From NCBI GenBank assembly GCA_017983615.1, contig JAGOBB010000006.1:87165-151164 (forward strand): a stretch of 64,000 nt of DNA, given 5' to 3'. The position numbers and the translations under genes are program-made. The notes under the pieces are model-generated. The model saw nothing but the letters and a program-made list of their open reading frames with translations, had not been told where the DNA came from and did not search any database. Below, piece by piece: positions 1 through 64,000 of this stretch (position 1 is its first letter; every line of letters starts with the position of its first letter). The DNA is from Azonexus sp. Its GTDB lineage: Bacteria; Pseudomonadota; Gammaproteobacteria; Burkholderiales; Rhodocyclaceae.

Positions 1-1
1 C

Positions 2-2422
2 CTGCTCTTTGCCGCGCTGGTCGTCGCCGTAACCGCCGTGACCGTGGTTGGCTTTTTTGCCGACCGCGTGCGCCATGGCCTGGAGCGCCAGGCCCGACAG
101 ATGCTGGGCGGCGATCTGGTGCTGGTCGCCGATCACGCGCTGCCCGAAACGCATGCCGGCGAGGCGCGCCGGCGAGGCCTGCAAATCGCCGAAACCCTCG
201 TTTTTCCGAGCATGGTCATTGGCGCCGGGCAGGCGCAGCTGGCCGACATCAAGGCGGTGACCGGCGGCTACCCCTTGCGCGGGCAACTGACAGCCATTGA
301 TGGCAACAAGGCCTCGTTCAACGGTCGCCCGCAGCCGGGCACGGTCTGGCTCGACGAGCGGCTGGCCAGCGCCCTCGATGCCGCGCCGGGCGACCGCGTG
401 ACGGTGGGTGCCCGGCAATTCGTCGTCGCCGCCATCCTGATCCAGGAGCCGGACCGGGGGATCAATTTTTTCAGCCTGGCACCGCGGCTGATGATGCACG
501 CCGACGATATCCCCGCCACCGGGCTGGTCCGCAACGGTTCGCGGATCAGCTACCGGCTGCTCGTCGCCGGCGAAGACCGGGCGGTGGCCGCCTATCGGCA
601 ATGGCTGGGCGACCGGTTGGCCCGCGGCGAACGCCTGGAGGAAGTCGGCAATGCCCGGCCCGAACTACGTTCGGCGCTGGATCGGGCCGAGCGCTTTCTT
701 GGTCTGGCAACGGTGCTGACTGTGGTCCTTGCCGCGGTGGCGGTCGCCATGGCCAGCCGCCGATACATGCAACGCCACCTCGATGCCTGCGCCGTGATGC
801 GCTGCCTGGGCATGACACACGGCCGGCTGCTGCGCCTGCACGCGGCGCTCTTTCTCTGGCTGGCGCTGCTGGGTGCGGGCGTCGGCAGCCTGCTCGGTTT
901 TGCCGCGCATTTTGTCCTGATCCGCTGGCTGAGCGCATTGCTGGCGATCGAACTGCCGTATCCGGGCTGGTTGCCGGTGGCGGCCGGATTCGGCGTCGCC
1001 GGTGTGCTGCTCTTTGGCTTCGTCATTCCGCCGCTGCTGCAACTGGCTCGCGTGCCGACCCTACGCGTGCTGCGCCGCGAACTCGGTCCGCCGCAACCCT
1101 TCCTGCTGGGCGGCTACACGCTCGGGCTTTGCCTGCTGGCCGGCCTGATCGTGCTGGTTTCCGGCAACCTGCGCCTTGGACTGCTGACGCTCGGCGGATT
1201 CATCGTCGCGCTCGGCGCGTTCTGGGGCTTTGCCCGGCTGGCCATCATGCTCGTCGGGCGTTGGCGGGGCGGGGCTGGTTTCGGCTGGCGGCAGGGGCTG
1301 GCGGGGCTGGCCCGGCATCCGGGCGCCAGTGCCGTGCAGGTAGTGGCGCTGGCCATCGGGCTGATGGCCATGTTGCTGCTAACGGTGACCCGGGCCGAAT
1401 TGCTCGATGCCTGGCAGAAGTCGCTGCCGGCCGATGCGCCGAACCGTTTTGCGATCAACATCCAGCCCGACCAGCGCGCCGCCGTCGAACAGGCGCTGAA
1501 CGCTGCCGGCATCCACAGCGAACTGCAGCCGATGGTCCGCGCCAGGCTGGTCGCCATCGGGGGCAAGGCGGTCGGTGCTGCCAGCTATCCCGACGACGAC
1601 AAGGCGCAGCGCCTGATCGAACGCGAATTCAACCTGTCGTGGCGCAGTGCCTTGCCCGAGGGAAATACGGTCAGCGCCGGCCACTGGTTTTCGTCCGGCG
1701 AGGCGGGGCAGGGGCTGGCTTCGGTCGAGGTTGGGCTCGCCGATACGCTGGGCATCCGGCTCGGCGACGAGCTGGTCTTCATGGCCGCCGGCGTCGAAAA
1801 ACGGCTGCGGGTAAGCAGCCTGCGCAAGCTCGCCTGGGATTCGATGCGCGTCAATTTCTTCGTGCTGGCGCCGCCCGGCATCCTCGACGATGCCCCAGCC
1901 AGCTACATCACCAGCTTCCACCTGCCGGCCGAACGGGCCGAAGCGGCGTCCGGGCTCGTCCGCCAGTTTCCCAACCTGACGCTGATCGACGTCGGTGCCA
2001 TCCTTGGTCAGTTGCAGTCGGTGATCGGCCAGGTCGCCGGTGCGGTGCAGTTCGTTTTTCTCTTTTCGCTGCTGGCCGGCGGCATTGTGCTGTATTCGGC
2101 CCTGCTGACAGCCTTCGACGAGCGACGCTACGAACTGGCCGTGATGCGCGCCCTCGGCGCCCAGCGGGCACAGCTACGCCAGGCATTGCTGGTCGAGCTG
2201 GCGCTTATCGGCGGGTTGGCCGGGCTGATTGCCGCCCTGGGCGCCATGGCGCTCGGCACGGTGGTCGGCCGCCAGGTGTTCGATCTGGATCTGGCCCTCC
2301 GGCCATGGTTGCCGGTGCTGTCGGCAGCGGGCGGGGCTGCGTTGGCGATTGCCGTCGGTTGGCTGGCGATACGCCGGCTGGTCGTCGTGCCGCCCCTGCT
2401 GGCGCTGCGCAACGGCGTCTAG
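2..2422 (+). CDS. FtsX-like ABC transporter permease (YbbP type), 5' end outside window
   Basis: The reading frame is open from base 2, so the start lies upstream of the window. The visible part is about 806 residues. It has the layout of YbbP-type permeases: an extracytoplasmic region, an FtsX-type membrane block after about 230 residues (VLAAVAVAMASRRYMQRHLD, then the MRCLG motif), a middle membrane block, a second extracytoplasmic region, and a final FtsX block whose RALGAQRAQLRQALLVE segment repeats the first. Members of this family pair with a LolD/YbbA-like ATPase, which would lie upstream. The substrate cannot be told from sequence. Inner membrane location is inferred from the hydrophobic segments. 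Confidence 0.85.
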   Translation: MLFAALVVAVTAVTVVGFFADRVRHGLERQARQMLGGDLVLVADHALPETHAGEARRRGLQIAETLVFPSMVIGAGQAQLADIKAVTGGYPLRGQLTAIDGNKASFNGRPQPGTVWLDERLASALDAAPGDRVTVGARQFVVAAILIQEPDRGINFFSLAPRLMMHADDIPATGLVRNGSRISYRLLVAGEDRAVAAYRQWLGDRLARGERLEEVGNARPELRSALDRAERFLGLATVLTVVLAAVAVAMASRRYMQRHLDACAVMRCLGMTHGRLLRLHAALFLWLALLGAGVGSLLGFAAHFVLIRWLSALLAIELPYPGWLPVAAGFGVAGVLLFGFVIPPLLQLARVPTLRVLRRELGPPQPFLLGGYTLGLCLLAGLIVLVSGNLRLGLLTLGGFIVALGAFWGFARLAIMLVGRWRGGAGFGWRQGLAGLARHPGASAVQVVALAIGLMAMLLLTVTRAELLDAWQKSLPADAPNRFAINIQPDQRAAVEQALNAAGIHSELQPMVRARLVAIGGKAVGAASYPDDDKAQRLIEREFNLSWRSALPEGNTVSAGHWFSSGEAGQGLASVEVGLADTLGIRLGDELVFMAAGVEKRLRVSSLRKLAWDSMRVNFFVLAPPGILDDAPASYITSFHLPAERAEAASGLVRQFPNLTLIDVGAILGQLQSVIGQVAGAVQFVFLFSLLAGGIVLYSALLTAFDERRYELAVMRALGAQRAQLRQALLVELALIGGLAGLIAALGAMALGTVVGRQVFDLDLALRPWLPVLSAAGGAALAIAVGWLAIRRLVVVPPLLALRNGV

Positions 2423-2817
2423 ATTTCCAGTTCTGTAACGTTCCGGCCGTCGCGGTAGTCGTGGCGCAGTGCTTTGCACAGTCCACGGATCAGCGGGAGG
2501 CCCAGACCGCCCAATGCTACGGTCGGCTCGTTTTTTGGGCCATTTTCAGAAAAATCGAAGGGCGGGGCTTCGTCCTCGTAGCGCGCGGCCAGCGCTTGCC
2601 CATTGCGGCCGACGGAAAGGCGGACGGAATGGTCGCTGTCGCCGCCGTAGCCGTGGCTGATCGTGTTGGTGAATAACTCCTCAATGACCAGTTGCAGGCG
2701 CTTCGCATCGTCTTCCGTGGCGCCCACTTCGGCGGCTGCGCGGGCGGTCGCCGCGAGCAGGCCGGGCAACTCGGAATAGCGTGCGTTGACGGAAATCTCC
2801 GTAAAATGACAGGACAT
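2419..2817 (-). CDS. RsbW-like anti-sigma regulatory ATPase (HATPase_c_2)
   Basis: About 132 residues with a GHKL ATPase fold. The N-box is in EELFTNTISHGYGGD and the glycine-rich box is GGLGLPLIRGL. No histidine-kinase phosphoacceptor domain is present. In this family such proteins bind an anti-sigma antagonist (STAS) or a sigma factor and phosphorylate the STAS serine. The STAS protein at 6949-7296 and the PP2C phosphatase at 3864-5993 would complete a partner-switching set. I chose the ATG at 2817 because the homologous part starts there; a longer frame reaches 2853 but would overlap the divergent gene start at 2839. The 3' end overlaps the permease stop by 4 bp, convergently. Repeat copy 1 of the dispersed motif lies inside the gene and encodes part of its C-terminal half. 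Confidence 0.8.
   Translation of the reverse strand: MSCHFTEISVNARYSELPGLLAATARAAAEVGATEDDAKRLQLVIEELFTNTISHGYGGDSDHSVRLSVGRNGQALAARYEDEAPPFDFSENGPKNEPTVALGGLGLPLIRGLCKALRHDYRDGRNVTELEI
2513..2550 (+). repeat. Dispersed uptake-signal-like motif, copy 1
   Basis: Exact core AATGCTACGGTC at 2513-2524, then six bases, a T tract at +19 to +24 and a second A/T tract (ATTTT) at +30 to +34. It lies within the RsbW-like gene and is antisense to it (sense peptide EPTVALG). Confidence 0.8.
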
Positions 2818-2838
2818 TGAATCGACTCGGGTTTTCTT

Positions 2839-3297
2839 ATGATTAAAACACACTGGGCTGCCCTTTGCGTGCTGGCGGCCACCATCGCCCCGGGGATGGC
2901 CGCCGCCGGCGACGCTGCCGGCATGGTCAAGGTCGTCAAAGGGACGGTCAGTATCGAGCGGGACGGGAAGCGGCAGGCGGCAGGCGTCGGCATGCCGGTC
3001 GAGGTCGCCGACCGCATCCGGACGGGGACCGACGGCTCGGTGGGCGTCACGCTGCGCGACAACACCCTGCTGTCGGCCGGGCCAAATTCACTGGTCGTGA
3101 TCGACAAGTTCGCCTTCGACAACGCCACGCAGGACGGCCACATGTCGGTCGGCATCCGCCGCGGCACGCTGTCCGTCGCCTCGGGAAAGATCGCCAAGCG
3201 GACCCCGGAATCGGTCGATTTCCACACGCCGACCTCGGTGCTCGGCGTACGCGGTACCGAGTTTGTCGTCGAAGTGGCGGGAGATCGCGATGAATAG
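2839..3297 (+). CDS. Secreted FecR-domain protein
   Basis: A 152-residue protein. Residues 1 to about 23 form a signal peptide (hydrophobic core CVLAATIAPGMAAAG). The rest is a FecR domain: VKVVKGTVSIERDGK, a DRIRTG turn, RRGTLSV, then the closing TPTSVLGVRGTEFVVEV motif. Here the domain is free-standing and periplasmic, unlike the membrane-anchored sigma regulator FecR. Its stop overlaps the start of the next gene (ATG at 3290) by 8 bp, so the two are translationally coupled. Stand-alone FecR proteins are often found near CHASE2 sensors, as here. The ligand is unknown. Confidence 0.85.
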   Translation: MIKTHWAALCVLAATIAPGMAAAGDAAGMVKVVKGTVSIERDGKRQAAGVGMPVEVADRIRTGTDGSVGVTLRDNTLLSAGPNSLVVIDKFAFDNATQDGHMSVGIRRGTLSVASGKIAKRTPESVDFHTPTSVLGVRGTEFVVEVAGDRDE

Positions 3298-3877
3298 GCT
3301 CAAGCTCTCACTGGCGCTGGCCGGGTTGCTCGTTCTCGCCGGCTGCACGACCGAGCGCGTAGTGCTGCTGCCGTCGGCCGATGGCACACGCAGCGCCGTC
3401 GTCGTCCGCGATGCCAAGGGCGAAGTGTCGCTCGACAAGCCCTACGCGGCGGTCAAGCGCAGCCTGGATGCCAACACCGGCTACCAGTCGTCGCCCGACG
3501 AGGTCAAGGCGCGTTTTGCCGGCGCCCTGGCTGCCCAGCCGGCCCGTCCGGCCAGCTACGTGCTGTATTTCGAAGCCGGCGGCAATGTGCTGACGCCGGA
3601 ATCGCAGGCGGCATTGACCACTATCCGCCAGGAAATTGCCGAACGGGCCGCCTCGGAAGTCATGGTCATCGGCCATACCGACCGTGTCGGCAGCGTCGAG
3701 GGCAACGACAGACTATCGCTGCAGCGGGCCGAGGGCCTGCGCGACCTGCTGGTCGAGTCGGGCGTGCCAGCCGAAAAGATGGAAGCCGTTGGCCGCGGCG
3801 AGCGCGATCCGCTGGTGCCTACCGCGGACGAGGTGGACGAACCGAAGAACCGGCGCGTCGAGATCAGCGTGCGATAG
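3290..3877 (+). CDS. OmpA-family outer-membrane lipoprotein
   Basis: 195 residues from the ATG at 3290. A lipoprotein signal (lipobox LAGC, Cys about residue 18) is followed by a linker and an OmpA C-terminal domain: VLYFEAGGNVLTPES, then VMVIGHTDRVGS, LSLQRAEGLRD and the closing NRRVEISVR. The HTD and NRRVE motifs are the peptidoglycan-binding signature. It likely tethers the outer membrane to peptidoglycan. A longer frame from 3263 exists, but only the 3290 start gives a clean signal peptide. It is coupled to the FecR gene and its 3' end overlaps the convergent CHASE2 gene by 14 bp. Confidence 0.88.
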   Translation: MNRLKLSLALAGLLVLAGCTTERVVLLPSADGTRSAVVVRDAKGEVSLDKPYAAVKRSLDANTGYQSSPDEVKARFAGALAAQPARPASYVLYFEAGGNVLTPESQAALTTIRQEIAERAASEVMVIGHTDRVGSVEGNDRLSLQRAEGLRDLLVESGVPAEKMEAVGRGERDPLVPTADEVDEPKNRRVEISVR

Positions 3878-5993
3878 GTCCGCACCAGCGCATCAAAAGC
3901 ACGGTCAGGTCGTCCGCTGCCGGCTGGCCTGCCTCGAAGCGCCGTACGCTGTCGCGCAACGCGTCAGCGGCATCCTGCAGGCTACTCGTCGCCGGAATCT
4001 CGGCCAGGCAGTCCAGCAGACGGTCGCTGCCAAACAGCTTGGTACCGTTCATGGCTTCGGTCACGCCATCGGTGAACAGGCAAAGCAGGTCGCCGGGCTG
4101 CAACTGCGTCCGCGCGGCGACATAGGGGTAGCTGCCGGCGGCACAAAGCGGCGGGCCGGCAATGGCTTGCGTGTCGATCCGCGACAGGCTGCCCTGGCGG
4201 CGCAGGATAGGCGCATCGTGGCCGGCGCAGACGTATTCCATGGTCCCGTCTTCGACATCGATGACGGCGATGAAGGCGGTGACGAACAGGTATTCCGGGT
4301 TTTCGCGGTTCAGCTCGGCCTCGATGTCGCGCAGGGCCAGACCGAGGTCGGCGTGACGACGGGTCAGCGTGCCGGTCAGGGTTTTCGAGATGGCCATGAA
4401 CAGGCTGGCCGGCACGCCCTTACCGGACACATCGCCGATCGCCAGGCAGAGCCGCCGCTCGTCGAGCATGAAGCAGTCGTAGTAGTCGCCGCCAACGGCA
4501 CGCGCCGGTTCGAGCAGGGCGGCGACCGAAAAGCGGCTTTCGCCTGCAAACAGCGTTGCCGGATCGGGTAGCAGGCCCATCTGGATGCGCCGGGCCGCAT
4601 CGAGTTCGCCGTTGATCCGGGCGGCCTCTTCGCGGCTCGCCTGCAGTTGCCGCTCCGCTTCGCGGCGCTGGCTGTCGGCGGCAATCAACGTGTTGCCGAG
4701 CAGTGAAATAAAGACCGGGCTGAGCAGCAGCAGTTGCGACGCGCCGTCGAACAGCCAGCGACCGGCCAGGAAGGCGAGGTGTCCGCCGGCCAGGATCAAC
4801 AAGGTGACCGCGGCGAAGCTGAGCACTGCGTAGCGCCGCGCCCGCAGCGCCGGAATCGTCGCGATCAGCAGCAACCCGCCCATCAGCAGCGTGGCCATTT
4901 CCAGGCGCGGCATCCAGTACGGACGCCGTAGCGCCTGGCCAGCCAGCGCGCTTTCGATGACCTGGACGTGGATGTCGATCCCGGGCAGGCTTTCGCCGCG
5001 CGGCGTGACGATGCGGTCCTGCAAGCCGGTGCTGTTAAAGCCGATGATCACGAAGCGCGAGCGAAAGAATTCGGGCGGATGAACGCCGGCCAGCACATCG
5101 GCGGCTGACAGGTAGTAGCTGGAACTGGCCTTGCCGAAATGCAACAGCAACTCTCCGTTGGCCTGGGTCGGCAGGCGGTAGTCGCCGATGCGGATCGCGG
5201 TCATGCCTTCCGGCCCGCCTTCGGTGACGACGGTGCCACCTTCGCCCAGAGCCTGGCGCAGCATTTCCAGCGGCAGGGACAGGAAAGGCAGGTCGTTGAT
5301 CAGGGCCAGCGTCGGCACTCGACGCAGGACGCCACGCTCGCTGTTTGCCTGCAGCGGGCCCGGGCTGGCGTTGATCAGCCCTTCGCCGGCAGCGGCCTGT
5401 TCGAGCAGCGGGCGGCTGGCCAGGGCAGCGGCGAAGCGGGGGAGGTCGCGGCCGCTCCCGGTCTCCTGATTGAAGGCGGGCAAGGGGCGAGCCGGTTGTG
5501 TCGAGCCTGGTAGAGGATTGCTCAGGCCGACAACGGCGAGGACGGCCGGCGGGCCGGCCAGTGCCCTGGCCAGTTGGCGGTCGGGATCTGGCAGGCTCGC
5601 GATGCTTGCCGCGGGCAGTTCGGGATAGCGCGCGGCCAGCACTTCCGGGCTGTAGCGGTCGCGCTCGGCAAAAACGACATCGATACCCAGCGCCAGCGGC
5701 TTGCCGGCCTGGATGCGATCCACCAGCCGTCCGAGCAGGTCGCGCGACCATGGCCACTGGCCGTGCTTGACCAGGCTCTGGCTGTCGATGCCGACGACGA
5801 TGACCGGTTCGCTGTCGCGCTGACGCGGCATCAGGCGCTGATAGAGGTCGAACTGGGTTTCGCGGACGCTGAGCAGCGGCGTGTTGTCGATGCCGTTGAG
5901 GATCAGGGCGGCGATGACCAGCAGGAGCAGCGGCAAGGCCCGGCCGCGTCCGGCACGGAACACGGCGAGGGCTGGTCCGCTCGGCTTGCTCAC
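3864..5993 (-). CDS. CHASE2 sensor with PP2C/SpoIIE phosphatase output
   Basis: 709 residues. One N-terminal membrane segment (about 18-32) is followed by an extracytoplasmic CHASE2 domain (about 40-355), three membrane segments (about 365-445), a short coiled coil and a cytoplasmic PP2C/SpoIIE domain (about 485-700). Metal-binding aspartates are visible in VGGDYYD, AIGDVSGKG and FTDGVTEA. The family dephosphorylates STAS-domain anti-sigma antagonists. Downstream and overlapping by 4 bp is the MBL hydrolase gene, whose own start overlaps the STAS gene, so STAS-MBL-CHASE2/PP2C form one operon read leftwards. It presumably converts an envelope signal into dephosphorylation of the STAS partner. 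Confidence 0.9.
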   Translation of the reverse strand: MSKPSGPALAVFRAGRGRALPLLLLVIAALILNGIDNTPLLSVRETQFDLYQRLMPRQRDSEPVIVVGIDSQSLVKHGQWPWSRDLLGRLVDRIQAGKPLALGIDVVFAERDRYSPEVLAARYPELPAASIASLPDPDRQLARALAGPPAVLAVVGLSNPLPGSTQPARPLPAFNQETGSGRDLPRFAAALASRPLLEQAAAGEGLINASPGPLQANSERGVLRRVPTLALINDLPFLSLPLEMLRQALGEGGTVVTEGGPEGMTAIRIGDYRLPTQANGELLLHFGKASSSYYLSAADVLAGVHPPEFFRSRFVIIGFNSTGLQDRIVTPRGESLPGIDIHVQVIESALAGQALRRPYWMPRLEMATLLMGGLLLIATIPALRARRYAVLSFAAVTLLILAGGHLAFLAGRWLFDGASQLLLLSPVFISLLGNTLIAADSQRREAERQLQASREEAARINGELDAARRIQMGLLPDPATLFAGESRFSVAALLEPARAVGGDYYDCFMLDERRLCLAIGDVSGKGVPASLFMAISKTLTGTLTRRHADLGLALRDIEAELNRENPEYLFVTAFIAVIDVEDGTMEYVCAGHDAPILRRQGSLSRIDTQAIAGPPLCAAGSYPYVAARTQLQPGDLLCLFTDGVTEAMNGTKLFGSDRLLDCLAEIPATSSLQDAADALRDSVRRFEAGQPAADDLTVLLMRWCGPIAR

Positions 5994-6952
5994 AGTTCGA
6001 TGGTCAGGCCGTCGTAGGCGGAAATGATTTCGAGCGGCGCCCGGCTGCCCCGGGTGATCTGTTCCAGGCGCCGGGTTTCGGCGACCAGCCGCGACAGCTG
6101 CTTGTCGTCATGGACCGGCTCATGGTGAAACAGGGCCAGCCGCCGGGCCGCAGCCGCCTGGCAGAGCTCGACGCCGACGACGTTGCTCGAATGGCCCCAG
6201 TCGGCCTTGACCGAGACCGCCTCGGCCAGCGAATACATGGCGTCGAAAATGACCAGATCGGCCTTGGCGAAGAAGGCGACGAATTCGTCGTGTTCGGCCG
6301 GGTCGTCGAGCCGGTGTTCGGAGTCGGTCGAGTAAACGACGGTGCGCTCCAGGCTTTCGAAGCGGTAGCCGTAGGAGTCCCCGGCGTGCAGTTGCTTTTT
6401 TGGCGTGACATTGATGCCGGCAATGTAATGCGGCTTGTCCGGTGTCATCAGGTCGAATTCGATGCGGGCGCCGGCCTGGGCGTAGTCGACCGGAAAACTG
6501 GGTGCGCGCATCTGGAGGCGAATCGATTCTTCCAGTTGCTGATGGCAGCCGTGGATGACAATGCGGTTGCCGGGGATGTACATGGGCGCGAAATACGGAA
6601 AGCCCATCAGGTGATCCCAGTGCAGGTGGGAAATGAAGATGTGGTAGGTCTGCGGGGCCGGTACGCCGTATTTGGCGATTTTGGCCTGACCGAGCGGACG
6701 GGCGCCGCTGCCCATGTCGCAGATGAAATGCTCGGGGCTGTCGCCGACGATCTCGACGCAGGCCGAGTTGCCGCCGAAGGTGCCATTGGTGGCGAAGGGG
6801 AGCTGGTCGACAAATTCGTCGAGTGCCTGGCGGGTTTTGAAGGTCTTGCCGTTGGCTGCGGTCAGTGCGGAGACGATCTTTTCGCGAACGTCGCGGTGGG
6901 TCAGCGCCACCGGCAGGGAACCGCGCGTTCCCCAGAAAACGACCCGGTTCAT
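5990..6952 (-). CDS. MBL-fold metallohydrolase
   Basis: 320 residues of metallo-beta-lactamase fold. The metal motif HxHxDH is FISHLHWDHLMGFPYF near residue 110. Further metal-ligand candidates are in STDSEH, DAMYS and WGHSS. The N-terminus VVFWGTRGSLPV is typical of a sub-group related to PhnP and class III phosphodiesterases; the substrate is not predictable. It overlaps both neighbours by 4 bp (ATGA-type junctions), so it is expressed with the STAS protein and the PP2C sensor and probably works in the same signalling path. A cyclic-nucleotide or phosphodiester substrate is a guess only. Confidence 0.82.
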   Translation of the reverse strand: MNRVVFWGTRGSLPVALTHRDVREKIVSALTAANGKTFKTRQALDEFVDQLPFATNGTFGGNSACVEIVGDSPEHFICDMGSGARPLGQAKIAKYGVPAPQTYHIFISHLHWDHLMGFPYFAPMYIPGNRIVIHGCHQQLEESIRLQMRAPSFPVDYAQAGARIEFDLMTPDKPHYIAGINVTPKKQLHAGDSYGYRFESLERTVVYSTDSEHRLDDPAEHDEFVAFFAKADLVIFDAMYSLAEAVSVKADWGHSSNVVGVELCQAAAARRLALFHHEPVHDDKQLSRLVAETRRLEQITRGSRAPLEIISAYDGLTIEL

Positions 6953-7296
6953 GCGCCGAGAACCTTGCAGGCGCTATCCACGGAGGCGTAACAGGGAACG
7001 ATCAGGTTGAAGCGGCTGATCGCGAACACTTCCTGAACCAGCGGCTGCAGCGAAGCGATGGCAAAGGCACCCATCTGGGCCTTGGCGCGGCGCGAGGCCA
7101 TCATCAGCACGCGCAGGCCGGCGCTGCTGATGTAATCGACGCCGGAAAAATCGAGCAGGACCGGCGGATGCCCCTGGGCACACTGATCGAGCAGGGGATT
7201 GAGCGCATTTGTGAACTCTTCGCTCGCCGTGTGGTCAATGCGACCGCTGACTGAAACAATCAGGACGCCAGCCTGTTCGCGTGTGGGAAGAATCAT
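6949..7296 (-). CDS. STAS-domain anti-sigma factor antagonist (RsbV/SpoIIAA-like)
   Basis: 115 residues from the ATG at 7296. The frame is open to 7356, but the preceding 20 residues do not fit the family. The STAS fold starts at VLIVSVSGRIDHT, and the switch segment DYISSAGLRVL carries the serine that RsbW-like kinases phosphorylate. It is the first gene of the STAS-MBL-CHASE2/PP2C operon. The RsbW-like kinase at 2419-2817 is the likely partner. No dedicated sigma factor gene is visible nearby, so the final target may not be a sigma factor. Confidence 0.85.
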   Translation of the reverse strand: MILPTREQAGVLIVSVSGRIDHTASEEFTNALNPLLDQCAQGHPPVLLDFSGVDYISSAGLRVLMMASRRAKAQMGAFAIASLQPLVQEVFAISRFNLIVPCYASVDSACKVLGA

Positions 7297-7372
7297 TGTC
7301 GCGTACGGGATAGGGGTGTTTTGGAAGCGGCAAGTATGCCATGCCGGTCGGCCCACTCGGGTAAAATAGTGT

Positions 7373-9547
7373 ATGAATTCGAATCAGCAGTCTGTCAGTC
7401 AAATGCCGCGTCCGCTCTTTGGTTATCGCAAATTCTGGGCGCACCGCTTTGGCCCGGCGCCCTTCCTGCCCATGTCACGTGCCGAAATGGAGGCGCTAGG
7501 CTGGGATTCGTGCGACATCGTCCTGGTTACCGGCGATGCCTACATCGACCATCCGAGTTTCGGTATGGCCTTGATCGGCCGCCTTCTCGAAGCCCAGGGC
7601 TTCCGCGTCGGGATCATCTGCCAGCCGGACTGGAATTCGGCCGCGGATTTCAAGAAGCTGGGCAAGCCCAACCTGTTCTACGGCGTCACTGCCGGCAACA
7701 TGGATTCGATGGTCAACCGCTACACGGCCGACCGCAAGATCCGCTCCGACGACGCCTATACGCCGAACGGCGAACCGAACAAGCGGCCGGATCGTACCGT
7801 CACCGTCTATGCCCAGCGTTGCCGCGAGGCTTTTCCGGGCGCCGCCGTGATTATTGGCTCCATCGAAGCCAGTCTGCGCCGCATCGCGCACTACGACTAC
7901 TGGTCGGACAAGGTGCGCCGTTCGGTCCTGCCCGATTCGAAGGCCGATCTGCTGGTCTTCGGCAACGCCGAACGGGCCATTGTTGAAGTGGCACACCGAC
8001 TGGCCAAGGGCGAGAAGATCGGTGATATCCGCGACCTGAAAGGCACGGCCTTCATGGCCTCGCCAGGCTGGTTGCCGTCGGATGACTGGGAAGCCATGGA
8101 CTCGACCTCGGTCGACACCCCGGGGCCGCTGGTCAAGCATGCCGATCCGTATGCCATGGAAAATGGCCCCGCCCAGGCACCGACCGTAGCATTGCCCGGC
8201 GAACACGCCGTACGCATCGTTTCCCGCGAGGAACGCCTGGCCGCGCGGCGCGACCGCCGGGCACACACGGTCATCCGCCTGCCGTCCTACGAGCAGGTTG
8301 TGGCCGACCCGGTGCTCTACGCCCACGCCTCGCGCACCTTCCACCTCGAATCCAATCCCGGCAATGCCCGGGCGCTGGTTCAGGCCCACGGCGAACGCGA
8401 CGTCTGGCTGAATCCGCCGCCGATCCCGCTGACCACTGAAGAACTCGATGCGGTCTACGAACTGCCCTATGCCCGACGGCCGCATCCGGCCTACGGCGAA
8501 GCGAAGATTCCCGCCTGGGAGATGATCCGTTTCTCGGTGAACATCATGCGCGGCTGTTTCGGCGGCTGCACCTTCTGTTCGATCACAGAGCACGAGGGGC
8601 GCATCATCCAGAGCCGTTCGGAAGATTCGGTGATCCGCGAAATCGAGGAAATGCGCGACAAGACGCCGGGCTTCACCGGTGTCGTCTCCGACCTCGGCGG
8701 CCCGACAGCCAACATGTTCCACCTCAAGTGCAAGGACGAGAAGATCGAATCGGCCTGCCGGCGTTTGTCCTGCGTCTATCCGGACATCTGCGAGAACATG
8801 AATACCGACCACTCGAAGCTGATCTCGCTGTACCGCAAGGCGCGTTCGCTGAAGGGGGTCAAGAAGGTGCTGATCGGCTCCGGGTTGCGCTACGACCTCG
8901 CCGTGCGCTCTCCCGAATACATCAAGGAACTGGTCACCCACCACGTTGGCGGCTATCTGAAAATCGCGCCGGAACATACCGAGGAGGGTGTGCTCTCCAA
9001 GATGATGAAGCCCGGCATCGGCTCTTATGACCGCTTCAAGCAATTATTCGACCGTTTTTCGCGCGAGGCCGGCAAGGAGCAATACCTGATCCCGTACTTC
9101 ATCGCAGCCCATCCGGGGACAACCGACGAGGACATGCTCAACCTGGCGCTGTGGCTGAAGAAGAACAATTTCCGGCTCGACCAGGTGCAAACCTTCATCC
9201 CGACCCCGATGGCGATGGCAACGACGATGTACCACAGCGAGCGCAATCCGCTGCGCAAGGTCAATCGCAGTAGCGAACACGTCGGGGCCGTGCGCAACGG
9301 CCGCCAGCGCAAGCTGCAGAAGGCGTTCCTGCGCTATCACGATCCGGCCAACTGGCCGCTACTGCGCGAGGCGCTGAAGGAAATGGGCCGGGCCGACCTG
9401 ATCGGCAACGGCAAGAAGCAGCTGATTCCGGCGTGGCAACCTGCAGGGACGGGCGGTGCATCGGCCCCGACGCGAACACCGGTGCGGCGCAGTACCCCCC
9501 CGCTGCGCGGTGCGCCGGTCCGGCGTACGAGGCCCTCCGGGAAGTAG
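7373..9547 (+). CDS. YgiQ family radical SAM protein
   Basis: 724 residues, the usual size for YgiQ/UPF0313. The conserved N-terminus ([19 protein letters not shown]) precedes the radical SAM core with the cluster-binding CFGGCTFC near residues 394-401, followed by [14 protein letters not shown] and LGGPTANM. The C-terminal tail (about 690-724) is proline/arginine rich and probably disordered. The reaction is unknown. A variable hydrophilic insert at about residues 225-290 contains copy 2 of the dispersed motif. The gene is divergent from the STAS operon with a 76-bp gap. Confidence 0.9.
8156..8193 (-). repeat. Dispersed uptake-signal-like motif, copy 2
   Basis: Exact core (reverse strand) at 8182-8193. 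The first tract position is GC-rich in this copy; the second A/T tract (ATTTT) is at +30 to +34. It lies inside the YgiQ gene, encoding APTVALPG in a variable insert. Confidence 0.75.
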
Positions 9548-9690
9548 CTACACGGTAATTTGACGGGGCAGGAGCAGTGACGATACCCTGCCGGTATATA
9601 TCGTTGTTTTCGACAATCCGGGCGCCATTGATGCCCTGATTGACCCCGTTGAACGGCAGTGCCGCGCATGGCCGGATAGCTGGAGTTCAG

Positions 9691-10836
9691 ATGTACACCG
9701 AAAGAACGCACAACCGGCGTGACCGTTGTGGCCGACGCACCAGCGACCGGCAGCACAGCCTCGCCCAGCGTATCGGCCAGGTCTTCCTGACCGGCTCGGA
9801 GCGTCGGCTTTCGTGGGAGGATCAGCGCGCCCAGTACTGGACCCGGTTGCTGTTTTGTGGGCTGGCATTGATGTATTTCAACGTTGGCGGCGAAATTCAG
9901 GTTCGTCCATGGACCAGCCTGTTTCTGGTCAACCTGATCATGTCGGCCTACGGCCTGCAGATACTTTTTTTCATGTGGCACGCAGCGAACAAGCCACATG
10001 CGCCCTGGCGCCAGCATCTGACCATGTGGGTCGACATTGCCGCGGCAACCTTCGCCGCACTGGCCGATTCGACACTGAGCTCCCCCGGGTTCCTGGTCTT
10101 CCTGATGGTCATCCTCGGCAACGGCATGCGCTACGGCCTGGCGCTGTTCGGCGAGGCCGTGATCGGCTGCCTGGGCGCCTCGATCCTGATCGTCTGGCTG
10201 CGGTTGCCGGACTATCTGGGCATGTTCTCGGTCAGCGCCATCTTTTTCCTGGTTTTCTTCACCATCATCGTTCTCTATTCCTACTCGCTGACCGCCAAGA
10301 TCGAGCGGGCGCGATCCAAGCTGGCACACGAACGCAATGTCGATGCGCTGACCGGGATGCTGAACCGTCGTGCCTTGATGGAACGTGCCTCACATTTGTT
10401 CCAGTCGCCGGAATCGCATGGCGGCGAAATCGTCGTGCTGTTTGCCGACCTTGACGGCTTCAAGGCGGTCAACGATACCTACGGTCACCACGCTGGCGAC
10501 CGCGTGCTGGTTGCAGTTGCTGAGGCGATTCTCGAGAACGTGCGCGATGTTGACCTCGTCGCCCGCTATGGTGGTGATGAATTCCTGCTCGTCCTGCCCC
10601 GGACCTCGCTGGAGGGGGGAGAAATCGTCGCCCAGCGCGTGCGCCAGGGCATCAACGAATGGGCGCGGCAAAACAAGATCGACTTCAACGTGTCGATCGG
10701 CCTCGGTTCTTATCCGGCGCATGGTCATGATCTCCAGTCGGTGATCGCTTCGGTGGACAAAGCCATGTATCGCAGCAAGACCGTGCACGGCGGTGGCGGC
10801 ATCCTGCACGCCGAGGTTTCCCCGGCCGACGCCTGA
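9691..10836 (+). CDS. Membrane-bound diguanylate cyclase (GGDEF)
   Basis: 381 residues from the ATG at 9691, chosen over the frame start at 9640 because GGAG lies about 8 bp upstream. The N-terminal half has about six hydrophobic segments. The GGDEF domain follows (about 215-375) with LTGMLNRRALME, FADLDGFKAVNDTYGHHAGD and an intact active site RYGGDEF near residue 294. The sequence RDVD five residues before GGDEF is a consensus allosteric I-site (RxxD). It should make c-di-GMP from two GTP and be product-inhibited. The membrane input domain is unassigned. Confidence 0.9.
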   Translation: MYTERTHNRRDRCGRRTSDRQHSLAQRIGQVFLTGSERRLSWEDQRAQYWTRLLFCGLALMYFNVGGEIQVRPWTSLFLVNLIMSAYGLQILFFMWHAANKPHAPWRQHLTMWVDIAAATFAALADSTLSSPGFLVFLMVILGNGMRYGLALFGEAVIGCLGASILIVWLRLPDYLGMFSVSAIFFLVFFTIIVLYSYSLTAKIERARSKLAHERNVDALTGMLNRRALMERASHLFQSPESHGGEIVVLFADLDGFKAVNDTYGHHAGDRVLVAVAEAILENVRDVDLVARYGGDEFLLVLPRTSLEGGEIVAQRVRQGINEWARQNKIDFNVSIGLGSYPAHGHDLQSVIASVDKAMYRSKTVHGGGGILHAEVSPADA

Positions 10837-10911
10837 TTCTGCGAGCACGGTAATTCTCGGCAAGTGCCGGCGCATCCGGTAAACTCGCCGCGCCAATGAC
10901 GAAAGATCGCG

Positions 10912-11310
10912 ATGACTACCCAGACGGACACCCCAACCACCTATGAAAAAATCGGCGGCGAAGCTGCCGTCGGCAAGCTTTGCGACCGCTTCTACGAGCT
11001 GATGGCGACGGTACCGCAGTTCGCTGAATTGCGGGCGATGCATCCCGAGAGCCTGCAGGGCTCCCGCGACAAACTTTTCATGTTCCTGTCGGGCTGGTTC
11101 GGTGGCCCGGACCTGTTCGTTGAGAAATTCGGCCACCCGAGGTTGCGGGCGCGGCACATGCCGTTCCAGATCGGTGCCCGCGAGCGCGACCAGTGGGTTG
11201 CCTGCATGGTGCTGGCCATGGAGGATGTCGGTATCGAGGAAGGCATCCGCGCCAAGTTGCTGGAGAACTTCTTCAATACCGCGGATTTCATGCGCAACAA
11301 GACCGAGTAG
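10912..11310 (+). CDS. Group II truncated hemoglobin
   Basis: 132 residues, the right length for a 2/2 globin. Visible signature: YEKIGGEAAVGKLCDRFYE, then FMFLSGWFGGPDLF, GHPRLRARHMPFQIG (proximal histidine region) and RDQWVACMVLAMEDVG with the invariant Trp of group II. Proteins of this group bind O2 or NO and are tied to oxidative or nitrosative stress handling. It stands alone, 7 bp before the next gene. Confidence 0.9.
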   Translation: MTTQTDTPTTYEKIGGEAAVGKLCDRFYELMATVPQFAELRAMHPESLQGSRDKLFMFLSGWFGGPDLFVEKFGHPRLRARHMPFQIGARERDQWVACMVLAMEDVGIEEGIRAKLLENFFNTADFMRNKTE

Positions 11311-11316
11311 GGCCTA

Positions 11317-12369
11317 TTGCGCTTCCGTCGCGTGGATTTTTCCTTCCTCAACCCGCTGGTCGGGCTGGTATATCGCGCTATCGAGCCGCTTGGCTATCGG
11401 CCGCTCACCCGGGTTCAAAGCCCCTTCGTTCCTCCAGTGGCTGCCCGTATGACCACCATGTTGCGCGAAGGCAAGCACGACACGCTGCGTTTCACCCTGA
11501 GCAAGCTGCACCGCGACAGTCAGCGCAGCAGCATCGAAGCAATGCTGCAGATTCTGGACGATGCCGAAAACGCCGATCAGTGGATTGAGCGACTGTGGCG
11601 GTGGTACCGGGAAAACCGCGAATTCCATGCGAGCAACGTGCTGGCGAGCGGCCTGGTCAAATATGCCTGGCTGAACCGCGGCAACGGCTCGCCCACTCGC
11701 CCCACTGAGCGCCAGATGGATGCTGCCCGGGAGGCCTTCGAGGAAGCGGAGCGGCTGATCGACAAGGCAGTGGCCGCGCAGCCCGACAACGTCGACCTGT
11801 TGTGCCTGCGTCTGGATACGGCCCGTGGCCTGGGGCTGGATTCCACCCAGCACTGGGCGCGCTTTCGGACTCTGATTGCAGTCGATTCCGGTCACTATCG
11901 TGGTCACCTGGCCATGCTTGAAAATCTCAACGCCAGGTGGGGTGGCAGCCACGATGCGATGTTCCAGTTCGCGCGGAGCCGTGCGAAGCAGATGCCTGAC
12001 GGCCATCCCCTGAAGGCGCTGGTCGTATTCGCCCACTTCGAGATGCGCAACGCGCGCTACTGGTCCGGCGATCCGAATGCCGACGAGTATTTCCTGGCAC
12101 CGGAGATCGCCACCGAAATCGAGCAAGCCTGGGATGAGTCGGTCAATTCGCCGCAGTTCCGGGACGAATCACGAGCTGACGAGCTGCACAACCTGTTTGC
12201 CGCAGCCCTCTATCTGGCAGGGCGCCATGCACCGGCGCGCGTTGCGCTGGGCCGGATGGATGGTCGATGCCTGCCGATGCCGTGGGGCCCGATGGGCGCC
12301 ACGCCGAAAGAGCAGGGTAACCCGGGCTGGGTGGTGGACCGGATTCGGGCCGAACTGAACCCGGTATAG
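11317..12369 (+). CDS. Hypothetical TPR-like protein
   Basis: 350 residues if translation starts at the TTG at 11317; other possible starts are GTG 11332 and ATG 11449, and none has a clear ribosome site. The protein is helical and soluble. A stretch AAREAFEEAERLIDKAVAAQ followed by PDNVDLLCLRLDTARGL resembles tetratricopeptide helices, and FQFARSRAKQMPDGHPLKALVVFAH also fits a repeat. I do not recognise a named family. It begins 6 bp after the hemoglobin stop, so the two are likely co-transcribed. Confidence 0.65.
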   Translation: MRFRRVDFSFLNPLVGLVYRAIEPLGYRPLTRVQSPFVPPVAARMTTMLREGKHDTLRFTLSKLHRDSQRSSIEAMLQILDDAENADQWIERLWRWYRENREFHASNVLASGLVKYAWLNRGNGSPTRPTERQMDAAREAFEEAERLIDKAVAAQPDNVDLLCLRLDTARGLGLDSTQHWARFRTLIAVDSGHYRGHLAMLENLNARWGGSHDAMFQFARSRAKQMPDGHPLKALVVFAHFEMRNARYWSGDPNADEYFLAPEIATEIEQAWDESVNSPQFRDESRADELHNLFAAALYLAGRHAPARVALGRMDGRCLPMPWGPMGATPKEQGNPGWVVDRIRAELNPV

Positions 12370-12433
12370 GCAACTATTTTTGCCTGATCAATGGCTTGAC
12401 AGGCAACAAAGGATGCTGCAGCGCAGCACCGGA

Positions 12434-12442
12434 TGCTAGAAT
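12434..12442 (+). promoter_or_regulatory. Candidate extended -10 promoter of typA
   Basis: TGCTAGAAT matches an extended -10 (TG-n-TAGAAT) about 29 bp before the typA start. The -35 region is poor. A TTGACA at 12396 is 35 bp away, too far to pair. Confidence 0.4.
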
Positions 12443-12470
12443 ATCGCCTTTGTCTTTCAGGCCGTCTTCC

Positions 12471-14312
<1,842 letters not shown>

Positions 14313-14328
14313 CCAGGCGAAAGCCGAC

Positions 14329-14361
14329 AAAAATGGCGACCCGCTGGGTCGCCATTTTTTT
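14329..14361 (+). terminator. Rho-independent terminator of typA
   Basis: AAAATGGCGACCC, a 3-base loop, then GGGTCGCCATTTTTTT. It has a strong stem and a T run directly after typA. Confidence 0.9.
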
Positions 14362-14410
14362 GAGTGCCGATATCTGTGGCGGATTTCGGGAAATCCATTC
14401 CAGGCAGCAT

Positions 14411-16324
14411 TTAAGGGATGCTTTCCCCCAAAATGCTACGGTCGGCCAGATATTTTGCCGAAAATTCAGCGGCATTGACCGGCCGTCCGGTCAGGTAGCC
14501 CTGAATCGTTTCGCAGCCCAGTGATTTGAGGAATTCAAACTGGGCTTCAGTTTCGACGCCCTCGGCCACCACTTCCAGCGACAGGCTCTGCGCCATGGCG
14601 ACGATGGCGCGCACCAGTGGTTCGCTCCCGCCGGTAGTGCCATCGAGGGGCAGGGCGTTGATGAACGAACGGTCGATCTTCAGCGTGTTGATCGGCAGGC
14701 GGTGGAGGTAAGAAAGGGAGGAGTAGCCAGTCCCGAAATCGTCAAGTGCAATGCGTATGCCGGCATCGCGCAGGCGCATCAATTCCTCGATGCAGCCGCT
14801 GTCCGCATCGAGCAGCACCGATTCGGTGACCTCGACCTCCAGGGCGGAATTGGGTACGCCAGCCGCCAGAAGGGCATCGATGATGTAGCGCGAAACCGAC
14901 GGGCGCCAGAACTGCCGGGGCGAAAGGTTGATCGTGATCGGGACCGGATCGGCATACTGCTCTCGCCAACGGGCAATCTGGGCAATGGCGCGATCGATGA
15001 CCCATTCTCCGATGGGGAGAATCAGGCCGCTTTCCTCGGCGACGGGGATGAAGCGATCGGGGGGGACCTGTTTTTCGCCATCGTGCCAGCGCAGTAGAGA
15101 CTCGGCACCGACGAGCCGCCGGCTGAGGGTGTCGACCTTGGGCTGGAAATGGAGATCGAGCTGGTTGTCCTGAATTGCCCGTCGCAAGCTGATTTCCAGA
15201 CTCATACGGGAAACCACGCGCTCATCCATCTGCTGGGTATGCGTCCGGATGGCGTTCCCGCCAGCCCCCTTCGCCTCATACATCGCAGTATCGGCATGGC
15301 GCAACAGGGTTTCGCCATCGCCCGCATCGTCAGGAAAGAGGCTGACACCGATACTTGCGCTGGTGAAATAGTCCGTTTCATCCCCGGTAATCGGAGTGGC
15401 GATGACTTCCTTCACCTTGCTGGCTACCGATAGCGCAGCTTCGGCATTAGCCACCGGCGCCAGAAGAACAATGAACTCGTCGCCTCCCTGACGATACAGT
15501 CGGCCGTTCCCGGCCAACTTGTTGCCAACGCGTTTGGCCATCATTTGCAACAAGCGATCTCCTGCACGGTGACCCAACGTGTCATTGATGTTCTTGAAGC
15601 GGTCCAAGTCGAAAAACAGCACGGCTAACTGATGATTCATGAGCTTTGCAGCGTTGATCGCTTCGCTCAGGTGCTCAGCAAACAGCAGGCGATTGGGCAA
15701 CCCGGTCAGCACATCGTGCCGGGCAAGAAACTCCAGTTCGTCCTGATGATCTCGGCGCTGAGTGATGTCGGTCACCGAGCCGACCATCTGGTAGGCCAGC
15801 CCCTGCCTGTTGCGCACGGCAAGGCCACGTGAGGCGATCCAGCGATAAAGTCCGTCGCTGGCCAGTACGCGGTACTCGCAGTAGAAATACTCGCTATCTC
15901 CTTTCAGATGCAGCGCGACTGCCCGGTTATAGCTTGCTACATCGTCCGGATGCACCAGACGAAACCAAGCGTTGGTATCGGGGAGGAAATCCTCGTGATA
16001 ACCCAGGATTTGTAGCAGCCGCCGCCCGACATGAAGCGCCTTGGTTTGCGGATTCCATTCCCAGAAGCCATCGTGCGCCGCCAGCATTGCCATCTCGTAG
16101 GCACGGCTGACCGACTGGAAATGTCGCCATTCCTCGACGACGATCCAGGTTATCGCCAGCAATACGAGAACCAGAGACAAGGCAGTTCCGATTCCCGGCG
16201 CAAGCAGGTATGCGGCCAAAGCAACTGCCGCCGCGACTGCCAGGGCCATCAGATGAAACTTGCGGTTGCCTTGTAGCAGCGGTGACCAGTTGGGTCGGGA
16301 TAACTGCCGGCCGGTTTCCGGCAT
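14411..16324 (-). CDS. PAS-GGDEF-EAL c-di-GMP signalling protein
   Basis: 637 residues. Two N-terminal membrane segments (about 24-65), a PAS domain of PAS_3 type (FWEWNPQTKALHV to LVHPDD), GGDEF (RQGGDEFIVL intact; FDLDRFKNINDTLGHRAGD) and a C-terminal EAL domain. The EAL motif reads ESL, but the other phosphodiesterase residues are present: INLSPRQF, EVEVTES, LDDFGTGYSS, LKIDRSF, VAEGVET, QGYLTG. It could both make and break c-di-GMP; which activity dominates cannot be told. The last residues (DRSILGE) are encoded by copy 3 of the dispersed motif, so the C-terminal tail may have been remodelled by it. It starts 4 bp after the moaA stop and is probably co-transcribed with it. Confidence 0.92.
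   Translation of the reverse strand: MPETGRQLSRPNWSPLLQGNRKFHLMALAVAAAVALAAYLLAPGIGTALSLVLVLLAITWIVVEEWRHFQSVSRAYEMAMLAAHDGFWEWNPQTKALHVGRRLLQILGYHEDFLPDTNAWFRLVHPDDVASYNRAVALHLKGDSEYFYCEYRVLASDGLYRWIASRGLAVRNRQGLAYQMVGSVTDITQRRDHQDELEFLARHDVLTGLPNRLLFAEHLSEAINAAKLMNHQLAVLFFDLDRFKNINDTLGHRAGDRLLQMMAKRVGNKLAGNGRLYRQGGDEFIVLLAPVANAEAALSVASKVKEVIATPITGDETDYFTSASIGVSLFPDDAGDGETLLRHADTAMYEAKGAGGNAIRTHTQQMDERVVSRMSLEISLRRAIQDNQLDLHFQPKVDTLSRRLVGAESLLRWHDGEKQVPPDRFIPVAEESGLILPIGEWVIDRAIAQIARWREQYADPVPITINLSPRQFWRPSVSRYIIDALLAAGVPNSALEVEVTESVLLDADSGCIEELMRLRDAGIRIALDDFGTGYSSLSYLHRLPINTLKIDRSFINALPLDGTTGGSEPLVRAIVAMAQSLSLEVVAEGVETEAQFEFLKSLGCETIQGYLTGRPVNAAEFSAKYLADRSILGESIP
14432..14469 (+). repeat. 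Dispersed uptake-signal-like motif, copy 3
   Basis: Exact core AATGCTACGGTC at 14432-14443, then GGCCAG, A/T tract 1 (ATATTTT, +19 to +25), GCCG, and A/T tract 2 (AAAATT, +30 to +35) followed by CAG. It overlaps the 3' end of the GGDEF-EAL gene, antisense (sense DRSILGE). One of the three best full-length copies. Confidence 0.85.
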
Positions 16325-16328
16325 GGGT

Positions 16329-17402
16329 TCAGCCGCCGGTCATCGACATGAAGCGAACGACCTGCGGCGCATCCATCTGATGGGTGAAATCGTGTCCGAA
16401 CGGTTTGATTCCCATGCTGTCAACAATGGCCTGGCGCAAGGCAAGATCGTCACTTCCGCTACGCAGGATGGTCAGCAAATTTGCGGCATCGTTCTGACCA
16501 AGGCAGGGATAGAGTTCACCCTTGGCGGTAATCCGCACACGATTGCAGGTATCGCAGAAGTTATGGCTGTGCGGTGAAATGAAGCCGACACGCGATTCGC
16601 TACCCGGAATTCGCCAGTAACGCGCGGGGCCGCCGGAATTTTCGGCAGAAGGAATCAGTTCGAAATGCTGCGCCAGCAGATCCCGGGTTTCTTCGGAGGA
16701 AATATAGGTATTGCTGCGACCAAGAATTTCACCAAGCGGCATTTCTTCAATGAAAGAAATATCGAGTTCGTTGTCGACCGCAAAGCGGACCAGGTCGACA
16801 AATTCGTCGTCGTTGGTTCCACGCATCATTACCGCATTCAGTTTGGTTCTCCGGAAACCGGCAGCGCGAGCGGCATCGATACCCCTCAGTACCTTGCTCA
16901 AATCGCCAATCCGGGTGATTTTCCGGAAACGCTCCGGCTTCAGGGTATCCAGGCTGATGTTGATACGTTTCACGCCGGCGGTACGCAACGGTCCAGCAAA
17001 CCTGTCCAATTGCGAACCGTTGGTGGTCAACACCAGATTTTCCAGACCCGACATTGCCCCCAGGCGCTCGATCAGCCACATTGCGTCCTTGCGAACCAGC
17101 GGCTCCCCCCCCGTGATCCGCAATTTGGTGACGCCAAGGCCAACAAAAACCGAGGCTACACGCAAGCATTCCTCCAGGCTCATCACTTCCTGGCGAGGCA
17201 GAAAAGTCATGTCCTCGGCCATGCAGTAGGTGCAGCGGAAATCGCAACGATCAGTGATCGACAAGCGAACGTAAGTGATGCGTCGTCCGTATTTGTCGAG
17301 TAGCGTTCCTTCACTGTAACCCGTCGCCGGCATGGCGATTTTGGGCGTGAATCCTGCGAATCCTTCGGGTGTAACTTCGGGCTTCAGTGTTTCGTTTTGC
17401 AT
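16329..17402 (-). CDS. moaA: GTP 3',8-cyclase MoaA
   Basis: 357 residues. The radical SAM cluster is CDFRCTYCMAED, followed by the GGEP SAM-binding motif. The second, C-terminal [4Fe-4S] site that binds GTP is CDTCNRVRITAKGELYPC. The chain ends in MTGG, matching the functional C-terminal GG of MoaA. It catalyses the first step of molybdenum cofactor synthesis. The N-terminus is about 25 residues longer than in E. coli, so a downstream start is possible. Other moa genes are not in the window. Confidence 0.96.
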   Translation of the reverse strand: MQNETLKPEVTPEGFAGFTPKIAMPATGYSEGTLLDKYGRRITYVRLSITDRCDFRCTYCMAEDMTFLPRQEVMSLEECLRVASVFVGLGVTKLRITGGEPLVRKDAMWLIERLGAMSGLENLVLTTNGSQLDRFAGPLRTAGVKRINISLDTLKPERFRKITRIGDLSKVLRGIDAARAAGFRRTKLNAVMMRGTNDDEFVDLVRFAVDNELDISFIEEMPLGEILGRSNTYISSEETRDLLAQHFELIPSAENSGGPARYWRIPGSESRVGFISPHSHNFCDTCNRVRITAKGELYPCLGQNDAANLLTILRSGSDDLALRQAIVDSMGIKPFGHDFTHQMDAPQVVRFMSMTGG

Positions 17403-17479
17403 GGTGGACGGTGGCTTTCAACGGTCTGCAAAATACGCGGACGCGACCTCTGTGGGAAGATTATCGACCCGCCGTCGCT

Positions 17480-17576
17480 TCTCTACAAGTAGAGAGATCA
17501 AAAATCGAAAAGTTCGTCGAAAAATCGCCAAAGATGTTACCGAAGGCTGAAATGATATTATCATCAGCGATGATAA
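17480..17576. promoter_or_regulatory. Two inverted repeats upstream of moaA
   Basis: The 17403-17634 spacer holds TCTCTAC-AA-GTAGAGA at 17480-17495 and a perfect dyad TTATCATC-AGC-GATGATAA at 17558-17576. Both could be operators or leader structures for the leftward moaA transcript. I could not fit a Moco riboswitch by eye. Confidence 0.35.
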
Positions 17577-17634
17577 AACACCCGTTCCAACCGAGAGAGC
17601 AACAAATGCAGGTCAGACAGCGATCTAGAAATGC

Positions 17635-17664
17635 AAAAAGCCCAACCTTTGGGCTGGGCTTTTT
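17635..17664 (-). terminator. Terminator downstream of tRNA-Asn
   Basis: AAAAAGCCCA...TGGGCTTTTT stem-loop with A/T runs on both sides, placed just after the 3' end of the leftward tRNA-Asn gene. Confidence 0.85.
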
Positions 17665-17676
17665 GACAGGAAATTC

Positions 17677-17752
17677 TGGCTCCTCGACCTGGGCTCGAAC
17701 CAGGGACCTACGGATTAACAGTCCGGCGCTCTACCGACTGAGCTATCGAGGA
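17677..17752 (-). tRNA. tRNA-Asn (GTT)
   Basis: A 76-nt cloverleaf on the minus strand. Acceptor TCCTCGA pairs with TCGAGGA, the D-loop contains AGCTCAGTCGG, the anticodon loop is CTGTTAA (GTT), the T-loop is GGTTCGAGCC, and CCA is encoded. Confidence 0.96.
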
Positions 17753-17764
17753 ACAGAGATGCGC

Positions 17765-17793
17765 ATTCTAGGAGTAGAATCCCCTACTGTCAA
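17765..17793 (-). promoter_or_regulatory. Sigma-70 promoter of tRNA-Asn
   Basis: On the minus strand TTGACA (17793-17788), a 17-bp spacer and TAGAAT (17770-17765), followed by a GC-rich discriminator typical of stringently controlled stable-RNA promoters. Confidence 0.85.
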
Positions 17794-17830
17794 GCGTTTT
17801 GTGACTTTTTAACAACAATAAACATCAGCC

Positions 17831-19525
17831 ATGGACCCGAATCTCATCTACGCAAAAACCCCAACTGGCGACGAGGCAGTGCGTCAAAGCACACGTGTCG
17901 TCCAGCGTAATTTGCGCATGGTGCTGGTCCTGGTTGATGGCAAGGTGAGCGTCGCGGAATTGTCGGCAAAAATCGGCAATCCACGCCTGGTTGAATCGGC
18001 TTTGCGTGAGCTGGAAGAGGGCGGTTACATCGCGCCGACTATCGAAGCCGTGTCAGTGTGGGAAGAAAGCCGCAAGAACGCTCAAAACGAGTCTCCGCAG
18101 GCGGTTGCTTCAGCAATGTCGGAATTTTCGACATTCGGCCCAAAATCGCTCAGTGGTGCAGCTTCTCGATCCGGACAAAGTGCTGCCAGCAATTTTTCTT
18201 CTTTCGGAAAACCGATTCTGCCCACTGCGAACGGCTTTGATATTCCCCTGGTACCTTTGGAGCGATCGCCGGCAAGAGAACCCGAGCCGGTGGATGACAT
18301 TGAAAAATCGCCGCTTTTTCGCGTGCGCTCGGTCATGCTGGGTGGCGCGGCCATTGTCGTTACGCTTTTGGGCGCAGCGCTGTTCTACCCCTACGAGAAA
18401 TTCAAACCCGGCCTTGAGACAACAGCGTCGCAACTCGTCAATGCTCCGATCAAGATAGATCACGTGGAGCTTGCATTTTTTCCCAGCCCACATCTGAAAT
18501 TGACGGGCATCCGGATAGGGGAGCCATCCGACGGAAAGATTGCCGAAGTCAGGGTTTCATCGCCGTTGTCCCTGCTTGGCGGAGCGCCGCACAAGATTTC
18601 CAGAATCGACATTTCCGGCGCGGCGATATCATCCAATCGCCTGGTTTCCATGCCCTTGTTTCGCGGCAGCAAGTTGAGCGACGGCGGCATCGAGGTGTCG
18701 AGAATCCATCTCGAGCAATCGCAGATATTGTTGGGTGAGCAACTGGCCCTGAGCGATATCTACGGCAACCTCGATATTCGTGCCGATGGCAAGTTGGAAA
18801 AAGCCGTCTTTGAAACAGCCGACCGTAGCCTTTTGGTCGACGTGACGCCAAGCGCCGCAGGAATTGTGCTGGGCATCGAGGGACGGGCCTGGAAGCCTTC
18901 GGGCAGCGCCATACTGTTTGCTTCTTTGCAGGCCAAGGGCCTGTTGCAGAACGACAAGCTGTTGGTCGAAAAGATCGATACCACCTTTCTGGGCGGAATA
19001 CTTCGCGGCAATTGGCTGCTCGACTGGAGCAATGGCCTGTCGATGGCAGGTGACGGAACACTGACTCGACTGGATAGCCGCAAGGTCAGCGAGGAGTTTG
19101 CGCCGTCCCTGAAGATCGAAGGCGACATGACAGGAAGCATTCGTCTGCGTTCTGTCGGGAGCGACTGGGAAACCCTGTGGCGCAACACTGAAGCCTTGCT
19201 GACTACAGAGATTACTCGGGGCATCCTGCACGGTGTTGATCTTGGCGAAGCGGCTCGCCGTGCCGGAGGCTCGGAAGTCCGGGCAGGGAGCACCAAGTTC
19301 GACCGGTTGCGCTCGACGATCAGTATTACCCCACGGCAGGTGGTTGGGCGCGAAGTACGCATGGACGCCGGCATGGTGACGGCAAACGGGCACTTCGTGG
19401 CCGAACGGAATGGGCAGGTCGATGGCACGATGGCGGTCACCCTTCAGAGTTCCGTATCGAGCCAGCGTGCCGCGGTCCGCGTTACTGGTGTCCTGCCGGA
19501 TTTGACTGCGACAGCCAGCAAATAA
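17831..19525 (+). CDS. Membrane-anchored AsmA-like protein with N-terminal helical domain
   Basis: 564 residues. The first 75 residues (QRNLRMVLVLVDGKVSVAEL, ALRELEEGGYI) look like a small winged-helix-type domain. A polar, low-complexity linker follows, then one membrane span (about 174-192), then an AsmA-like C-terminal region beginning ALFYPYEKFKPGLE and including VELAFFPSPHLKLTGIRIGE and the closing ADRSLLVD to TGVLPDLTATA part. AsmA-family proteins are envelope proteins linked to outer-membrane lipid transport. The cytoplasmic N-terminal module joined to an AsmA part is unusual. Copy 4 of the dispersed motif lies within the gene. Confidence 0.72.
   Translation: MDPNLIYAKTPTGDEAVRQSTRVVQRNLRMVLVLVDGKVSVAELSAKIGNPRLVESALRELEEGGYIAPTIEAVSVWEESRKNAQNESPQAVASAMSEFSTFGPKSLSGAASRSGQSAASNFSSFGKPILPTANGFDIPLVPLERSPAREPEPVDDIEKSPLFRVRSVMLGGAAIVVTLLGAALFYPYEKFKPGLETTASQLVNAPIKIDHVELAFFPSPHLKLTGIRIGEPSDGKIAEVRVSSPLSLLGGAPHKISRIDISGAAISSNRLVSMPLFRGSKLSDGGIEVSRIHLEQSQILLGEQLALSDIYGNLDIRADGKLEKAVFETADRSLLVDVTPSAAGIVLGIEGRAWKPSGSAILFASLQAKGLLQNDKLLVEKIDTTFLGGILRGNWLLDWSNGLSMAGDGTLTRLDSRKVSEEFAPSLKIEGDMTGSIRLRSVGSDWETLWRNTEALLTTEITRGILHGVDLGEAARRAGGSEVRAGSTKFDRLRSTISITPRQVVGREVRMDAGMVTANGHFVAERNGQVDGTMAVTLQSSVSSQRAAVRVTGVLPDLTATASK
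18795..18832 (-). repeat. Dispersed uptake-signal-like motif, copy 4 (degenerate)
   Basis: Core AAGGCTACGGTC (one mismatch) on the minus strand at 18821-18832. Tract 1 is TTCAAA at +19 to +24 and tract 2 is TTTTT at +31 to +35. Sense peptide ADRSLLVD. Confidence 0.6.
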
Positions 19526-19553
19526 AAAGGCGGAACCGAAGTTCCGCCCTTTT
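19524..19553. terminator. Bidirectional terminator
   Basis: AAAAGGCGGAAC, a CGAA loop, then GTTCCGCCCTTTT, between the convergent AsmA-like and aminotransferase genes. It has A and T runs on both sides. Confidence 0.9.
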
Positions 19554-19576
19554 CGTGCAGCCAATGGCCGGATAAA

Positions 19577-20785
19577 TCAGGGCTTGGTCACTGCTGCAAT
19601 AGCCTTGGCCACGTAGTCCAGATTCTTGGTGTTCAGCGCGGCCAGGCAGATGCGGCCGGTTGAAACGGCGTAGATGCCGAACTCTTCCCGCATGCGATCT
19701 ACTTGGGCGGCAGTAAGGCCGGTGTAGGAGAACATGCCACGCTGCTGGGCGACGAAGGAGAAGTCCTGGGCAACGCCTTGGGCCTTGATGGCATCGACCA
19801 GACCAGTGCGCATGGCGCGGATGCGGTCACGCATGCCGGCCAGCTCGGTTTCCCACATCTGGCGCAGTTCAGCCGAGGCCAGTACGCCCGCAACCAGCGC
19901 ACCGCCATGGGTCGGCGGGTTGGAGTAATTGGTGCGGATGACGCGCTTGACCTGCGACATCACCCGGGCCGATTCGTCCTTGCCAGCGGTGACGATGGAC
20001 AGGGCGCCGACGCGCTCGCCGTACAGCGAGAAGTTCTTGGAGAAGGAGCTGGAGGCGAAGAACTGCAGGCCGGAAGCAGAGAAGGCGCGGACGGCCACGG
20101 CATCAGCATCGATGCCGTCGGCAAATCCTTGATAAGCCATGTCGAGGAAGGGCACCAGGCCGCGTTCCTGGCAGATGGCGACGACTTCGCCCCACTGGGC
20201 GTCCGATAGGTCGGCGCCGGTCGGGTTGTGGCAGCAGGCGTGCAGGACGATCACCGAACCGGCGTCCAGCCCCTTCAGGCAGGCCTTCATGCCGTCGAAA
20301 TTGACGCCACGAGTGGCCGCGTCGTAGTACGGGTAGTTTTCGACGACGAAACCGGCGGACTCAAACAGGGCACGATGGTTTTCCCAGGACGGGTCGCTGA
20401 TATAAACCTTGGCGTTCGGGTTCAGGCGTTTCAGGTAATCGGCGCCGATCTTCAGGGCGCCGGTACCGCCGAGGGCCTGGGCGGTGATAACTTGGCCGTT
20501 GGCGATCAGGGCGGAGTCCTTGCCGAGCAGCAGGTTCTGGACGGCGCTGTTGTAGGCCGGATTGCCTTCGATTGGCTGGTAGCCGCGCGGCAGTGCTGCC
20601 TTGACGCGAGTATCCTCGGCGGCCTTGACGGCGGCGAGCAGCGGAATCTTGCCGTTGTCGTCGAAATACACGCCAACGCCGAGGTTGACCTTGGTGGTGC
20701 GCGCATCGGCATTGAAAGCTTCATTCAGACCGAGGATAGGATCGCGCGGGGCCATTTCCACCGCAGCGAAGATCGAAGAGGACAT
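19577..20785 (-). CDS. Aspartate/aromatic-amino-acid aminotransferase (class I)
   Basis: 402 residues from the ATG at 20785, which has GGAG at the right distance; the frame is open further upstream but without family similarity. Signature: [20 protein letters not shown] at the N-terminus, [12 protein letters not shown], and the PLP lysine in [16 protein letters not shown]. This is the AspC/TyrB subgroup (fold type I). It transfers amino groups between aspartate or aromatic amino acids and 2-oxo acids. AspC and TyrB cannot be separated by eye. Confidence 0.93.
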
Positions 20786-20799
20786 AGAGACTCCGTGGA

Positions 20800-20827
20800 A
20801 TAATACGAACAGTGTCCGCACGGCCAA
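20800..20827 (-). promoter_or_regulatory. Candidate promoter of the aminotransferase gene
   Basis: Minus strand TTGGCC, 16-bp spacer, TATTAT (20805-20800). The transcript would have a very short leader containing the GGAG site. Confidence 0.4.
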
Positions 20828-20861
20828 CCGGCCGCACAACGAGAAACCTGCAAATTTTACC

Positions 20862-22934
20862 ATGAGCGAAACCAACACCGGCGCGCCAGTTGTCTGTTAT
20901 GAGGGTAGTCCCTATCGACTACATCAGCCATTTCCGCCTGCCGGCGACCAGCCCGAGGCAATCCGGCAGCTGGTCGAAGGGTTGGAAGACGGTTTGTCGT
21001 TCCAGACCCTGCTTGGAGTGACCGGCTCCGGCAAGACCTACACGATGGCCAACGTAATCGCCCGCACCGGGCGTCCTGCCTTGGTGCTGGCGCCAAACAA
21101 GACGCTAGCGGCGCAGTTGTATTCCGAGTTCAAGGAATTCTTTCCGGAGAACGCCGTCGAGTATTTCGTCTCCTACTACGACTACTACCAGCCGGAAGCC
21201 TATGTGCCGTCGCGCGACCTGTTCATCGAGAAGGACAGCTCGATCAACGACCACATCGAGCAGATGCGCCTGTCGGCGACCAAGAGCCTGATCGAGCGAC
21301 GCGATGTGGTGATCGTCGCCACGGTATCGTGCATCTACGGTATCGGCGACCGCGACGAATACCACAATATGATCCTGACCATGCGCGTCGGCGACAAGCT
21401 GGACCAACGGGCGATCATCAAGCGCCTGTCGGACATGCAGTACGAGCGCAACGAGATGGATTTCCATCGCGGCACTTTCCGTGTGCGCGGCGACATCATC
21501 GACATTTTCCCGGCCGAACATGCAGAACACGCTATTCGCGTCTCGCTGTTCGACGACGAGGTCGAGGCACTGCAGTTTTTCGACCCACTGACCGGCCATT
21601 TGCTGCATAAGGCCCTGCGCTTCACGGTGTTTCCGGCCTCGCATTACGTGACGCCGCGGGCCACGGTCGTTCGGGCAATCGAAGCGATCAAGGACGAGTT
21701 GCGCGAGCGAATCGACTTTTTCACCCGCAACAACAAGCTGGTCGAGGCGCAACGAATCGAGCAGCGCACCCGTTTCGATCTCGAAATGCTCGACCAGATT
21801 GGCTTCTGCAAGGGAATCGAGAACTACTCCCGGCATTTTTCCGGGAGAAAAGCCGGCGAGGCGCCGCCGACGCTGATCGACTACCTGCCCCCTGATGCGC
21901 TGATGTTCATCGATGAGTCGCACGTCTCCATCGGCCAGGTTGGCGGTATGTTCAAGGGCGACCGCTCGCGCAAGGAAAACTTGGTCGATTACGGTTTTCG
22001 GCTGCCTTCGGCGCTCGACAACCGACCGTTGCAGTTCAACGAGTTCGAGGCGCACATGCGCCAGACCATTTTCGTTTCGGCGACACCGGCCGACTACGAA
22101 CAGCAGCATGCTGGCCAGGTCGTCGAACAGGTGGCCCGGCCGACCGGCTTGATCGACCCTGAGGTCATCGTTCGTCCGGCATCGACTCAAGTTGACGATC
22201 TGCTGGCTGAAATCGGCAAGCGGGTCGCCGTTGGCGAACGCGTGCTGGTTACGACACTGACCAAGCGTATGGCCGAGGACCTGACGGACTTTCTGGCCGA
22301 CAACGGCATCAAGGTGCGCTACCTGCATTCCGACATCGACACCGTGGAGCGCGTCGAAATCATCCGCGATCTGCGCCTGGGCGAATTCGACGTGCTGGTT
22401 GGCATCAACCTGCTGCGCGAGGGCCTGGATATTCCGGAGGTTTCGCTGGTGGCGATTCTCGATGCCGACAAGGAGGGCTTCTTGCGCTCCGAACGCTCCT
22501 TAATCCAGACAATTGGCCGCGCGGCGCGCCATATCAATGGCACAGCATTACTCTATGCTGATACGATTACACAATCCATGCAGCGCGCCATTGCCGAAAC
22601 CGGGCGGCGACGGGAAAAGCAGATCAGCTTCAATCGCGAGCACGGCATCATACCTCGCGGGGTGTCCAAGAAGATCAAGGACATCATCGACGGGGTTTAC
22701 GATGCCGGATCGGCCCAAACCGAACTAAAAGCGGCCCAGCAGCAGGCGGTGTACGATGCAATGGATGAAAAAACAGTGGCCAGGGAAATCAAGCGCCTCG
22801 AAAAGACGATGTTCGAGTGCGCGAAAAACCTGGAATTCGAAAAAGCGGCGGCGGCCCGCGACGAGTTGTTCCGACTCAAGGAACGTGTATTCGGCGCGGC
22901 ACAGCACGACCCCGACGGAGATGGGACAACATGA
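20862..22934 (+). CDS. uvrB: Excinuclease ABC subunit B
   Basis: 690 residues from the ATG at 20862; the frame extends upstream into the divergent promoter region but family similarity starts near [18 protein letters not shown]. Walker A is GVTGSGKT, and the beta-hairpin region is [12 protein letters not shown]. Helicase motifs include DESHVSIGQ and QTIGRAARH. The C-terminal UVR motif near [18 protein letters not shown] binds UvrC. It loads damage for incision by UvrC, encoded at 51652. No LexA box was evident upstream. The stop overlaps the next start (ATGA). Confidence 0.97.
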
Positions 22935-23413
22935 GCTTTCGCGTGCTACTTGTCTGCATGGGCAATATTTGTCGCTCACCGACAGCCGAAGGTGTTCTTA
23001 GGCATTTTATAAAAATCAATAACCTCGGCGATAAAGTTGAAGTTTATTCTGCGGGAACGCATGGCTATCACGTCGGCGAAGCGCCTGATTCGAGAACCCA
23101 GCGGGCCGCGTCAGCCAGAGGTTACAACCTGTCGCAGCTACGTGCCCGCAAGGTAGCCCGGCAGGATCTGGATTATTTCGATCTGATTCTGGCCATGGAC
23201 AAGAGCAACCTTGACAACCTCAAGCGCCTGGCCTCGCCGGAGCAACAGGATCGCATCGGGCTGTTTATGGACTACTCACGGAATTTTGATGACGACGAGG
23301 TGCCCGATCCCTATTACGGGTTGGGCCATGGATTCGATCTTGTTCTCGACATGGTCGAGGACGCAGCGCTCGGCCTGGTCGAGGACATCAAAAAGAAACT
23401 GAATCGCAGCTAG
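22931..23413 (+). CDS. Low-molecular-weight protein-tyrosine phosphatase
   Basis: 160 residues from the ATG at 22931, which overlaps the uvrB stop. The catalytic P-loop CMGNICRS (C-x5-R-S) is at the N-terminus and the acid/base segment DPYYG is near residue 122. It hydrolyses phosphotyrosine; bacterial members often act on exopolysaccharide kinases or arginine phosphates, which cannot be decided here. A stretch around 22990-23060 is noticeably AT-rich compared with its flanks. Confidence 0.93.
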
Positions 23414-23430
23414 TCTGGTCGGCTTGCGGA

Positions 23431-23466
23431 AATGAGAAGGGGCACCCGCGGGTGCCCCTTCTCATT
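23431..23466. terminator. Perfect 36-bp palindrome between convergent genes
   Basis: AATGAGAAGGGGCACCCG followed by its exact complement. It lies between the stops of the phosphatase gene and rne. A long stem without a strong T run; it probably ends or stabilises both transcripts. Confidence 0.7.
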
Positions 23467-23481
23467 GGGATCGAATGACGT

Positions 23482-26097
23482 TTATTTGCCGGTTTCGACC
23501 ATGACCAACGGTTCGCTGTCAGTGTTTTCTGAAACTGGCTTCTGCTTGCGCGGACGGCCCAGTTTGACCGGCAGTTCAGCCGGTGCCATGGCAACCGGAG
23601 CGGCCGTGGTCTGCACCATCACCAGCCCACTTCCGGCCAGTGCCGCATCGATGTCGACCGGCTCGGCAACAGGTGCAGGAGCAGATTCGATTTTTTGCAC
23701 TTCCAGGGCATCGACCGTAGCATTCTCGGTAGCGACCGGGGCAGGGGCGGCCACTTCGACGATCGGAGCAGGTTCGCTGACGACGGGAGCCGGCTCGACC
23801 GCCTGGGCAATCGGTTCCGCCTCGACAATCGGTTCTACTGCGGCCGGAATCGTGACGACGACGGGTTCTTCGACGATTGCTGCTTCAACAGGTGCTTCCG
23901 TTTCGACAGCCATTTCGGTAACCGGCGCGACGGCAGCGTTGTCCGCCTCATTGCGACGCTCGCCACGGCCACGACCACCGCGACGACCGCGACGACGACC
24001 GCCTTGCTCTTCGTTACCCTGGCCTTCGGGCGCTTCGCCACCTGGCAACGGTGCAACGACGGCCAGATCGCTCACCGGCGCCTGAACCAGCTTGCTTTCT
24101 ACTGCTTCCGGTTGCTGACGCTCACGACGCTCCTTGCGTTCGCCGCGCGGACGGCGCTCCTGGCGCTCGCCATTGCCGGCAGCAGACTCATCGCCCGGGG
24201 CTTTTTCTGCATTGCGCTCGTTGCGATTGCCGCGTTCCTTGTTGCGTTCGCCGCGCTCTTCGTCGCGCTTGTTGCCGTTGCGGCCGCCACGACGGCCATC
24301 GCGGTCGCGACGGCCATCGCCACGGCCTTCACGCGGCTTCTTGGCCGGGGCCGGTTCGGCGACCGGCTCCACCGGCTTGGCCGGAGCACGGAACCACGAG
24401 AAGATTTTCGAGAACAGGCCGCCTTCCGGCTGAACTGCGACCGGAACAGTCGCGGCGACTTCAGTCTTTTCCGGAAGGTTCGGTGCCGGCTGATCCGGCG
24501 AAATGCCCTTGATGGCGGCTTCCTGGCGCGGTTTGGCGGCTTCCATCTGGGTTGCCTGCTTGATGGCTTCTTCAAGCGGCATGTCGACCATCTTGTAGGA
24601 CGGTTCGCGGACATCGTCCTGGTTCAGGTCGTCGTGGCGCAGACGGGTGATCGTATGGGCCGGTGTTTCGAGATGAACGTTCGGGATCAGCAGGATGGTG
24701 ACCTTGTGGCGCAACTCGATGGCCTGGATGTCCGGACGCTTTTCGTTGAGCAGGAAGGTGGCGACATCGACCGGTACCTGGACATGCACGGCGCCGGTAT
24801 TTTCCTTCATCGACTCCTCTTCCAGGATGCGCAGGATGTGGAGTGCAGCTGATTCGGTGGAGCGGATGTGGCCGGTGCCGGTGCAGCGCGGGCAGGGAAT
24901 GTAGCTGGTTTCGGCCAAAGCCGGGCGCAGGCGCTGACGGGACAGTTCCATCAGGCCGAAGCGGCTGATCTTGCCCATCTGGACGCGGGCACGGTCAAAA
25001 CGCAGCGCATCGCGCAGGCGATTTTCGACTTCGCGCTGGTTTTTGGTGTTTTCCATGTCGATGAAGTCGATCACGATCAGGCCACCCAAGTCGCGCAGAC
25101 GCAACTGGCGGGCCAGTTCTTCAGCGGCTTCGAGGTTGGTCTTGAACGCGGTTTCCTCGATGTCGGAACCCTTGGTGGCCCGACCGGAGTTGACGTCGAC
25201 AGCGACCAACGCTTCGGTGTGGTCGATGACGATGGCGCCGCCAGACGGCAGGTTAACCTGGCGAGCGAAGGCCGTCTCGATCTGGTGTTCGATCTGGAAG
25301 CGCGAGAACAGCGGCACGTCGTCGCGGTAGCGCTTGACGCGATTGACATTGCCGGGCATGACCGTGCCCATGAAGGCGCGGGCCTGCTCGTAAACCTCGT
25401 CGGTATCGATCAGGATCTCGCCGATGTCCGGCTGGAAGTAGTCACGGATGGCGCGAATGACCAAGCTGCCTTCCAGGTAGATCAGGAAAGCGCCGCTCTG
25501 CTGCTGAGCGGCGCCGTCGATGGCGGTCCACAGTTGCAGCAGGTAGTTAAGGTCCCACTGCAGTTCTTCAGCCTGGCGGCCGATAGCGGCGGTGCGGGCG
25601 ATCAGGCTCATGCCGTTGGGCACTTCGAGCTGATCCATGATTTCGCGCAGTTCGGCGCGTTCGTCACCGTCGACACGACGGGAAACGCCACCGCCACGCG
25701 GGTTGTTCGGCATCAGCACGAGGTAGCGGCCGGCCAGCGAAACGTAGGTGGTCAGGGCGGCGCCCTTGTTGCCACGTTCGTCCTTGTCGACCTGGACGAT
25801 CAGTTCCTGACCTTCCTTTAGCGCCTCCTGAATCTTGGCGCGGCCGACGTCAGTACCCGGATGGAAAAAAGCGCGGGAAACTTCCTTGAACGGCAGGAAG
25901 CCGTGGCGATCGGCACCGTAATCGACGAAGCAGGCTTCGAGAGACGGTTCGATGCGGGTAATGACACCCTTGTAGATGTTGCTCTTGCGTTGTTCCTTGG
26001 CGGCGGACTCAATGTCGAGATCAATCAGTTTCTGACCATCGACAATGGCGACACGGAGTTCTTCCGCCTGTGTCGCATTGAATAGCATGCGTTTCAT
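23482..26097 (-). CDS. rne: Ribonuclease E
   Basis: 871 residues. The S1 domain (about 36-120; [20 protein letters not shown]) is embedded in the catalytic half. DNase I-like domain: [11 protein letters not shown] and LIVIDFIDM carry the catalytic aspartates. The zinc-link is CPRCTGTGH. After about residue 520 the chain becomes disordered, with Arg/Gly/Glu-rich blocks ([14 protein letters not shown]) and an Ala/Pro/Val/Glu-rich tail: the RNA-binding and degradosome scaffold part. It cuts single-stranded AU-rich RNA and matures rRNA and tRNA. Its long upstream region is likely a regulatory leader. Copy 5 of the dispersed motif encodes [15 protein letters not shown] in the tail. Confidence 0.97.
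23687..23724 (-). repeat. Dispersed uptake-signal-like motif, copy 5
   Basis: Exact core on the minus strand at 23713-23724. Tract 1 is weak (CTGGAA); tract 2 is AAAAAAT at +29 to +35. Same strand as rne, within its disordered C-terminal tail. Confidence 0.8.
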
Positions 26098-26499
26098 TTA
26101 TTTTCGGGCTCCAGCGCACGGAAGCACGCAGCAACGAAACGCCCTGGCAGGCAGCGACTTATCTAGATCGGGTTGCGTTCATGTGTGGGATGAGGGCAAA
26201 GGCGATTTGAAGGTGCTGATCAACAAACGGCCACGTGTTTTTTATTGAAATGCGTGGCCTGAAAATTCCTGCAACGGGCAATCCGTGCGTGCTTACAGTG
26301 GGCTTATCCATTAACATCACTACTTTTGGTGAGTGAACTTAACCAGTCGTTTCACGTTGGTCTGGCCTGTGCAGTTGGCGCAGGTGAGACTTCGAGCCTG
26401 CCGCAGGGCGGTCGCGCTGTTAGCGCGAGGGCACAAACGGTCTGACGGTTCGGCATCTCTTGCAAACCGAGACGTAGAACGCAGGCAGTATATTAGAAA
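26098..26499. promoter_or_regulatory. rne/rluC divergent intergenic region
   Basis: 402 bp without a convincing gene. It must hold promoters for both rne and rluC. A hairpin TCGCGCT-GTT-AGCGCGA sits at 26412-26428. A TATATT at 26489-26494 lies so close to the rluC ATG that it could only give a leaderless transcript. The length fits a long autoregulatory rne 5' UTR as known in enterobacteria, but I see no sequence match to that element. Confidence 0.5.
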
Positions 26500-27504
26500 A
26501 TGAACGTGGCAGGGAACAAATCGGTCGCCCATGTAGTGATTGCCGAAGAAGAGCAGGGCCAGCGCCTCGACAATTTTCTGATCAGGCGTTGCAAAGGCGT
26601 CCCGAAAAGTCATATCTACCGGATATTGCGCAGCGGCGAAGTGCGGGTGAATAGCGGCCGGGTTGATGCGACCTACCGCCTTTGCCAGGGCGATAACGTG
26701 CGCATTCCGCCGATCCGTATTGCCGAGCGGCCGCAGAACGAGGTCGAGGAAGCAGCCAAGGAACGTGTCGATCTACCGATCATCTACGAAGACGACGCAA
26801 TGCTTGTCATCGACAAGCCGGAGGGCATTGCCGTCCATGGCGGCAGCGGTGTCAGTTTCGGCGTTATCGAAGCCCTGCGCCGGCAGCGACCGCAGGCCAA
26901 GTTCCTCGAACTGGCGCACCGCCTGGACCGGGAAACCTCGGGCGTCCTGCTCGTCGGCAAAAAGCGCCTGGCGCTGACCGCATTGCACGACATGTTCCGC
27001 GAACACGGCGCTGGCGCCGACAAGCGCTATCTGGTGCTGGTCAAGGGGCGCTGGATGAACAATACCCAGCACGTCAAGCTGCCGCTATACAAATACTTGA
27101 CCGAAGGCGGCGAGCGTCGGGTGATGGTGCGCGACGACGGCAAGGCATCCCACACGGTATTCCGCCTGCTCGCCCGCTGGCCGGAGATGAGCCTGCTCGA
27201 GGCGCAACTGAAGACCGGGCGCACCCACCAGATTCGGGTGCATCTGGCGCATCTGGGTTTCCCCATCCTCGGCGACGAGAAGTATGGCGATTTTCCGCTG
27301 AACAAAGCCTTGAAACGCGATGGCCTGAAACGCATGGCCTTGCACGCCTGGCGGATGGCTTTCCGTCACCCGCTGAGTGCAGTGCCTGTCGAATGTGTCG
27401 CGCCATTGCCTGATGGCCTTAGAAGCTACATTGCTACGGTCGATGCCCAAAAAGGCCGTGAATTCACCGCCGAAAATCTTGAATCGATACTCTCCCAACG
27501 ATGA
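26500..27504 (+). CDS. rluC: 23S rRNA pseudouridine synthase RluC
   Basis: 334 residues. An N-terminal S4 RNA-binding domain (QRLDNFLIRRCKGVPKSHIY) is followed by the RluA-type catalytic domain with the active aspartate in AHRLDRETSGVLL. The adjacency to rne matches the arrangement in many proteobacteria. It modifies three uridines in the large-subunit rRNA. There is no Shine-Dalgarno sequence before the ATG. The C-terminal residues IATVDAQKGREF are encoded by copy 6 of the dispersed motif. The stop overlaps the next gene start by 4 bp. Confidence 0.94.
   Translation: MNVAGNKSVAHVVIAEEEQGQRLDNFLIRRCKGVPKSHIYRILRSGEVRVNSGRVDATYRLCQGDNVRIPPIRIAERPQNEVEEAAKERVDLPIIYEDDAMLVIDKPEGIAVHGGSGVSFGVIEALRRQRPQAKFLELAHRLDRETSGVLLVGKKRLALTALHDMFREHGAGADKRYLVLVKGRWMNNTQHVKLPLYKYLTEGGERRVMVRDDGKASHTVFRLLARWPEMSLLEAQLKTGRTHQIRVHLAHLGFPILGDEKYGDFPLNKALKRDGLKRMALHAWRMAFRHPLSAVPVECVAPLPDGLRSYIATVDAQKGREFTAENLESILSQR
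27430..27467 (+). repeat. Dispersed uptake-signal-like motif, copy 6
   Basis: Core ATTGCTACGGTC (one mismatch) at 27430-27441. Tract 1 is CAAAAA at +19 to +24; tract 2 is AATT at +32 to +35. Sense with rluC near its 3' end. Confidence 0.7.
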
Positions 27505-28151
27505 AATATGAACTGATTGTTTTCGACTGGGACGGCACCTTGCTGGACTCCGCCGGGGCCATTGTCAAAGCCATCCAGTCCGCCTGTCGCGATCTCGACT
27601 TGCCGGTGCCTGCCGACAGCCAGGCCCGGCATGTCATAGGTCTCGGGCTGGTCGATGCCATGCGCCATGCCGTTCCTGACCTGCCGCCGGACCGCTATCA
27701 GGCCATGGTCGACAGGTATCGCTTTCACTATTTGGCCGGCGACCATCAACTGACCTTGTTCGAAGGCGTGCCGCAGATGCTGGAGCGTCTGCAGGGAGCG
27801 GGCCATATCCTGGCCATTGCGACCGGCAAAAGTCGGCTCGGGCTGGACCGGGCACTGGATCACTCTGGTCTGCGTCCGTTTTTCCAGGCCTCGCGCTGCG
27901 CCGATGAATGCCATTCGAAGCCGCACCCGCAAATGCTGGAAGAACTGACAGCCGAGTTCGGCATCGCCAACGGGGCGACGGTCATGATTGGCGACACTTC
28001 GCACGACCTGCTGATGGCCAGCAACGCGGGAATCGACGCACTTGCCGTGACTTACGGGGCCCATCCTCACGATCACTTGCTGGAACATAAACCGGTAGCC
28101 TGCCTGCACAGCGTAAGGGAACTTGACGGTTGGCTGCTCGACTTCGCCTGA
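27501..28151 (+). CDS. HAD-superfamily phosphatase (phosphoglycolate phosphatase-like)
   Basis: 216 residues. Motif I is FDWDGTLLDS (nucleophile and acid Asp), motif II is AIATGKSRLGLDRAL, motif III Lys is in CHSKPHP, and motif IV is MIGDTSHDLLMA. A helical cap follows motif I. It matches the Gph-like phosphatases found next to rluC in many betaproteobacteria; the true substrate is unknown. It overlaps rluC by 4 bp and the Rieske gene by 22 bp. Confidence 0.9.
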   Translation: MKYELIVFDWDGTLLDSAGAIVKAIQSACRDLDLPVPADSQARHVIGLGLVDAMRHAVPDLPPDRYQAMVDRYRFHYLAGDHQLTLFEGVPQMLERLQGAGHILAIATGKSRLGLDRALDHSGLRPFFQASRCADECHSKPHPQMLEELTAEFGIANGATVMIGDTSHDLLMASNAGIDALAVTYGAHPHDHLLEHKPVACLHSVRELDGWLLDFA

Positions 28152-28489
28152 TCTGTGCCGGTGTCGACCTGCCAGAGTCGGGCAAGGGCGTCCGTTTCAC
28201 GGTGCAGCGCTATGGCCGTGAGGTGTCTGCCTTTGCAGTTCGGTATCGCGGGCAGGTTCATGGCTATTTGAACGAATGCGGCCACGTACCGGCAGAACTC
28301 GACTGGCTGCCCGGCGAATTCTTCGATGATTCCAAGCTATACTTGATTTGCTCGATTCATGGCGCGCTTTATGCTCCGGATACGGGTAGATGTCTCAGTG
28401 GACGTTGCCAGGGCAGGGGTCTGAAACCCTTGGCAATGCACGAGATCGACGGTCAGATATTTTTTGAACAAGACGAGAATCATGGATAA
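28130..28489 (+). CDS. Small Rieske [2Fe-2S] protein
   Basis: 119 residues starting at a TTG inside the previous gene. The two Rieske cluster motifs are ECGHV (C-x-H) and CSIHGALY (C-x-x-H). It is a stand-alone ferredoxin-like Rieske domain with no oxygenase part. In this position, between a HAD phosphatase and sppA, it is a common but uncharacterised betaproteobacterial gene. An electron-transfer role is inferred from the cluster. Confidence 0.85.
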   Translation: MAARLRLICAGVDLPESGKGVRFTVQRYGREVSAFAVRYRGQVHGYLNECGHVPAELDWLPGEFFDDSKLYLICSIHGALYAPDTGRCLSGRCQGRGLKPLAMHEIDGQIFFEQDENHG

Positions 28490-29447
28490 CCCCCAATCCC
28501 CCAACAACGACACCGCCTGGGAGCGCAAGGTCCTGGAAAAGCTGGCCTTCGCCGCGCTTGACGAGCAGCGGGCCCGGCGGCGCTGGGGTAGTTTTTTCAA
28601 GGCCCTCGGATTCGTATATCTGCTGGTCGTGTTGGTCGCCGTCGTAGACTGGGGTAGCGGGGCTGAACATCAAGTCCGACATACTGCCATCGTCAATCTG
28701 AACGGCGTCATCGAAGCCAAGGGCGAGGCCAGTGCCGAGAATCTCGTTACCGCACTGAACAGCGCTTTTGAGGAAAAAAATGTTGCGGGCGTCATCTTGC
28801 GCATCAACAGCCCGGGCGGCAGCCCTGTCCAGGCAGGCATCGTCAACGACGAAATCCGCCGGCTGCGAGGCAAGCACCCGGACAAACCCCTTTACGCCGT
28901 AGTCGAGGACATGTGCGCCTCTGGTGGCTACTATGTAGCGGCCGCGGCCGATAGCATCTATGTCAACAAGGCCAGCATTGTTGGATCAATCGGCGTGCTG
29001 ATGGATGGTTTTGGGTTTACCGGCACGATGGACAAGGCCGGCGTCGAACGCCGCCTGCTGACGGCCGGCGAGAACAAGGGCTTTCTCGACCCCTTCTCAC
29101 CCCAGGCGCCGCAACATAAGGCGCACGCCCAGCTGTTGCTGAACGACATCCACAAGCAGTTCATCGACGTGGTGAAGACCGGGCGCGGCAATCGCCTCAA
29201 GGAAACGCCAGAAATGTTCTCGGGCCTGATGTGGACGGGCGCCCAGAGTATTCAGCTTGGTCTCGCCGATGACTATGGCAGTGTTGACTCAGTTGCCAGA
29301 GATGTCATCAAGGCCGAAAAGGTTCTCGATTATTCTGTCCAGGACAACATTGCCGAGCGCTTTGCCAAGCGCCTCGGCGCCAGCACCTCTGCCGGTTTCT
29401 GGAAGGGCGTTTCGGAAAGCGTACTCGGTAGCGTCCGTCTTCGCTGA
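28482..29447 (+). CDS. sppA: Signal peptide peptidase SppA (S49 family)
   Basis: 321 residues from the ATG at 28482, just inside the end of the Rieske gene. One N-terminal membrane span (FVYLLVVLVAVVDW, about 46-60) is followed by a periplasmic S49 domain. The Ser nucleophile lies in VEDMCASGGYYVA, and the candidate general base Lys follows in the second half. It is of the single-domain, short type, and degrades cleaved signal peptides in the inner membrane. Confidence 0.92.
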   Translation: MDNPQSPNNDTAWERKVLEKLAFAALDEQRARRRWGSFFKALGFVYLLVVLVAVVDWGSGAEHQVRHTAIVNLNGVIEAKGEASAENLVTALNSAFEEKNVAGVILRINSPGGSPVQAGIVNDEIRRLRGKHPDKPLYAVVEDMCASGGYYVAAAADSIYVNKASIVGSIGVLMDGFGFTGTMDKAGVERRLLTAGENKGFLDPFSPQAPQHKAHAQLLLNDIHKQFIDVVKTGRGNRLKETPEMFSGLMWTGAQSIQLGLADDYGSVDSVARDVIKAEKVLDYSVQDNIAERFAKRLGASTSAGFWKGVSESVLGSVRLR

Positions 29448-29450
29448 CGG

Positions 29451-30158
29451 TCAGGCCAATAGCAAGAACACCGTCGGACGCCGCTCGATTTCGGGCGGCG
29501 TTTGTTTTTTCCATTGCTGGATGGTCCGCGTCGATACCGACTCCCCGGGCAGTGTCAGGTCGGTCGCAACCGTCAGGCGGGTTCCGGGGTGGCAGGCTTG
29601 CAGGATTGCATCAAACATCGCCCGGTTGCGGTAAGGCGTCTCGATGAAGATCTGCGTTTGCTCGCGCTTTCGAGATTCAAGTTCAAGATCACGCAAGGCC
29701 TTCGAGCGGTCAGCATCCTTGGCTGGCAGATAACCCTGAAAAGCGAAACGCTGCCCGTTCAATCCGGAGGCCATCAAGGCCAGCAGAAGGGATGAGGGGC
29801 CAATCAGCGGCACAATGCGAATATCTTCCCGCTGTGCCAATGCGACCAGATTGGCGCCGGGGTCGGCTACGGCAGGGCAACCCGCTTCGGAAAGGAGGCC
29901 AACGTCATGTCCGGCCCGTAGCGGGGCGAGCAGGCGATCCAGTACATCGGCGCGCGTATGCTCGTTCAATTCTTCAAGTTGCAGTTCCTGCAAAGGCTTG
30001 TCGGTGCCTGCTGCTTTCAGGAAGGCGCGTGCTGTCTTGGCCTGCTCGACAACGAAGTGGGTCAGCGGACGAACTGTCGACAAGACACTCGGCGGCAGTG
30101 AATCCTGTGGCGGTGTCGGGCCGAGCGGTACCGGGATCAGATAGAGGGTGCCTGCCAT
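29451..30158 (-). CDS. Tetrapyrrole-methylase family SAM methyltransferase (RsmI paralogue)
   Basis: 235 residues from the ATG at 30158, overlapping the maf stop (TGATG). The SAM-binding LLSEAGCPAVADPGANLV is the RsmI/tetrapyrrole-methylase loop, and PLIGPSSLLLALMASGL follows. The N-terminus (GTLYLIPVPLGP) and the low similarity to the RsmI VATPIGNLxD start set it apart from true RsmI. This paralogue is common beside maf in betaproteobacteria; its substrate is not known to me. Confidence 0.85.
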   Translation of the reverse strand: MAGTLYLIPVPLGPTPPQDSLPPSVLSTVRPLTHFVVEQAKTARAFLKAAGTDKPLQELQLEELNEHTRADVLDRLLAPLRAGHDVGLLSEAGCPAVADPGANLVALAQREDIRIVPLIGPSSLLLALMASGLNGQRFAFQGYLPAKDADRSKALRDLELESRKREQTQIFIETPYRNRAMFDAILQACHPGTRLTVATDLTLPGESVSTRTIQQWKKQTPPEIERRPTVFLLLA

Positions 30159-30739
30159 CAAAGGACCGCCACACCCTGGCGACGCAACATGTCACACAGG
30201 GCGATCAAGGGCAGGCCGACCAGGGCATTCGGGTCGTCACCACGCATGCTCTGCAACAAGGCAATCCCCAACCCCTCAGACTTTGCCGATCCGGCACAGT
30301 TGTAGGCCGGTTCGCGGCGCAGGTAGTTCTCGATTTCAGCATCGCTGAGCGAGCGGAAGGTAACCAACGTAGGAATGCCCCGGACATCGGCCTCGCCGGT
30401 TCGCGCGTTGAGAAGACACAATCCGGTGTAGAAATTGACAGTCTTCCCAGATAGTGCGCGCAACTGCTCGACGGCGCGTTCGTACGTTCCAGGTTTTCCG
30501 TAAATTTTGCCTTTGACAGTAGCAACCTGATCGCTGCCGATAATCAGTGCATCGCCATGGCTGTCGACCACAGCCCTGGCCTTGGCTTCAGAAAGCCGCA
30601 AGGCCATGGCTTCGGGTGTTTCCCCTGGGAGCGCGGCTTCGTCGGTTTGCGGATTGGCCACTTCGAAAGGCAGGCCGAGGCGGCCCAGAAGTTCACGGCG
30701 GTAAGGCGAGGTCGAGGCTAGAATCAGTTTCTGCGGCAT
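30158..30739 (-). CDS. Maf-family nucleotide pyrophosphatase (YceF type)
   Basis: 193 residues from the ATG at 30739. The N-terminal signature [15 protein letters not shown] has the aromatic-RR form of the YceF subgroup, which hydrolyses 7-methyl-GTP; the dTTP/UTP subgroup has SPRR. Also IGSDQVA and [15 protein letters not shown]. Its place next to yceD-rpmF-plsX is the YceF context. It is a house-cleaning enzyme removing modified nucleotides. Divergent from yceD. Confidence 0.9.
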
Positions 30740-30793
30740 GAAAGACTCGTTACAACAAAGTGTTGCGATGAATACTTGAAGCAGCACTTTGTT

Positions 30794-30822
30794 TTGACTT
30801 GGAAAGCCAAAAATAATATCAT
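30794..30822 (+). promoter_or_regulatory. Promoter of the yceD-rpmF-plsX-fab cluster
   Basis: TTGACT at 30794-30799, 17-bp spacer, TATCAT at 30817-30822 (an overlapping TAATAT is at 30814). Transcription would begin near 30829, downstream of the long-frame TTG at 30776, which argues for the shorter yceD start. Confidence 0.6.
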
Positions 30823-30850
30823 TCAATGTTTAAGTCGCAACAGATCAAGA

Positions 30851-31339
30851 TTGAAAAGGATTTCGGACGCTTTCGCATTTGCTAGGGATGGTCGTGTTCT
30901 CGAGGGAACGCTGGCCGTCGCCGACCTTGAACGCCTGCATGACTTGCTGGCTGAATTGGCAGGAGAGGTAACTTTCCGCCTTCAAGGATTCAAGGGCGAA
31001 AACGGAGAACCCATGCTGCACTTGGTGGTTTCGGGGCTTGTTCCCTTGGCTTGCCAGCGCTGCCTGGAACCCGTGCCTTGCGATCTTGATGTCGACACCC
31101 TGCTGGAACTCGTTCCCGAAGGTGCCGATTTGTCGCAAGACGAACTGGAAGACGACACCCGGGATTTCCTGCCGGTGGTACGCGAACTGGATGTGGCCGA
31201 GTTGGTTGAGGATGAAATCCTCCTCGCCCTGCCAGTGGCGCCGCGGCACGAAAAATGTGGTTTGCCTGGTGCGGCCGATGCGGGCGAACGGATCAATCCG
31301 TTCGCTGCATTGTCCGGGCTAAAAGGCAAGCCGAACTGA
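30851..31339 (+). CDS. YceD/DUF177 family protein
   Basis: 162 residues from the TTG at 30851. An upstream in-frame TTG (30776) would lie before the promoter. DUF177 features: SDAFAFARDGRVLEGTLAV at the start, and the paired cysteines in VPLACQRCLEPV. The acidic second half (ELDVAELVEDEILLALPVAPRH) is the family signature. Bacterial YceD is tied genetically to 23S rRNA accumulation, and chloroplast homologues act in 23S processing. It heads the rpmF-plsX-fab cluster, as is usual. Confidence 0.88.
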   Translation: MKRISDAFAFARDGRVLEGTLAVADLERLHDLLAELAGEVTFRLQGFKGENGEPMLHLVVSGLVPLACQRCLEPVPCDLDVDTLLELVPEGADLSQDELEDDTRDFLPVVRELDVAELVEDEILLALPVAPRHEKCGLPGAADAGERINPFAALSGLKGKPN

Positions 31340-31357
31340 TTTTTTTGGAGTATCAAC

Positions 31358-31537
31358 ATGGCCGTTCAACAGAACAAAAAGTCCCCGTCAAAGCGTGGCA
31401 TGCATCGCGCTCACGATTTCCTGACCACCCCGCCGCTGGCCGTAGAGCCGACCACTGGCGAAGTGCATCTGCGTCACCACATCTCCCCGACCGGTTTCTA
31501 CCGCGGCAAGAAGGTCGTCAAGGGCAAGGGCGAGTAA
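31358..31537 (+). CDS. rpmF: 50S ribosomal protein L32
   Basis: 59 residues: [20 protein letters not shown] at the start, and a very basic, zinc-free tail. It lacks the four cysteines of the zinc-binding type, like E. coli L32. GGAG lies 8 bp before the ATG. It belongs between yceD and plsX, as in most proteobacteria. Confidence 0.95.
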
Positions 31538-31550
31538 TCGTTCAATGAAG

Positions 31551-31590
31551 GGCAGGCTGGCTCTACCTTGAGCCGCCTGCCTTTTCTTTT
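31551..31590 (+). terminator. Terminator or attenuator between rpmF and plsX
   Basis: Stem GGCAGGC/GCCTGCC with an inner GGCTC/GAGCC pair and the tract TTTTCTTTT directly before plsX. It would let rpmF be expressed more than the fatty-acid genes. Confidence 0.75.
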
Positions 31591-31596
31591 GCCCAT

Positions 31597-32625
31597 ATGA
31601 CAACCCGCATTGCCATTGATTGCATGGGGGGTGACCACGGTCCGTCTGTGACGGTGCCGGCGGCCATTCAGTTTCTTGCGGAGCATCCGTCAGCCAATCT
31701 CGTCCTGGTCGGTCAGGAGGAAGTATTGCGCCCGTTGCTCGGCAACCATGCCAACGATTCCCGCATTCGTCTTGTTCACGCCACCGAAGTTGTTGGCATG
31801 GACGAGTCGCCGGCCCTCGCGCTGCGCAACAAGAAGGATTCGTCCATGCGGGTCGCTATCAACCAGGTCAAATCCGGAGATGCAGACGCCTGCGTTTCTG
31901 CCGGCAATACTGGTGCCCTGATGGCGATTTCCCGCTTTGTACTGAAGATGCTTCCTGGCATCGACCGGCCGGCTATCTGTGCGCCACTGCCGACCGTCAA
32001 CGGCCACACCCACATGCTGGACCTGGGTGCCAATGTTGATTGCGGCCCGGAGCATCTGCTGCAGTTCGGCATCATGGGCGCCATGCTGGTCGCCGCCATG
32101 GAGCACAAGGATCAACCTACCGTCGGTATCCTCAATATCGGCGAAGAGGAAATCAAGGGTAACGAGGTCGTCAAAGCCGCAGCCGAACTGCTTCGTGGTT
32201 CTGATCTGAACTTCATTGGCAATGTCGAGGGTGACGGCATTTACAAGGGAGATGCCGACGTAATTGTTTGCGACGGCTTTGTCGGAAATGTTGCCTTGAA
32301 GACTTCCGAGGGGCTGGCCCAGATGCTGGCTTCATCATTGCGTGGTGAGTTCAAGCGCAACTGGCTGACCAAACTTGCTGCCCTGATTGCCATTTCGGTG
32401 TTGAACAATTTCAAGAAGCGTTTCGACCATCGTCGCTACAACGGCGCCATCCTTCTGGGACTCAAGGGTATTTCCGTCAAGAGTCACGGTTCGGCGGATG
32501 TCCTGGCTTTTGGCAACGCCATTTCGCGCGCCTTCGATGCGGCCGAGAACCGTGTGGTCGAACGAATTTCTAGCCGAATCGCCGCGATGATCCCGGCCCC
32601 CGCTACCGCTGTGGAGAACGTCTGA
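31597..32625 (+). CDS. plsX: Phosphate acyltransferase PlsX
   Basis: 342 residues. The start [19 protein letters not shown] is the family signature; [11 protein letters not shown] and [14 protein letters not shown] follow. It converts acyl-ACP to acyl-phosphate for phospholipid synthesis and is a peripheral membrane enzyme. First gene of the fatty-acid cluster after the rpmF hairpin; 2 bp before fabH. Confidence 0.96.
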
Positions 32626-32627
32626 TT

Positions 32628-33587
32628 ATGTACGCACGCCTGATCGGTACTGGCAGCTATCTTCCGGGCAACCCCGTCAGCAACAACGACCTGGCTGCTC
32701 GCGGCATTGATACCAACGACGAGTGGATCGTTACCCGTACCGGCATTCGTAGCCGTTATCTGGCTGAGCTTGGCACGACTTCAAGTGAACTTGGCCTGAT
32801 CGCCGCTCAACGGGCGCTGGAAATGGCTGGTGTGCCGGCAGCAGACCTCGACCTGATTATTGTCGCGACCTCGACGCCTGATTACATCTTTCCCAGTACC
32901 GCCTGCCTTATTCAGGGAAAACTGGGTAACAAAAGGGCGGCCGCTTTCGATGTTCAGGCCGTATGCGCCGGGTTCACCTATGCCCTGGGTATCGCCGAAA
33001 AATTCATACGATCAGGCAGCCACAAAAAGGCTCTGGTCATCGGTGCGGAAGTCTTTTCACGTATTCTCGACTGGAGCGACCGTGGCACCTGCGTGCTGTT
33101 CGGCGATGGTGCCGGCGCAGTCGTTCTCGAAGCGTCAGACAAGCCGGGAATCCTGGCCACTGCCATGCATGCCGACGGTAGCCAGAACGGCATCCTGAAC
33201 GTACCCGGACAAATCTGTGGCGGTCAGGTCACCGGTGATCCCTTCCTGCGCATGGACGGCCAGGCTGTGTTCAAATTCGCAGTGCGTGTGCTGGCCGAGG
33301 TAGCCGAGGAGGTTTGCCATACCGCTGACGTCAAAACCACCGATGTGGATTGGCTGATACCTCATCAGGCGAATATCCGGATCATTGAAGCCACCGGCAA
33401 AAAACTCGGCGTTGATCGCAACCGGGTCATTGTTACCGTTGACCGTCATGGCAATACTTCAGCAGCCTCGGTACCGCTGGCGCTGGATGAGGCGGTGCGC
33501 GACGGACGAATCCAGCACGGACAGAAAGTTCTGGTCGAGGGCGTCGGCGGTGGCTTCACCTGGGGCGCTGCCCTGTTCGAGTTTTAA
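32628..33587 (+). CDS. fabH: 3-oxoacyl-ACP synthase III
   Basis: 319 residues. The catalytic triad is visible: Cys in [14 protein letters not shown], His in [11 protein letters not shown], Asn in HGNTSAAS. It starts fatty-acid synthesis by condensing acetyl-CoA with malonyl-ACP. Closely spaced in the plsX-fabH-fabD-fabG run. Confidence 0.97.
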
Positions 33588-33599
33588 GAGGACGATACC

Positions 33600-34526
33600 A
33601 TGTCTTTTGCATTTGTATTTCCTGGTCAGGGCTCGCAGAGCGTTGGCATGATGGCTGCCTACGGTGATTCCGCCGTGGTCCGCGCCACCTTTGACGAAGC
33701 TTCCGCGGCCCTGGGCGACGACCTGTGGGCAATGGTTGCCGAAGGACTGGCCGAAGCGTTGGCTCAGACGGTGAATACCCAGCCGGTGATGTTGACTGCG
33801 GGTATCGCCGTATGGCGCCTATGGCAGGAAAAGGGCGGCAGGATGCCGGCAATTCTTGCTGGTCACAGTTTGGGCGAGTATTCGGCCCTGGTCGCTGCTG
33901 GCGTCATCGAATTGAAGGATGCGGTTCCGCTGGTCCGCCTGCGTGCCGCGGCAATGCAGGAAGCCGTTCCGGTCGGGACGGGTGCCATGGCAGCCATTCT
34001 TGGTCTGAACGACGCGGGTATCGCCGCCGCCTGCGCTGAGGCTGCGCAAGGAGAGGTTGTCGAACCGGTCAATTTCAATGCCAATGGGCAAACCGTCATT
34101 GCCGGCCACAAGGCGGCAGTCGAGCGCGCCATGGAGGCCTGCAAGGCCCGCGGTGCCAAGATGGCCAAGGCACTGCCGGTATCGGCACCGTTCCATTCTT
34201 CGCTGATTCGCCCGGCTGCTGACAAGCTGGCTGCTCGCCTGGCCGAACTGACCCTCAATGCACCGCGTATTCCGGTCATCAATAACGTCGATGTTTCAAT
34301 CGAAAACGATCCGGGGCAGATCAAGGATGCGCTGGTTCGTCAGGCCTACAACCCGGTACGCTGGGTCGAGATCATTCAGGTGATGGGGTCGCTGGGTGTC
34401 CAAACCGTGGCCGAATGCGGCCCCGGCAAGGTGCTGGCCGGCTTGACTAAGCGTTGCGCCGACGGGGTCGTCGGCGTAGCGCTGGCCGATATCGCCTCAA
34501 TAGAAGCCAATCTGGGCCTGGAGTAA
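33600..34526 (+). CDS. fabD: Malonyl-CoA-ACP transacylase
   Basis: 308 residues. Starts FVFPGQGSQSVGMM. The nucleophile is in AGHSLGEYSALVA, the catalytic His in SAPFHSSLI, and VVEPVNFNANGQTVIAG is typical. It loads malonate onto ACP. GAGG lies 9 bp before the ATG. Confidence 0.97.
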   Translation: MSFAFVFPGQGSQSVGMMAAYGDSAVVRATFDEASAALGDDLWAMVAEGLAEALAQTVNTQPVMLTAGIAVWRLWQEKGGRMPAILAGHSLGEYSALVAAGVIELKDAVPLVRLRAAAMQEAVPVGTGAMAAILGLNDAGIAAACAEAAQGEVVEPVNFNANGQTVIAGHKAAVERAMEACKARGAKMAKALPVSAPFHSSLIRPAADKLAARLAELTLNAPRIPVINNVDVSIENDPGQIKDALVRQAYNPVRWVEIIQVMGSLGVQTVAECGPGKVLAGLTKRCADGVVGVALADIASIEANLGLE

Positions 34527-34528
34527 GC

Positions 34529-35269
34529 ATGCTGACCGACAAAATTGCTCTCGTTACCGGCGCGACTCGTGGCATTGGCCGCGCCATTGCCCTGGAACTC
34601 GGAAAGCAGGGTGCGACGGTGATCGGCACGGCGACCAGCGATGAAGGGGCTGGGAAGATTTCCGCCTATCTGTCCGACGCCGGCATCAAGGGGAAGGGCG
34701 TTGTGCTCAACGTTACCGATGTTGCGCAGACCGATTCGACCTTGTCCGATCTTGCCAAAGAATTCGGCGCCATCGCCATCCTGGTCAATAACGCCGGCAT
34801 TACCCGCGACAACCTGGCAATGCGCATGGGGGACGATGAATGGGATGCCGTCATTGATACCAATCTGAAGGCGGTTTTCCGGCTTTCACGCGGCGTCATG
34901 CGCGGCATGATGAAGGCGCGTTTCGGCCGTATCGTCAATATTTCTTCGGTAGTCGGTTATTCCGGCAATGCCGGCCAGGCCAATTACTGCGCCGCCAAGG
35001 CTGGCGTCGCCGGCCTGAGCCGTTCGCTGGCGCGCGAATTGGGCAGCCGCAACATCACTGTCAATTGCGTTGCCCCGGGCTTTATCGCAACCGACATGAC
35101 GCACGCCTTGACCGATGAACAGAAGGCCGCCATGCTTGCATCCATTCCGCTGGCCCGTGCCGGTACGCCGGAAGATGTTGCGGGCGCTGTCGGCTTCCTG
35201 GTTTCTCCTGCTGCCTCGTATGTCACGGGAACCACCGTGCATGTGAATGGCGGCATGTTTATGGATTGA
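34529..35269 (+). CDS. fabG: 3-oxoacyl-ACP reductase
   Basis: 246 residues from the ATG at 34529, 2 bp after fabD. Short-chain dehydrogenase: cofactor motif TGATRGIGRAIA, NNAGITRDN, catalytic Ser in NISSVVGYSG and the YCAAKAG Tyr/Lys pair. The C-terminus YVTGTTVHVNGGMFMD is that of FabG. It is NADPH dependent and performs the first reduction of each elongation cycle. Confidence 0.97.
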   Translation: MLTDKIALVTGATRGIGRAIALELGKQGATVIGTATSDEGAGKISAYLSDAGIKGKGVVLNVTDVAQTDSTLSDLAKEFGAIAILVNNAGITRDNLAMRMGDDEWDAVIDTNLKAVFRLSRGVMRGMMKARFGRIVNISSVVGYSGNAGQANYCAAKAGVAGLSRSLARELGSRNITVNCVAPGFIATDMTHALTDEQKAAMLASIPLARAGTPEDVAGAVGFLVSPAASYVTGTTVHVNGGMFMD

Positions 35270-35289
35270 TATCGCTAAGCCTCGGCTTT

Positions 35290-35298
35290 TGGTAGAAT
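35290..35298 (+). promoter_or_regulatory. Candidate extended -10 promoter of acpP
   Basis: TGGTAGAAT (TG-n-TAGAAT) 45 bp before acpP, consistent with extra transcription of acpP inside the cluster. Confidence 0.45.
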
Positions 35299-35324
35299 CA
35301 CAACGTTTTTTTTCGTACCCCTGA

Positions 35325-35579
<255 letters not shown>

Positions 35580-35600
35580 GCCAATTCCGGTTTGAACCAG

Positions 35601-35629
35601 GCAAGGCCGGCCTCATGGGCCGGCCTTGC
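35601..35629 (+). terminator. Hairpin between acpP and fabF
   Basis: An 11-bp GC-rich stem GCAAGGCCGGC / GCCGGCCTTGC with a 7-base loop and only a weak T-rich tail. Probably a partial terminator or 3' stabiliser giving more acpP than fabF mRNA. Confidence 0.65.
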
Positions 35630-35652
35630 TACATTTGCTTTCGGAGTGCATC

Positions 35653-36888
35653 TTGGCACGTCGCAGAGTCGTCATCACTGGCCTGGGTTTGATTTCCCCG
35701 GTCGGCAACAGCGTCGAAGAAGGCTGGCAGAACATTATCGCCGGCGTTTCTGGTATCGCTCCCGTCACCCGTTTCGACACCTCCACTTTCCCGGTCAAGT
35801 TTGCCGGCGAAGTGAAGAATTTCGATATCACCCAATATATTTCCGCCAAGGATGCCCGTCGTATGGATAGATTTATCCATTACGGTCTGGCGGCTGGCAT
35901 GCAGGCCGTGCGTGACGCCGGACTGGACAAGGAAGGCTCGGCCGACCCGGAGCGTGTAGGCGTCGCCATTGGCTCCGGCATTGGCGGCTTGCCGCTGATC
36001 GAGGAAACCAAGGACGAATACATCGCTGGTGGCGTGCGCAAGGTGTCGCCATTCTTCGTGCCCGGGTCGATCATCAACATGATCTCCGGCAACCTGTCGA
36101 TCGAATATGGTTTCAAGGGGCCGAACCTGGCCATAGTGACGGCCTGCACGACTGGTACTCACTCCATAGGCGAAGCGGCGCGTCTCATTGAGTACGGCGA
36201 CGCCGATGTTATGGTCGCCGGCGGTGCTGAATCGACGGTGTCGCCGCTCGGTATGGGTGGATTCAGCGCGGCCCGTGCGCTGTCGACGCGCAATGAAGAT
36301 CCGACGACGGCCAGCCGTCCGTGGGACAAGGATCGCGACGGATTCGTGCTGGGCGAGGGAGCTGGTGTGCTGGTCCTTGAAGAGTACGAACACGCCAAGG
36401 CACGTGGAGCCAAGATCTACGCTGAAGTGGCTGGCTACGGCATGAGTGCCGATGCTTACCACATCACGGCACCGAACATGGATGGCCCGCGCCGTTCGAT
36501 GGTCAACGCCCTTAAAAATGCTGGCGTTTCCCCGGCCGACGTTCAGTACGTCAATGCCCATGGCACTTCGACGCCGCTTGGCGACAAGAATGAATCGGAT
36601 GCCATCAAGGCTGCCTTCGGCGACTCCGCCTACAAGATCGTCGTCAATTCGACCAAGTCGATGACCGGCCATCTGCTCGGTGGTGCCGGTGGCGTCGAGT
36701 CGTTGTTTACAGTTCTGGCGATCCATCACCAGATTTCACCGCCAACCATCAATATCTTCAATCAGGATCCGGAATGCGATCTGGACTACTGCGCCAATGC
36801 AGCGCGTCCGATGAAGATTGATATCGCGCTGAAAAACAACTTCGGCTTCGGCGGAACCAACGGTTCGCTGGTCTTCAAGCGCATCTAA
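35653..36888 (+). CDS. fabF: 3-oxoacyl-ACP synthase II
   Basis: 411 residues from a TTG at 35653, the start that matches the family (ARRRVVITGLGLISPVG) and has GGAG 7 bp upstream; the frame start at 35626 has neither. Catalytic Cys is in VTACTTGTHS, His in VNAHGTSTPLGD, and the closing NNFGFGGTNGSLVF is canonical. It elongates acyl-ACP and controls unsaturated fatty acids. Confidence 0.96.
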   Translation: MARRRVVITGLGLISPVGNSVEEGWQNIIAGVSGIAPVTRFDTSTFPVKFAGEVKNFDITQYISAKDARRMDRFIHYGLAAGMQAVRDAGLDKEGSADPERVGVAIGSGIGGLPLIEETKDEYIAGGVRKVSPFFVPGSIINMISGNLSIEYGFKGPNLAIVTACTTGTHSIGEAARLIEYGDADVMVAGGAESTVSPLGMGGFSAARALSTRNEDPTTASRPWDKDRDGFVLGEGAGVLVLEEYEHAKARGAKIYAEVAGYGMSADAYHITAPNMDGPRRSMVNALKNAGVSPADVQYVNAHGTSTPLGDKNESDAIKAAFGDSAYKIVVNSTKSMTGHLLGGAGGVESLFTVLAIHHQISPPTINIFNQDPECDLDYCANAARPMKIDIALKNNFGFGGTNGSLVFKRI

Positions 36889-36916
36889 CTAAGTCTTTTT
36901 CGCAGGGAATCGAACG

Positions 36917-37354
36917 GTGCAGTTTCCGGTCATCATCGGACTGCACCGTTCCAGCTTTCTGGATGCCGGATTTGGCATTCTCCTCGTATCCGCAGGGGCG
37001 CTAACGGCGGCCTGGCCTCAAACCGAGCCATATCGCCTGCTTCTCCTGGCATGGATAGCCGTGGCTGGGCTCCTTACGTGGAGGCGCCTGACACCTGCAT
37101 TTTCTGCGATAAGACTCGAGCACGACGGCCGAATAATGGTGATGCGTTGCGGCGAGGCAGAATTCGTTGCCGCAGAACCCCAGCCCGGCGCGATCGTCCA
37201 TCCTTGGCTATGCGTTGTTCGCCTGAAAATGGCCGATGGCCGAGTCCGGACCTTGAATGCTACGGTCGGCCCTAAAAATTGCCAAAATTTCAGACGCTTG
37301 CGCGTTTTCCTGCGCTGGCGCGCAAAATTCAACGAACCGGCTGACGACGCCTGA
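36917..37354 (+). CDS. YgfX-like small inner-membrane protein
   Basis: 145 residues, GTG start. Two hydrophobic segments near the N-terminus ([28 protein letters not shown]) are followed by a beta-rich soluble part ending [10 protein letters not shown]. The architecture and the position beside nadB-rpoE fit the YgfX/CptA-like family; sequence identity is too low for certainty. The 3' end overlaps nadB convergently by 26 bp. Residues [12 protein letters not shown] are encoded by copy 7 of the dispersed motif. Confidence 0.65.
37256..37293 (+). repeat. Dispersed uptake-signal-like motif, copy 7
   Basis: Exact core at 37256-37267, GGCCCT, A/T tract 1 (AAAAATT, +19 to +25), GCC, A/T tract 2 (AAAATTT, +29 to +35), CAG. 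The clearest complete copy. Confidence 0.85.
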
Positions 37355-38906
37355 GTACTGTGTTTTTAGCCTTGGCAGCCATTTCCGGATAGTCCCGGGA
37401 GAAGTGCAGGCCACGACTTTCCTTTCGCTGCATGGCACAGCGCACGATGAGGTCTGCAGTAACCACGAGGTTGCGCAATTCTATGAGATCGTGACTGACC
37501 CGGAAATTGGCGTAGAACTCGTCGATTTCCCGCATCAGCAGGCCAATACGGTGTTTGGCGCGTTTCAGGCGTTTGGTCGTCCGGACAATCCCGACGTAGT
37601 CCCACATGAAGCGCCGGAGCTCGTCCCAGTTATGGGAAATGACCACTTCTTCGTCTGCATCGGTGACCCGGCTTTCGTCCCACAAAGGCAAAACCGGAAT
37701 CGCATTGTCTTTCTGGTTCAAAATATCATTGACCGCAGCTTCGGCAAAAACCAGGCATTCGAGCAGCGAATTCGAGGCCAGGCGATTGGCCCCATGCAAG
37801 CCGGTGCAAGATGCTTCACCAGCCACATAGAGACCGACGACATCGGTGCGCCCGTGCAAGTCACTGACGACGCCACCGCAGGTGTAGTGCGCGGCTGGAA
37901 CGACTGGAATGGGGGTCTGCGTGATGTCGATGCCCAATTCAAGGCAGCGGGCATGGATATTCGGGAAATGACCACGAATGAATTCCTCACCCTTGTGCGA
38001 AATATCGAGGAAGACGCAGTCCAGACCGCGCTTTTTCATTTCGAAGTCAATGGCGCGGGCGACTACATCACGGGGAGCCAGTTCGGCCCGGTCATCGTGC
38101 TCCGGCATGAAGCGCGTGCCATCCGGCAAGCGGAGCAGGCCACCTTCGCCACGAACTGCTTCGGAAATCAGGAAGGATTTCGCTTGGGGATGATAGAGGC
38201 AGGTTGGATGGAACTGGATGAATTCCATGTTTGACACCCGGCAACCCGCCCGATAAGCCATGGCAATTCCGTCACCGGTCGAGGTATCCGGATTGGTTGT
38301 ATAGAGATAGACCTTGCCGGCACCGCCAGTAGCGAGAAGGGTATTCGACGCGCCAACGGTGACGACTTCACCGCTACGGTTGTTCAGCAAATAAGCGCCG
38401 TAGCAACGCCGATCACCCTTGCCGAGTTTTTCGCCGGTGATCAGATCGATGGCGATGTGGTCTTCGAGGATGGTAATGTTGGGATTGGCGCGAACCTTCT
38501 TGGTCAAGGTGTCCTGCACTGCGAAGCCTGTGGCATCGGCAACGTGGATGACTCGGCGGGCACTGTGGCCGCCTTCGCGGGTCAGGTGATAGCCTGAGGA
38601 GTCCTTGGTAAAAGGCACGCCCTGTTCGATAAGCCAATCTATGACGCGGCGGCCATTTTCGACCACGTGACGGGTGGCTTTCTCATCGTTGAGCCATGCC
38701 CCGGCGACCAGGGTGTCCCGGATGTGTGCCTCGATCGAGTCCTGGCTATCCAGAACTGCAGCGATCCCTCCTTGGGCCCACCCTGACGCGGAATCCTCAA
38801 GACTGCGCTTGCTCACCAAGGCCACGCGACAATGCGGGGCGAGTCTGAGAGCGGCAGATTGGCCAGCCAGGCCACTGCCGATGATCAGGACATCAAATTT
38901 CTGCAC
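37329..38906 (-). CDS. nadB: L-aspartate oxidase
   Basis: 525 residues from the GTG at 38906, where the FAD-binding start [18 protein letters not shown] begins; an ATG at 38951 is a less likely alternative. Further motifs: [36 protein letters not shown]. It oxidises aspartate to iminoaspartate for NAD synthesis. Single gene, convergent with the YgfX-like gene and divergent from rpoE. Confidence 0.96.
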
Positions 38907-39024
38907 GGCTGTTCTCTGTAAGGGGAATTTTGAGCCAAATATAGCACGCATGAAACGATTGATCCCGTTACAGTCAGTCACAAATAAGGAGAATTCCCTG
39001 TATTCTGCTGAAAAATGGCTGCGC

Positions 39025-39030
39025 TATACT
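39025..39030 (+). promoter_or_regulatory. Candidate -10 box upstream of rpoE
   Basis: TATACT about 50 bp before the rpoE start, preceded by TGCGC. No good -35 and no sigma-E type GAACTT/TCTGA pair was found, so autoregulation is not evident. Confidence 0.3.
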
Positions 39031-39077
39031 GTGTTCAATAAACATACTAACGACCACCCCCAGGGAAAATGAGAACC

Positions 39078-39677
39078 ATGAGTGAGCGCGAAATCGATCA
39101 GTTGCTGGTCGAACGGGCGCAAGGCGGAGATCAGCACGCCTTCGACCAGTTGGTAGGCAAATACCAGCGCAAGCTGGGGCGATTACTATCGCGCTTTATC
39201 CGCGACCCGGCAGAGGTCGAAGATGTTTCGCAGGAAGCATTTATCAAGGCCTATCGGGCATTGCCGTCGTTCCGAGGGGAAAGCGCGTTTTATACCTGGC
39301 TATATCGCATTGGCATTAACACAGCCAAGAATTATCTGGTTTCGCAAGGAAGGCGTGCGCCGACCAGTACCGAATTCGATACCGAAGAGGCTGAATCTTT
39401 CGAGGACGCAACCCAACTCCGGGACATCAATACCCCGGAAAGCCTGCTTCTGTCGAAACAGATTGGCGAAACTGTCAATGCAGCCATGGATTCCTTGCCT
39501 GAAGAACTGCGCACGGCAATCGTCCTGCGCGAACTTGAAGGGCTGTCATATGAAGAGATTGCCGGCATAATGAATTGCCCGATCGGCACCGTTCGTTCGC
39601 GTATCTTCCGTGCTCGTGAAGCCGTTGCGGCCAAATTGCGCCCATTGCTCGATACGGCACCGGACAAGCGTTGGTGA
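39078..39677 (+). CDS. rpoE: RNA polymerase sigma factor RpoE (sigma-24)
   Basis: 199 residues from the ATG at 39078 (MSEREIDQLLVERAQGGD); an in-frame ATG at 39069 has its AGGG only 2 bp away. Region 2 is FDQLVGKYQRKLGRLL with DVSQEAFIKAYRAL; region 4 is LPEELRTAIVLRELEGLSYEEIA and GTVRSRIFRAREAV. It is the envelope-stress ECF sigma. The gene is followed 2 bp later by rseC with no rseA or rseB between, which is unusual for RpoE operons. Confidence 0.95.
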   Translation: MSEREIDQLLVERAQGGDQHAFDQLVGKYQRKLGRLLSRFIRDPAEVEDVSQEAFIKAYRALPSFRGESAFYTWLYRIGINTAKNYLVSQGRRAPTSTEFDTEEAESFEDATQLRDINTPESLLLSKQIGETVNAAMDSLPEELRTAIVLRELEGLSYEEIAGIMNCPIGTVRSRIFRAREAVAAKLRPLLDTAPDKRW

Positions 39678-39679
39678 CC

Positions 39680-40114
39680 ATGGATACAGATCAGGTAATC
39701 GTCCGAGCGGTTGTCCGGGCGGTAGACGGTGAGTCAGCCTTGGTCGAAGTGGAGCAAGGCGGTTGCGGCCGCTGCCATGAAGAAGGCGGTTGTGGTGGTC
39801 AACAGCTGACGCAGATGTTCTGCAGTGGTCCGAAAAGCTATCGCGTAACCAATGCAGTCGGCGCCATGATCGGTGATCGGGTCAAGATTGCCGTCGCACC
39901 GGGGAGCGTCAGGCGCACTGCGAATTTGGCCTATATTTTGCCGCTGACCGTAGCAATTGCCGGCGCAGTTATTGGGATGCCGTTCGGCGGGGATATCGGG
40001 GCGATCGTTGGCTCGGTCTGCGGGATTTTTGCAGCCTATCTGTATATCCTTTTTCGTACCCGGCAGGGGGCTGGAAATATGGCTGAGGGTCCCCATATCA
40101 TTTCCCGTTCTTGA
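39680..40114 (+). CDS. rseC: RseC/MucC-family membrane protein
   Basis: 144 residues from the ATG at 39680. The N-terminal cysteine motif is GCGRCHEEGGCGG, followed by two membrane spans (LAYILPLTVAIAGAVIG; AIVGSVCGIFAAYLYILF). RseC is linked to SoxR reduction and to RpoE control. It sits between rpoE and mucD. Copy 8 of the dispersed motif encodes part of the first membrane span (LTVAI). Confidence 0.9.
   Translation: MDTDQVIVRAVVRAVDGESALVEVEQGGCGRCHEEGGCGGQQLTQMFCSGPKSYRVTNAVGAMIGDRVKIAVAPGSVRRTANLAYILPLTVAIAGAVIGMPFGGDIGAIVGSVCGIFAAYLYILFRTRQGAGNMAEGPHIISRS
39920..39957 (-). repeat. Dispersed uptake-signal-like motif, copy 8
   Basis: Core ATTGCTACGGTC (one mismatch) on the minus strand at 39946-39957. 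Tract 1 is AAAATATA at +19 to +26; tract 2 is AAATT at +31 to +35; CAG follows. It lies inside rseC, antisense. Confidence 0.75.
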
Positions 40115-40138
40115 TTGAATCCGGAGGTCATATTGCCC

Positions 40139-41557
40139 ATGAAACGCCTGGTCGCACTCATTTCCCTTTGGCTGCTGTGTTCGCTGTCGTTTGCGCAGTC
40201 GCGCGGACTGCCCGATTTTTCCGAGTTGGCAGAAAAGCAGGGGCCAGCAGTCGTCAATATCAGTACGACGCAGGTCGTCCGCGGGCAGGCACAGATGATG
40301 CCGTTCCCGCTTGACGAAAGCGATCCCGCCTTCGAGTATTTCAAGCGTTTTATCCCCCGTTCTCCGGGCGGGGCAATTCCGCGCGACTTCGAGAACAAAT
40401 CGCTGGGTTCCGGTTTTATCATCAGTGCGGATGGCTACATCCTAACCAATGCCCACGTCGTCGATGGTGCTGACGAAGTGACGGTGCGCCTGACTGACAA
40501 GCGTGAGTTCAAGGCCAAGACCATTGGTGCCGACAAGCGCACCGACGTTGCGCTGATCAAGATCGAGGCATCCGGACTGCCGACGGTCAAGTTGGGCGAT
40601 CCCGCACAGTTGAAGGTCGGCGAATGGGTGGTTGCGATCGGCTCGCCGTTCGGCTTTGACAATTCGGTGACAGCCGGAATCGTGTCCGCCAAGGGGCGCG
40701 CGTTGCCGCAGGAAAACTATGTTCCCTTCCTGCAGACCGACGTGGCCATCAACCCCGGCAATTCAGGCGGGCCGTTGTTCAACATGCGCGGCGAAGTGGT
40801 CGGCATCAATTCACAGATTTATAGCCGCTCCGGCGGGTACATGGGGGTTTCCTTTGCCATTCCGATCGACGTGGCAATGGACATCCAGAACCAGTTGCGA
40901 GCTTCCGGCAAAGTCAGCCGCGGGCGCCTCGGTGTCGTGATTCAGGAAGTCAGCAAGGAATTGGCTGATTCCCTTGGTCTTGCCAAGCCCATGGGAGCAG
41001 TAGTCAACGCGGTCGAAAAAGGCGGCCCGGCTGACAAGGCGGGATTGGAGCCCGGTGACGTCATCCTGAAGTTCGATGGCAAGACCATTGCTAATTCGGC
41101 CGACCTGCCTCGTCTCGTCGGCATGACCCGACCGGGAAGCCGTTCCGTTGCACAGGTGTGGCGCAAAGGGGTGACACGCGAGATCAGCGTGACTATCGGC
41201 GAGATGCAGGACGACAAGCAGTCCAGCGCCAAACAAACCCGTAGCACAAAGCCGCCCGAGCAGGTCGCAAACCGCCTCGGGCTGGTAGTCAGCGAACTCA
41301 CTGCAGACCAGAAGCGCGAACTGAAGTTGAATTCAGGCCTGCTGATCGAAGATGTCCGCGGCTCGCGTTCGGAGCTTCGTCCCGGCGATATCATCATTGC
41401 GGTAATCAGCAAGGGGGCGACGACCGAGGTCAAAACCGTCGAGCAGTTGAATAAACTGCTGTCTCTGTTCGAAAAAGGCAGCAATATCACTCTGTTGGTT
41501 CGACGCGGAGAAATGCAGACCTTCATCACGATCAAGGGGCTCAATGGCGGGAATTGA
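40139..41557 (+). CDS. mucD: Periplasmic HtrA-type serine protease (MucD/DegP)
   Basis: 472 residues from the ATG at 40139, with GGAGG upstream and a proper signal peptide (LVALISLWLLCSLSFAQS). Triad: His in LTNAHVVDGA, Asp in KRTDVALIKIE, Ser in NPGNSGGPLF. Two PDZ domains follow (about 270-360 and 385-470). It degrades misfolded envelope proteins and, in the rpoE operon context, feeds back on envelope stress. The end overlaps the next gene by 14 bp. Confidence 0.95.
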   Translation: MKRLVALISLWLLCSLSFAQSRGLPDFSELAEKQGPAVVNISTTQVVRGQAQMMPFPLDESDPAFEYFKRFIPRSPGGAIPRDFENKSLGSGFIISADGYILTNAHVVDGADEVTVRLTDKREFKAKTIGADKRTDVALIKIEASGLPTVKLGDPAQLKVGEWVVAIGSPFGFDNSVTAGIVSAKGRALPQENYVPFLQTDVAINPGNSGGPLFNMRGEVVGINSQIYSRSGGYMGVSFAIPIDVAMDIQNQLRASGKVSRGRLGVVIQEVSKELADSLGLAKPMGAVVNAVEKGGPADKAGLEPGDVILKFDGKTIANSADLPRLVGMTRPGSRSVAQVWRKGVTREISVTIGEMQDDKQSSAKQTRSTKPPEQVANRLGLVVSELTADQKRELKLNSGLLIEDVRGSRSELRPGDIIIAVISKGATTEVKTVEQLNKLLSLFEKGSNITLLVRRGEMQTFITIKGLNGGN

Positions 41558-41792
41558 ACTGACGCTGATGAGCCGAGGGTACTGCCATCTCTGTCATGAC
41601 ATGGAAGTAGCACTTGCTCCGCTGGTTTCGGAATTTGGCGCCACCGTAACGGTACTGGACGTCGATGCCGATCCAGATCTCGAGGCCAAATACGACGAAC
41701 TGGTACCGGTCTTGTTGCATGGCGACACAGAGCTTTGCCATTACTTTCTGGACGAAGCCAAAACCCGTGAATATTTGGCCCAAATCCGCTAG
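41544..41792 (+). CDS. Glutaredoxin-like (DUF836) protein
   Basis: 82 residues. Thioredoxin fold start LTLMSRGYCHLCHDM with a CHLC redox motif, then TVLDVDADPDLEAKYDELVPVLL with the cis-proline segment VPVL. Small glutaredoxin-like proteins of this family are common before lepA in betaproteobacteria. The partner is unknown. Confidence 0.88.
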   Translation: MAGIELTLMSRGYCHLCHDMEVALAPLVSEFGATVTVLDVDADPDLEAKYDELVPVLLHGDTELCHYFLDEAKTREYLAQIR

Positions 41793-41815
41793 AATTCAGG
41801 GTCTTCTGAAAAGGG

Positions 41816-41841
41816 AAGGGCGCCAGACAGCGCCCTTTTTT
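41816..41841 (+). terminator. Terminator-like hairpin just before lepA
   Basis: AAGGGCGC, a 6-base loop, GCGCCCTT then a T run, ending 10 bp before the lepA ATG. There is no room for a promoter between them, so it may attenuate lepA transcription. Confidence 0.75.
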
Positions 41842-41851
41842 ACTGGCAGCA

Positions 41852-43642
41852 ATGGATCACATTAGAAATTTCTCCATCATCGCGCACATCGACCACGGCA
41901 AATCGACGCTGGCCGACCGTATCATCCATCTTTGCGGCGGCTTGTCCGATCGCGAAATGGAGGCCCAGGTGCTCGATTCGATGGATATTGAACGCGAACG
42001 CGGCATCACCATCAAGGCACAGACTGCCGCGCTGAACTACAAGGCGCGTGATGGCAAGGTTTACAACCTGAACCTGATCGACACCCCCGGACACGTCGAC
42101 TTCTCCTACGAAGTTTCGCGTTCGCTGTCGGCCTGCGAAGGTGCCTTGCTGGTCGTCGATGCCTCTCAAGGTGTCGAGGCGCAGACGGTGGCCAATTGCT
42201 ACACGGCACTTGATCTCGATGTCGAGGTGGTTCCTGTGTTGAACAAGATCGACCTGCCTTCGGCCGATCCGGAAAACGCTCGCCAGGAAATCGAAGATGT
42301 GATCGGGATCGATGCTTCCGAGGCAGTACTCGCCTCGGCCAAGACCGGCCTCGGCGTAGAGGATATCCTTGAGGCAGTTGTTGCCCGCATTCCTCCACCT
42401 AAGGGTGATCCGGACGCGCCGCTCAAGGCCTTGATCATCGACTCATGGTTCGACAACTACGTCGGCGTCGTCATGCTAGTCCGCGTGGTCGACGGTGTCA
42501 TCAAGCCCAAGGACAAATTGCTGTTCATGGCCACTGGTGCTCAGCAATTGTGCGAGCAGGTTGGCGTCTTCGCTCCGAAATCCGAGTCCCGTGAGACGCT
42601 GCGGGCCGGTGAGGTCGGCTTCGTCATTTCCGGCATCAAGGAACTGAAAGCGGCCAAGGTTGGCGATACCATCACGACGATGGACCGCAAGGCCACCGAG
42701 GCCTTGCCTGGTTTCAAGGAAATCAAGCCGCAGGTATTTGCCGGTTTGTACCCTGTGGAGTCCAACCAGTACGATTCACTGCGCGAATCGCTGGAAAAGC
42801 TCAAACTCAATGATGCATCGCTGCAATACGAACCCGAAGTATCGCAGGCCCTGGGTTTTGGCTTCCGTTGCGGATTCCTGGGTCTGCTACATATGGAGAT
42901 CGTCCAGGAACGACTGGAGCGAGAATTCGATCAGGATCTGATTACGACCGCACCGACGGTGGTTTACCAGGTCGTCATGCGCGATGGTTCGATTGTTGAG
43001 GTCGAAAATCCGGCCAAACTACCGGATGTCACCAAGACTGAAGAGGTACGCGAACCGATAATCACGGCGACCATCTTTGTGCCGCAGGACTATCTGGGCA
43101 ACGTCATCACGTTGTGCAACCAGAAGCGCGGCAATCAGGTCGACATGCATTACCACGGTCGCCAGGTAAAGCTGGTTTACGAAATGCCGATGGCCGAAGT
43201 GGTCATGGATTTCTTCGACAAGCTGAAGTCCTGCTCCAAGGGTTACGCCTCGCTCGACTATGACTTCAAGGAATATCGCGCTGCCGATGTCGTCAAACTA
43301 GACATCCTGATCAATAGCGAGAAGGTCGATGCCCTGTCGTTGATCGTACACCGCGCCAACGCTCAATATCGCGGCCGCGAACTGGCCTCCAAGATGCGGG
43401 AACTGATTCCGCGCCAGATGTACGACGTGGCAATCCAGGCGGCCATCGGCTCGCACATCATCTCGCGTGAGAACGTGAAGGCGATGCGTAAGGACGTATT
43501 GGCCAAATGCTACGGTGGCGACATCTCACGCAAGAAAAAGCTGCTGGAAAAGCAGAAGGCCGGCAAGAAGCGCATGAAGCAGGTCGGCAGCGTCGAAATT
43601 CCGCAGGAAGCCTTCCTGGCCGTACTGCGCGTCGATAACTGA
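41852..43642 (+). CDS. lepA: Elongation factor 4 (LepA)
   Basis: 596 residues. G1 [10 protein letters not shown]3 DTPGHVDF, G4 NKID. The EF-G-like domains lack domain IV and carry the LepA-specific C-terminal domain ending [11 protein letters not shown]. The conserved [18 protein letters not shown] is present. It is a ribosome-binding GTPase. It pairs with lepB, as in E. coli. No clear Shine-Dalgarno sequence precedes the ATG, and the hairpin at 41816-41841 is adjacent. Confidence 0.97.
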
Positions 43643-43650
43643 GAATAGCG

Positions 43651-44439
43651 ATGAACTTTGCCCTGATCCTTTTTGTACTAATGGTTCTTACCGGCGCGCT
43701 GTATGCGGTGGACGTGTTGAAGTTCAGGAAATTGCGCGCCAGGGATGCCAAGGAACCGCTCTGGGTGGAGTGGGGCGCCAGTTTTTTTCCGGTCATCCTG
43801 ATTGTTTTCGTCTTGCGCTCTTTCTTGTTCGAACCCTTCAAGATTCCATCCGGGTCAATGATTCCGACGCTGCTGGTTGGCGATTTTATTCTCGTCAACA
43901 AATTTACGTATGGCATCCGTCTGCCGGTGATCAACAAGAAGGTGATCGATCTGAATTCTCCGCAGCGCGGCGATGTCATGGTGTTTCGTTACCCGGAAGA
44001 TCCTTCGCTCGATTACATCAAGCGCGTGGTGGGACTGCCTGGCGATACCGTGGCCTACCAGAATAAGCGACTGACGATCAACGGCAAGGCCGTGACTACC
44101 CAGAAAATTGGCGATTATCTGCACCCGGAACGTCTGTACTACTCCGAGCAGTTTCTCGAAAAACTGGGCGAAGTCGAACATCGCGCCCTGAATGACGCCG
44201 ATGCGCCGGCATTCATTCCCGATGCAGCTCGCTTCCCGTACCGCGAAAATTGCACTTACAATGCGGCAGGTGTGATTTGCAAGGTGCCACCCGGACACTA
44301 TTTCATGATGGGTGACAACCGCGACAACAGCCGCGATAGCCGCGCCTGGGGATTCGTCCCCGAGGAAAATATCGTCGGCAAGGCGTTCTTTGTCTGGCTC
44401 AACTTCAGCGATTTCAGCCGGATTGGTTCGTTCCGGTAA
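43651..44439 (+). CDS. lepB: Signal peptidase I
   Basis: 262 residues. Two N-terminal membrane spans (about 3-20 and 45-62). The catalytic Ser is in IPSGSMIPTLLVGD and the Lys in YIKRVVGLPGD; MGDNRDNSRDSR is box E. It cleaves signal peptides of exported proteins. It follows lepA by 8 bp. Confidence 0.96.
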   Translation: MNFALILFVLMVLTGALYAVDVLKFRKLRARDAKEPLWVEWGASFFPVILIVFVLRSFLFEPFKIPSGSMIPTLLVGDFILVNKFTYGIRLPVINKKVIDLNSPQRGDVMVFRYPEDPSLDYIKRVVGLPGDTVAYQNKRLTINGKAVTTQKIGDYLHPERLYYSEQFLEKLGEVEHRALNDADAPAFIPDAARFPYRENCTYNAAGVICKVPPGHYFMMGDNRDNSRDSRAWGFVPEENIVGKAFFVWLNFSDFSRIGSFR

Positions 44440-44450
44440 GGGGAAAACAG

Positions 44451-44801
44451 ATGAATAAACAGCGTGGCGTTGCCCTGTCTGGGCTCCTGTTCTGGGGTAT
44501 CGTTCTTGTTCTGGTTTCTGTGCTGGGCATGAAGGTCACACCGACGTACATTGAGTATTACAAGATTCTGAAGGATGCCAAAGCGACTGTTGAAAAGGCC
44601 GGCCCGGATTCAACCGTATCGGATGTTCGAAAGTCATTCGACAAGTTTGCCGAAGTTGACCATCTCGATTTCAAATCAAGCCAGCTCGACATTTCCAAGG
44701 ATGGCGGAAGAATCGTTATCGAATTCGCCTACGAAAAGCGTATTCACCTGTTCTGGAATGTCTCGCTGATCATTGATTACCAAGGATCGACCGCTGGTTA
44801 A
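44451..44801 (+). CDS. DUF4845 membrane protein
   Basis: 116 residues. One N-terminal span (LSGLLFWGIVLVLVSVLGMKV) followed by a small soluble domain with VTPTYIEYYKILKDA and IEFAYEKRIHLFWNVSLIIDY. The fixed position between lepB and rnc is typical of betaproteobacteria. Function unknown. Confidence 0.85.
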   Translation: MNKQRGVALSGLLFWGIVLVLVSVLGMKVTPTYIEYYKILKDAKATVEKAGPDSTVSDVRKSFDKFAEVDHLDFKSSQLDISKDGGRIVIEFAYEKRIHLFWNVSLIIDYQGSTAG

Positions 44802-44807
44802 CAAGTC

Positions 44808-45476
44808 ATGACCTTGGAATACGTCGCCAGGAAACTGGGGCATTCCTTTGCCGATCAATCTCTGTTCCGCACTGCGCTGACCCATCGCAGCTTCGGCGTA
44901 CCGAACAACGAGCGCCTTGAATTTCTGGGCGATGGCATTCTGGACTTCGTTATCGCAGACGCCTTGTACCGTCGTTTCCCGGACTTACCAGAGGGTGATC
45001 TGTCACGCTTGCGGGCGAATCTCGTTCGTCAGGAAACGCTTCACCAGATCGCGCTGACGCTCGGCGTCGGCAAATTCCTCCGGCTAGGTGAAGGCGAATT
45101 GAAGAGTGGTGGTGCGCAGCGCCCATCGATCCTGGCCGATGCCCTGGAAGCCATGTTCGGTGCCGTATATCTCGATGCCGGCTTTCAGGCGGCCCAAGCG
45201 GTCATCGAAAGACTTTATGCGCCTTTGATGAATGAATTGAAACCTGGGCAATTCCAGAAGGACGCAAAGACGCGTCTTCAGGAATGGCTTCAAGGGCGAA
45301 AAAAGGCCTTGCCGCGTTATCAGGTGATCGAGGCAACCGGTGCCGCGCATGAACAGCGTTTCGAAGTGGCCTGCGAAATCGACAATCCCCCTGTGAGCAC
45401 CGTTGGCCATGGCTCAAGCCGGCGTATTGCCGAACAGGTTGCGGCCGAGAAGGCCTTGAAAGAACTCAACGCATGA
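44808..45476 (+). CDS. rnc: Ribonuclease III
   Basis: 222 residues. The signature [18 protein letters not shown] carries catalytic Glu and Asp; the serine usually following GD is Gly here. The second acidic site is [19 protein letters not shown]-terminal double-stranded RNA-binding domain starts at KTRLQEWLQ. It processes rRNA precursors. Coupled to era by a 4-bp overlap. Confidence 0.96.
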
Positions 45477-46357
45477 AAAAGCTCCGCTCCGGCTATATCG
45501 CCATCGTCGGCCGCCCCAATGTCGGCAAATCGACGCTGCTCAACCGGCTGGTTGGCGAAAAGATCAGTATCGTCTCGCGCAAGGCACAGACAACTCGGCA
45601 CCGGATCACCGGCATTCTGACCAACGACGATGCCCAGTTCGTTTTCGTCGATACGCCGGGCTTCCAGACCAAGTTCTCGAATGCTCTGAACCGGGCGATG
45701 AACCGCGGTGTGACGCAGACGCTGAACGACGTCGATGTCGTACTGTTTCTGGTCGAGGCGGGGCGTTACGACGCCAAGGACAAGGCAGTCGTTCGCCTGC
45801 TGCCGAAAGACCGGCCGGTCATCCTAGTCGTCAACAAGACCGACCAGATCAAGGATCGCGCCTCGCTGTTCCCATTTTTGGCCGAGGTCGCCGCCGATCA
45901 CGACTATGCCGCCGTGGTGCCGATCAGCGCGGCCAAGGGCAAGCAGACCGACGAATTGCTGGCCGAAGCCCGGAAGCATCTGCCGAATGAAGGCCTGATG
46001 TTCCCGGAAGACGACCTGACCGACAAGAGCGAACGTTTTCTGGCTTCCGAGTACATCCGCGAAAAGGTCTTTCGTCTGCTCGGCGACGAATTACCTTACG
46101 CGACGGCCGTCGAGATCGAAAAGTTCGAGGTCGAGGGCAACCTGCGCCGGATTTTCGCCGCCATCGTCGTCGACCGTGAGGGACACAAGGCCATCGTCAT
46201 CGGCAAGGGAGGTGAATCGCTGAAGCGTATCGCCAGCGAGGCGCGTCAGGACATGGAGCGCCTCTTCGACGGCAAGGTTTATCTGGAAATCTGGGTCAAG
46301 GTGAAGTCTGGCTGGAACGACGACGAGCGCCTGCTGAAAAGCCTCGGCTACGAATGA
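45473..46357 (+). CDS. era: GTPase Era
   Basis: 294 residues. G1 [10 protein letters not shown]3 DTPGF, G4 NKTD; C-terminal KH domain with [18 protein letters not shown]. It binds the 16S rRNA 3' end in 30S maturation. It overlaps rnc and recO by 4 bp each. Confidence 0.97.
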
Positions 46358-47082
46358 ACCTGCGCAGCAAAGTCGACGGCCAGCCGGCTTACGTTCTGCA
46401 CACCTATCCCTTTCGGGAAACCAGCCTCATTGTCGAAGTCTTTTCCCGCGATTTCGGGCGGATGGCCCTGCTGGCCCGCGGTGCCCGCCGGCCCCGGGCA
46501 GCGATTCGCGGCCTGCTGATGGCATTTCAGCCGCTGGAAATCGGCTGGGCCGGCAAGGGCGAGGTGCTGACTCTGATGAAGGCCGAATGGCAGGGCGGCC
46601 AGCCCTTGCTGGCCGGCGAAGCCTTGTTCTGCGGCTACTACCTCAACGAATTGCTGATGCACTTACTGCCGCGCGAAGACGCGCATGAGCGCCTGTTTGC
46701 CCGTTACACCGAAATGCTGGCGCGGTTGGCCGCCGACCCTTCTGGCAAGGTCCGCGAAGCCGACCTGCGAAGCTTCGAGAAGGCCTTGTTGCAGGAACTG
46801 GGTTACGGCCTGACCTTGAACCACGACAGCGATGCCCGCGCCATCGATACGGAAGCGTTTTACACTTACCGCATGGAGCAGGGGCCGGTTCGGCTGGAGC
46901 ACGACGAGGGCGCAGCGCAAGTGGTGAGCGGGAAGACGCTGCTCGATCTCGAAGCCGAAGATTTTTCCGATCCGCGTTCCCGCCATGAGGCCAAGGCGCT
47001 GATGCGTACGCTGATGGCTTATTATCTCGCCGGCAAGGAACTGGAAACCCGCAAGATATTCAAGGAGTTGCAAGAGCTATGA
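46354..47082 (+). CDS. recO: DNA repair protein RecO
   Basis: 242 residues. N-terminal OB-fold ([21 protein letters not shown]), then a helical domain with [19 protein letters not shown]. The zinc-finger cysteines of some RecO are absent. It helps RecR load RecA. Order rnc-era-recO-pdxJ-acpS is classical. Confidence 0.95.
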
Positions 47083-47846
47083 TCGAACTTGGCGTCAACA
47101 TCGACCACGTGGCGACTATCCGCCAGGCCCGCCGCACCTACGAACCCGATCCCGTCTGGGCAGGCGTCGAGGCCCATCTCGGTGGCGCCGACGGGATCAC
47201 CGTCCATTTGCGCGAAGACCGTCGCCATATCCAGGACGCCGATGTCCGACGCCTGCGCGAGACCACGCAGATCAAGCTCAATCTCGAAATGGCGGCGACC
47301 GACGAAATGGTCGGCATCGCCTGTGGCCTGAAGCCGGAAATGGCCATGCTGGTACCCGAGGGGCGCCACGAAGTGACGACCGAAGGCGGCCTCGACATCC
47401 TGGCCCAGGAAGCACAACTGAAGCAGGTCATTTCCCGTCTGGCCGACGCCGGCATCGTTACCAGCGTCTTCATCGACGCCGAACTGGGGCAGATCGAGGC
47501 GGCTGCGCGGATCGGCGCCCGCGTCTGCGAGATCCACACTGGCCCCTACGCCCACGCCTTCTACGAAAAGGGCCGGGATGCCGAAGCACCGGCGGTGCTC
47601 GCTGAACTCGCCAAGATTCGTCAGGCCGGGCTGGCTGTTCGCCAGCTCGGCATGCGTTTTAACGCCGGTCATGCGCTGAATTATTACAATGTCCAGCCGG
47701 TTGCCCGGCTGGAAGGCATCCGCGAGCTGCACATCGGGCATGCCATCATCAGTCGGGCCATTTTCGTTGGCCTGCGCGAAGCCGTGCGCGAAATGAAGGC
47801 GCTGATGCGCGAAGCGGCGAATTTGCCACCGGTGAGCGGCGAATGA
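47079..47846 (+). CDS. pdxJ: Pyridoxine 5'-phosphate synthase
   Basis: 255 residues. Starts [19 protein letters not shown], with [22 protein letters not shown] and [12 protein letters not shown]. It condenses aminoacetone phosphate and deoxyxylulose phosphate to form vitamin B6. It overlaps recO and acpS by 4 bp. Confidence 0.97.
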
Positions 47847-48220
47847 TCTACGGTATCGGCACCGATATCGTTGCCGTTGCCCGCCTGCGCGGCATGTGGG
47901 AAAGGCACGGCGAACGGGTGCTGGACAAACTGCTGGCTGCGTCCGAGCAGGCCGATTTTGCCAAGGCACCTGACAAGGGCCGTTTTCTTGCCAAGCGTTT
48001 TGCTGCCAAGGAAGCCTTCGCCAAGGCCCTGGGCACCGGCATTCGTCCGCCGGCGACACTGACGGCCATCGGCGTCGGCCACGACGATCTGGGCAAGCCG
48101 GTCATTGAATGCTACGGTCAGCTCGAAAAAATGGTCAAAATCAAAAACCTGAAAACTCACCTTTCGATCAGCGACGAAGCCGACTACGCCGTCGCCTACG
48201 TGATTCTGGAGCAAGCATGA
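47843..48220 (+). CDS. acpS: Holo-ACP synthase
   Basis: 125 residues. Motifs [12 protein letters not shown] and [19 protein letters not shown] hold the magnesium-binding Asp and Glu. It attaches phosphopantetheine to AcpP. Residues [13 protein letters not shown] are encoded by copy 9 of the dispersed motif. The stop overlaps nagZ (ATGA). Confidence 0.96.
48108..48145 (+). repeat. Dispersed uptake-signal-like motif, copy 9
   Basis: Exact core at 48108-48119. Tract 1 is AAAAAAT at +19 to +25; tract 2 is AAAAT at +30 to +34. Sense with acpS, in a reading frame different from the other sense copies (ECYGQ). Confidence 0.8.
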
Positions 48221-49236
48221 CGCACCTGCCGCTCGGCCCGCTGATGATCGACATCGCCGGCACCGAACTGACCGATCTTGACCGTCAGCGCCTCTGCCAT
48301 CCGCTGGTCGGCGGCATCATCCTGTTTTCGCGCAACTACGCCGATCCAACGCAATTGTCGGCCCTGAGCGCCGCCATCCATGCCCTTCGCTCGCCGGCGC
48401 TGCTGATTGCCGTCGATCATGAAGGGGGCAGGGTGCAGCGCTTCCGCGACGGTTTCACCCGCCTGCCACCAATGGCTGCACTGGGTAAGCGCTGGGATGA
48501 TGATCCGCAATCGGCACTGGCCGCCGCCCGTCAGGTCGGCTATGTGCTGGCCGCCGAATTGCGCGCCCGCGGCGTCGATTACTCCTTCACTCCAGTCCTC
48601 GACCTTGATTATGGCCCGTCGCGCGTCATTGGCGACCGCGCCTTCCACCGTCAGCCGGTCGCCGTCATCGCTCTGGCCGCTGCGCTGGGCGAGGGTTTGC
48701 GCCAAGCCGGAATGGGTAGTTGCGGCAAGCACTATCCGGGGCACGGCTACGTCATTCCGGATTCGCACGTCGAGTTGCCGGTCGATGATCGCGCCTTCGA
48801 AGCAATGCAGGAAGACATCCGCCCCTACCGCGAACTACCGCTCGACGGCATCATGGCCGCCCACGTCATCTACAACTGCATGGACTGCAATACTGCTGTA
48901 TTTTCAAATAAATGGATAAGTTATTTGAGAAACGACATTAAATTTAATGGGGTGGTTTTTACCGACGATTTGTCGATGGCCGGCGCCGGCGTGGTCGGCG
49001 GCATGCTCAATCGTGTCGAGACCGCCTACGCCGCCGGCTGCGACATGCTGCTCGTTTGCAATGCGCCGGACGTGGTCGGCGAGGTGCTGGATAACTGGCA
49101 CCCGGAAGTCGACCCGCAACGCGGCAAACGAGTCGAGGCGCTGATTCCCAAACGGCCCGCTCTGTCCTGGGATGCACTTCAGGAGGACGCTACATACCAA
49201 GCCGCGCAATTGACCATCGCCGAATTGATGGCCTGA
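48217..49236 (+). CDS. nagZ: Beta-N-acetylhexosaminidase
   Basis: 339 residues from the ATG at 48217. GH3 family: LIAVDHEGGRVQRFRDGF, GKHYPGHGYVIPDSH (His of the catalytic dyad) and the nucleophile Asp in VVFTDDLSMAGA. It releases GlcNAc from anhydromuropeptides in peptidoglycan recycling. Around 48890-48960 the DNA is suddenly AT-rich although the protein stays conserved. Confidence 0.95.
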   Translation: MTHLPLGPLMIDIAGTELTDLDRQRLCHPLVGGIILFSRNYADPTQLSALSAAIHALRSPALLIAVDHEGGRVQRFRDGFTRLPPMAALGKRWDDDPQSALAAARQVGYVLAAELRARGVDYSFTPVLDLDYGPSRVIGDRAFHRQPVAVIALAAALGEGLRQAGMGSCGKHYPGHGYVIPDSHVELPVDDRAFEAMQEDIRPYRELPLDGIMAAHVIYNCMDCNTAVFSNKWISYLRNDIKFNGVVFTDDLSMAGAGVVGGMLNRVETAYAAGCDMLLVCNAPDVVGEVLDNWHPEVDPQRGKRVEALIPKRPALSWDALQEDATYQAAQLTIAELMA

Positions 49237-49241
49237 AATGC

Positions 49242-49267
49242 ATTCGGGCAGCCGAAGCTGCCCGAAT
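49242..49267. terminator. Hairpin between nagZ and efp
   Basis: ATTCGGGCAGC, CGAA loop, GCTGCCCGAAT. A stable stem between convergent genes, without a long T run. Confidence 0.7.
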
Positions 49268-49289
49268 CAAACACTGAAGAATCCGCGGA

Positions 49290-49847
49290 TTACTTGACGC
49301 GGTTCTTGTATTCGTCGGTGCGGGTGTCGATTTCGATCTTGTCGCCGATGCTGACGAAGGCCGGAACCGGCAGTTCGAAACCAGTGGCCAGCTTGGCCGG
49401 CTTCATGACCTTGCCGGAAGTGTCGCCCTTGACGGCGGGCTCGGTGTAAACCACTTCGCGCACGACGCTGTTCGGCAGTTCGACCGAAATCGCCTTGCCG
49501 TTGTAGAAAACGACTTCACAGGCCAGACCGTCTTCCAGATACTTCAGCGCGTCGGTCATGTTTTCGGCTTCGACTTCGTACTGGTTGTAGTCGGCGTCCA
49601 TGAAGACGTACATCGGATCGGCGAAGTAGGAGTAGGTCACTTCCTTCTTGTCGAGGACGACCACTTCGAACTTGTCGTCGGCCTTGTAAACCGCTTCGGA
49701 AGCGGCGCCGGTCAACAGGTTCTTGAGCTTCATTTTGACCACGGCAGCATTGCGACCGGACTTGTTGTACTCGCTCTTCTGAACGACGAGCGGGTCGGCA
49801 CCGACCATGATGACGTTGCCGGAGCGGAGTTCCATTGCGGTTTTCAT
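49290..49847 (-). CDS. efp: Elongation factor P
   Basis: 185 residues. Domain I loop [15 protein letters not shown] places Arg at position 32, the residue rhamnosylated by EarP, where E. coli has a lysine. Domains II-III follow ([20 protein letters not shown]). It relieves ribosome stalling at polyproline. earP lies just upstream on the same strand. Confidence 0.97.
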
Positions 49848-49885
49848 ACGGGATTCTCTAAGATCGGAAAAAGATAAACGTTAAA

Positions 49886-50977
49886 TTATACCTTGGCGGC
49901 ACAGAATTTGACGAGTGCCGTCGCCAAATCGGGGGCCGTAGCCAGTTGATCCGCCCAGCGACGGTTGTGGGCGGCGATTTCTTCTTGGCGGTCGAGAAAA
50001 TCGCACCATGCCGGGGCGACACCAACTCCCGTATTCCAGGCCAGGAACATTCGGCGGACGACGCCTTCCAGCACATCGCTCATCCCCCGGCAATAGCGTT
50101 CGAGAAAAGCCTCCAGCTTGACCAGATGCGCCTCGTCATCCTGTCGATAGACCTGCCAGATGAAAGGCTTGGCAGCCCACTGAGCGCGCACGAACGAGTC
50201 TTCACCACGCACGAAATTGACATCGCAGGCCCACAATCGCGGGTCGTAATCATCCATGGGCACAAAAGGGACCGGCTTTATCGATGCATTGCCGAGGTGC
50301 CACGGACCACTTCCGCCCAGATACGCGGCCACAGCTGCCTGGGGTTTGCCCGGAAACACGTGGCAACGCACCGGCCCGGCAGATGCGGAGAGAGCTTCGA
50401 GCAGCGGACCGAGCGGCGCCGTTTCATAGCAGAACAGGCTGATATCGATTTCGTTGCCATAAGGAAGGATGGACAGATATTCATCCCGCTCGCAAAGCAA
50501 CTCCTTTTCGCGCAGCAATCCACCGGTGGCTGAAGAAAAGCCCGGAAAGAAAAAATACTTGGTCAGCGGCAGGGTGGGGTGGGGCGACGCCATGCCGTGA
50601 CACTCTTCGGCCCAGCTTTCGGCCGTCAGATATTCCAGATTGATCCAGCACGGCTTCCGTTCCGCGGCCGCCATCGCTTGAACATACGCCGGCGGAAGTT
50701 CGCAGGCAAAGGCTTCGATTATTACCTCTGCAGGAGGGGTGACCGTAGCATTTGCCGTCCAGTGGCGAATTTCGACGCCGGCAACCGATTGGCTGGCCAC
50801 CGATGGATCGACCTCGGGGCAAAGCGGGCTCAGACTCGCAACATCGTCTACCCACAGGCGTACCTGGCGCCCATGTTCGGCTACCAACTGACGGGCCAAC
50901 CGCCAGCACACGCCGATGTCTCCGTAGTTGTCGATCACCCGGCAAAAGATGTCCCAATGAAGCTGCATGGCCGCCAT
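49886..50977 (-). CDS. earP: EF-P arginine rhamnosyltransferase EarP
   Basis: 363 residues from the ATG at 50977, which has GGGG 8 bp upstream; an in-frame ATG at 50968 is possible. The N-terminus WDIFCRVIDNYGDIGVCWRLARQL is the DUF2331/EarP signature, and PFVPMDDYDPRLWACDVNFVRGEDSFVRAQWA is the conserved C-terminal part. It transfers rhamnose from TDP-rhamnose to Arg32 of EF-P. 38 bp upstream of efp. Copy 10 of the dispersed motif encodes NATVTPPAEVIIE. Confidence 0.94.
   Translation of the reverse strand: MAAMQLHWDIFCRVIDNYGDIGVCWRLARQLVAEHGRQVRLWVDDVASLSPLCPEVDPSVASQSVAGVEIRHWTANATVTPPAEVIIEAFACELPPAYVQAMAAAERKPCWINLEYLTAESWAEECHGMASPHPTLPLTKYFFFPGFSSATGGLLREKELLCERDEYLSILPYGNEIDISLFCYETAPLGPLLEALSASAGPVRCHVFPGKPQAAVAAYLGGSGPWHLGNASIKPVPFVPMDDYDPRLWACDVNFVRGEDSFVRAQWAAKPFIWQVYRQDDEAHLVKLEAFLERYCRGMSDVLEGVVRRMFLAWNTGVGVAPAWCDFLDRQEEIAAHNRRWADQLATAPDLATALVKFCAAKV
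50715..50752 (-). repeat. Dispersed uptake-signal-like motif, copy 10
   Basis: Exact core on the minus strand at 50741-50752. Tract 1 is absent (GC-rich); tract 2 is TAATAAT at +29 to +35. Sense with earP. The last copy in the window. Confidence 0.7.
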
Positions 50978-50992
50978 GCTAACATCCCCGCC

Positions 50993-51640
50993 ATGTCCCG
51001 ATTCCAAGACCCCACCGACTGTACCGCCTGCGCGCGGCTGGCCGGACACCTCGCCGGCATTCGTCAACGCGACCCGGATTGGCATGCCTTGCCGGTGCCG
51101 GCCTTTGGCGACCTCGATGCCGAATTGCTCGTCGTCGGCCTCGGCCCTGGCGAAAAAGGCGCCAACCGCACAGGTCGCCCGTTCACCGGCGACGTGGCCG
51201 GCGAATTGCTCTACCCGGCACTGCACCGCTTCGGCTTCGCCAGCAGCCCGGAACCGCTTGGCCCAGACCACTGGGCCAACCCGGCCATGCAGCTAAGCAA
51301 TTGCCGGATCACCAATGCTGTGCGCTGCCTGCCGCCGGCCAACAAGCCGACGACACCGGAAATCCGCCAGTGCAACCGGCATCTCCAGGCCGAACTGGCC
51401 GCCATGCCCAATCTCAAGGTGATTGTCGCCCTCGGCGCCATCGCCCACCAGGCGCTGCTCTGGGCCTATGGCTTGAAGCTCAAGGATTTCACCTTCGGCC
51501 ACAACGTACGCCATCAGTTGCCGGATGGACGCTGGCTCGTCGACAGCTACCATTGCAGCGGCTATAACTGGCGGACCGGGCGCCTGACGCGCGAGAGCTT
51601 CGAGGCGGTGTTTGCCGGCGTCAAGGCGCAACTCGCCTAA
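50993..51640 (+). CDS. Uracil-DNA glycosylase, family 5 (Fe-S)
   Basis: 215 residues from the ATG at 50993. Two N-terminal cysteines (CTACARL) and two further ones (CRITNAVRCLPP, IRQCNRHL) fit the [4Fe-4S] UDG families. The active-site region is VVGLGPGEKGANRTGRPFTGD, with Gly where family 4 has its Glu/Asn. HCSGYNWRTGRLT is near the end. It removes uracil and other deaminated bases. The start is 15 bp from the divergent earP start. Confidence 0.88.
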   Translation: MSRFQDPTDCTACARLAGHLAGIRQRDPDWHALPVPAFGDLDAELLVVGLGPGEKGANRTGRPFTGDVAGELLYPALHRFGFASSPEPLGPDHWANPAMQLSNCRITNAVRCLPPANKPTTPEIRQCNRHLQAELAAMPNLKVIVALGAIAHQALLWAYGLKLKDFTFGHNVRHQLPDGRWLVDSYHCSGYNWRTGRLTRESFEAVFAGVKAQLA

Positions 51641-51651
51641 GCAATCTGTCC

Positions 51652-53463
51652 ATGGGTTTCGACGCCAAGGCCTTCCTGGCCACCCTGACTGATCTGCCGG
51701 GCGTTTACCGCATGCTCGACACAGGCGGCAACGTCCTCTATGTCGGCAAGGCAAAGAACCTCAAAAAACGGGTCGCGTCCTACTTTCGCGAGAATCTGGC
51801 CAGCCCGCGCATCGCCCACATGGTCAGCCAGATTGCGGCCATCGAAACAACGGCAACCCGCACCGAAGCCGAAGCACTGCTGCTCGAAAACAACCTGATC
51901 AAATCGCTGGCGCCGCGCTACAACATCCTATTTCGCGACGACAAATCCTATCCGTACATCGTTCTCAGCAAGAACAAATTCCCCAGACTGGGTTTCTTTC
52001 GCGGAAATCCCGACCGCAAGGCCGACTACTTCGGCCCTTACCCCTCGTCCTGGGCGGTACGCGACAGCATCCACCTATTGCAGAAGATGTTTCGCCTGCG
52101 CACCTGCGAAGACACCGTGTTCTCGAACCGTTCCCGGCCCTGTCTGCTCTACCAGATCAAACGATGCAGCGGCCCCTGTGTCGGCCTCGTTTCCCCGGAC
52201 GACTATGCAGCGGATGTCCAGCTCGCCGCCATGTTCCTGAATGGCAAGCAACAGGAAGTCACCCGGCGCCTGAACAAAGCCATGGAGGAAGCTTCGGCCC
52301 GCCTGGCTTTCGAGCAGGCCGCCATCTTTCGCGACCAAATTCAGTCACTCCACCAGGTCCAGGAAAAACAGTTCGTCTCCAGCAGCAAGGGCGAGGACAT
52401 CGACATTCTGGTGGCGATTCGCGAAGCAGGGCAGCTGTGCGTCAATCTGGCCATGGTTCGCGGTGGCCGGCATCTCGGCGACCGGCCATTCTTTCCGACC
52501 AACGCCGGCGACTCCGATTCCGCGGAAGCCTGCGCCGCATTCATTCGCCAGCATTACGCCGTCCATCCTGCACCGACGCGCATCCTCGCCCATCCCTTGC
52601 CGGCCGAAGACGAACAGGGTGAAGCCGAGGCGACACTTGCCGAACTGGCTGGCCGTCCGGTACCAATGCAGGAAGCCCGGGGCCTGACGCACAAGGCCTG
52701 GATCAACATGGCACTGCAGAACGCCCGGCTCGCCGTGCTGGCCAGGAACCAGGCCACCGCCCAGCAGGAACAGCGGCTGGCCGCCCTGCAGGATGCCTTG
52801 CAACTCGCCGAGCCGATTTCGCGCATTGAATGTTTCGACATCAGCCACACCATGGGCGAAGCGACCGTCGCCTCCTGCGTGGTGTATGAGGGCAATCGCA
52901 TGAAGAAAAGCGATTACCGTCGCTTCAACATCCGCGACATCCAGCCCGGCGACGACTACGCCGCCATGCGCCAGGCCGTCACCAGACGATACGATAGCCT
53001 GGCCACGGGCGAAGGCACCGCGCCGGACCTGATCCTCATCGACGGCGGGAAAGGGCAAGTCGCCTCGGCGTTTGCCGCGCTGGCCGATCTAGGCCTGACT
53101 CAATTGCCGATGATCGGCGTCGCCAAGGGGGAAGAACGCAAACCCGGGCTGGAAACGCTGATTTTCCCGGAAGGCCGCGAGTCCCTACAATTGCCGCCGG
53201 AACACCCGGCACTGCACCTGATCCAGGAAGTCCGCGACGAAGCCCACCGCTTTGCCATCACCGGCCATCGTGCCCGGCGCGCCAAGACAAGAAAGACGTC
53301 AACGCTGGAAAGCCTGCCAGGTATAGGGCCGGCCCGCAGAAAAGCACTTGTCGCACGCTTTGGCGGCCTGCCTGGCGTCCTCTCAGCGAGCCCGGAGCAA
53401 CTGGCCGAAGTGCCCGGTATCAGCCAGGAACTGGCCGAAACGATATATTCCGCATTACACTGA
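51652..53463 (+). CDS. uvrC: Excinuclease ABC subunit C
   Basis: 603 residues. GIY-YIG nuclease domain at the N-terminus (GVYRMLDTGGNVLYVGKAKN), UVR motif near 205-235, RNase H-like nuclease (FDISHTMGEATVASCVV; LILIDGGKGQ) and C-terminal helix-hairpin-helix pair (LESLPGIGPARRKAL). It makes both incisions in excision repair with UvrB. Confidence 0.97.
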   Translation: MGFDAKAFLATLTDLPGVYRMLDTGGNVLYVGKAKNLKKRVASYFRENLASPRIAHMVSQIAAIETTATRTEAEALLLENNLIKSLAPRYNILFRDDKSYPYIVLSKNKFPRLGFFRGNPDRKADYFGPYPSSWAVRDSIHLLQKMFRLRTCEDTVFSNRSRPCLLYQIKRCSGPCVGLVSPDDYAADVQLAAMFLNGKQQEVTRRLNKAMEEASARLAFEQAAIFRDQIQSLHQVQEKQFVSSSKGEDIDILVAIREAGQLCVNLAMVRGGRHLGDRPFFPTNAGDSDSAEACAAFIRQHYAVHPAPTRILAHPLPAEDEQGEAEATLAELAGRPVPMQEARGLTHKAWINMALQNARLAVLARNQATAQQEQRLAALQDALQLAEPISRIECFDISHTMGEATVASCVVYEGNRMKKSDYRRFNIRDIQPGDDYAAMRQAVTRRYDSLATGEGTAPDLILIDGGKGQVASAFAALADLGLTQLPMIGVAKGEERKPGLETLIFPEGRESLQLPPEHPALHLIQEVRDEAHRFAITGHRARRAKTRKTSTLESLPGIGPARRKALVARFGGLPGVLSASPEQLAEVPGISQELAETIYSALH

Positions 53464-53466
53464 ACC

Positions 53467-54045
53467 ATGCCCTTCAATCTGCCCATCTTCCTGACCTGGC
53501 TTCGCATCATTGCCATCCCCTTGCTGATTGCCGTCTACTACCTGCCGGCTGGGTGGGCCTCCGCGCACGAACGCGATCTCGCAGCAACGCTGATCTTCGT
53601 ATCAGCGGCTTTAACCGACTGGGCAGATGGCTATCTCGCCCGCAAGCTGAACCAGACCTCCGCCTTCGGCGCCTTCCTCGATCCGGTCGCCGACAAACTG
53701 ATGGTCGCCGCCGCCTTGATCGTTCTCGTTCAACTCGGCAGAACCGATGCCATCGTCGCCATGATCATCATTGGCCGCGAGATCACCATTTCGGCGCTGC
53801 GCGAATGGATGGCCAAGATCGGTGCCGCGAAGAGCGTTGCCGTTTCCATGCTGGGCAAGATCAAGACCGCTGCCCAGATGCTGGCACTCCCCATGCTACT
53901 TTTTCACGCCCCATTGGCTGGTATCGACATGAAGGAATTAGGCAACTGGCTGATCTGGGTTGCCACCCTGTTGACCCTCTGGTCCATGGGTTACTACCTG
54001 CGCATGGCCTGGCCGGAAATACTCAAAAGGAGTGCAGAAAAGTAG
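53467..54045 (+). CDS. pgsA: CDP-diacylglycerol-glycerol-3-phosphate 3-phosphatidyltransferase
   Basis: 192 residues with about five membrane spans. The CDP-alcohol transferase motif (D-G-x2-A-R-x8-G-x3-D-x3-D) is visible in DWADGYLARKLN and GAFLDPVADKL. It makes phosphatidylglycerol phosphate. The uvrC-pgsA-tRNA order is common in proteobacteria. Confidence 0.95.
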   Translation: MPFNLPIFLTWLRIIAIPLLIAVYYLPAGWASAHERDLAATLIFVSAALTDWADGYLARKLNQTSAFGAFLDPVADKLMVAAALIVLVQLGRTDAIVAMIIIGREITISALREWMAKIGAAKSVAVSMLGKIKTAAQMLALPMLLFHAPLAGIDMKELGNWLIWVATLLTLWSMGYYLRMAWPEILKRSAEK

Positions 54046-54055
54046 GGGGGCAATG

Positions 54056-54083
54056 TTGACATTCCCCTTGTGTCGCCTATAAT
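54056..54083 (+). promoter_or_regulatory. Consensus promoter of the tRNA cluster
   Basis: TTGACA, 16-bp spacer, TATAAT, then a GCGCGC discriminator 16 bp before tRNA-Gly. Both hexamers are perfect; the GC-rich discriminator suggests stringent control. Confidence 0.93.
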
Positions 54084-54099
54084 GCGCGCTCTGTTTGAC

Positions 54100-54175
54100 G
54101 CGGCAGTAGCTCAGTTGGTAGAGCGCAACCTTGCCAAGGTTGAGGTCGAGAGTTCGAGACTCTTCTGCCGCTCCA
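54100..54175 (+). tRNA. tRNA-Gly (GCC), copy 1
   Basis: 76 nt. Acceptor GCGGCAG / CTGCCGC, anticodon loop TTGCCAA (GCC), T-loop AGTTCGAGAC, CCA encoded. Identical to the second copy at 54326. Confidence 0.97.
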
Positions 54176-54245
54176 AGAATTTCGGAAAAAGTTTCGGCTT
54201 TTCCCAAGCAAGCAGGACTAGCAGTAACACAAAGTTCGTAGGCGG

Positions 54246-54319
54246 GGCGCGGTAGCAAAGCGGTTATGCACCGGATTGCAAATCCGTGTAGGTCGGTTCG
54301 ACTCCGGCCCGCGCCTCCA
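54246..54319 (+). tRNA. tRNA-Cys (GCA)
   Basis: 74 nt. Acceptor GGCGCGG / CCGCGCC, anticodon loop TTGCAAA (GCA), CCA encoded. Confidence 0.97.
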
Positions 54320-54325
54320 GAATAC

Positions 54326-54401
54326 GCGGCAGTAGCTCAGTTGGTAGAGCGCAACCTTGCCAAGGTTGAGGTCGAGAGTTCGAGACTCTTCTGCCGCTCC
54401 A
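54326..54401 (+). tRNA. tRNA-Gly (GCC), copy 2
   Basis: 76 nt, identical to copy 1, six bases after tRNA-Cys. CCA is encoded. Confidence 0.97.
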
Positions 54402-54407
54402 AATTCG

Positions 54408-54439
54408 AAAGGGAAAGCGCCGGTCGCTTTCCCTTTTTT
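54408..54439 (+). terminator. Terminator of the Gly-Cys-Gly tRNA unit
   Basis: AAAGGGAAAGCG, 5-base loop, CGCTTTCCC and six T. Strong intrinsic terminator. Confidence 0.92.
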
Positions 54440-54455
54440 CACATCAGGACGCCGA

Positions 54456-54461
54456 TATAAT
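54456..54461 (+). promoter_or_regulatory. Candidate -10 box of tRNA-Leu
   Basis: TATAAT 10 bp before the tRNA, inside the dyad GCCGAT-ATA-ATCGGC. The -35 is poor. Confidence 0.45.
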
Positions 54462-54471
54462 CGGCACTCCC

Positions 54472-54557
54472 GCCCGGGTGGTGAAATTGGTAGACACAAG
54501 AGACTTAAAATCTCTCGCTCTTTGAGTGTACGGGTTCGACCCCCGTCCCGGGCACCA
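54472..54557 (+). tRNA. tRNA-Leu (TAA), island integration target
   Basis: 86 nt with a long variable arm. Acceptor GCCCGGG / CCCGGGC, anticodon loop CTTAAAA (TAA), CCA encoded. A P4-type integrase gene follows in the same direction, so the 3' part of this tRNA is the probable attL. The attR copy is not in the window. Confidence 0.96.
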
Positions 54558-54592
54558 ACCAAGCGTTTAACGTAGTCCAAGCAAGTCCAGAG

Positions 54593-54617
54593 AACCCGCC
54601 TAAGTGCGGGTTTTTTA
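54593..54617 (+). terminator. Terminator after tRNA-Leu
   Basis: AACCCGC, 6-base loop, GCGGGTT and a T run. Confidence 0.85.
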
Positions 54618-54671
54618 TTGGTTATTTGTTTTCATGGGTGTAATATCGTCCAACAACATCCGGGTTTCAGT

Positions 54672-54764
54672 GGGGGTAACCATGGGGGTAAGTGGAAACA
54701 CCTCAGAGAGTGTTACCCCCTGATTGCTCGGATTTCCCCCTGATGCACGGACGGAGTTACCCCC
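54672..54764. promoter_or_regulatory. Candidate integrase arm-type sites
   Basis: Five related octamers in 93 bp: GGGGGTAA at 54672 and 54684, TTACCCCC at 54713 and 54757, and TTTCCCCC at 54733. They stand in two orientations before the integrase start. This is the arrangement of arm sites for recombinase or excisionase; the last one abuts the start codon. Confidence 0.6.
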
Positions 54765-54765
54765 A

Positions 54766-55980
54766 ATGCCTTTGACCGATACCGCGATCCGCACAGCCAA
54801 GCCGGGAGAAAAGCCCTATAAGCTGGCCGATGAAAAAGGACTTTTCCTGCTGGTCAATCCCAACGGCTCGAAGTGGTGGCGCCTTAAGTTTCGTTTTGGT
54901 GGAAAGGAAAAGCAGCTTTCCTTCGGTACCTATCCAGAAGTTGGGCTGAAAGATGCCCGAGGAAAACGAGACGAGGCCCGGAAAATGCTCGCCGATGGCG
55001 TTGATCCTGGGGAGAATAGAAAGGCACAGAAAACGGCCAAGAGCTTCAGTGCCGCAAATTCCTTTGAGGTTGTGGCCCGGGAGTGGCTGGATAACCGGCG
55101 TGATTCGGTTACTCCGGGTCAAACAGCCAAGACCTTGGCTATTTTCGAGAATGACGTTTTCCCGTGGATGGGTACGACGCCCATTGCCGAAGTTGATGCA
55201 ACTGCCGTTCTTTCCGTAATGCGGAGAATTGACCAGCGTGGCGCTCGCTATACCGCCCACCGGGCAAAGCAACGAATCTCACAGGTAATGCGCTATGCCA
55301 TTGCGACGGGGAGGGCGCAACGTGATCCTTGCCCAGACTTGAAAGACGCCATTCCGCCCGCGAGAAGCGAGAATTTTGCATCCATCACTGATCCAGCCGG
55401 CGTAGCCGAAATGCTTCGAGCGTTCGATGGTTTCAAGGGTACGTTTCCAGTCCGTTGCGCTCTCTTGGTTGGCCCCCGAGTATTTGTCCGCCCCGGAGAA
55501 CTGCGGAAAGCCGAGTGGGCCGGCATCGATTTGGATAAGGCCGAATGGCGCTATTTGGTCACCAAAACTAAAACAGAGCACCTGGTTCCTCTGGCCGCCC
55601 AAGTCGTGGCGGTTCTGCGAGAGCTTCACCCCCTGACCGGACATGGTCGCTACGTCTTCCCGGGACGCGATCCGCAGAAGCCCATGAGCGAGGCAGCCAT
55701 CAATGCCGCCCTGCGTCGAATGGGCTACGACACCAAGACGGAAATCACCGGGCATGGCTTTAGGGCAATGGCCAGAACGATCCTGCACGAGGAATTGCAC
55801 ATCAAGCCGGAAGTCATCGAGCACCAGTTGGCGCACACCGTACCTGATGCCCTTGGTACTGCCTACAACCGCACCAAGTTCCTCAAGGAGCGCATAGCGA
55901 TGATGCAGCTATGGGCGGACTACTTGGACAGGCTGAAGGCCGGCGCGGAAGTCATTCGGTTACACGGGGGCGCCGTATAA
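54766..55980 (+). CDS. P4-type tyrosine integrase (DUF4102 N-terminus)
   Basis: 404 residues from the ATG at 54766, with CGGAG upstream. The N-terminal DUF4102 domain (MPLTDTAIRTAKPGEKPYKL, DEKGLFLLVNPNGSKWWRL) is followed by an SAM-like core-binding domain (about 100-190) and the catalytic domain. Catalytic residues: Arg in VRPGELRKAEW, His-x-x-Arg in GHGFRAMAR, His in HQLAHTVPDALG and Tyr in TAYNRTKF. It integrates the island at tRNA-Leu and appears intact. Confidence 0.95.
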   Translation: MPLTDTAIRTAKPGEKPYKLADEKGLFLLVNPNGSKWWRLKFRFGGKEKQLSFGTYPEVGLKDARGKRDEARKMLADGVDPGENRKAQKTAKSFSAANSFEVVAREWLDNRRDSVTPGQTAKTLAIFENDVFPWMGTTPIAEVDATAVLSVMRRIDQRGARYTAHRAKQRISQVMRYAIATGRAQRDPCPDLKDAIPPARSENFASITDPAGVAEMLRAFDGFKGTFPVRCALLVGPRVFVRPGELRKAEWAGIDLDKAEWRYLVTKTKTEHLVPLAAQVVAVLRELHPLTGHGRYVFPGRDPQKPMSEAAINAALRRMGYDTKTEITGHGFRAMARTILHEELHIKPEVIEHQLAHTVPDALGTAYNRTKFLKERIAMMQLWADYLDRLKAGAEVIRLHGGAV

Positions 55981-56365
55981 AGCAGTTGCCTACGAGAGCG
56001 GTTTTCGTGCTCGCATTCCACCATGCGGTGCCACGCAACCGTAGAGGCTAATCATCCGCAGCAAGAAATATTGACGAAAAACAAATCAGATTTCACGTAT
56101 CCGTTGCATTTGCGCAACTCAGACGGCGCACGAATTGCATATTTTTACGGGCGCTGAATTCCAGCACATTGATTTATATGGAATACAAACTGATTTCAAT
56201 CAATTTGAATATACTCCGATGAAATATGGCATTCGTTGGTCATGTCGCCATTCTGCATAATTCACCGGATTATCATATAACGCCTTGTATTTAAATAAAA
56301 TTTAATTACGCGGACCGTGTTGGTTGGCATAAGATTTCCCTGCACAAACGAAACAAGGAAATCTT
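55981..56365. other. AT-rich island spacer without a recognisable gene
   Basis: 385 bp, clearly richer in A and T than the chromosome on the left. I see no supported gene on either strand. A 12-bp inverted repeat begins at its right end. Confidence 0.6.
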
Positions 56366-56368
56366 ATG
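56328..56368. repeat. Inverted repeat at the alpA-like start
   Basis: CATAAGATTTCC (56328-56339), a 17-base gap, GGAAATCTTATG (56357-56368). The right arm includes the ATG of the AlpA remnant, so it could be an operator or a translation-blocking hairpin. Confidence 0.75.
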
Positions 56369-56446
56369 TACCAACTACCTGAAAGCGGGTTTGTTCGCCT
56401 GCCGCAGATTATTGGCGACAAAAAGAGGGTCGGCCGGGAATCATGA
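56366..56446 (+). pseudogene. Truncated AlpA-family regulator
   Basis: 26 codons from the ATG at 56366 to a TGA. The peptide MYQLPESGFVRLPQIIGDKK matches the typical start of AlpA-like excision regulators (LPETGFLRLPQIIGDKKR). After GDKKRVGRES the frame stops, so the helix-turn-helix core is missing. I found no continuation in another frame. AlpA activates integrase or excision genes in P4-type islands, which fits the neighbouring integrase. Identification rests on a short match. Confidence 0.6.
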
Positions 56447-56465
56447 AAAATTCCCCGAAAACCGC

Positions 56466-57542
56466 CTACTCTTCTGAATTAAAAAGGGAATTCTGACTGT
56501 CAACACTATTTTTCTTTGCGTTGACACTTTTCGTCAGCGGCGCCTGCAAAGCCGTGAGCTTTTCAAAAATCTTCTCGTGGCTGACGACAACGGCTTTTGC
56601 CGCCATCAGTTCGGATTCCAGCCGCTGCCTCGTTTCCACAGTCTCCTGCAGCTTGCCGACGTTCGCTTGGTTTTCCTTGTCCAGATCGGCCACCCGCGCA
56701 TTGGCTTGCGCTAATTGCTCCGATAACTGCTGGTTTTTCACCTCGGTGACTGCCAACTGCTCTTTGGCCGAACGCAGTGATCGCACCTCACCCTCTTGTC
56801 GATGAAGTTCACTGCGTGCATTTCCAAGCTCACTTGATAGCCTGGCATTGCTTTCGTGGCTACTGATCAATTCTTGCTGCTTGGTATTCACCGAGTCCTT
56901 GGTAGAACGTAATTCGCCCTGCAGGAACTGAATCTGTTGTTCGGATTGCCGTTGATCCTGCTCCCGTTGTTCTTTGGCTGCAGTACGGAAATGCTCCAGC
57001 GCTTCGCGGGCGTGTTGATGCTTCTCTTCCAGGGAAAGACGATGCGTTTCCTCCTTGGCTAGTTGCCCTTCCATGTCCTGAATGCGCTGAGCCATTTGAG
57101 CACGGGCAATCCGCTCTTCCTGAAGCGCCGCCACGGTGTTCGCATGAGCGGTTTTTTCATTGGACAGATCGAGGGCTTGACGTTCGACCTGTCTACGGAA
57201 CGATTCGACCTCGTTACGCAAGGCAGTCATGGCGTCGTTCAGAGACGCGATTTCCGCTTTGTGTTTGTCGGTCAGTGCGGTCAGACGCTGATCAGCTTCC
57301 AGGTGCAGACGTTCGGCCAGCCTGGCTGACAGATCCTGAATGGCATCGCTGACCGCGACCTGGGTGCCGGTGTTCCCGCCTTCCTCTTCCTCGATCTCCT
57401 TGAGGTAGCGGTGAATCGTGCCTTTCGAGCCGGTGTTGCCCAATTCGCCACGGATGGCGTCGATTGATGGGTAGCGCCCCATCGCCAACAGGTTGTCTCG
57501 CGCTCTTACCACTTCTGACTTGTATATTCCGGCTCTGGCCAT
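56466..57542 (-). CDS. KfrA-like coiled-coil DNA-binding protein
   Basis: 358 residues. The N-terminal KfrA_N DNA-binding domain (about 1-60: GIYKSEVVRARDNLLAMGRY, TGSKGTIHRYLKEIE) is followed by a very long coiled coil (about 75-330) rich in Gln, Glu and Arg. Plasmid KfrA represses its own promoter and forms filaments that may aid partition. Chromosomal copies are frequent on islands. Overlapping palindromes lie directly upstream. Confidence 0.85.
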   Translation of the reverse strand: MARAGIYKSEVVRARDNLLAMGRYPSIDAIRGELGNTGSKGTIHRYLKEIEEEEGGNTGTQVAVSDAIQDLSARLAERLHLEADQRLTALTDKHKAEIASLNDAMTALRNEVESFRRQVERQALDLSNEKTAHANTVAALQEERIARAQMAQRIQDMEGQLAKEETHRLSLEEKHQHAREALEHFRTAAKEQREQDQRQSEQQIQFLQGELRSTKDSVNTKQQELISSHESNARLSSELGNARSELHRQEGEVRSLRSAKEQLAVTEVKNQQLSEQLAQANARVADLDKENQANVGKLQETVETRQRLESELMAAKAVVVSHEKIFEKLTALQAPLTKSVNAKKNSVDSQNSLFNSEE

Positions 57543-57854
57543 GGCATCCTCGAATTTCGTACCGTATTACGTAATATGATATTACATACTAATTTAACGA
57601 AATTCAAGACTGCTTAAATCTTAATTATAAGACGCGATAATGGTTGATTATTTGTTGTGTTATGCGGCTGAGCAGAAAACTCATGTAGGAATGGTACGAA
57701 ATCGACGGTTTGCTTCCTGACAATTTGCGTCCAAAAGCTTTCAAAAACGTAACGCGCGGGTCAGCGTCCTGTTGGTATCGGAATCCTAAGATGGCATCAC
57801 GGTTGGACGAAATGAAGTCCGACACGATTAACCCGATGTCACAAGGAGAGAACC
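57543..57854. other. kfrA-like to czcE-like divergent spacer
   Basis: 312 bp. The left part carries palindromes proposed as the kfrA operator; the rest is AT-rich and holds the rightward promoter region for the CzcE-like gene. A 66-codon leftward frame (57625-57825) has no recognisable features and I do not call it. Confidence 0.5.
57565..57585. promoter_or_regulatory. Overlapping palindromes, candidate kfrA operator
   Basis: A perfect palindrome TATTACGTAATA (57565-57576) overlaps a second, GTAATAT-G-ATATTAC (57571-57585), 23 bp upstream of the kfrA-like start. KfrA is known to autorepress through such sites. Confidence 0.65.
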
Positions 57855-58247
57855 ATGAAAACGAAATTTTCCAAACTTGCCCTGATTGCTGCGATCGGCC
57901 TCGCTGCTGCCGGAACGAGCTACGCTCACGAAGATTATTCCGAAGCCGGCACCAACCATTGGCTGAGCCACGTTTCGGAGATCAGGAGCGCACCGACGGC
58001 AAATCAACAGGCTTCGTTTGGCTACGCCGCCACGAAAAATGCCGACCGCGAAATCACACTGGCCGGCGGAAGCAAATATCTGAACGTGACGCGCCTGGAA
58101 ACCGTCAAGATCAATGTCGGTGGCAAGAGCTTCGTCTGGACCTTCGATACCCTCGGCACCGCGCCATTTCCGCTCTCCAAGATCTTATCTGGAGCCGAAG
58201 GCATCACCGTCTATGTAACCGAGAACCCTTCCTACCAAGGCGGTTGA
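57855..58247 (+). CDS. CzcE-like periplasmic metal-binding protein
   Basis: 130 residues. The signal peptide (to SYAHED) is followed by a small domain with AGGSKYLNVTRLETVKINVGG, KSFVWTFDTLGTAPFPLSKI and VTVYVTENPSYQ-like ending; the KYLNVT and FVWTFDTLG parts match CzcE, a copper-binding periplasmic protein of Cupriavidus. GGAG lies 7 bp before the ATG. It likely buffers Cu or related metals next to CopK. Confidence 0.8.
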   Translation: MKTKFSKLALIAAIGLAAAGTSYAHEDYSEAGTNHWLSHVSEIRSAPTANQQASFGYAATKNADREITLAGGSKYLNVTRLETVKINVGGKSFVWTFDTLGTAPFPLSKILSGAEGITVYVTENPSYQGG

Positions 58248-58352
58248 TCAATCTGACGGCTGGGTGATGCAATCGTCACCCAGCCGTTGGCAAATTGTCA
58301 GGATCAACACCCTACCATTCGTATTGCAGTACAACTTCCTGAGGAGATTGAA

Positions 58353-58637
58353 ATGATGAAAAAAATGCTGATGGTTGCCCTGGTGAGCGCGGTATCGGTT
58401 ACTGCCTTCGCATCCGATGCGGCTCGTGAAGCGGCAAAACAGGTCATTGAGTTGAAGGACGGCTCGACGGTCTACATCTTCAAGGATGGAAAAATGGGTA
58501 TGGAGGACAAACTTGGACGTGCGATGCGCATGAAGAAAGACTCCGTGATGGAAACCAAAGATGGTCAGAAGATCATCATGCACGGCGACGAAGTCATGCG
58601 TCTCGACAACCTGTTGCATGAAGGGCACCGCGGCTAA
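58353..58637 (+). CDS. copK: CopK-family periplasmic copper-binding protein
   Basis: 94 residues from the ATG at 58353 (ATG 58356 also possible), with GGAG upstream. After a signal peptide (to about residue 22) come QVIELKDGSTVYIFKDGKMG, MEDKLGRAMRMKKDSVMETK and DGQKIIMHGDEVMRLD. The methionine-rich pattern and KDGKMGMED are the CopK signature. CopK binds Cu(I) and Cu(II) in the periplasm. It is 105 bp after the CzcE-like gene, same direction. Confidence 0.9.
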   Translation: MMKKMLMVALVSAVSVTAFASDAAREAAKQVIELKDGSTVYIFKDGKMGMEDKLGRAMRMKKDSVMETKDGQKIIMHGDEVMRLDNLLHEGHRG

Positions 58638-58645
58638 CACAGGCC

Positions 58646-59950
58646 TTAAGTGCTTACGGCTCCTTCGGGGGCCGTTTTCATTTTGAAGCACCGTTCAAGC
58701 ATCGCCTTCAATTCTAGAATCCATTGGGCGTGATCTCTGGACTGGCCTTGCTCGTATAGCACCGGGGCAATCTGTCGGAAGACGACATAGATCGCCGGAT
58801 CGAAATGCTGCCCATCCTCTTGTCCCATGATGCTCAGCGTCTCGTCCAATGACAAAGCCGGTTTATAGGGACGAACGGAGGTCAATGCATCGAACACGTC
58901 GACAAGAGCAAAGATTCTTGCGGCAAGCGGGATCGCCTCTCCCGAAAGTCCGTCTGGATAGCCTTTCCCGTCAAAGCGTTCGTGATGATGCCGGATGGTC
59001 TTCTCGGCACCGGCCAACCAGGGATTCCCGGCGACGATCTCGATGCCCAACACGGCGTGCGTCTGCATGACCTGGAATTCTTCGCTCGTCAGCCGTCCAG
59101 GTTTCAACAGAATCTGATCCGGAATGCCAATTTTTCCAACGTCGTGGAGAAAGGCGCCCAGCACCAGTTCGGCAATGGTTTCCTTGTCTACGCCCACCGC
59201 TTCTGCAAGTGTGACCGCATAGCAGGTAACCCGGTAGTTATGGGCGTCGGTGTCCGCGTCACGCTTGGCGATGGCGTTTCCAAGAGAGCGCAGCAGTGAA
59301 AGATTGGACTCCAGGAGTCGAGACGACAATGCCACCGTTCGGCTCAGCAATCCTGACATAAATGGGTAAAGCAACAAGGCCGCAATGAATACCGATATAG
59401 AGGCCGTCAAGGCAGCCCAGCGAATCTGCTGTTTTCTCTCTTGCAGCGCCGACCGGGACACCAGGCTGATTCCCTCGACATAGCCTGCAAGACGACCGTC
59501 ATTGGCGGTTATCGGCAGAATGACCTGGACCAGTTCCTCTCCTGCCACGGGGATTCGCTTGCTATGGCTATTGGGCGGGATTGGCCATGGATGGCGCTGC
59601 TGTCGGGCAACCTCTTTCAATGCTTCGGGTAGTGGTCGCCAGGCATCAAACAGCATCTCGGCATTGGGTGCAAAAACACGAATCCCGACAAACTCGTCGG
59701 TCAGCAACTGCGAAATCGCGGAGTGACCATCACCTTTCTCTCCGCTGACAGCCAATTGCATTGCAGGCGACTCGAAATGCCTGACCCCCGCAATGGCTTG
59801 CTCAAGGGTACGCTGCTCGACGCGGTACGATTCTACCCAGTAGGCAAGACCTCCCGCGAGGCTGCCAACCAGGAGCGAGCCGATGCCAAGGCGTCGCGCC
59901 AACATGCGGCGCAGTTGCCGGGGAGTTTCAGGAAGCTCGAAGGTTTTCAT
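58646..59950 (-). CDS. Membrane HD-GYP phosphodiesterase
   Basis: 434 residues. Two membrane spans (about 22-38 and 185-205) flank a periplasmic sensor. The HD-GYP domain (about 230-400) has RDADTDAHNYRVT, HDVGKIGIPD, HHERFDGKGYPDGLSGE and ALVDVFDALTS, so the metal and GYP motifs are complete. It should degrade c-di-GMP. Its start overlaps the FlgB-like gene by 4 bp, so the periplasmic sensor domain and an FlgB-like protein are produced together on a metal island. Confidence 0.92.
   Translation of the reverse strand: MKTFELPETPRQLRRMLARRLGIGSLLVGSLAGGLAYWVESYRVEQRTLEQAIAGVRHFESPAMQLAVSGEKGDGHSAISQLLTDEFVGIRVFAPNAEMLFDAWRPLPEALKEVARQQRHPWPIPPNSHSKRIPVAGEELVQVILPITANDGRLAGYVEGISLVSRSALQERKQQIRWAALTASISVFIAALLLYPFMSGLLSRTVALSSRLLESNLSLLRSLGNAIAKRDADTDAHNYRVTCYAVTLAEAVGVDKETIAELVLGAFLHDVGKIGIPDQILLKPGRLTSEEFQVMQTHAVLGIEIVAGNPWLAGAEKTIRHHHERFDGKGYPDGLSGEAIPLAARIFALVDVFDALTSVRPYKPALSLDETLSIMGQEDGQHFDPAIYVVFRQIAPVLYEQGQSRDHAQWILELKAMLERCFKMKTAPEGAVST
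58656..58682 (+). terminator. Terminator of copK
   Basis: ACGGCTCC, TTC loop, GGGGGCCGT and a T-rich tail. It overlaps the 3' end of the convergent HD-GYP gene. Confidence 0.8.
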
Positions 59951-60585
59951 CTCAAATTCTGCATCAGTTCCATGAAGTGCTTGAAGTGACCGCTGACGCG
60001 ATCCAGGGAAAACTGGTACATCAGCGAATTTTCCGAGAACTTCTGTCGCTCGGCATCCATTTCCACCGTATTGCCATCGGCTGCGGTTTGATACGGCACA
60101 TGGTACTTCAGCGGGAACGGTGGCACCTGCATGCCCCCTGACAAATGGCCGGTAGCGGTGGTTGCCAATGGCAACGATCCCGATGCACCTTTGACAATTT
60201 GGGCGGCTTCTTCAATGTCTATATCGACGGCCTTGTAGCCAGGCGTATCGGCATTGGCGATGTTCGAGGCCAGAAGCTGCTGCCGATAGGCACGAACCCC
60301 CAGCATTTTCTGCTGAAAATCATGGCCGGTATGGCCACCTTGTCCGATTGAGAAGTGGTTGGGATGGGCAGATGAGGCGCCAGAGGCGGTCCCGGCAACT
60401 TGCCCGCCGTGAGCGCCATGGCTGCCTTCGGGATTATTGGCCTTTTGAGCAATCGCCTGATTCAATGCTTGGGAAAACGCCCCGTTGTCGGCGTTGGCCG
60501 GCGCCCCTCCATGCCCCTCATGACCGCCTTGAACCGAAGACAAAGGAGTGTTGGCCGCCGGGGGAAGGGATAGAATTCCTGCCAT
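59947..60585 (-). CDS. FlgB-like protein with His/Gly-rich N-terminal extension
   Basis: 212 residues. The C-terminal 125 residues match the flagellar rod protein FlgB: YRQQLLASNIANADTPGYKA near 100-119, GNTVEMDAERQKFSENSLMY, and a C-terminal helix. FlgB is normally about 130-140 residues. Here the first 88 residues are an unusual Gly/Ala/His-rich segment with eight His in HxxH-like pairs (GGHEGHGG, GSHGAHGG, GGHTGHD). Such spacing suggests metal binding. No other flagellar gene is nearby. It overlaps the HD-GYP gene and follows the Cys-rich gene by 8 bp. Confidence 0.75.
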   Translation of the reverse strand: MAGILSLPPAANTPLSSVQGGHEGHGGAPANADNGAFSQALNQAIAQKANNPEGSHGAHGGQVAGTASGASSAHPNHFSIGQGGHTGHDFQQKMLGVRAYRQQLLASNIANADTPGYKAVDIDIEEAAQIVKGASGSLPLATTATGHLSGGMQVPPFPLKYHVPYQTAADGNTVEMDAERQKFSENSLMYQFSLDRVSGHFKHFMELMQNLR

Positions 60586-60593
60586 GATGGTGA

Positions 60594-60836
60594 CTATCCG
60601 TTCATGATCAGGATGGCCTTCACTGGATCAATCTGGCCGACGTCATGCCATTTTCGATCGCTATCCACCACGACAGGCTCTGCCTGGCACCCATGGTTGC
60701 ATTCGACGATCCAGTGTTTCTGAAGCACCGTCCGACAATAGTTGTAACTCAGCATCTTCGGGTCACACCCGACCGCCAGCGCCAGTGTGCGACACACACA
60801 CCGATTGCCGTGCTCTGCCGGTTTGCGGATATCCAT
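60594..60836 (-). CDS. Cys-rich hypothetical protein
   Basis: 80 residues. Six cysteines (HGNRCVCRTLALAVGC, NYCRTVL, VECNHGCQAE), no signal peptide. I do not recognise a family. It is the first gene of an operon with the FlgB-like and HD-GYP genes. Metal or redox sensing is a guess from the cysteines and location. Confidence 0.55.
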   Translation of the reverse strand: MDIRKPAEHGNRCVCRTLALAVGCDPKMLSYNYCRTVLQKHWIVECNHGCQAEPVVVDSDRKWHDVGQIDPVKAILIMNG

Positions 60837-60850
60837 GGCTTAAATGATGA

Positions 60851-60868
60851 GGCCCCGATTCCGGGGCC
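60851..60868. terminator. Hairpin after the His-rich small gene
   Basis: GGCCCCG-ATTC-CGGGGCC. It lies between the stop at 60881 and the next leftward start. Confidence 0.55.
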
Positions 60869-60880
60869 TTTACTGGACGC

Positions 60881-61129
60881 TTACTTTCCATCTCGCGGAT
60901 GGAAATGCTTGCTCTTGTCCTTGGCTGCGTTGGGCTTTTCGGCCTTGGCATCCGGCATACTTTGCGGCATGCCAGTTTTTTCCTGGACATGGGAATGCGG
61001 CTTGCTCGCGGTCTTGTCCATTTGGGCCTCAGCGGCCTTCGGGGCGGCGGCTTTTTCGTCGGCGAAGACGACGCCGGTCATCGTGGTGCCAGCAAACAGA
61101 ACGGCGGCAATGAGGGAGGAAACTTTCAT
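60881..61129 (-). CDS. Small secreted Lys/His-containing protein
   Basis: 82 residues. A clear signal peptide (MKVSSLIAAVLFAGTTMTGV, cleaved near VFA-DE) and a polar mature part with KPHSHVQEKTGMPQSMP and KSKHFHPRDGK. Similar small proteins occur in heavy-metal clusters of Burkholderiales; I know of no assigned function. Periplasmic metal binding through His and Met is plausible. Confidence 0.7.
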   Translation of the reverse strand: MKVSSLIAAVLFAGTTMTGVVFADEKAAAPKAAEAQMDKTASKPHSHVQEKTGMPQSMPDAKAEKPNAAKDKSKHFHPRDGK

Positions 61130-61158
61130 GATCGTGGCTCCTGAGTTTTGGGGATTTC

Positions 61159-61183
61159 AACGGTCCGAATCGAGTGGACCGTT
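61159..61183. promoter_or_regulatory. Inverted repeat upstream of the small secreted-protein gene
   Basis: AACGGTCC, 9-base gap, GGACCGTT. It is 30 bp upstream of a leftward start and 23 bp after the preceding leftward stop. Either an operator or a hairpin ending the upstream transcript; no T run. Confidence 0.5.
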
Positions 61184-61205
61184 ACATTTTGTGCTTCCGT
61201 CACTG

Positions 61206-61460
61206 TCAGCAAGGTGACTTGCCGATTACATTGCTGTCAGGAAGCGCGGCCGAATACGGATTCACCAAATGCCCGACTGCCTCCGCAAGCGCATCACGCA
61301 ATTGCCGTTCGCAACACCCCATCAGAATTCCGTCCTCCAGCGCATCCTGAGCCATCTGACGAAGCTCATCCAGGTTCTCGTTCAGCACCTTGATTTTTTC
61401 CGTACAGGCAATGACCTGGCCGGATGAGTCTTGCCAACGCGCCGGTCTTGACGGTCTCAT
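61206..61460 (-). CDS. Hypothetical island protein
   Basis: 84 residues from the ATG at 61460, 5 bp after the upstream stop. Starts MRPSRPARWQDSSGQVIACT, then a helical part with EKIKVLNENLDELRQMAQ and MGCCERQLRDALAEAVGHLV. The frame is open upstream to 61580, but that part overlaps the preceding gene. I recall similar conserved hypotheticals in metal clusters but cannot name one. Confidence 0.55.
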   Translation of the reverse strand: MRPSRPARWQDSSGQVIACTEKIKVLNENLDELRQMAQDALEDGILMGCCERQLRDALAEAVGHLVNPYSAALPDSNVIGKSPC

Positions 61461-61465
61461 CGAGT

Positions 61466-61768
61466 TCAATTTGCCGAATGTTGGGCCAGCGTCTGCAATA
61501 CTTGATGTTGGTAATCCAAACTGTCGAGGGTGTATGCCTTCCAATACTCGATGGATGAAAAGCCGACGGCAGCCCACCATGCCCCTGCTTGCCCAGGCTC
61601 ACCCAGAGAAAACGACGGTGTTCGCTCAAGGAGTTCCTTGAGCGGGGAAATCTGCGTGGAAACCATCTTTTCCAAACAGTCGAGATTCACGCCAACCAAC
61701 CGGGCAACCAAATCCAAATGGAAGTCGGAAGGTGCATTGAAGATGGCGAACGAATTGTGTGCGGACAT
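61466..61768 (-). CDS. Hypothetical island protein, phasin-like
   Basis: 100 residues, helical and amphipathic (FHLDLVARLVGVNLDCLEKM, WWAAVGFSSIEYWKAYTLDS). The pattern and Trp/Tyr content resemble short phasins, but without clear signature. Co-oriented and nearly contiguous with the 61206-61460 gene. Confidence 0.5.
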   Translation of the reverse strand: MSAHNSFAIFNAPSDFHLDLVARLVGVNLDCLEKMVSTQISPLKELLERTPSFSLGEPGQAGAWWAAVGFSSIEYWKAYTLDSLDYQHQVLQTLAQHSAN

Positions 61769-61960
61769 GATTTTCCCCCTGCTGCACGATCAAGGCCCAT
61801 TGCCTCGTAGGGAGAGTTTGCCTGTGGGTAGCTGTCACGCCCATAACGGGCGCATTACAACCCGGTCACTGTTTCGTCAGCTTGTTGCCGTACGTCGCTG
61901 AGACGTTGTTTTTTGGGGAGGTGAAAGAAAAAGGAATAAATCGTACGTCAACTCAATACA

Positions 61961-62449
61961 TCAACCTTGGTTGCCTTGATAGCCCTTTGCCAACCTGCGG
62001 TTTGCAGCATGCCCATGCGCTCCTAGAACGTGAGATGCCGTCTTGCCGCTAGGCGCAATCGCCTGAGACAAGCTGTCAAGAATGCCGCAGTGGGCAGCAT
62101 CACGCGCTTCGCCACACCGCTCACGCAGGTCGTTTAGTTGCCTCTCCAATTCCTGGAGTTCTTGCATCCGTTGGGTGACGTGCCCAATGTGTCGCTCAAG
62201 CAGACTATTCACATCAGCGCAGTTTTCCAGGGGTGACTCCTTGAAGTGCAGCAAGACCCGGATCTCATCCAGCGTCATGTCCAGACCGCGACAACGCCGA
62301 ATAAAAGACAGTCGCTGGACATGGGCTTCCCCATAGATGCGGTAGTTTCCGTCGCTTCGGGCAGGTATGGGCAGCAGCCCATCGCGCTCGTAATAGCGGA
62401 TCGTTTCCACATTCGTCCCGGCAAGGCGGGCCAGTTCGCCGATTTTCAT
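61961..62449 (-). CDS. cadR: CadR/PbrR-type MerR regulator
   Basis: 162 residues. The MerR helix-turn-helix (MKIGELARLAGTNVETIRYY) and dimerisation helix are complete. Metal-site cysteines are Cys77 (ENCADVN), Cys112 and Cys121 (RCGEARDAAHCGIL), the Cd/Pb/Zn set of CadR and PbrR. The tail has HVLGAHGHAAN. It should activate cadA through the operator at 62845-62865. It is 16 bp after ynfA and probably co-transcribed. Confidence 0.92.
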   Translation of the reverse strand: MKIGELARLAGTNVETIRYYERDGLLPIPARSDGNYRIYGEAHVQRLSFIRRCRGLDMTLDEIRVLLHFKESPLENCADVNSLLERHIGHVTQRMQELQELERQLNDLRERCGEARDAAHCGILDSLSQAIAPSGKTASHVLGAHGHAANRRLAKGYQGNQG

Positions 62450-62465
62450 CTTCGCATCCTGACGT

Positions 62466-62804
62466 TCAAACGGGACGAGCCGGTTGGAGCATTATGATCG
62501 CCATACCGGCCAATGCGACCGCACTGCCAACAAGATCCCATCGGGTCGGCACAACGCCATCGATCCGCCATAGCCAGATCAGGGCAATCGCCACGTAGAC
62601 ACCCCCGTAGGCAGCGTAGATTCGCCCGGCTGCGCCCGGATGCAAGGTCAGTAGCCAAGCAAACAGGCCCAAGGAAACGGCGGCAGGAATCAAGAGCCAA
62701 ACTGAACGCTGCTGGGTCAGCACCAACCAAGGCAGATAGCAGCCGAGAATCTCGGCCAGCGCCGTTAATGCGAACAATCCAAGAACTTTGACGAACTCAA
62801 GCAT
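62466..62804 (-). CDS. YnfA family (UPF0060) membrane protein
   Basis: 112 residues, four membrane spans. Starts [20 protein letters not shown], with [16 protein letters not shown]. This is the YnfA family, related to small multidrug transporters. It is often next to cadR or metal genes. Divergent from cadA. Confidence 0.9.
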
Positions 62805-62841
62805 TGCTTTGGCTCCGATTATTTTCCTTTATTGTAATTGC

Positions 62842-62872
62842 TTGACTCTGTAGCCACTAAAGGGTTTCTAAT
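62842..62872 (+). promoter_or_regulatory. cadA promoter with MerR-type operator
   Basis: TTGACT (62842-62847) and TCTAAT (62867-62872) are 19 bp apart, the overlong spacing of MerR-family promoters. Between them is the dyad ACTCTGTAG-CCA-CTAAAGGGT (62845-62865), close to known CadR/PbrR operators. Confidence 0.82.
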
Positions 62873-62892
62873 GCAGATAAAGGAGAAACACC

Positions 62893-64000
62893 ATGAGTCT
62901 TGAGCCCAACTCCAAGCCCCTTCAGGAACCCGCACATTGCGGATGTGCCGGTGGCTGTTCGGCAGCTGCGCCTGCAGTCGGCGAAATCCCGTCAGCCTCC
63001 AATCCCGCTCAGAATAATGGCGTGCCGGTTTTTCTGATTCCAACCATGGACTGCCCGAACGAGGAGAATGACATCCGTCGGGCGGTGGCCGGTATTGAGG
63101 GCATCCGTTCCCTGCGTTTCCAACTGTCGGCGCGTACCGTTTCCATAGATGCCACCACCGAAGCGCTCGATGCAGCCTTGGCCGCTATCCGCAAGGCGGG
63201 GTTTAGCCCCAAAGCGGTCTCGGCAGATCAGGCAGCAACGAAAAACGCCAGCCTCAGTGAACTATGGCGAAGTGTTCTGGCGCTATGTCTGGCCATCGGT
63301 GCAGAAGCGCTGGATTTCTTCGCGCCCGACACCTTGCCTTTCAAGGGCTTCGGTATGGCATTGGCCATCGCCGCCATCTGGCTGTCCGGCATTTCCACCT
63401 ATAGCAAAGGCGTGGCGGCATTGCGGCGCGGGCAGTTGAACATGAACGCGCTGATGGGGGTGGCCGTGACCGGTGCCTTCCTCATTGGCCAGTGGCCCGA
63501 GGCGGCGATGGTCATGGCTTTGTATGCCATTGCCGAACTGATCGAGGCCCGCTCCGTGGATCGGGCGCGTAACGCCATCAAGGGCCTGCTTGACTTGACG
63601 CCGGAGACGGCGGAAGTTCGGCAGGTTGATGGAACATGGCGGGAAATACCCGCCGCAGAGGTAAAGCTGGAAGCCTGCGTTCGGGTCAAACCCGGCGCCA
63701 GGATACCGCTCGATGGTCAGGTGACGGCAGGAACCAGTGCGGTCAATCAGGCGCCGGTCACCGGCGAAAGCATCCCGATTGACAAGGTGGCCGGCGACCC
63801 GGTATTCGCCGGCACGATCAACGAAACCGGCATTCTGGAGTTCCGTGTGACGGCTGCTGCCGACAACACCACGCTGGCCCGCATCATCCACGCGGTCGAA
63901 CAGGCGCAGGGGACGCAAGCGCCAACCCAACGCTTCGTGGATCAGTTTGCCGCAATCTACACCCCGGCTGTGTTCTGCATCGCACTTGCCGTGGCCATTT
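62893..64000 (+). CDS. cadA: Cadmium/zinc/lead P1B-type ATPase, 3' end outside window
   Basis: The frame is open from the ATG at 62893 to the window end (369 codons). Cys-rich N-terminus (HCGCAGGCS), an HMA-like domain (PTMDCPNEENDIRRAVAGIE), membrane spans from about residue 128, and the actuator motif APVTGESIPIDK. The phosphorylation site and metal-selectivity motif lie beyond the window. It exports Cd, Zn or Pb and is under the CadR operator. AGGAG lies 7 bp before the ATG. Confidence 0.93.
   Translation, partial: MSLEPNSKPLQEPAHCGCAGGCSAAAPAVGEIPSASNPAQNNGVPVFLIPTMDCPNEENDIRRAVAGIEGIRSLRFQLSARTVSIDATTEALDAALAAIRKAGFSPKAVSADQAATKNASLSELWRSVLALCLAIGAEALDFFAPDTLPFKGFGMALAIAAIWLSGISTYSKGVAALRRGQLNMNALMGVAVTGAFLIGQWPEAAMVMALYAIAELIEARSVDRARNAIKGLLDLTPETAEVRQVDGTWREIPAAEVKLEACVRVKPGARIPLDGQVTAGTSAVNQAPVTGESIPIDKVAGDPVFAGTINETGILEFRVTAAADNTTLARIIHAVEQAQGTQAPTQRFVDQFAAIYTPAVFCIALAVAI

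Follow-up and report, generated by a model that had tools for sequence, protein, structure and literature searches.

A 40-bp element of Azonexus sp. as a candidate DNA uptake signal with a new core

The genome of Azonexus sp. (Rhodocyclaceae) carries hundreds of copies, in both orientations, of the 12-mer core AATGCTACGGTC accompanied by helically spaced A/T tracts. From its sequence and distribution, we consider this element a candidate DNA uptake signal, that is, a self-recognition tag for natural transformation belonging to one genus (probability roughly 0.85). On our best reading, it would work in the manner of the Pasteurellaceae uptake signal (USS) with a new core. An earlier note, made on one stretch of this genome, had proposed as much; the layout, the new core and the genome-wide spread hold, which supports the proposal at the level of sequence. 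The uptake reading is strongest because dialects of the motif exist within the genus, because aligned sites show a concerted dialect change and because conservation depends on lineage. The alternatives that the note had named, a chromosome-organising site and a mobile short repeat, fit the data worse. To our knowledge, self-DNA labels for uptake have so far been described in just two bacterial families. A literature search found no uptake sequence for Rhodocyclales, Rhodocyclaceae or Dechloromonas, and the papers containing the motif's letter strings were, among the matches listed, unrelated by title.

The window (the whole stretch analysed, 64,000 nt) contains seven exact and four one-mismatch copies of the core. 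All seven exact copies of the earlier note were recovered at its coordinates, as were its three one-mismatch copies (18821, 27430 and 39946); the fourth, at 43506 (AATGCTACGGTG), is absent from the earlier list and lacks the A/T tracts. The ten listed copies are split 5/5 between the strands, as had been claimed. Judged by eye, the flanks of all ten carry an A/T tract around +30 to +35 (four or more of five letters) and those of seven a further one at +19 to +25 (2513, 14432, 18821, 27430, 37256, 39946 and 48108), in agreement with the original description. Allowing up to two mismatches gave 15 matches in the window against 3.8 expected from shuffles.

Table 1 Copies of the element in the 64,000-nt window, with their gene context and the aligned site in congener G020.
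Copy	Position	Strand	Core	Main A/T tracts	Context	Aligned G020 site
1	2513..2552	+	exact 12-mer	both	antisense within HATPase_c_2 gene 2419-2817(-)	
2	8154..8193	-	exact, 8182-8193	second only	antisense within radical SAM gene 7373-9547(+)	
3	14432..14471	+	exact	both	antisense, 3' end of PAS-GGDEF-EAL gene 14411-16324(-), facing TypA/BipA gene	
4	18793..18832	-	one mismatch (AAGGCTACGGTC), 18821-18832	both	within AsmA-family gene 17831-19525(+)	
5	23685..23724	-	exact, 23713-23724	second	sense strand, 3' part of RNase E/G gene 23482-26097(-)	
6	27430..27469	+	one mismatch (ATTGCTACGGTC)	both	3' end of pseudouridine synthase gene 26500-27504(+)	
7	37256..37295	+	exact	both	between ketoacyl-synthase gene (35626-36888) and FAD-binding gene (37329-38981, -)	AACCGG dialect
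8	39918..39957	-	one mismatch (ATTGCTACGGTC), 39946-39957	both	downstream of ECF sigma factor gene (39069-39677)	AAC replaces AGC 3' of core
9	48108..48147	+	exact	both	sense strand, 3' part of ACPS gene 47843-48220(+)	AAC replaces AGC 3' of core
10	50713..50752	-	exact, 50741-50752	second	sense strand within EarP gene 49886-51271(-)	

Across the genome, the core was found in 451 exact copies (154 per Mb), while a reversed-pattern control gave 0. No other 12-mer is more enriched in a 400 kb sample, where this one has 72 copies against 0.04 expected under an order-3 Markov model. Copies are spread over many contigs among the first 100 places listed, so the reading that they are confined to one region is not borne out. 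A 464 kb sample yielded 79 exact, 15 one-mismatch and 24 two-mismatch copies, perfect copies thus outnumbering those with one mismatch. Logos built on the exact copies alone (79 of the 118 with up to two mismatches) revealed that the A/T tracts are conserved in the sample, in a shared 40-bp layout of the core followed by tracts at +19-24, +30-34 and about +37-40. The two main tracts lie 10-11 nt apart on the same side of the core, the first beginning about 8 nt after CGGT. The third, A-rich tract is new relative to the earlier note and extends the element to about 40 bp, outside which no conservation was seen in these 79 copies. Background-level counts, loss of the tracts elsewhere and confinement to the window, the outcomes that the note had named as contrary to its proposal, were therefore not what we found.

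The copies are also evenly spaced: none of 58 gaps was below 1 kb against 10.4 expected, the smallest being 1,038 bp. Such genome-wide, even spacing, together with A/T tracts one helical turn apart that suit an architectural DNA-binding protein, would accord with a site for chromosome organisation or DNA processing (akin to KOPS, Chi, matS or the sites of nucleoid proteins) read by a cytoplasmic protein. We nevertheless regard this as very improbable. There is no strand polarity, either in the studied genome (228+/223-) or in congener G049 (24/26, with 29 runs against 26 expected by shuffling, among the first 50 listed places over 1.5 Mb), and the core is without palindromic symmetry in the studied genome. 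Moreover, 32 of 76 congeners hold just 0-9 places of the motif despite an equal need for chromosome upkeep, and the dialects vary among congeners.

Home-made gene calls put 41 of the 79 sampled copies within called genes and 38 outside, where 10.5 would be expected (P 9e-14). This split comes from redone calls; the first set, which trimmed gene starts too hard, had given 34 copies within genes, 5 on a gene boundary and 40 outside. By the first calls, the in-gene copies comprise 20 sense and 14 antisense, and one reading frame is favoured in both (16/20 and 11/14, respectively). The share outside genes would suit a regulatory or transcription-related site (a terminator, regulator or RNA element), as would the palindrome CACGGTCGACCGTG formed by several copies in congener G002, some inside longer inverted repeats; neisserial uptake sequences in terminators are, by its title, the subject of a paper. 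This explanation is very unlikely in view of the copies within called genes in both orientations, the even spacing, the concerted dialect change and the confinement to one genus.

The motif is restricted to one genus among the genomes compared. Searching 76 genomes of the genus with the pattern ACGGTC-N7-W5-N6-W4 gave 19 genomes with 100-659 places, 19 with 21-99, 6 with 10-19 and 32 with 0-9, whereas control patterns gave 0-6 places in the same genomes. The 373 genomes from 67 other genera of the family had 0-4 places each and 386 genomes of other families 0-9 each. In G015, G002, G020, G049, G050, G009, G004 and G029, the choice of stretches was guided in part by motif places listed beforehand, so that densities there lean high. 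Within a 33.7 kb island of G036 there are 0 copies where 6.1 would be expected (P 0.002).

Relatives share the motif, with dialects inside the genus: AATGCTACGGTCGGCC in the studied genome and TGCYACGGTCAACCGG in several motif-rich congeners. The dialects of G015 and G002 were detected by k-mer enrichment (some stretches being chosen around listed 12-mer places) and those of further genomes by site alignment, in which only ACGGTC-containing sites were collected. Base +8 is G or C in the studied genome and A in relatives in 16/16 aligned intact-core pairs, which represent 10 distinct own sites and are not independent; at most one of the two pairs from L014 and L021 is orthologous, since both align to one place in G021. 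The fit of dialects to lineage is just sketched because the lineage tree rests on one locus and on 25 of the 76 genomes, those among 41 loci with enough letters in Arg genes.

A comparison of orthologous loci, which the earlier note had suggested, revealed that motif-rich relatives keep the core. Between genomes with at least 300 copies, the core was intact in 137/162 pairs, compared with 85/407 for control ACGGTC hexamers in the same alignments. Towards genomes with 40-299 copies the corresponding values were 45/91 and 36/230, towards those with 9-39 copies 1/34 and 13/86, and towards those with fewer than 9 copies 3/139 and 31/321. The aligned pairs behind these counts, and behind the gap and dialect counts, are not independent of each other. 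In a separate alignment of loci mostly picked for holding the motif, own copies faced 16 exact copies, 1 one-mismatch copy and 5 stretches of unlike letters; at least some of the unlike-letter matches are 70-80% secondary alignments, and the conservation claim therefore rests on the comparison of copy-number classes.

Gaps in the compared columns were present in 168/315 broken-core pairs against 40/181 intact-core pairs, and a G009 copy (L277:1232) looks like a clean 35-bp insertion relative to G015 and G049 among the alignments listed; the data thus do not single out point mutation as the origin of copies. Although these gaps and the predominance of perfect copies would suit a mobile short repeat (REP, MITE or the like) spread by copying of the whole 40-bp unit, we rate this the least probable explanation, as the tracts are conserved as A-or-T and not as sequence, nothing is conserved outside the element, the element is not palindromic in the studied genome, copies keep their minimum distance and in-gene copies their favoured frame, and one shared dialect change at aligned copies is unexpected for copies resting at fixed sites.

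To return to the candidate uptake signal, the search for competence genes that the earlier note had proposed gave a mixed answer. The studied genome (85.7% complete) encodes ComEC, and genes for ComP_DUS-family and GspH-family minor pilins lie adjacent to one another. ComEC is, however, present in 71/76 genus genomes, most motif-poor ones included, and competence genes consequently do not predict the motif. The idea that motif loss follows from a broken comEC was rejected: the gene is damaged or split in G010 (1 copy), G013 (30), G023 (4) and G056 (6), but also in motif-rich G036 (558), where an island splits it, and most motif-poor genomes have a full comEC match, leaving a trend at best. The ComP_DUS-family pilin (PF16732) likewise found no support as a predictor of presence or absence, occurring in 70/76 genomes, rich and poor, and missing from rich G069.

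Two minor-pilin operon layouts were both found with the AAC dialect and so do not explain the dialects, and a comparison of divergent FimT-like tails yielded nothing decisive for them. The lone pilins of complete genomes appeared GspG-like by eye. A short major-type pilin was present, among six genomes, in three motif-rich and in no motif-poor ones; genus-wide, this feature (chosen after the fact) occurred in 11/19 genomes with 100 or more copies against 13/57 others (P 0.009). Given this loose tracking and its absence from the complete, motif-bearing G072, we rejected it as a requirement. No receptor was found among the pilins compared.

Mechanistically, ACGGTC and the dialect bases on either side would be read by a DNA receptor at the cell surface, carried on the type IV pilus and most likely one of the minor pilins. 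The shape of the A/T tracts may be what is recognised, or the tracts may make the DNA easier to bend, a case already argued for H. influenzae. Copies would then accumulate by molecular drive, tagged alleles being taken up and recombined more often, and such drive may act with or without selection for self-recognition. The comparison shows that the core is kept at aligned sites in rich relatives, which at every such site differ from the studied genome by the same dialect change, and that motif-free congeners do not hold these sites.

The element resembles the USS in several respects. According to PMC1626085, the USS is a short strict core followed by 3' A/T-rich tracts spaced by roughly one helical turn, present in many copies with no orientation bias, with spacing more regular than random, a preference for non-coding DNA and more perfect than one-mismatch copies, each of which has its counterpart here (79 perfect vs 15 one-mismatch in 464 kb). 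USS cores (Hin AAGTGCGGT, Apl ACAAGCGGT) differ in type between subclades (PMC1626085), and both 17-nt extended versions, AAAGTGCGGTCAATTTT and AACAAGCGGTCAAATTT (PMC12616744), include CGGTCAA, which the dialect TGCYACGGTCAACCGG has too. Conversely, the inner core is GCGG in the USS but ACGG in the dialects seen, the site alignments having covered only ACGGTC-containing sites. The first USS tract begins about 2 nt after CGGT, with the second centred 12 nt further (PMC1626085), whereas here the distance is about 8 nt and a third, A-rich tract is present. The host lies outside the Pasteurellaceae, several dialects occur inside one genus, and the density is well below the one per kb given for Haemophilus and Neisseria uptake sequences (PMC1626085).

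Likeness to the Neisseriaceae DUS lies in the dialects, which there vary in a few bases about a constant inner core, CTG, and track phylogeny (PMC3630211), and in the ComP_DUS-family minor pilin gene of the host. The 12-mer, however, contains no CTG on either strand, and it has flanking tracts where the DUS (e.g. ATGCCGTCTGAA), as described in PMC1626085, has none. Copy number is also lower here, and the presence of the ComP-family pilin does not distinguish rich genomes from poor ones.

Quite probably, the element would mark a self-specific DNA uptake system that evolved separately from those of Neisseriaceae and Pasteurellaceae, a third such system and the first beyond these two families. 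It would have arisen inside a single genus and since diverged into three or more dialects that hinder sister species from exchanging genes. One dialect has CGGTCAA and 3' A/T tracts in common with the extended Pasteurellaceae USS; on this reading the two would either have converged strongly or use receptors (minor pilins of the PpdA/FimT type) that descend from a common ancestor. As a third case, found in an unrelated genus whose sister species range from rich through intermediate to empty and whose dialects change at aligned sites, the system would allow direct tests of how uptake specificity originates. The genus could show how such a tag comes into being, spreads, is altered and is lost, whether uptake tags need A/T tracts in general, and which pilin does the reading. 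In practice, the tag would provide a means of transforming these bacteria; its dialects would show, in a natural setting, whether they act as barriers between species.

The motif had been described as a dispersed repeat with conserved flanks, and it occurs as first described. All seven exact copies of AATGCTACGGTC claimed for the window were found at their coordinates, and the flank features reported for the window copies match the flanking sequence. The three one-mismatch copies listed in the earlier note are also present, although the total is four, one having been missed. Across the assembly of the source genome, G000 (2.92 Mb, 85.7% complete), the 12-mer was counted 451 times (228 and 223 on the two strands, revealing no strand polarity), while its reversed letters were absent. 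In a 400 kb sample it was the most enriched 12-mer under an order-3 Markov model, with 72 copies where 0.04 were expected. In 464 kb of sampled sequence (the window and 20 further stretches), 79 copies were exact, 15 had one mismatch and 24 had two. Alignment of the exact copies yielded a consensus beginning R-AATGCTACGGTC-G-g-C-C-n-n, followed by an A/T tract from +19 to +24 in which A predominates, a G/C block from +26 to +29, a second A/T tract at +30 to +34 with Y at +35, and an A-rich third tract at about +37 to +40. No conserved positions were seen beyond about -3 to +40 in this sample.

According to our home-made gene calls, 38 of the 79 copies lay outside genes where 10.5 were expected (P = 9e-14); for permuted 10-mers the figure was 44 of 360. 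Intragenic copies preferred one frame per orientation (16/20 sense, 11/14 antisense). Neighbouring copies within one stretch were never closer than 1,038 bp, so that none of 58 gaps fell below 1 kb compared with 10.4 in simulation, and the coefficient of variation of spacing was 0.60 (0.91 simulated). Polarity was likewise absent from the single-contig genome G049, where the first 50 listed places of a 10-mer were well mixed over 1.5 Mb (24 plus, 26 minus).

Among the 76 genomes of the genus, exact AATGCTACGGTC was abundant only in G000, G069 (372) and G051 (310), each of the remaining 73 having at most 53. This is because congeners carry variants, as disclosed by the wider pattern ACGGTC-N7-W5-N6-W4, which had 100-659 places in 19 genomes, 21-99 in 19, 10-19 in 6 and 0-9 in 32; reversed controls gave 0-6. 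A family sample of 395 genomes included 373 from 67 genera outside the genus, and these had 0-4 places of the pattern. Among 399 genomes sampled from the order, the seven of the same family outside the genus had 0-1 and the 386 of other families 0-9, with reversed controls among the latter reaching 42. No motif was found in 243 kb from 14 motif-poor congeners. The highest count, 659, belongs to G020, yet nearly all copies in the 120 kb sampled from it (L167-L172) lie in the first 20 kb (L167, four sites named), with about one in the other 100 kb.

Enrichment of k-mers singled out CNACGGTCAACCGGAAAA-type words in stretches of G015 and TTCACGGTCGACCGTG-type words in stretches of G002, and no clear motif in stretches of G014 (80 kb) or G020 (120 kb). 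Once sites were aligned on ACGGTC and the tracts, three dialect groups emerged (see table). As a control, putting CTGGCA in place of the core and keeping the tracts gave 0-2 per genome. Several G002 copies (L159-L162) form head-to-head palindromes, CACGGTCGACCGTG, some within longer, terminator-like inverted repeats. At 16 aligned intact-core pairs between G000 and the AAC dialect (10 distinct G000 sites and six partner genomes, two pairs aligning to one G021 place), base +8 was A in all 16 partners, and in G000 was G in 15 and C in one. The same difference at site after site is what a change in a common reader would give.

Coordinates and genomes of the dialects, loci and damaged genes
Feature	Genome	Position	Remark
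Dialect AATGCTACGGTCGGCC	G000; also G051, few sites		
Dialect TGCYACGGTCAACCGG	G015, G049, G036, G026, G021, G061; G050		tract spacing unchanged; more GAC in G050
GAC-type dialect	G002, G009		
Dialect-change sites	G000	window 37256, 39946, 48108	the three inside the window
Apparently inserted motif copy	G009	L277:1232	clean 35-bp insertion versus aligned DNA of G015 and G049
Small gene group	G000	window 2419-5993	HATPase_c_2, FecR-domain and CHASE2-SpoIIE phosphatase genes; perhaps a partner-switching regulator
comEC interruption	G036	G036:C33:109608-143311 (L381, L382)	33.7 kb
comEC interruption	G056	G056:C1:2218693-2251157	32.5 kb
comEC match	G023	G023:C1:1959178-1959913	two pieces, different frames
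comEC match	G010	G010:C8:1085724-1086371	short open frame
comEC match	G013	G013:C10:856383-856889	in-frame stop
Minor-pilin layouts	genus	L213:1-811; loci L263-L302	two alternatives
Short major-type pilin	genus	L304, L307, L311, L315	about 112-123 aa, conserved cysteines

Conservation was assessed in aligned stretches, starting from genomes with at least 300 places. Between such genomes the core ACGGTC was intact in 137 of 162 motif pairs (non-independent, since pairs share the 75 distinct sites), compared with 85 of 407 for tract-free ACGGTC hexamers in those alignments. When the partner genome had 40-299, 9-39 or fewer than 9 places, the corresponding values were 45/91 (control 36/230), 1/34 (13/86) and 3/139 (31/321); in the lowest identity class (65-78%) the core was intact in 18/20 against 3/42. 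Gaps in the compared columns affected 168 of 315 broken-core and 40 of 181 intact-core pairs, many gapped pairs being intergenic alignments of low quality. Together with the G009 insertion, these gaps count against a simple origin by point mutation, and some copies may be insertions.

A tree of three Arg proteins from one locus, covering the 25 genomes with enough letters, set seven genomes (1-30 places) apart with support 1.00 from the other 18, which include all of the 25 that have at least 67 places, plus G014 (29) and G023 (4). This single locus is compatible with one origin followed by losses.

Genes for a ComEC-family protein and an MSHA-like pilin cluster are present in G000, and its contig C23 has at one edge a PF16732 (ComP_DUS) minor pilin, after which comes a GspH-family pilin. 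Of the 76 genomes, 70 have PF16732 and 71 the ComEC family, and the presence of neither predicted motif number. The two comEC interruptions share a profile position (28-29 / 26). In G036 a large serine recombinase ORF adjoins comEC, and the stretch also encodes a phage-type integrase, a type ISP restriction enzyme, a type B DNA polymerase and a UmuC-like polymerase. It looks like an element with comEC as its target, one that would prevent transformation. The G036 island contains no motif copies where 6.1 were expected (P = 0.002), fitting foreign DNA.

Minor-pilin sequences are highly divergent among congeners; in one layout a ComP_DUS-family pilin precedes a GspH-type pilin, and in the other a cluster ends with the PF16732 pilin. 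Some members of the genus have the short major-type pilin instead of, or alongside, the usual PilA; its Pfam match is limited to the N-terminal methylation motif. It occurs in 24 of 76 genomes, including 11 of the 19 with at least 100 places (P = 0.009, for a comparison chosen after the fact).

Unbiased orientation, spacing more regular than random, non-coding preference and unusually strong consensus are described for the uptake signals of Pasteurellaceae (USS) and Neisseriaceae (DUS) (PMC1626085), and the motif displays all four. On the sequence evidence as a whole we consider its interpretation as an uptake signal well supported, with a probability of about 0.85. The layout of strict core and 3' A/T tracts resembles that of the USS, and tract shape influences uptake in H. 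influenzae (PMC7811141). However, the USS is described as needing GCGG (PMC12616744) where the core here has ACGG, and our first tract is some 6 nt more distant from it. Extended USS forms (PMC12616744) and the AAC dialect have CGGTCAA in common, a 7-letter match that coincidence would, on our rough estimate, produce in a few per cent of comparisons of this kind. The dialects resemble those described for the DUS, whose CTG core is missing here (PMC3630211). The predicted Pasteurellaceae receptor is the minor pilin PpdA/ComN, structurally close to Legionella FimT (PMC12616744); GspH/FimT-like pilins would therefore be the first receptor candidates in this genus. Given a USS-like layout with another core and DUS-like dialects lacking CTG, the motif would best be called a signal that works like both the USS and the DUS and is a member of neither system.
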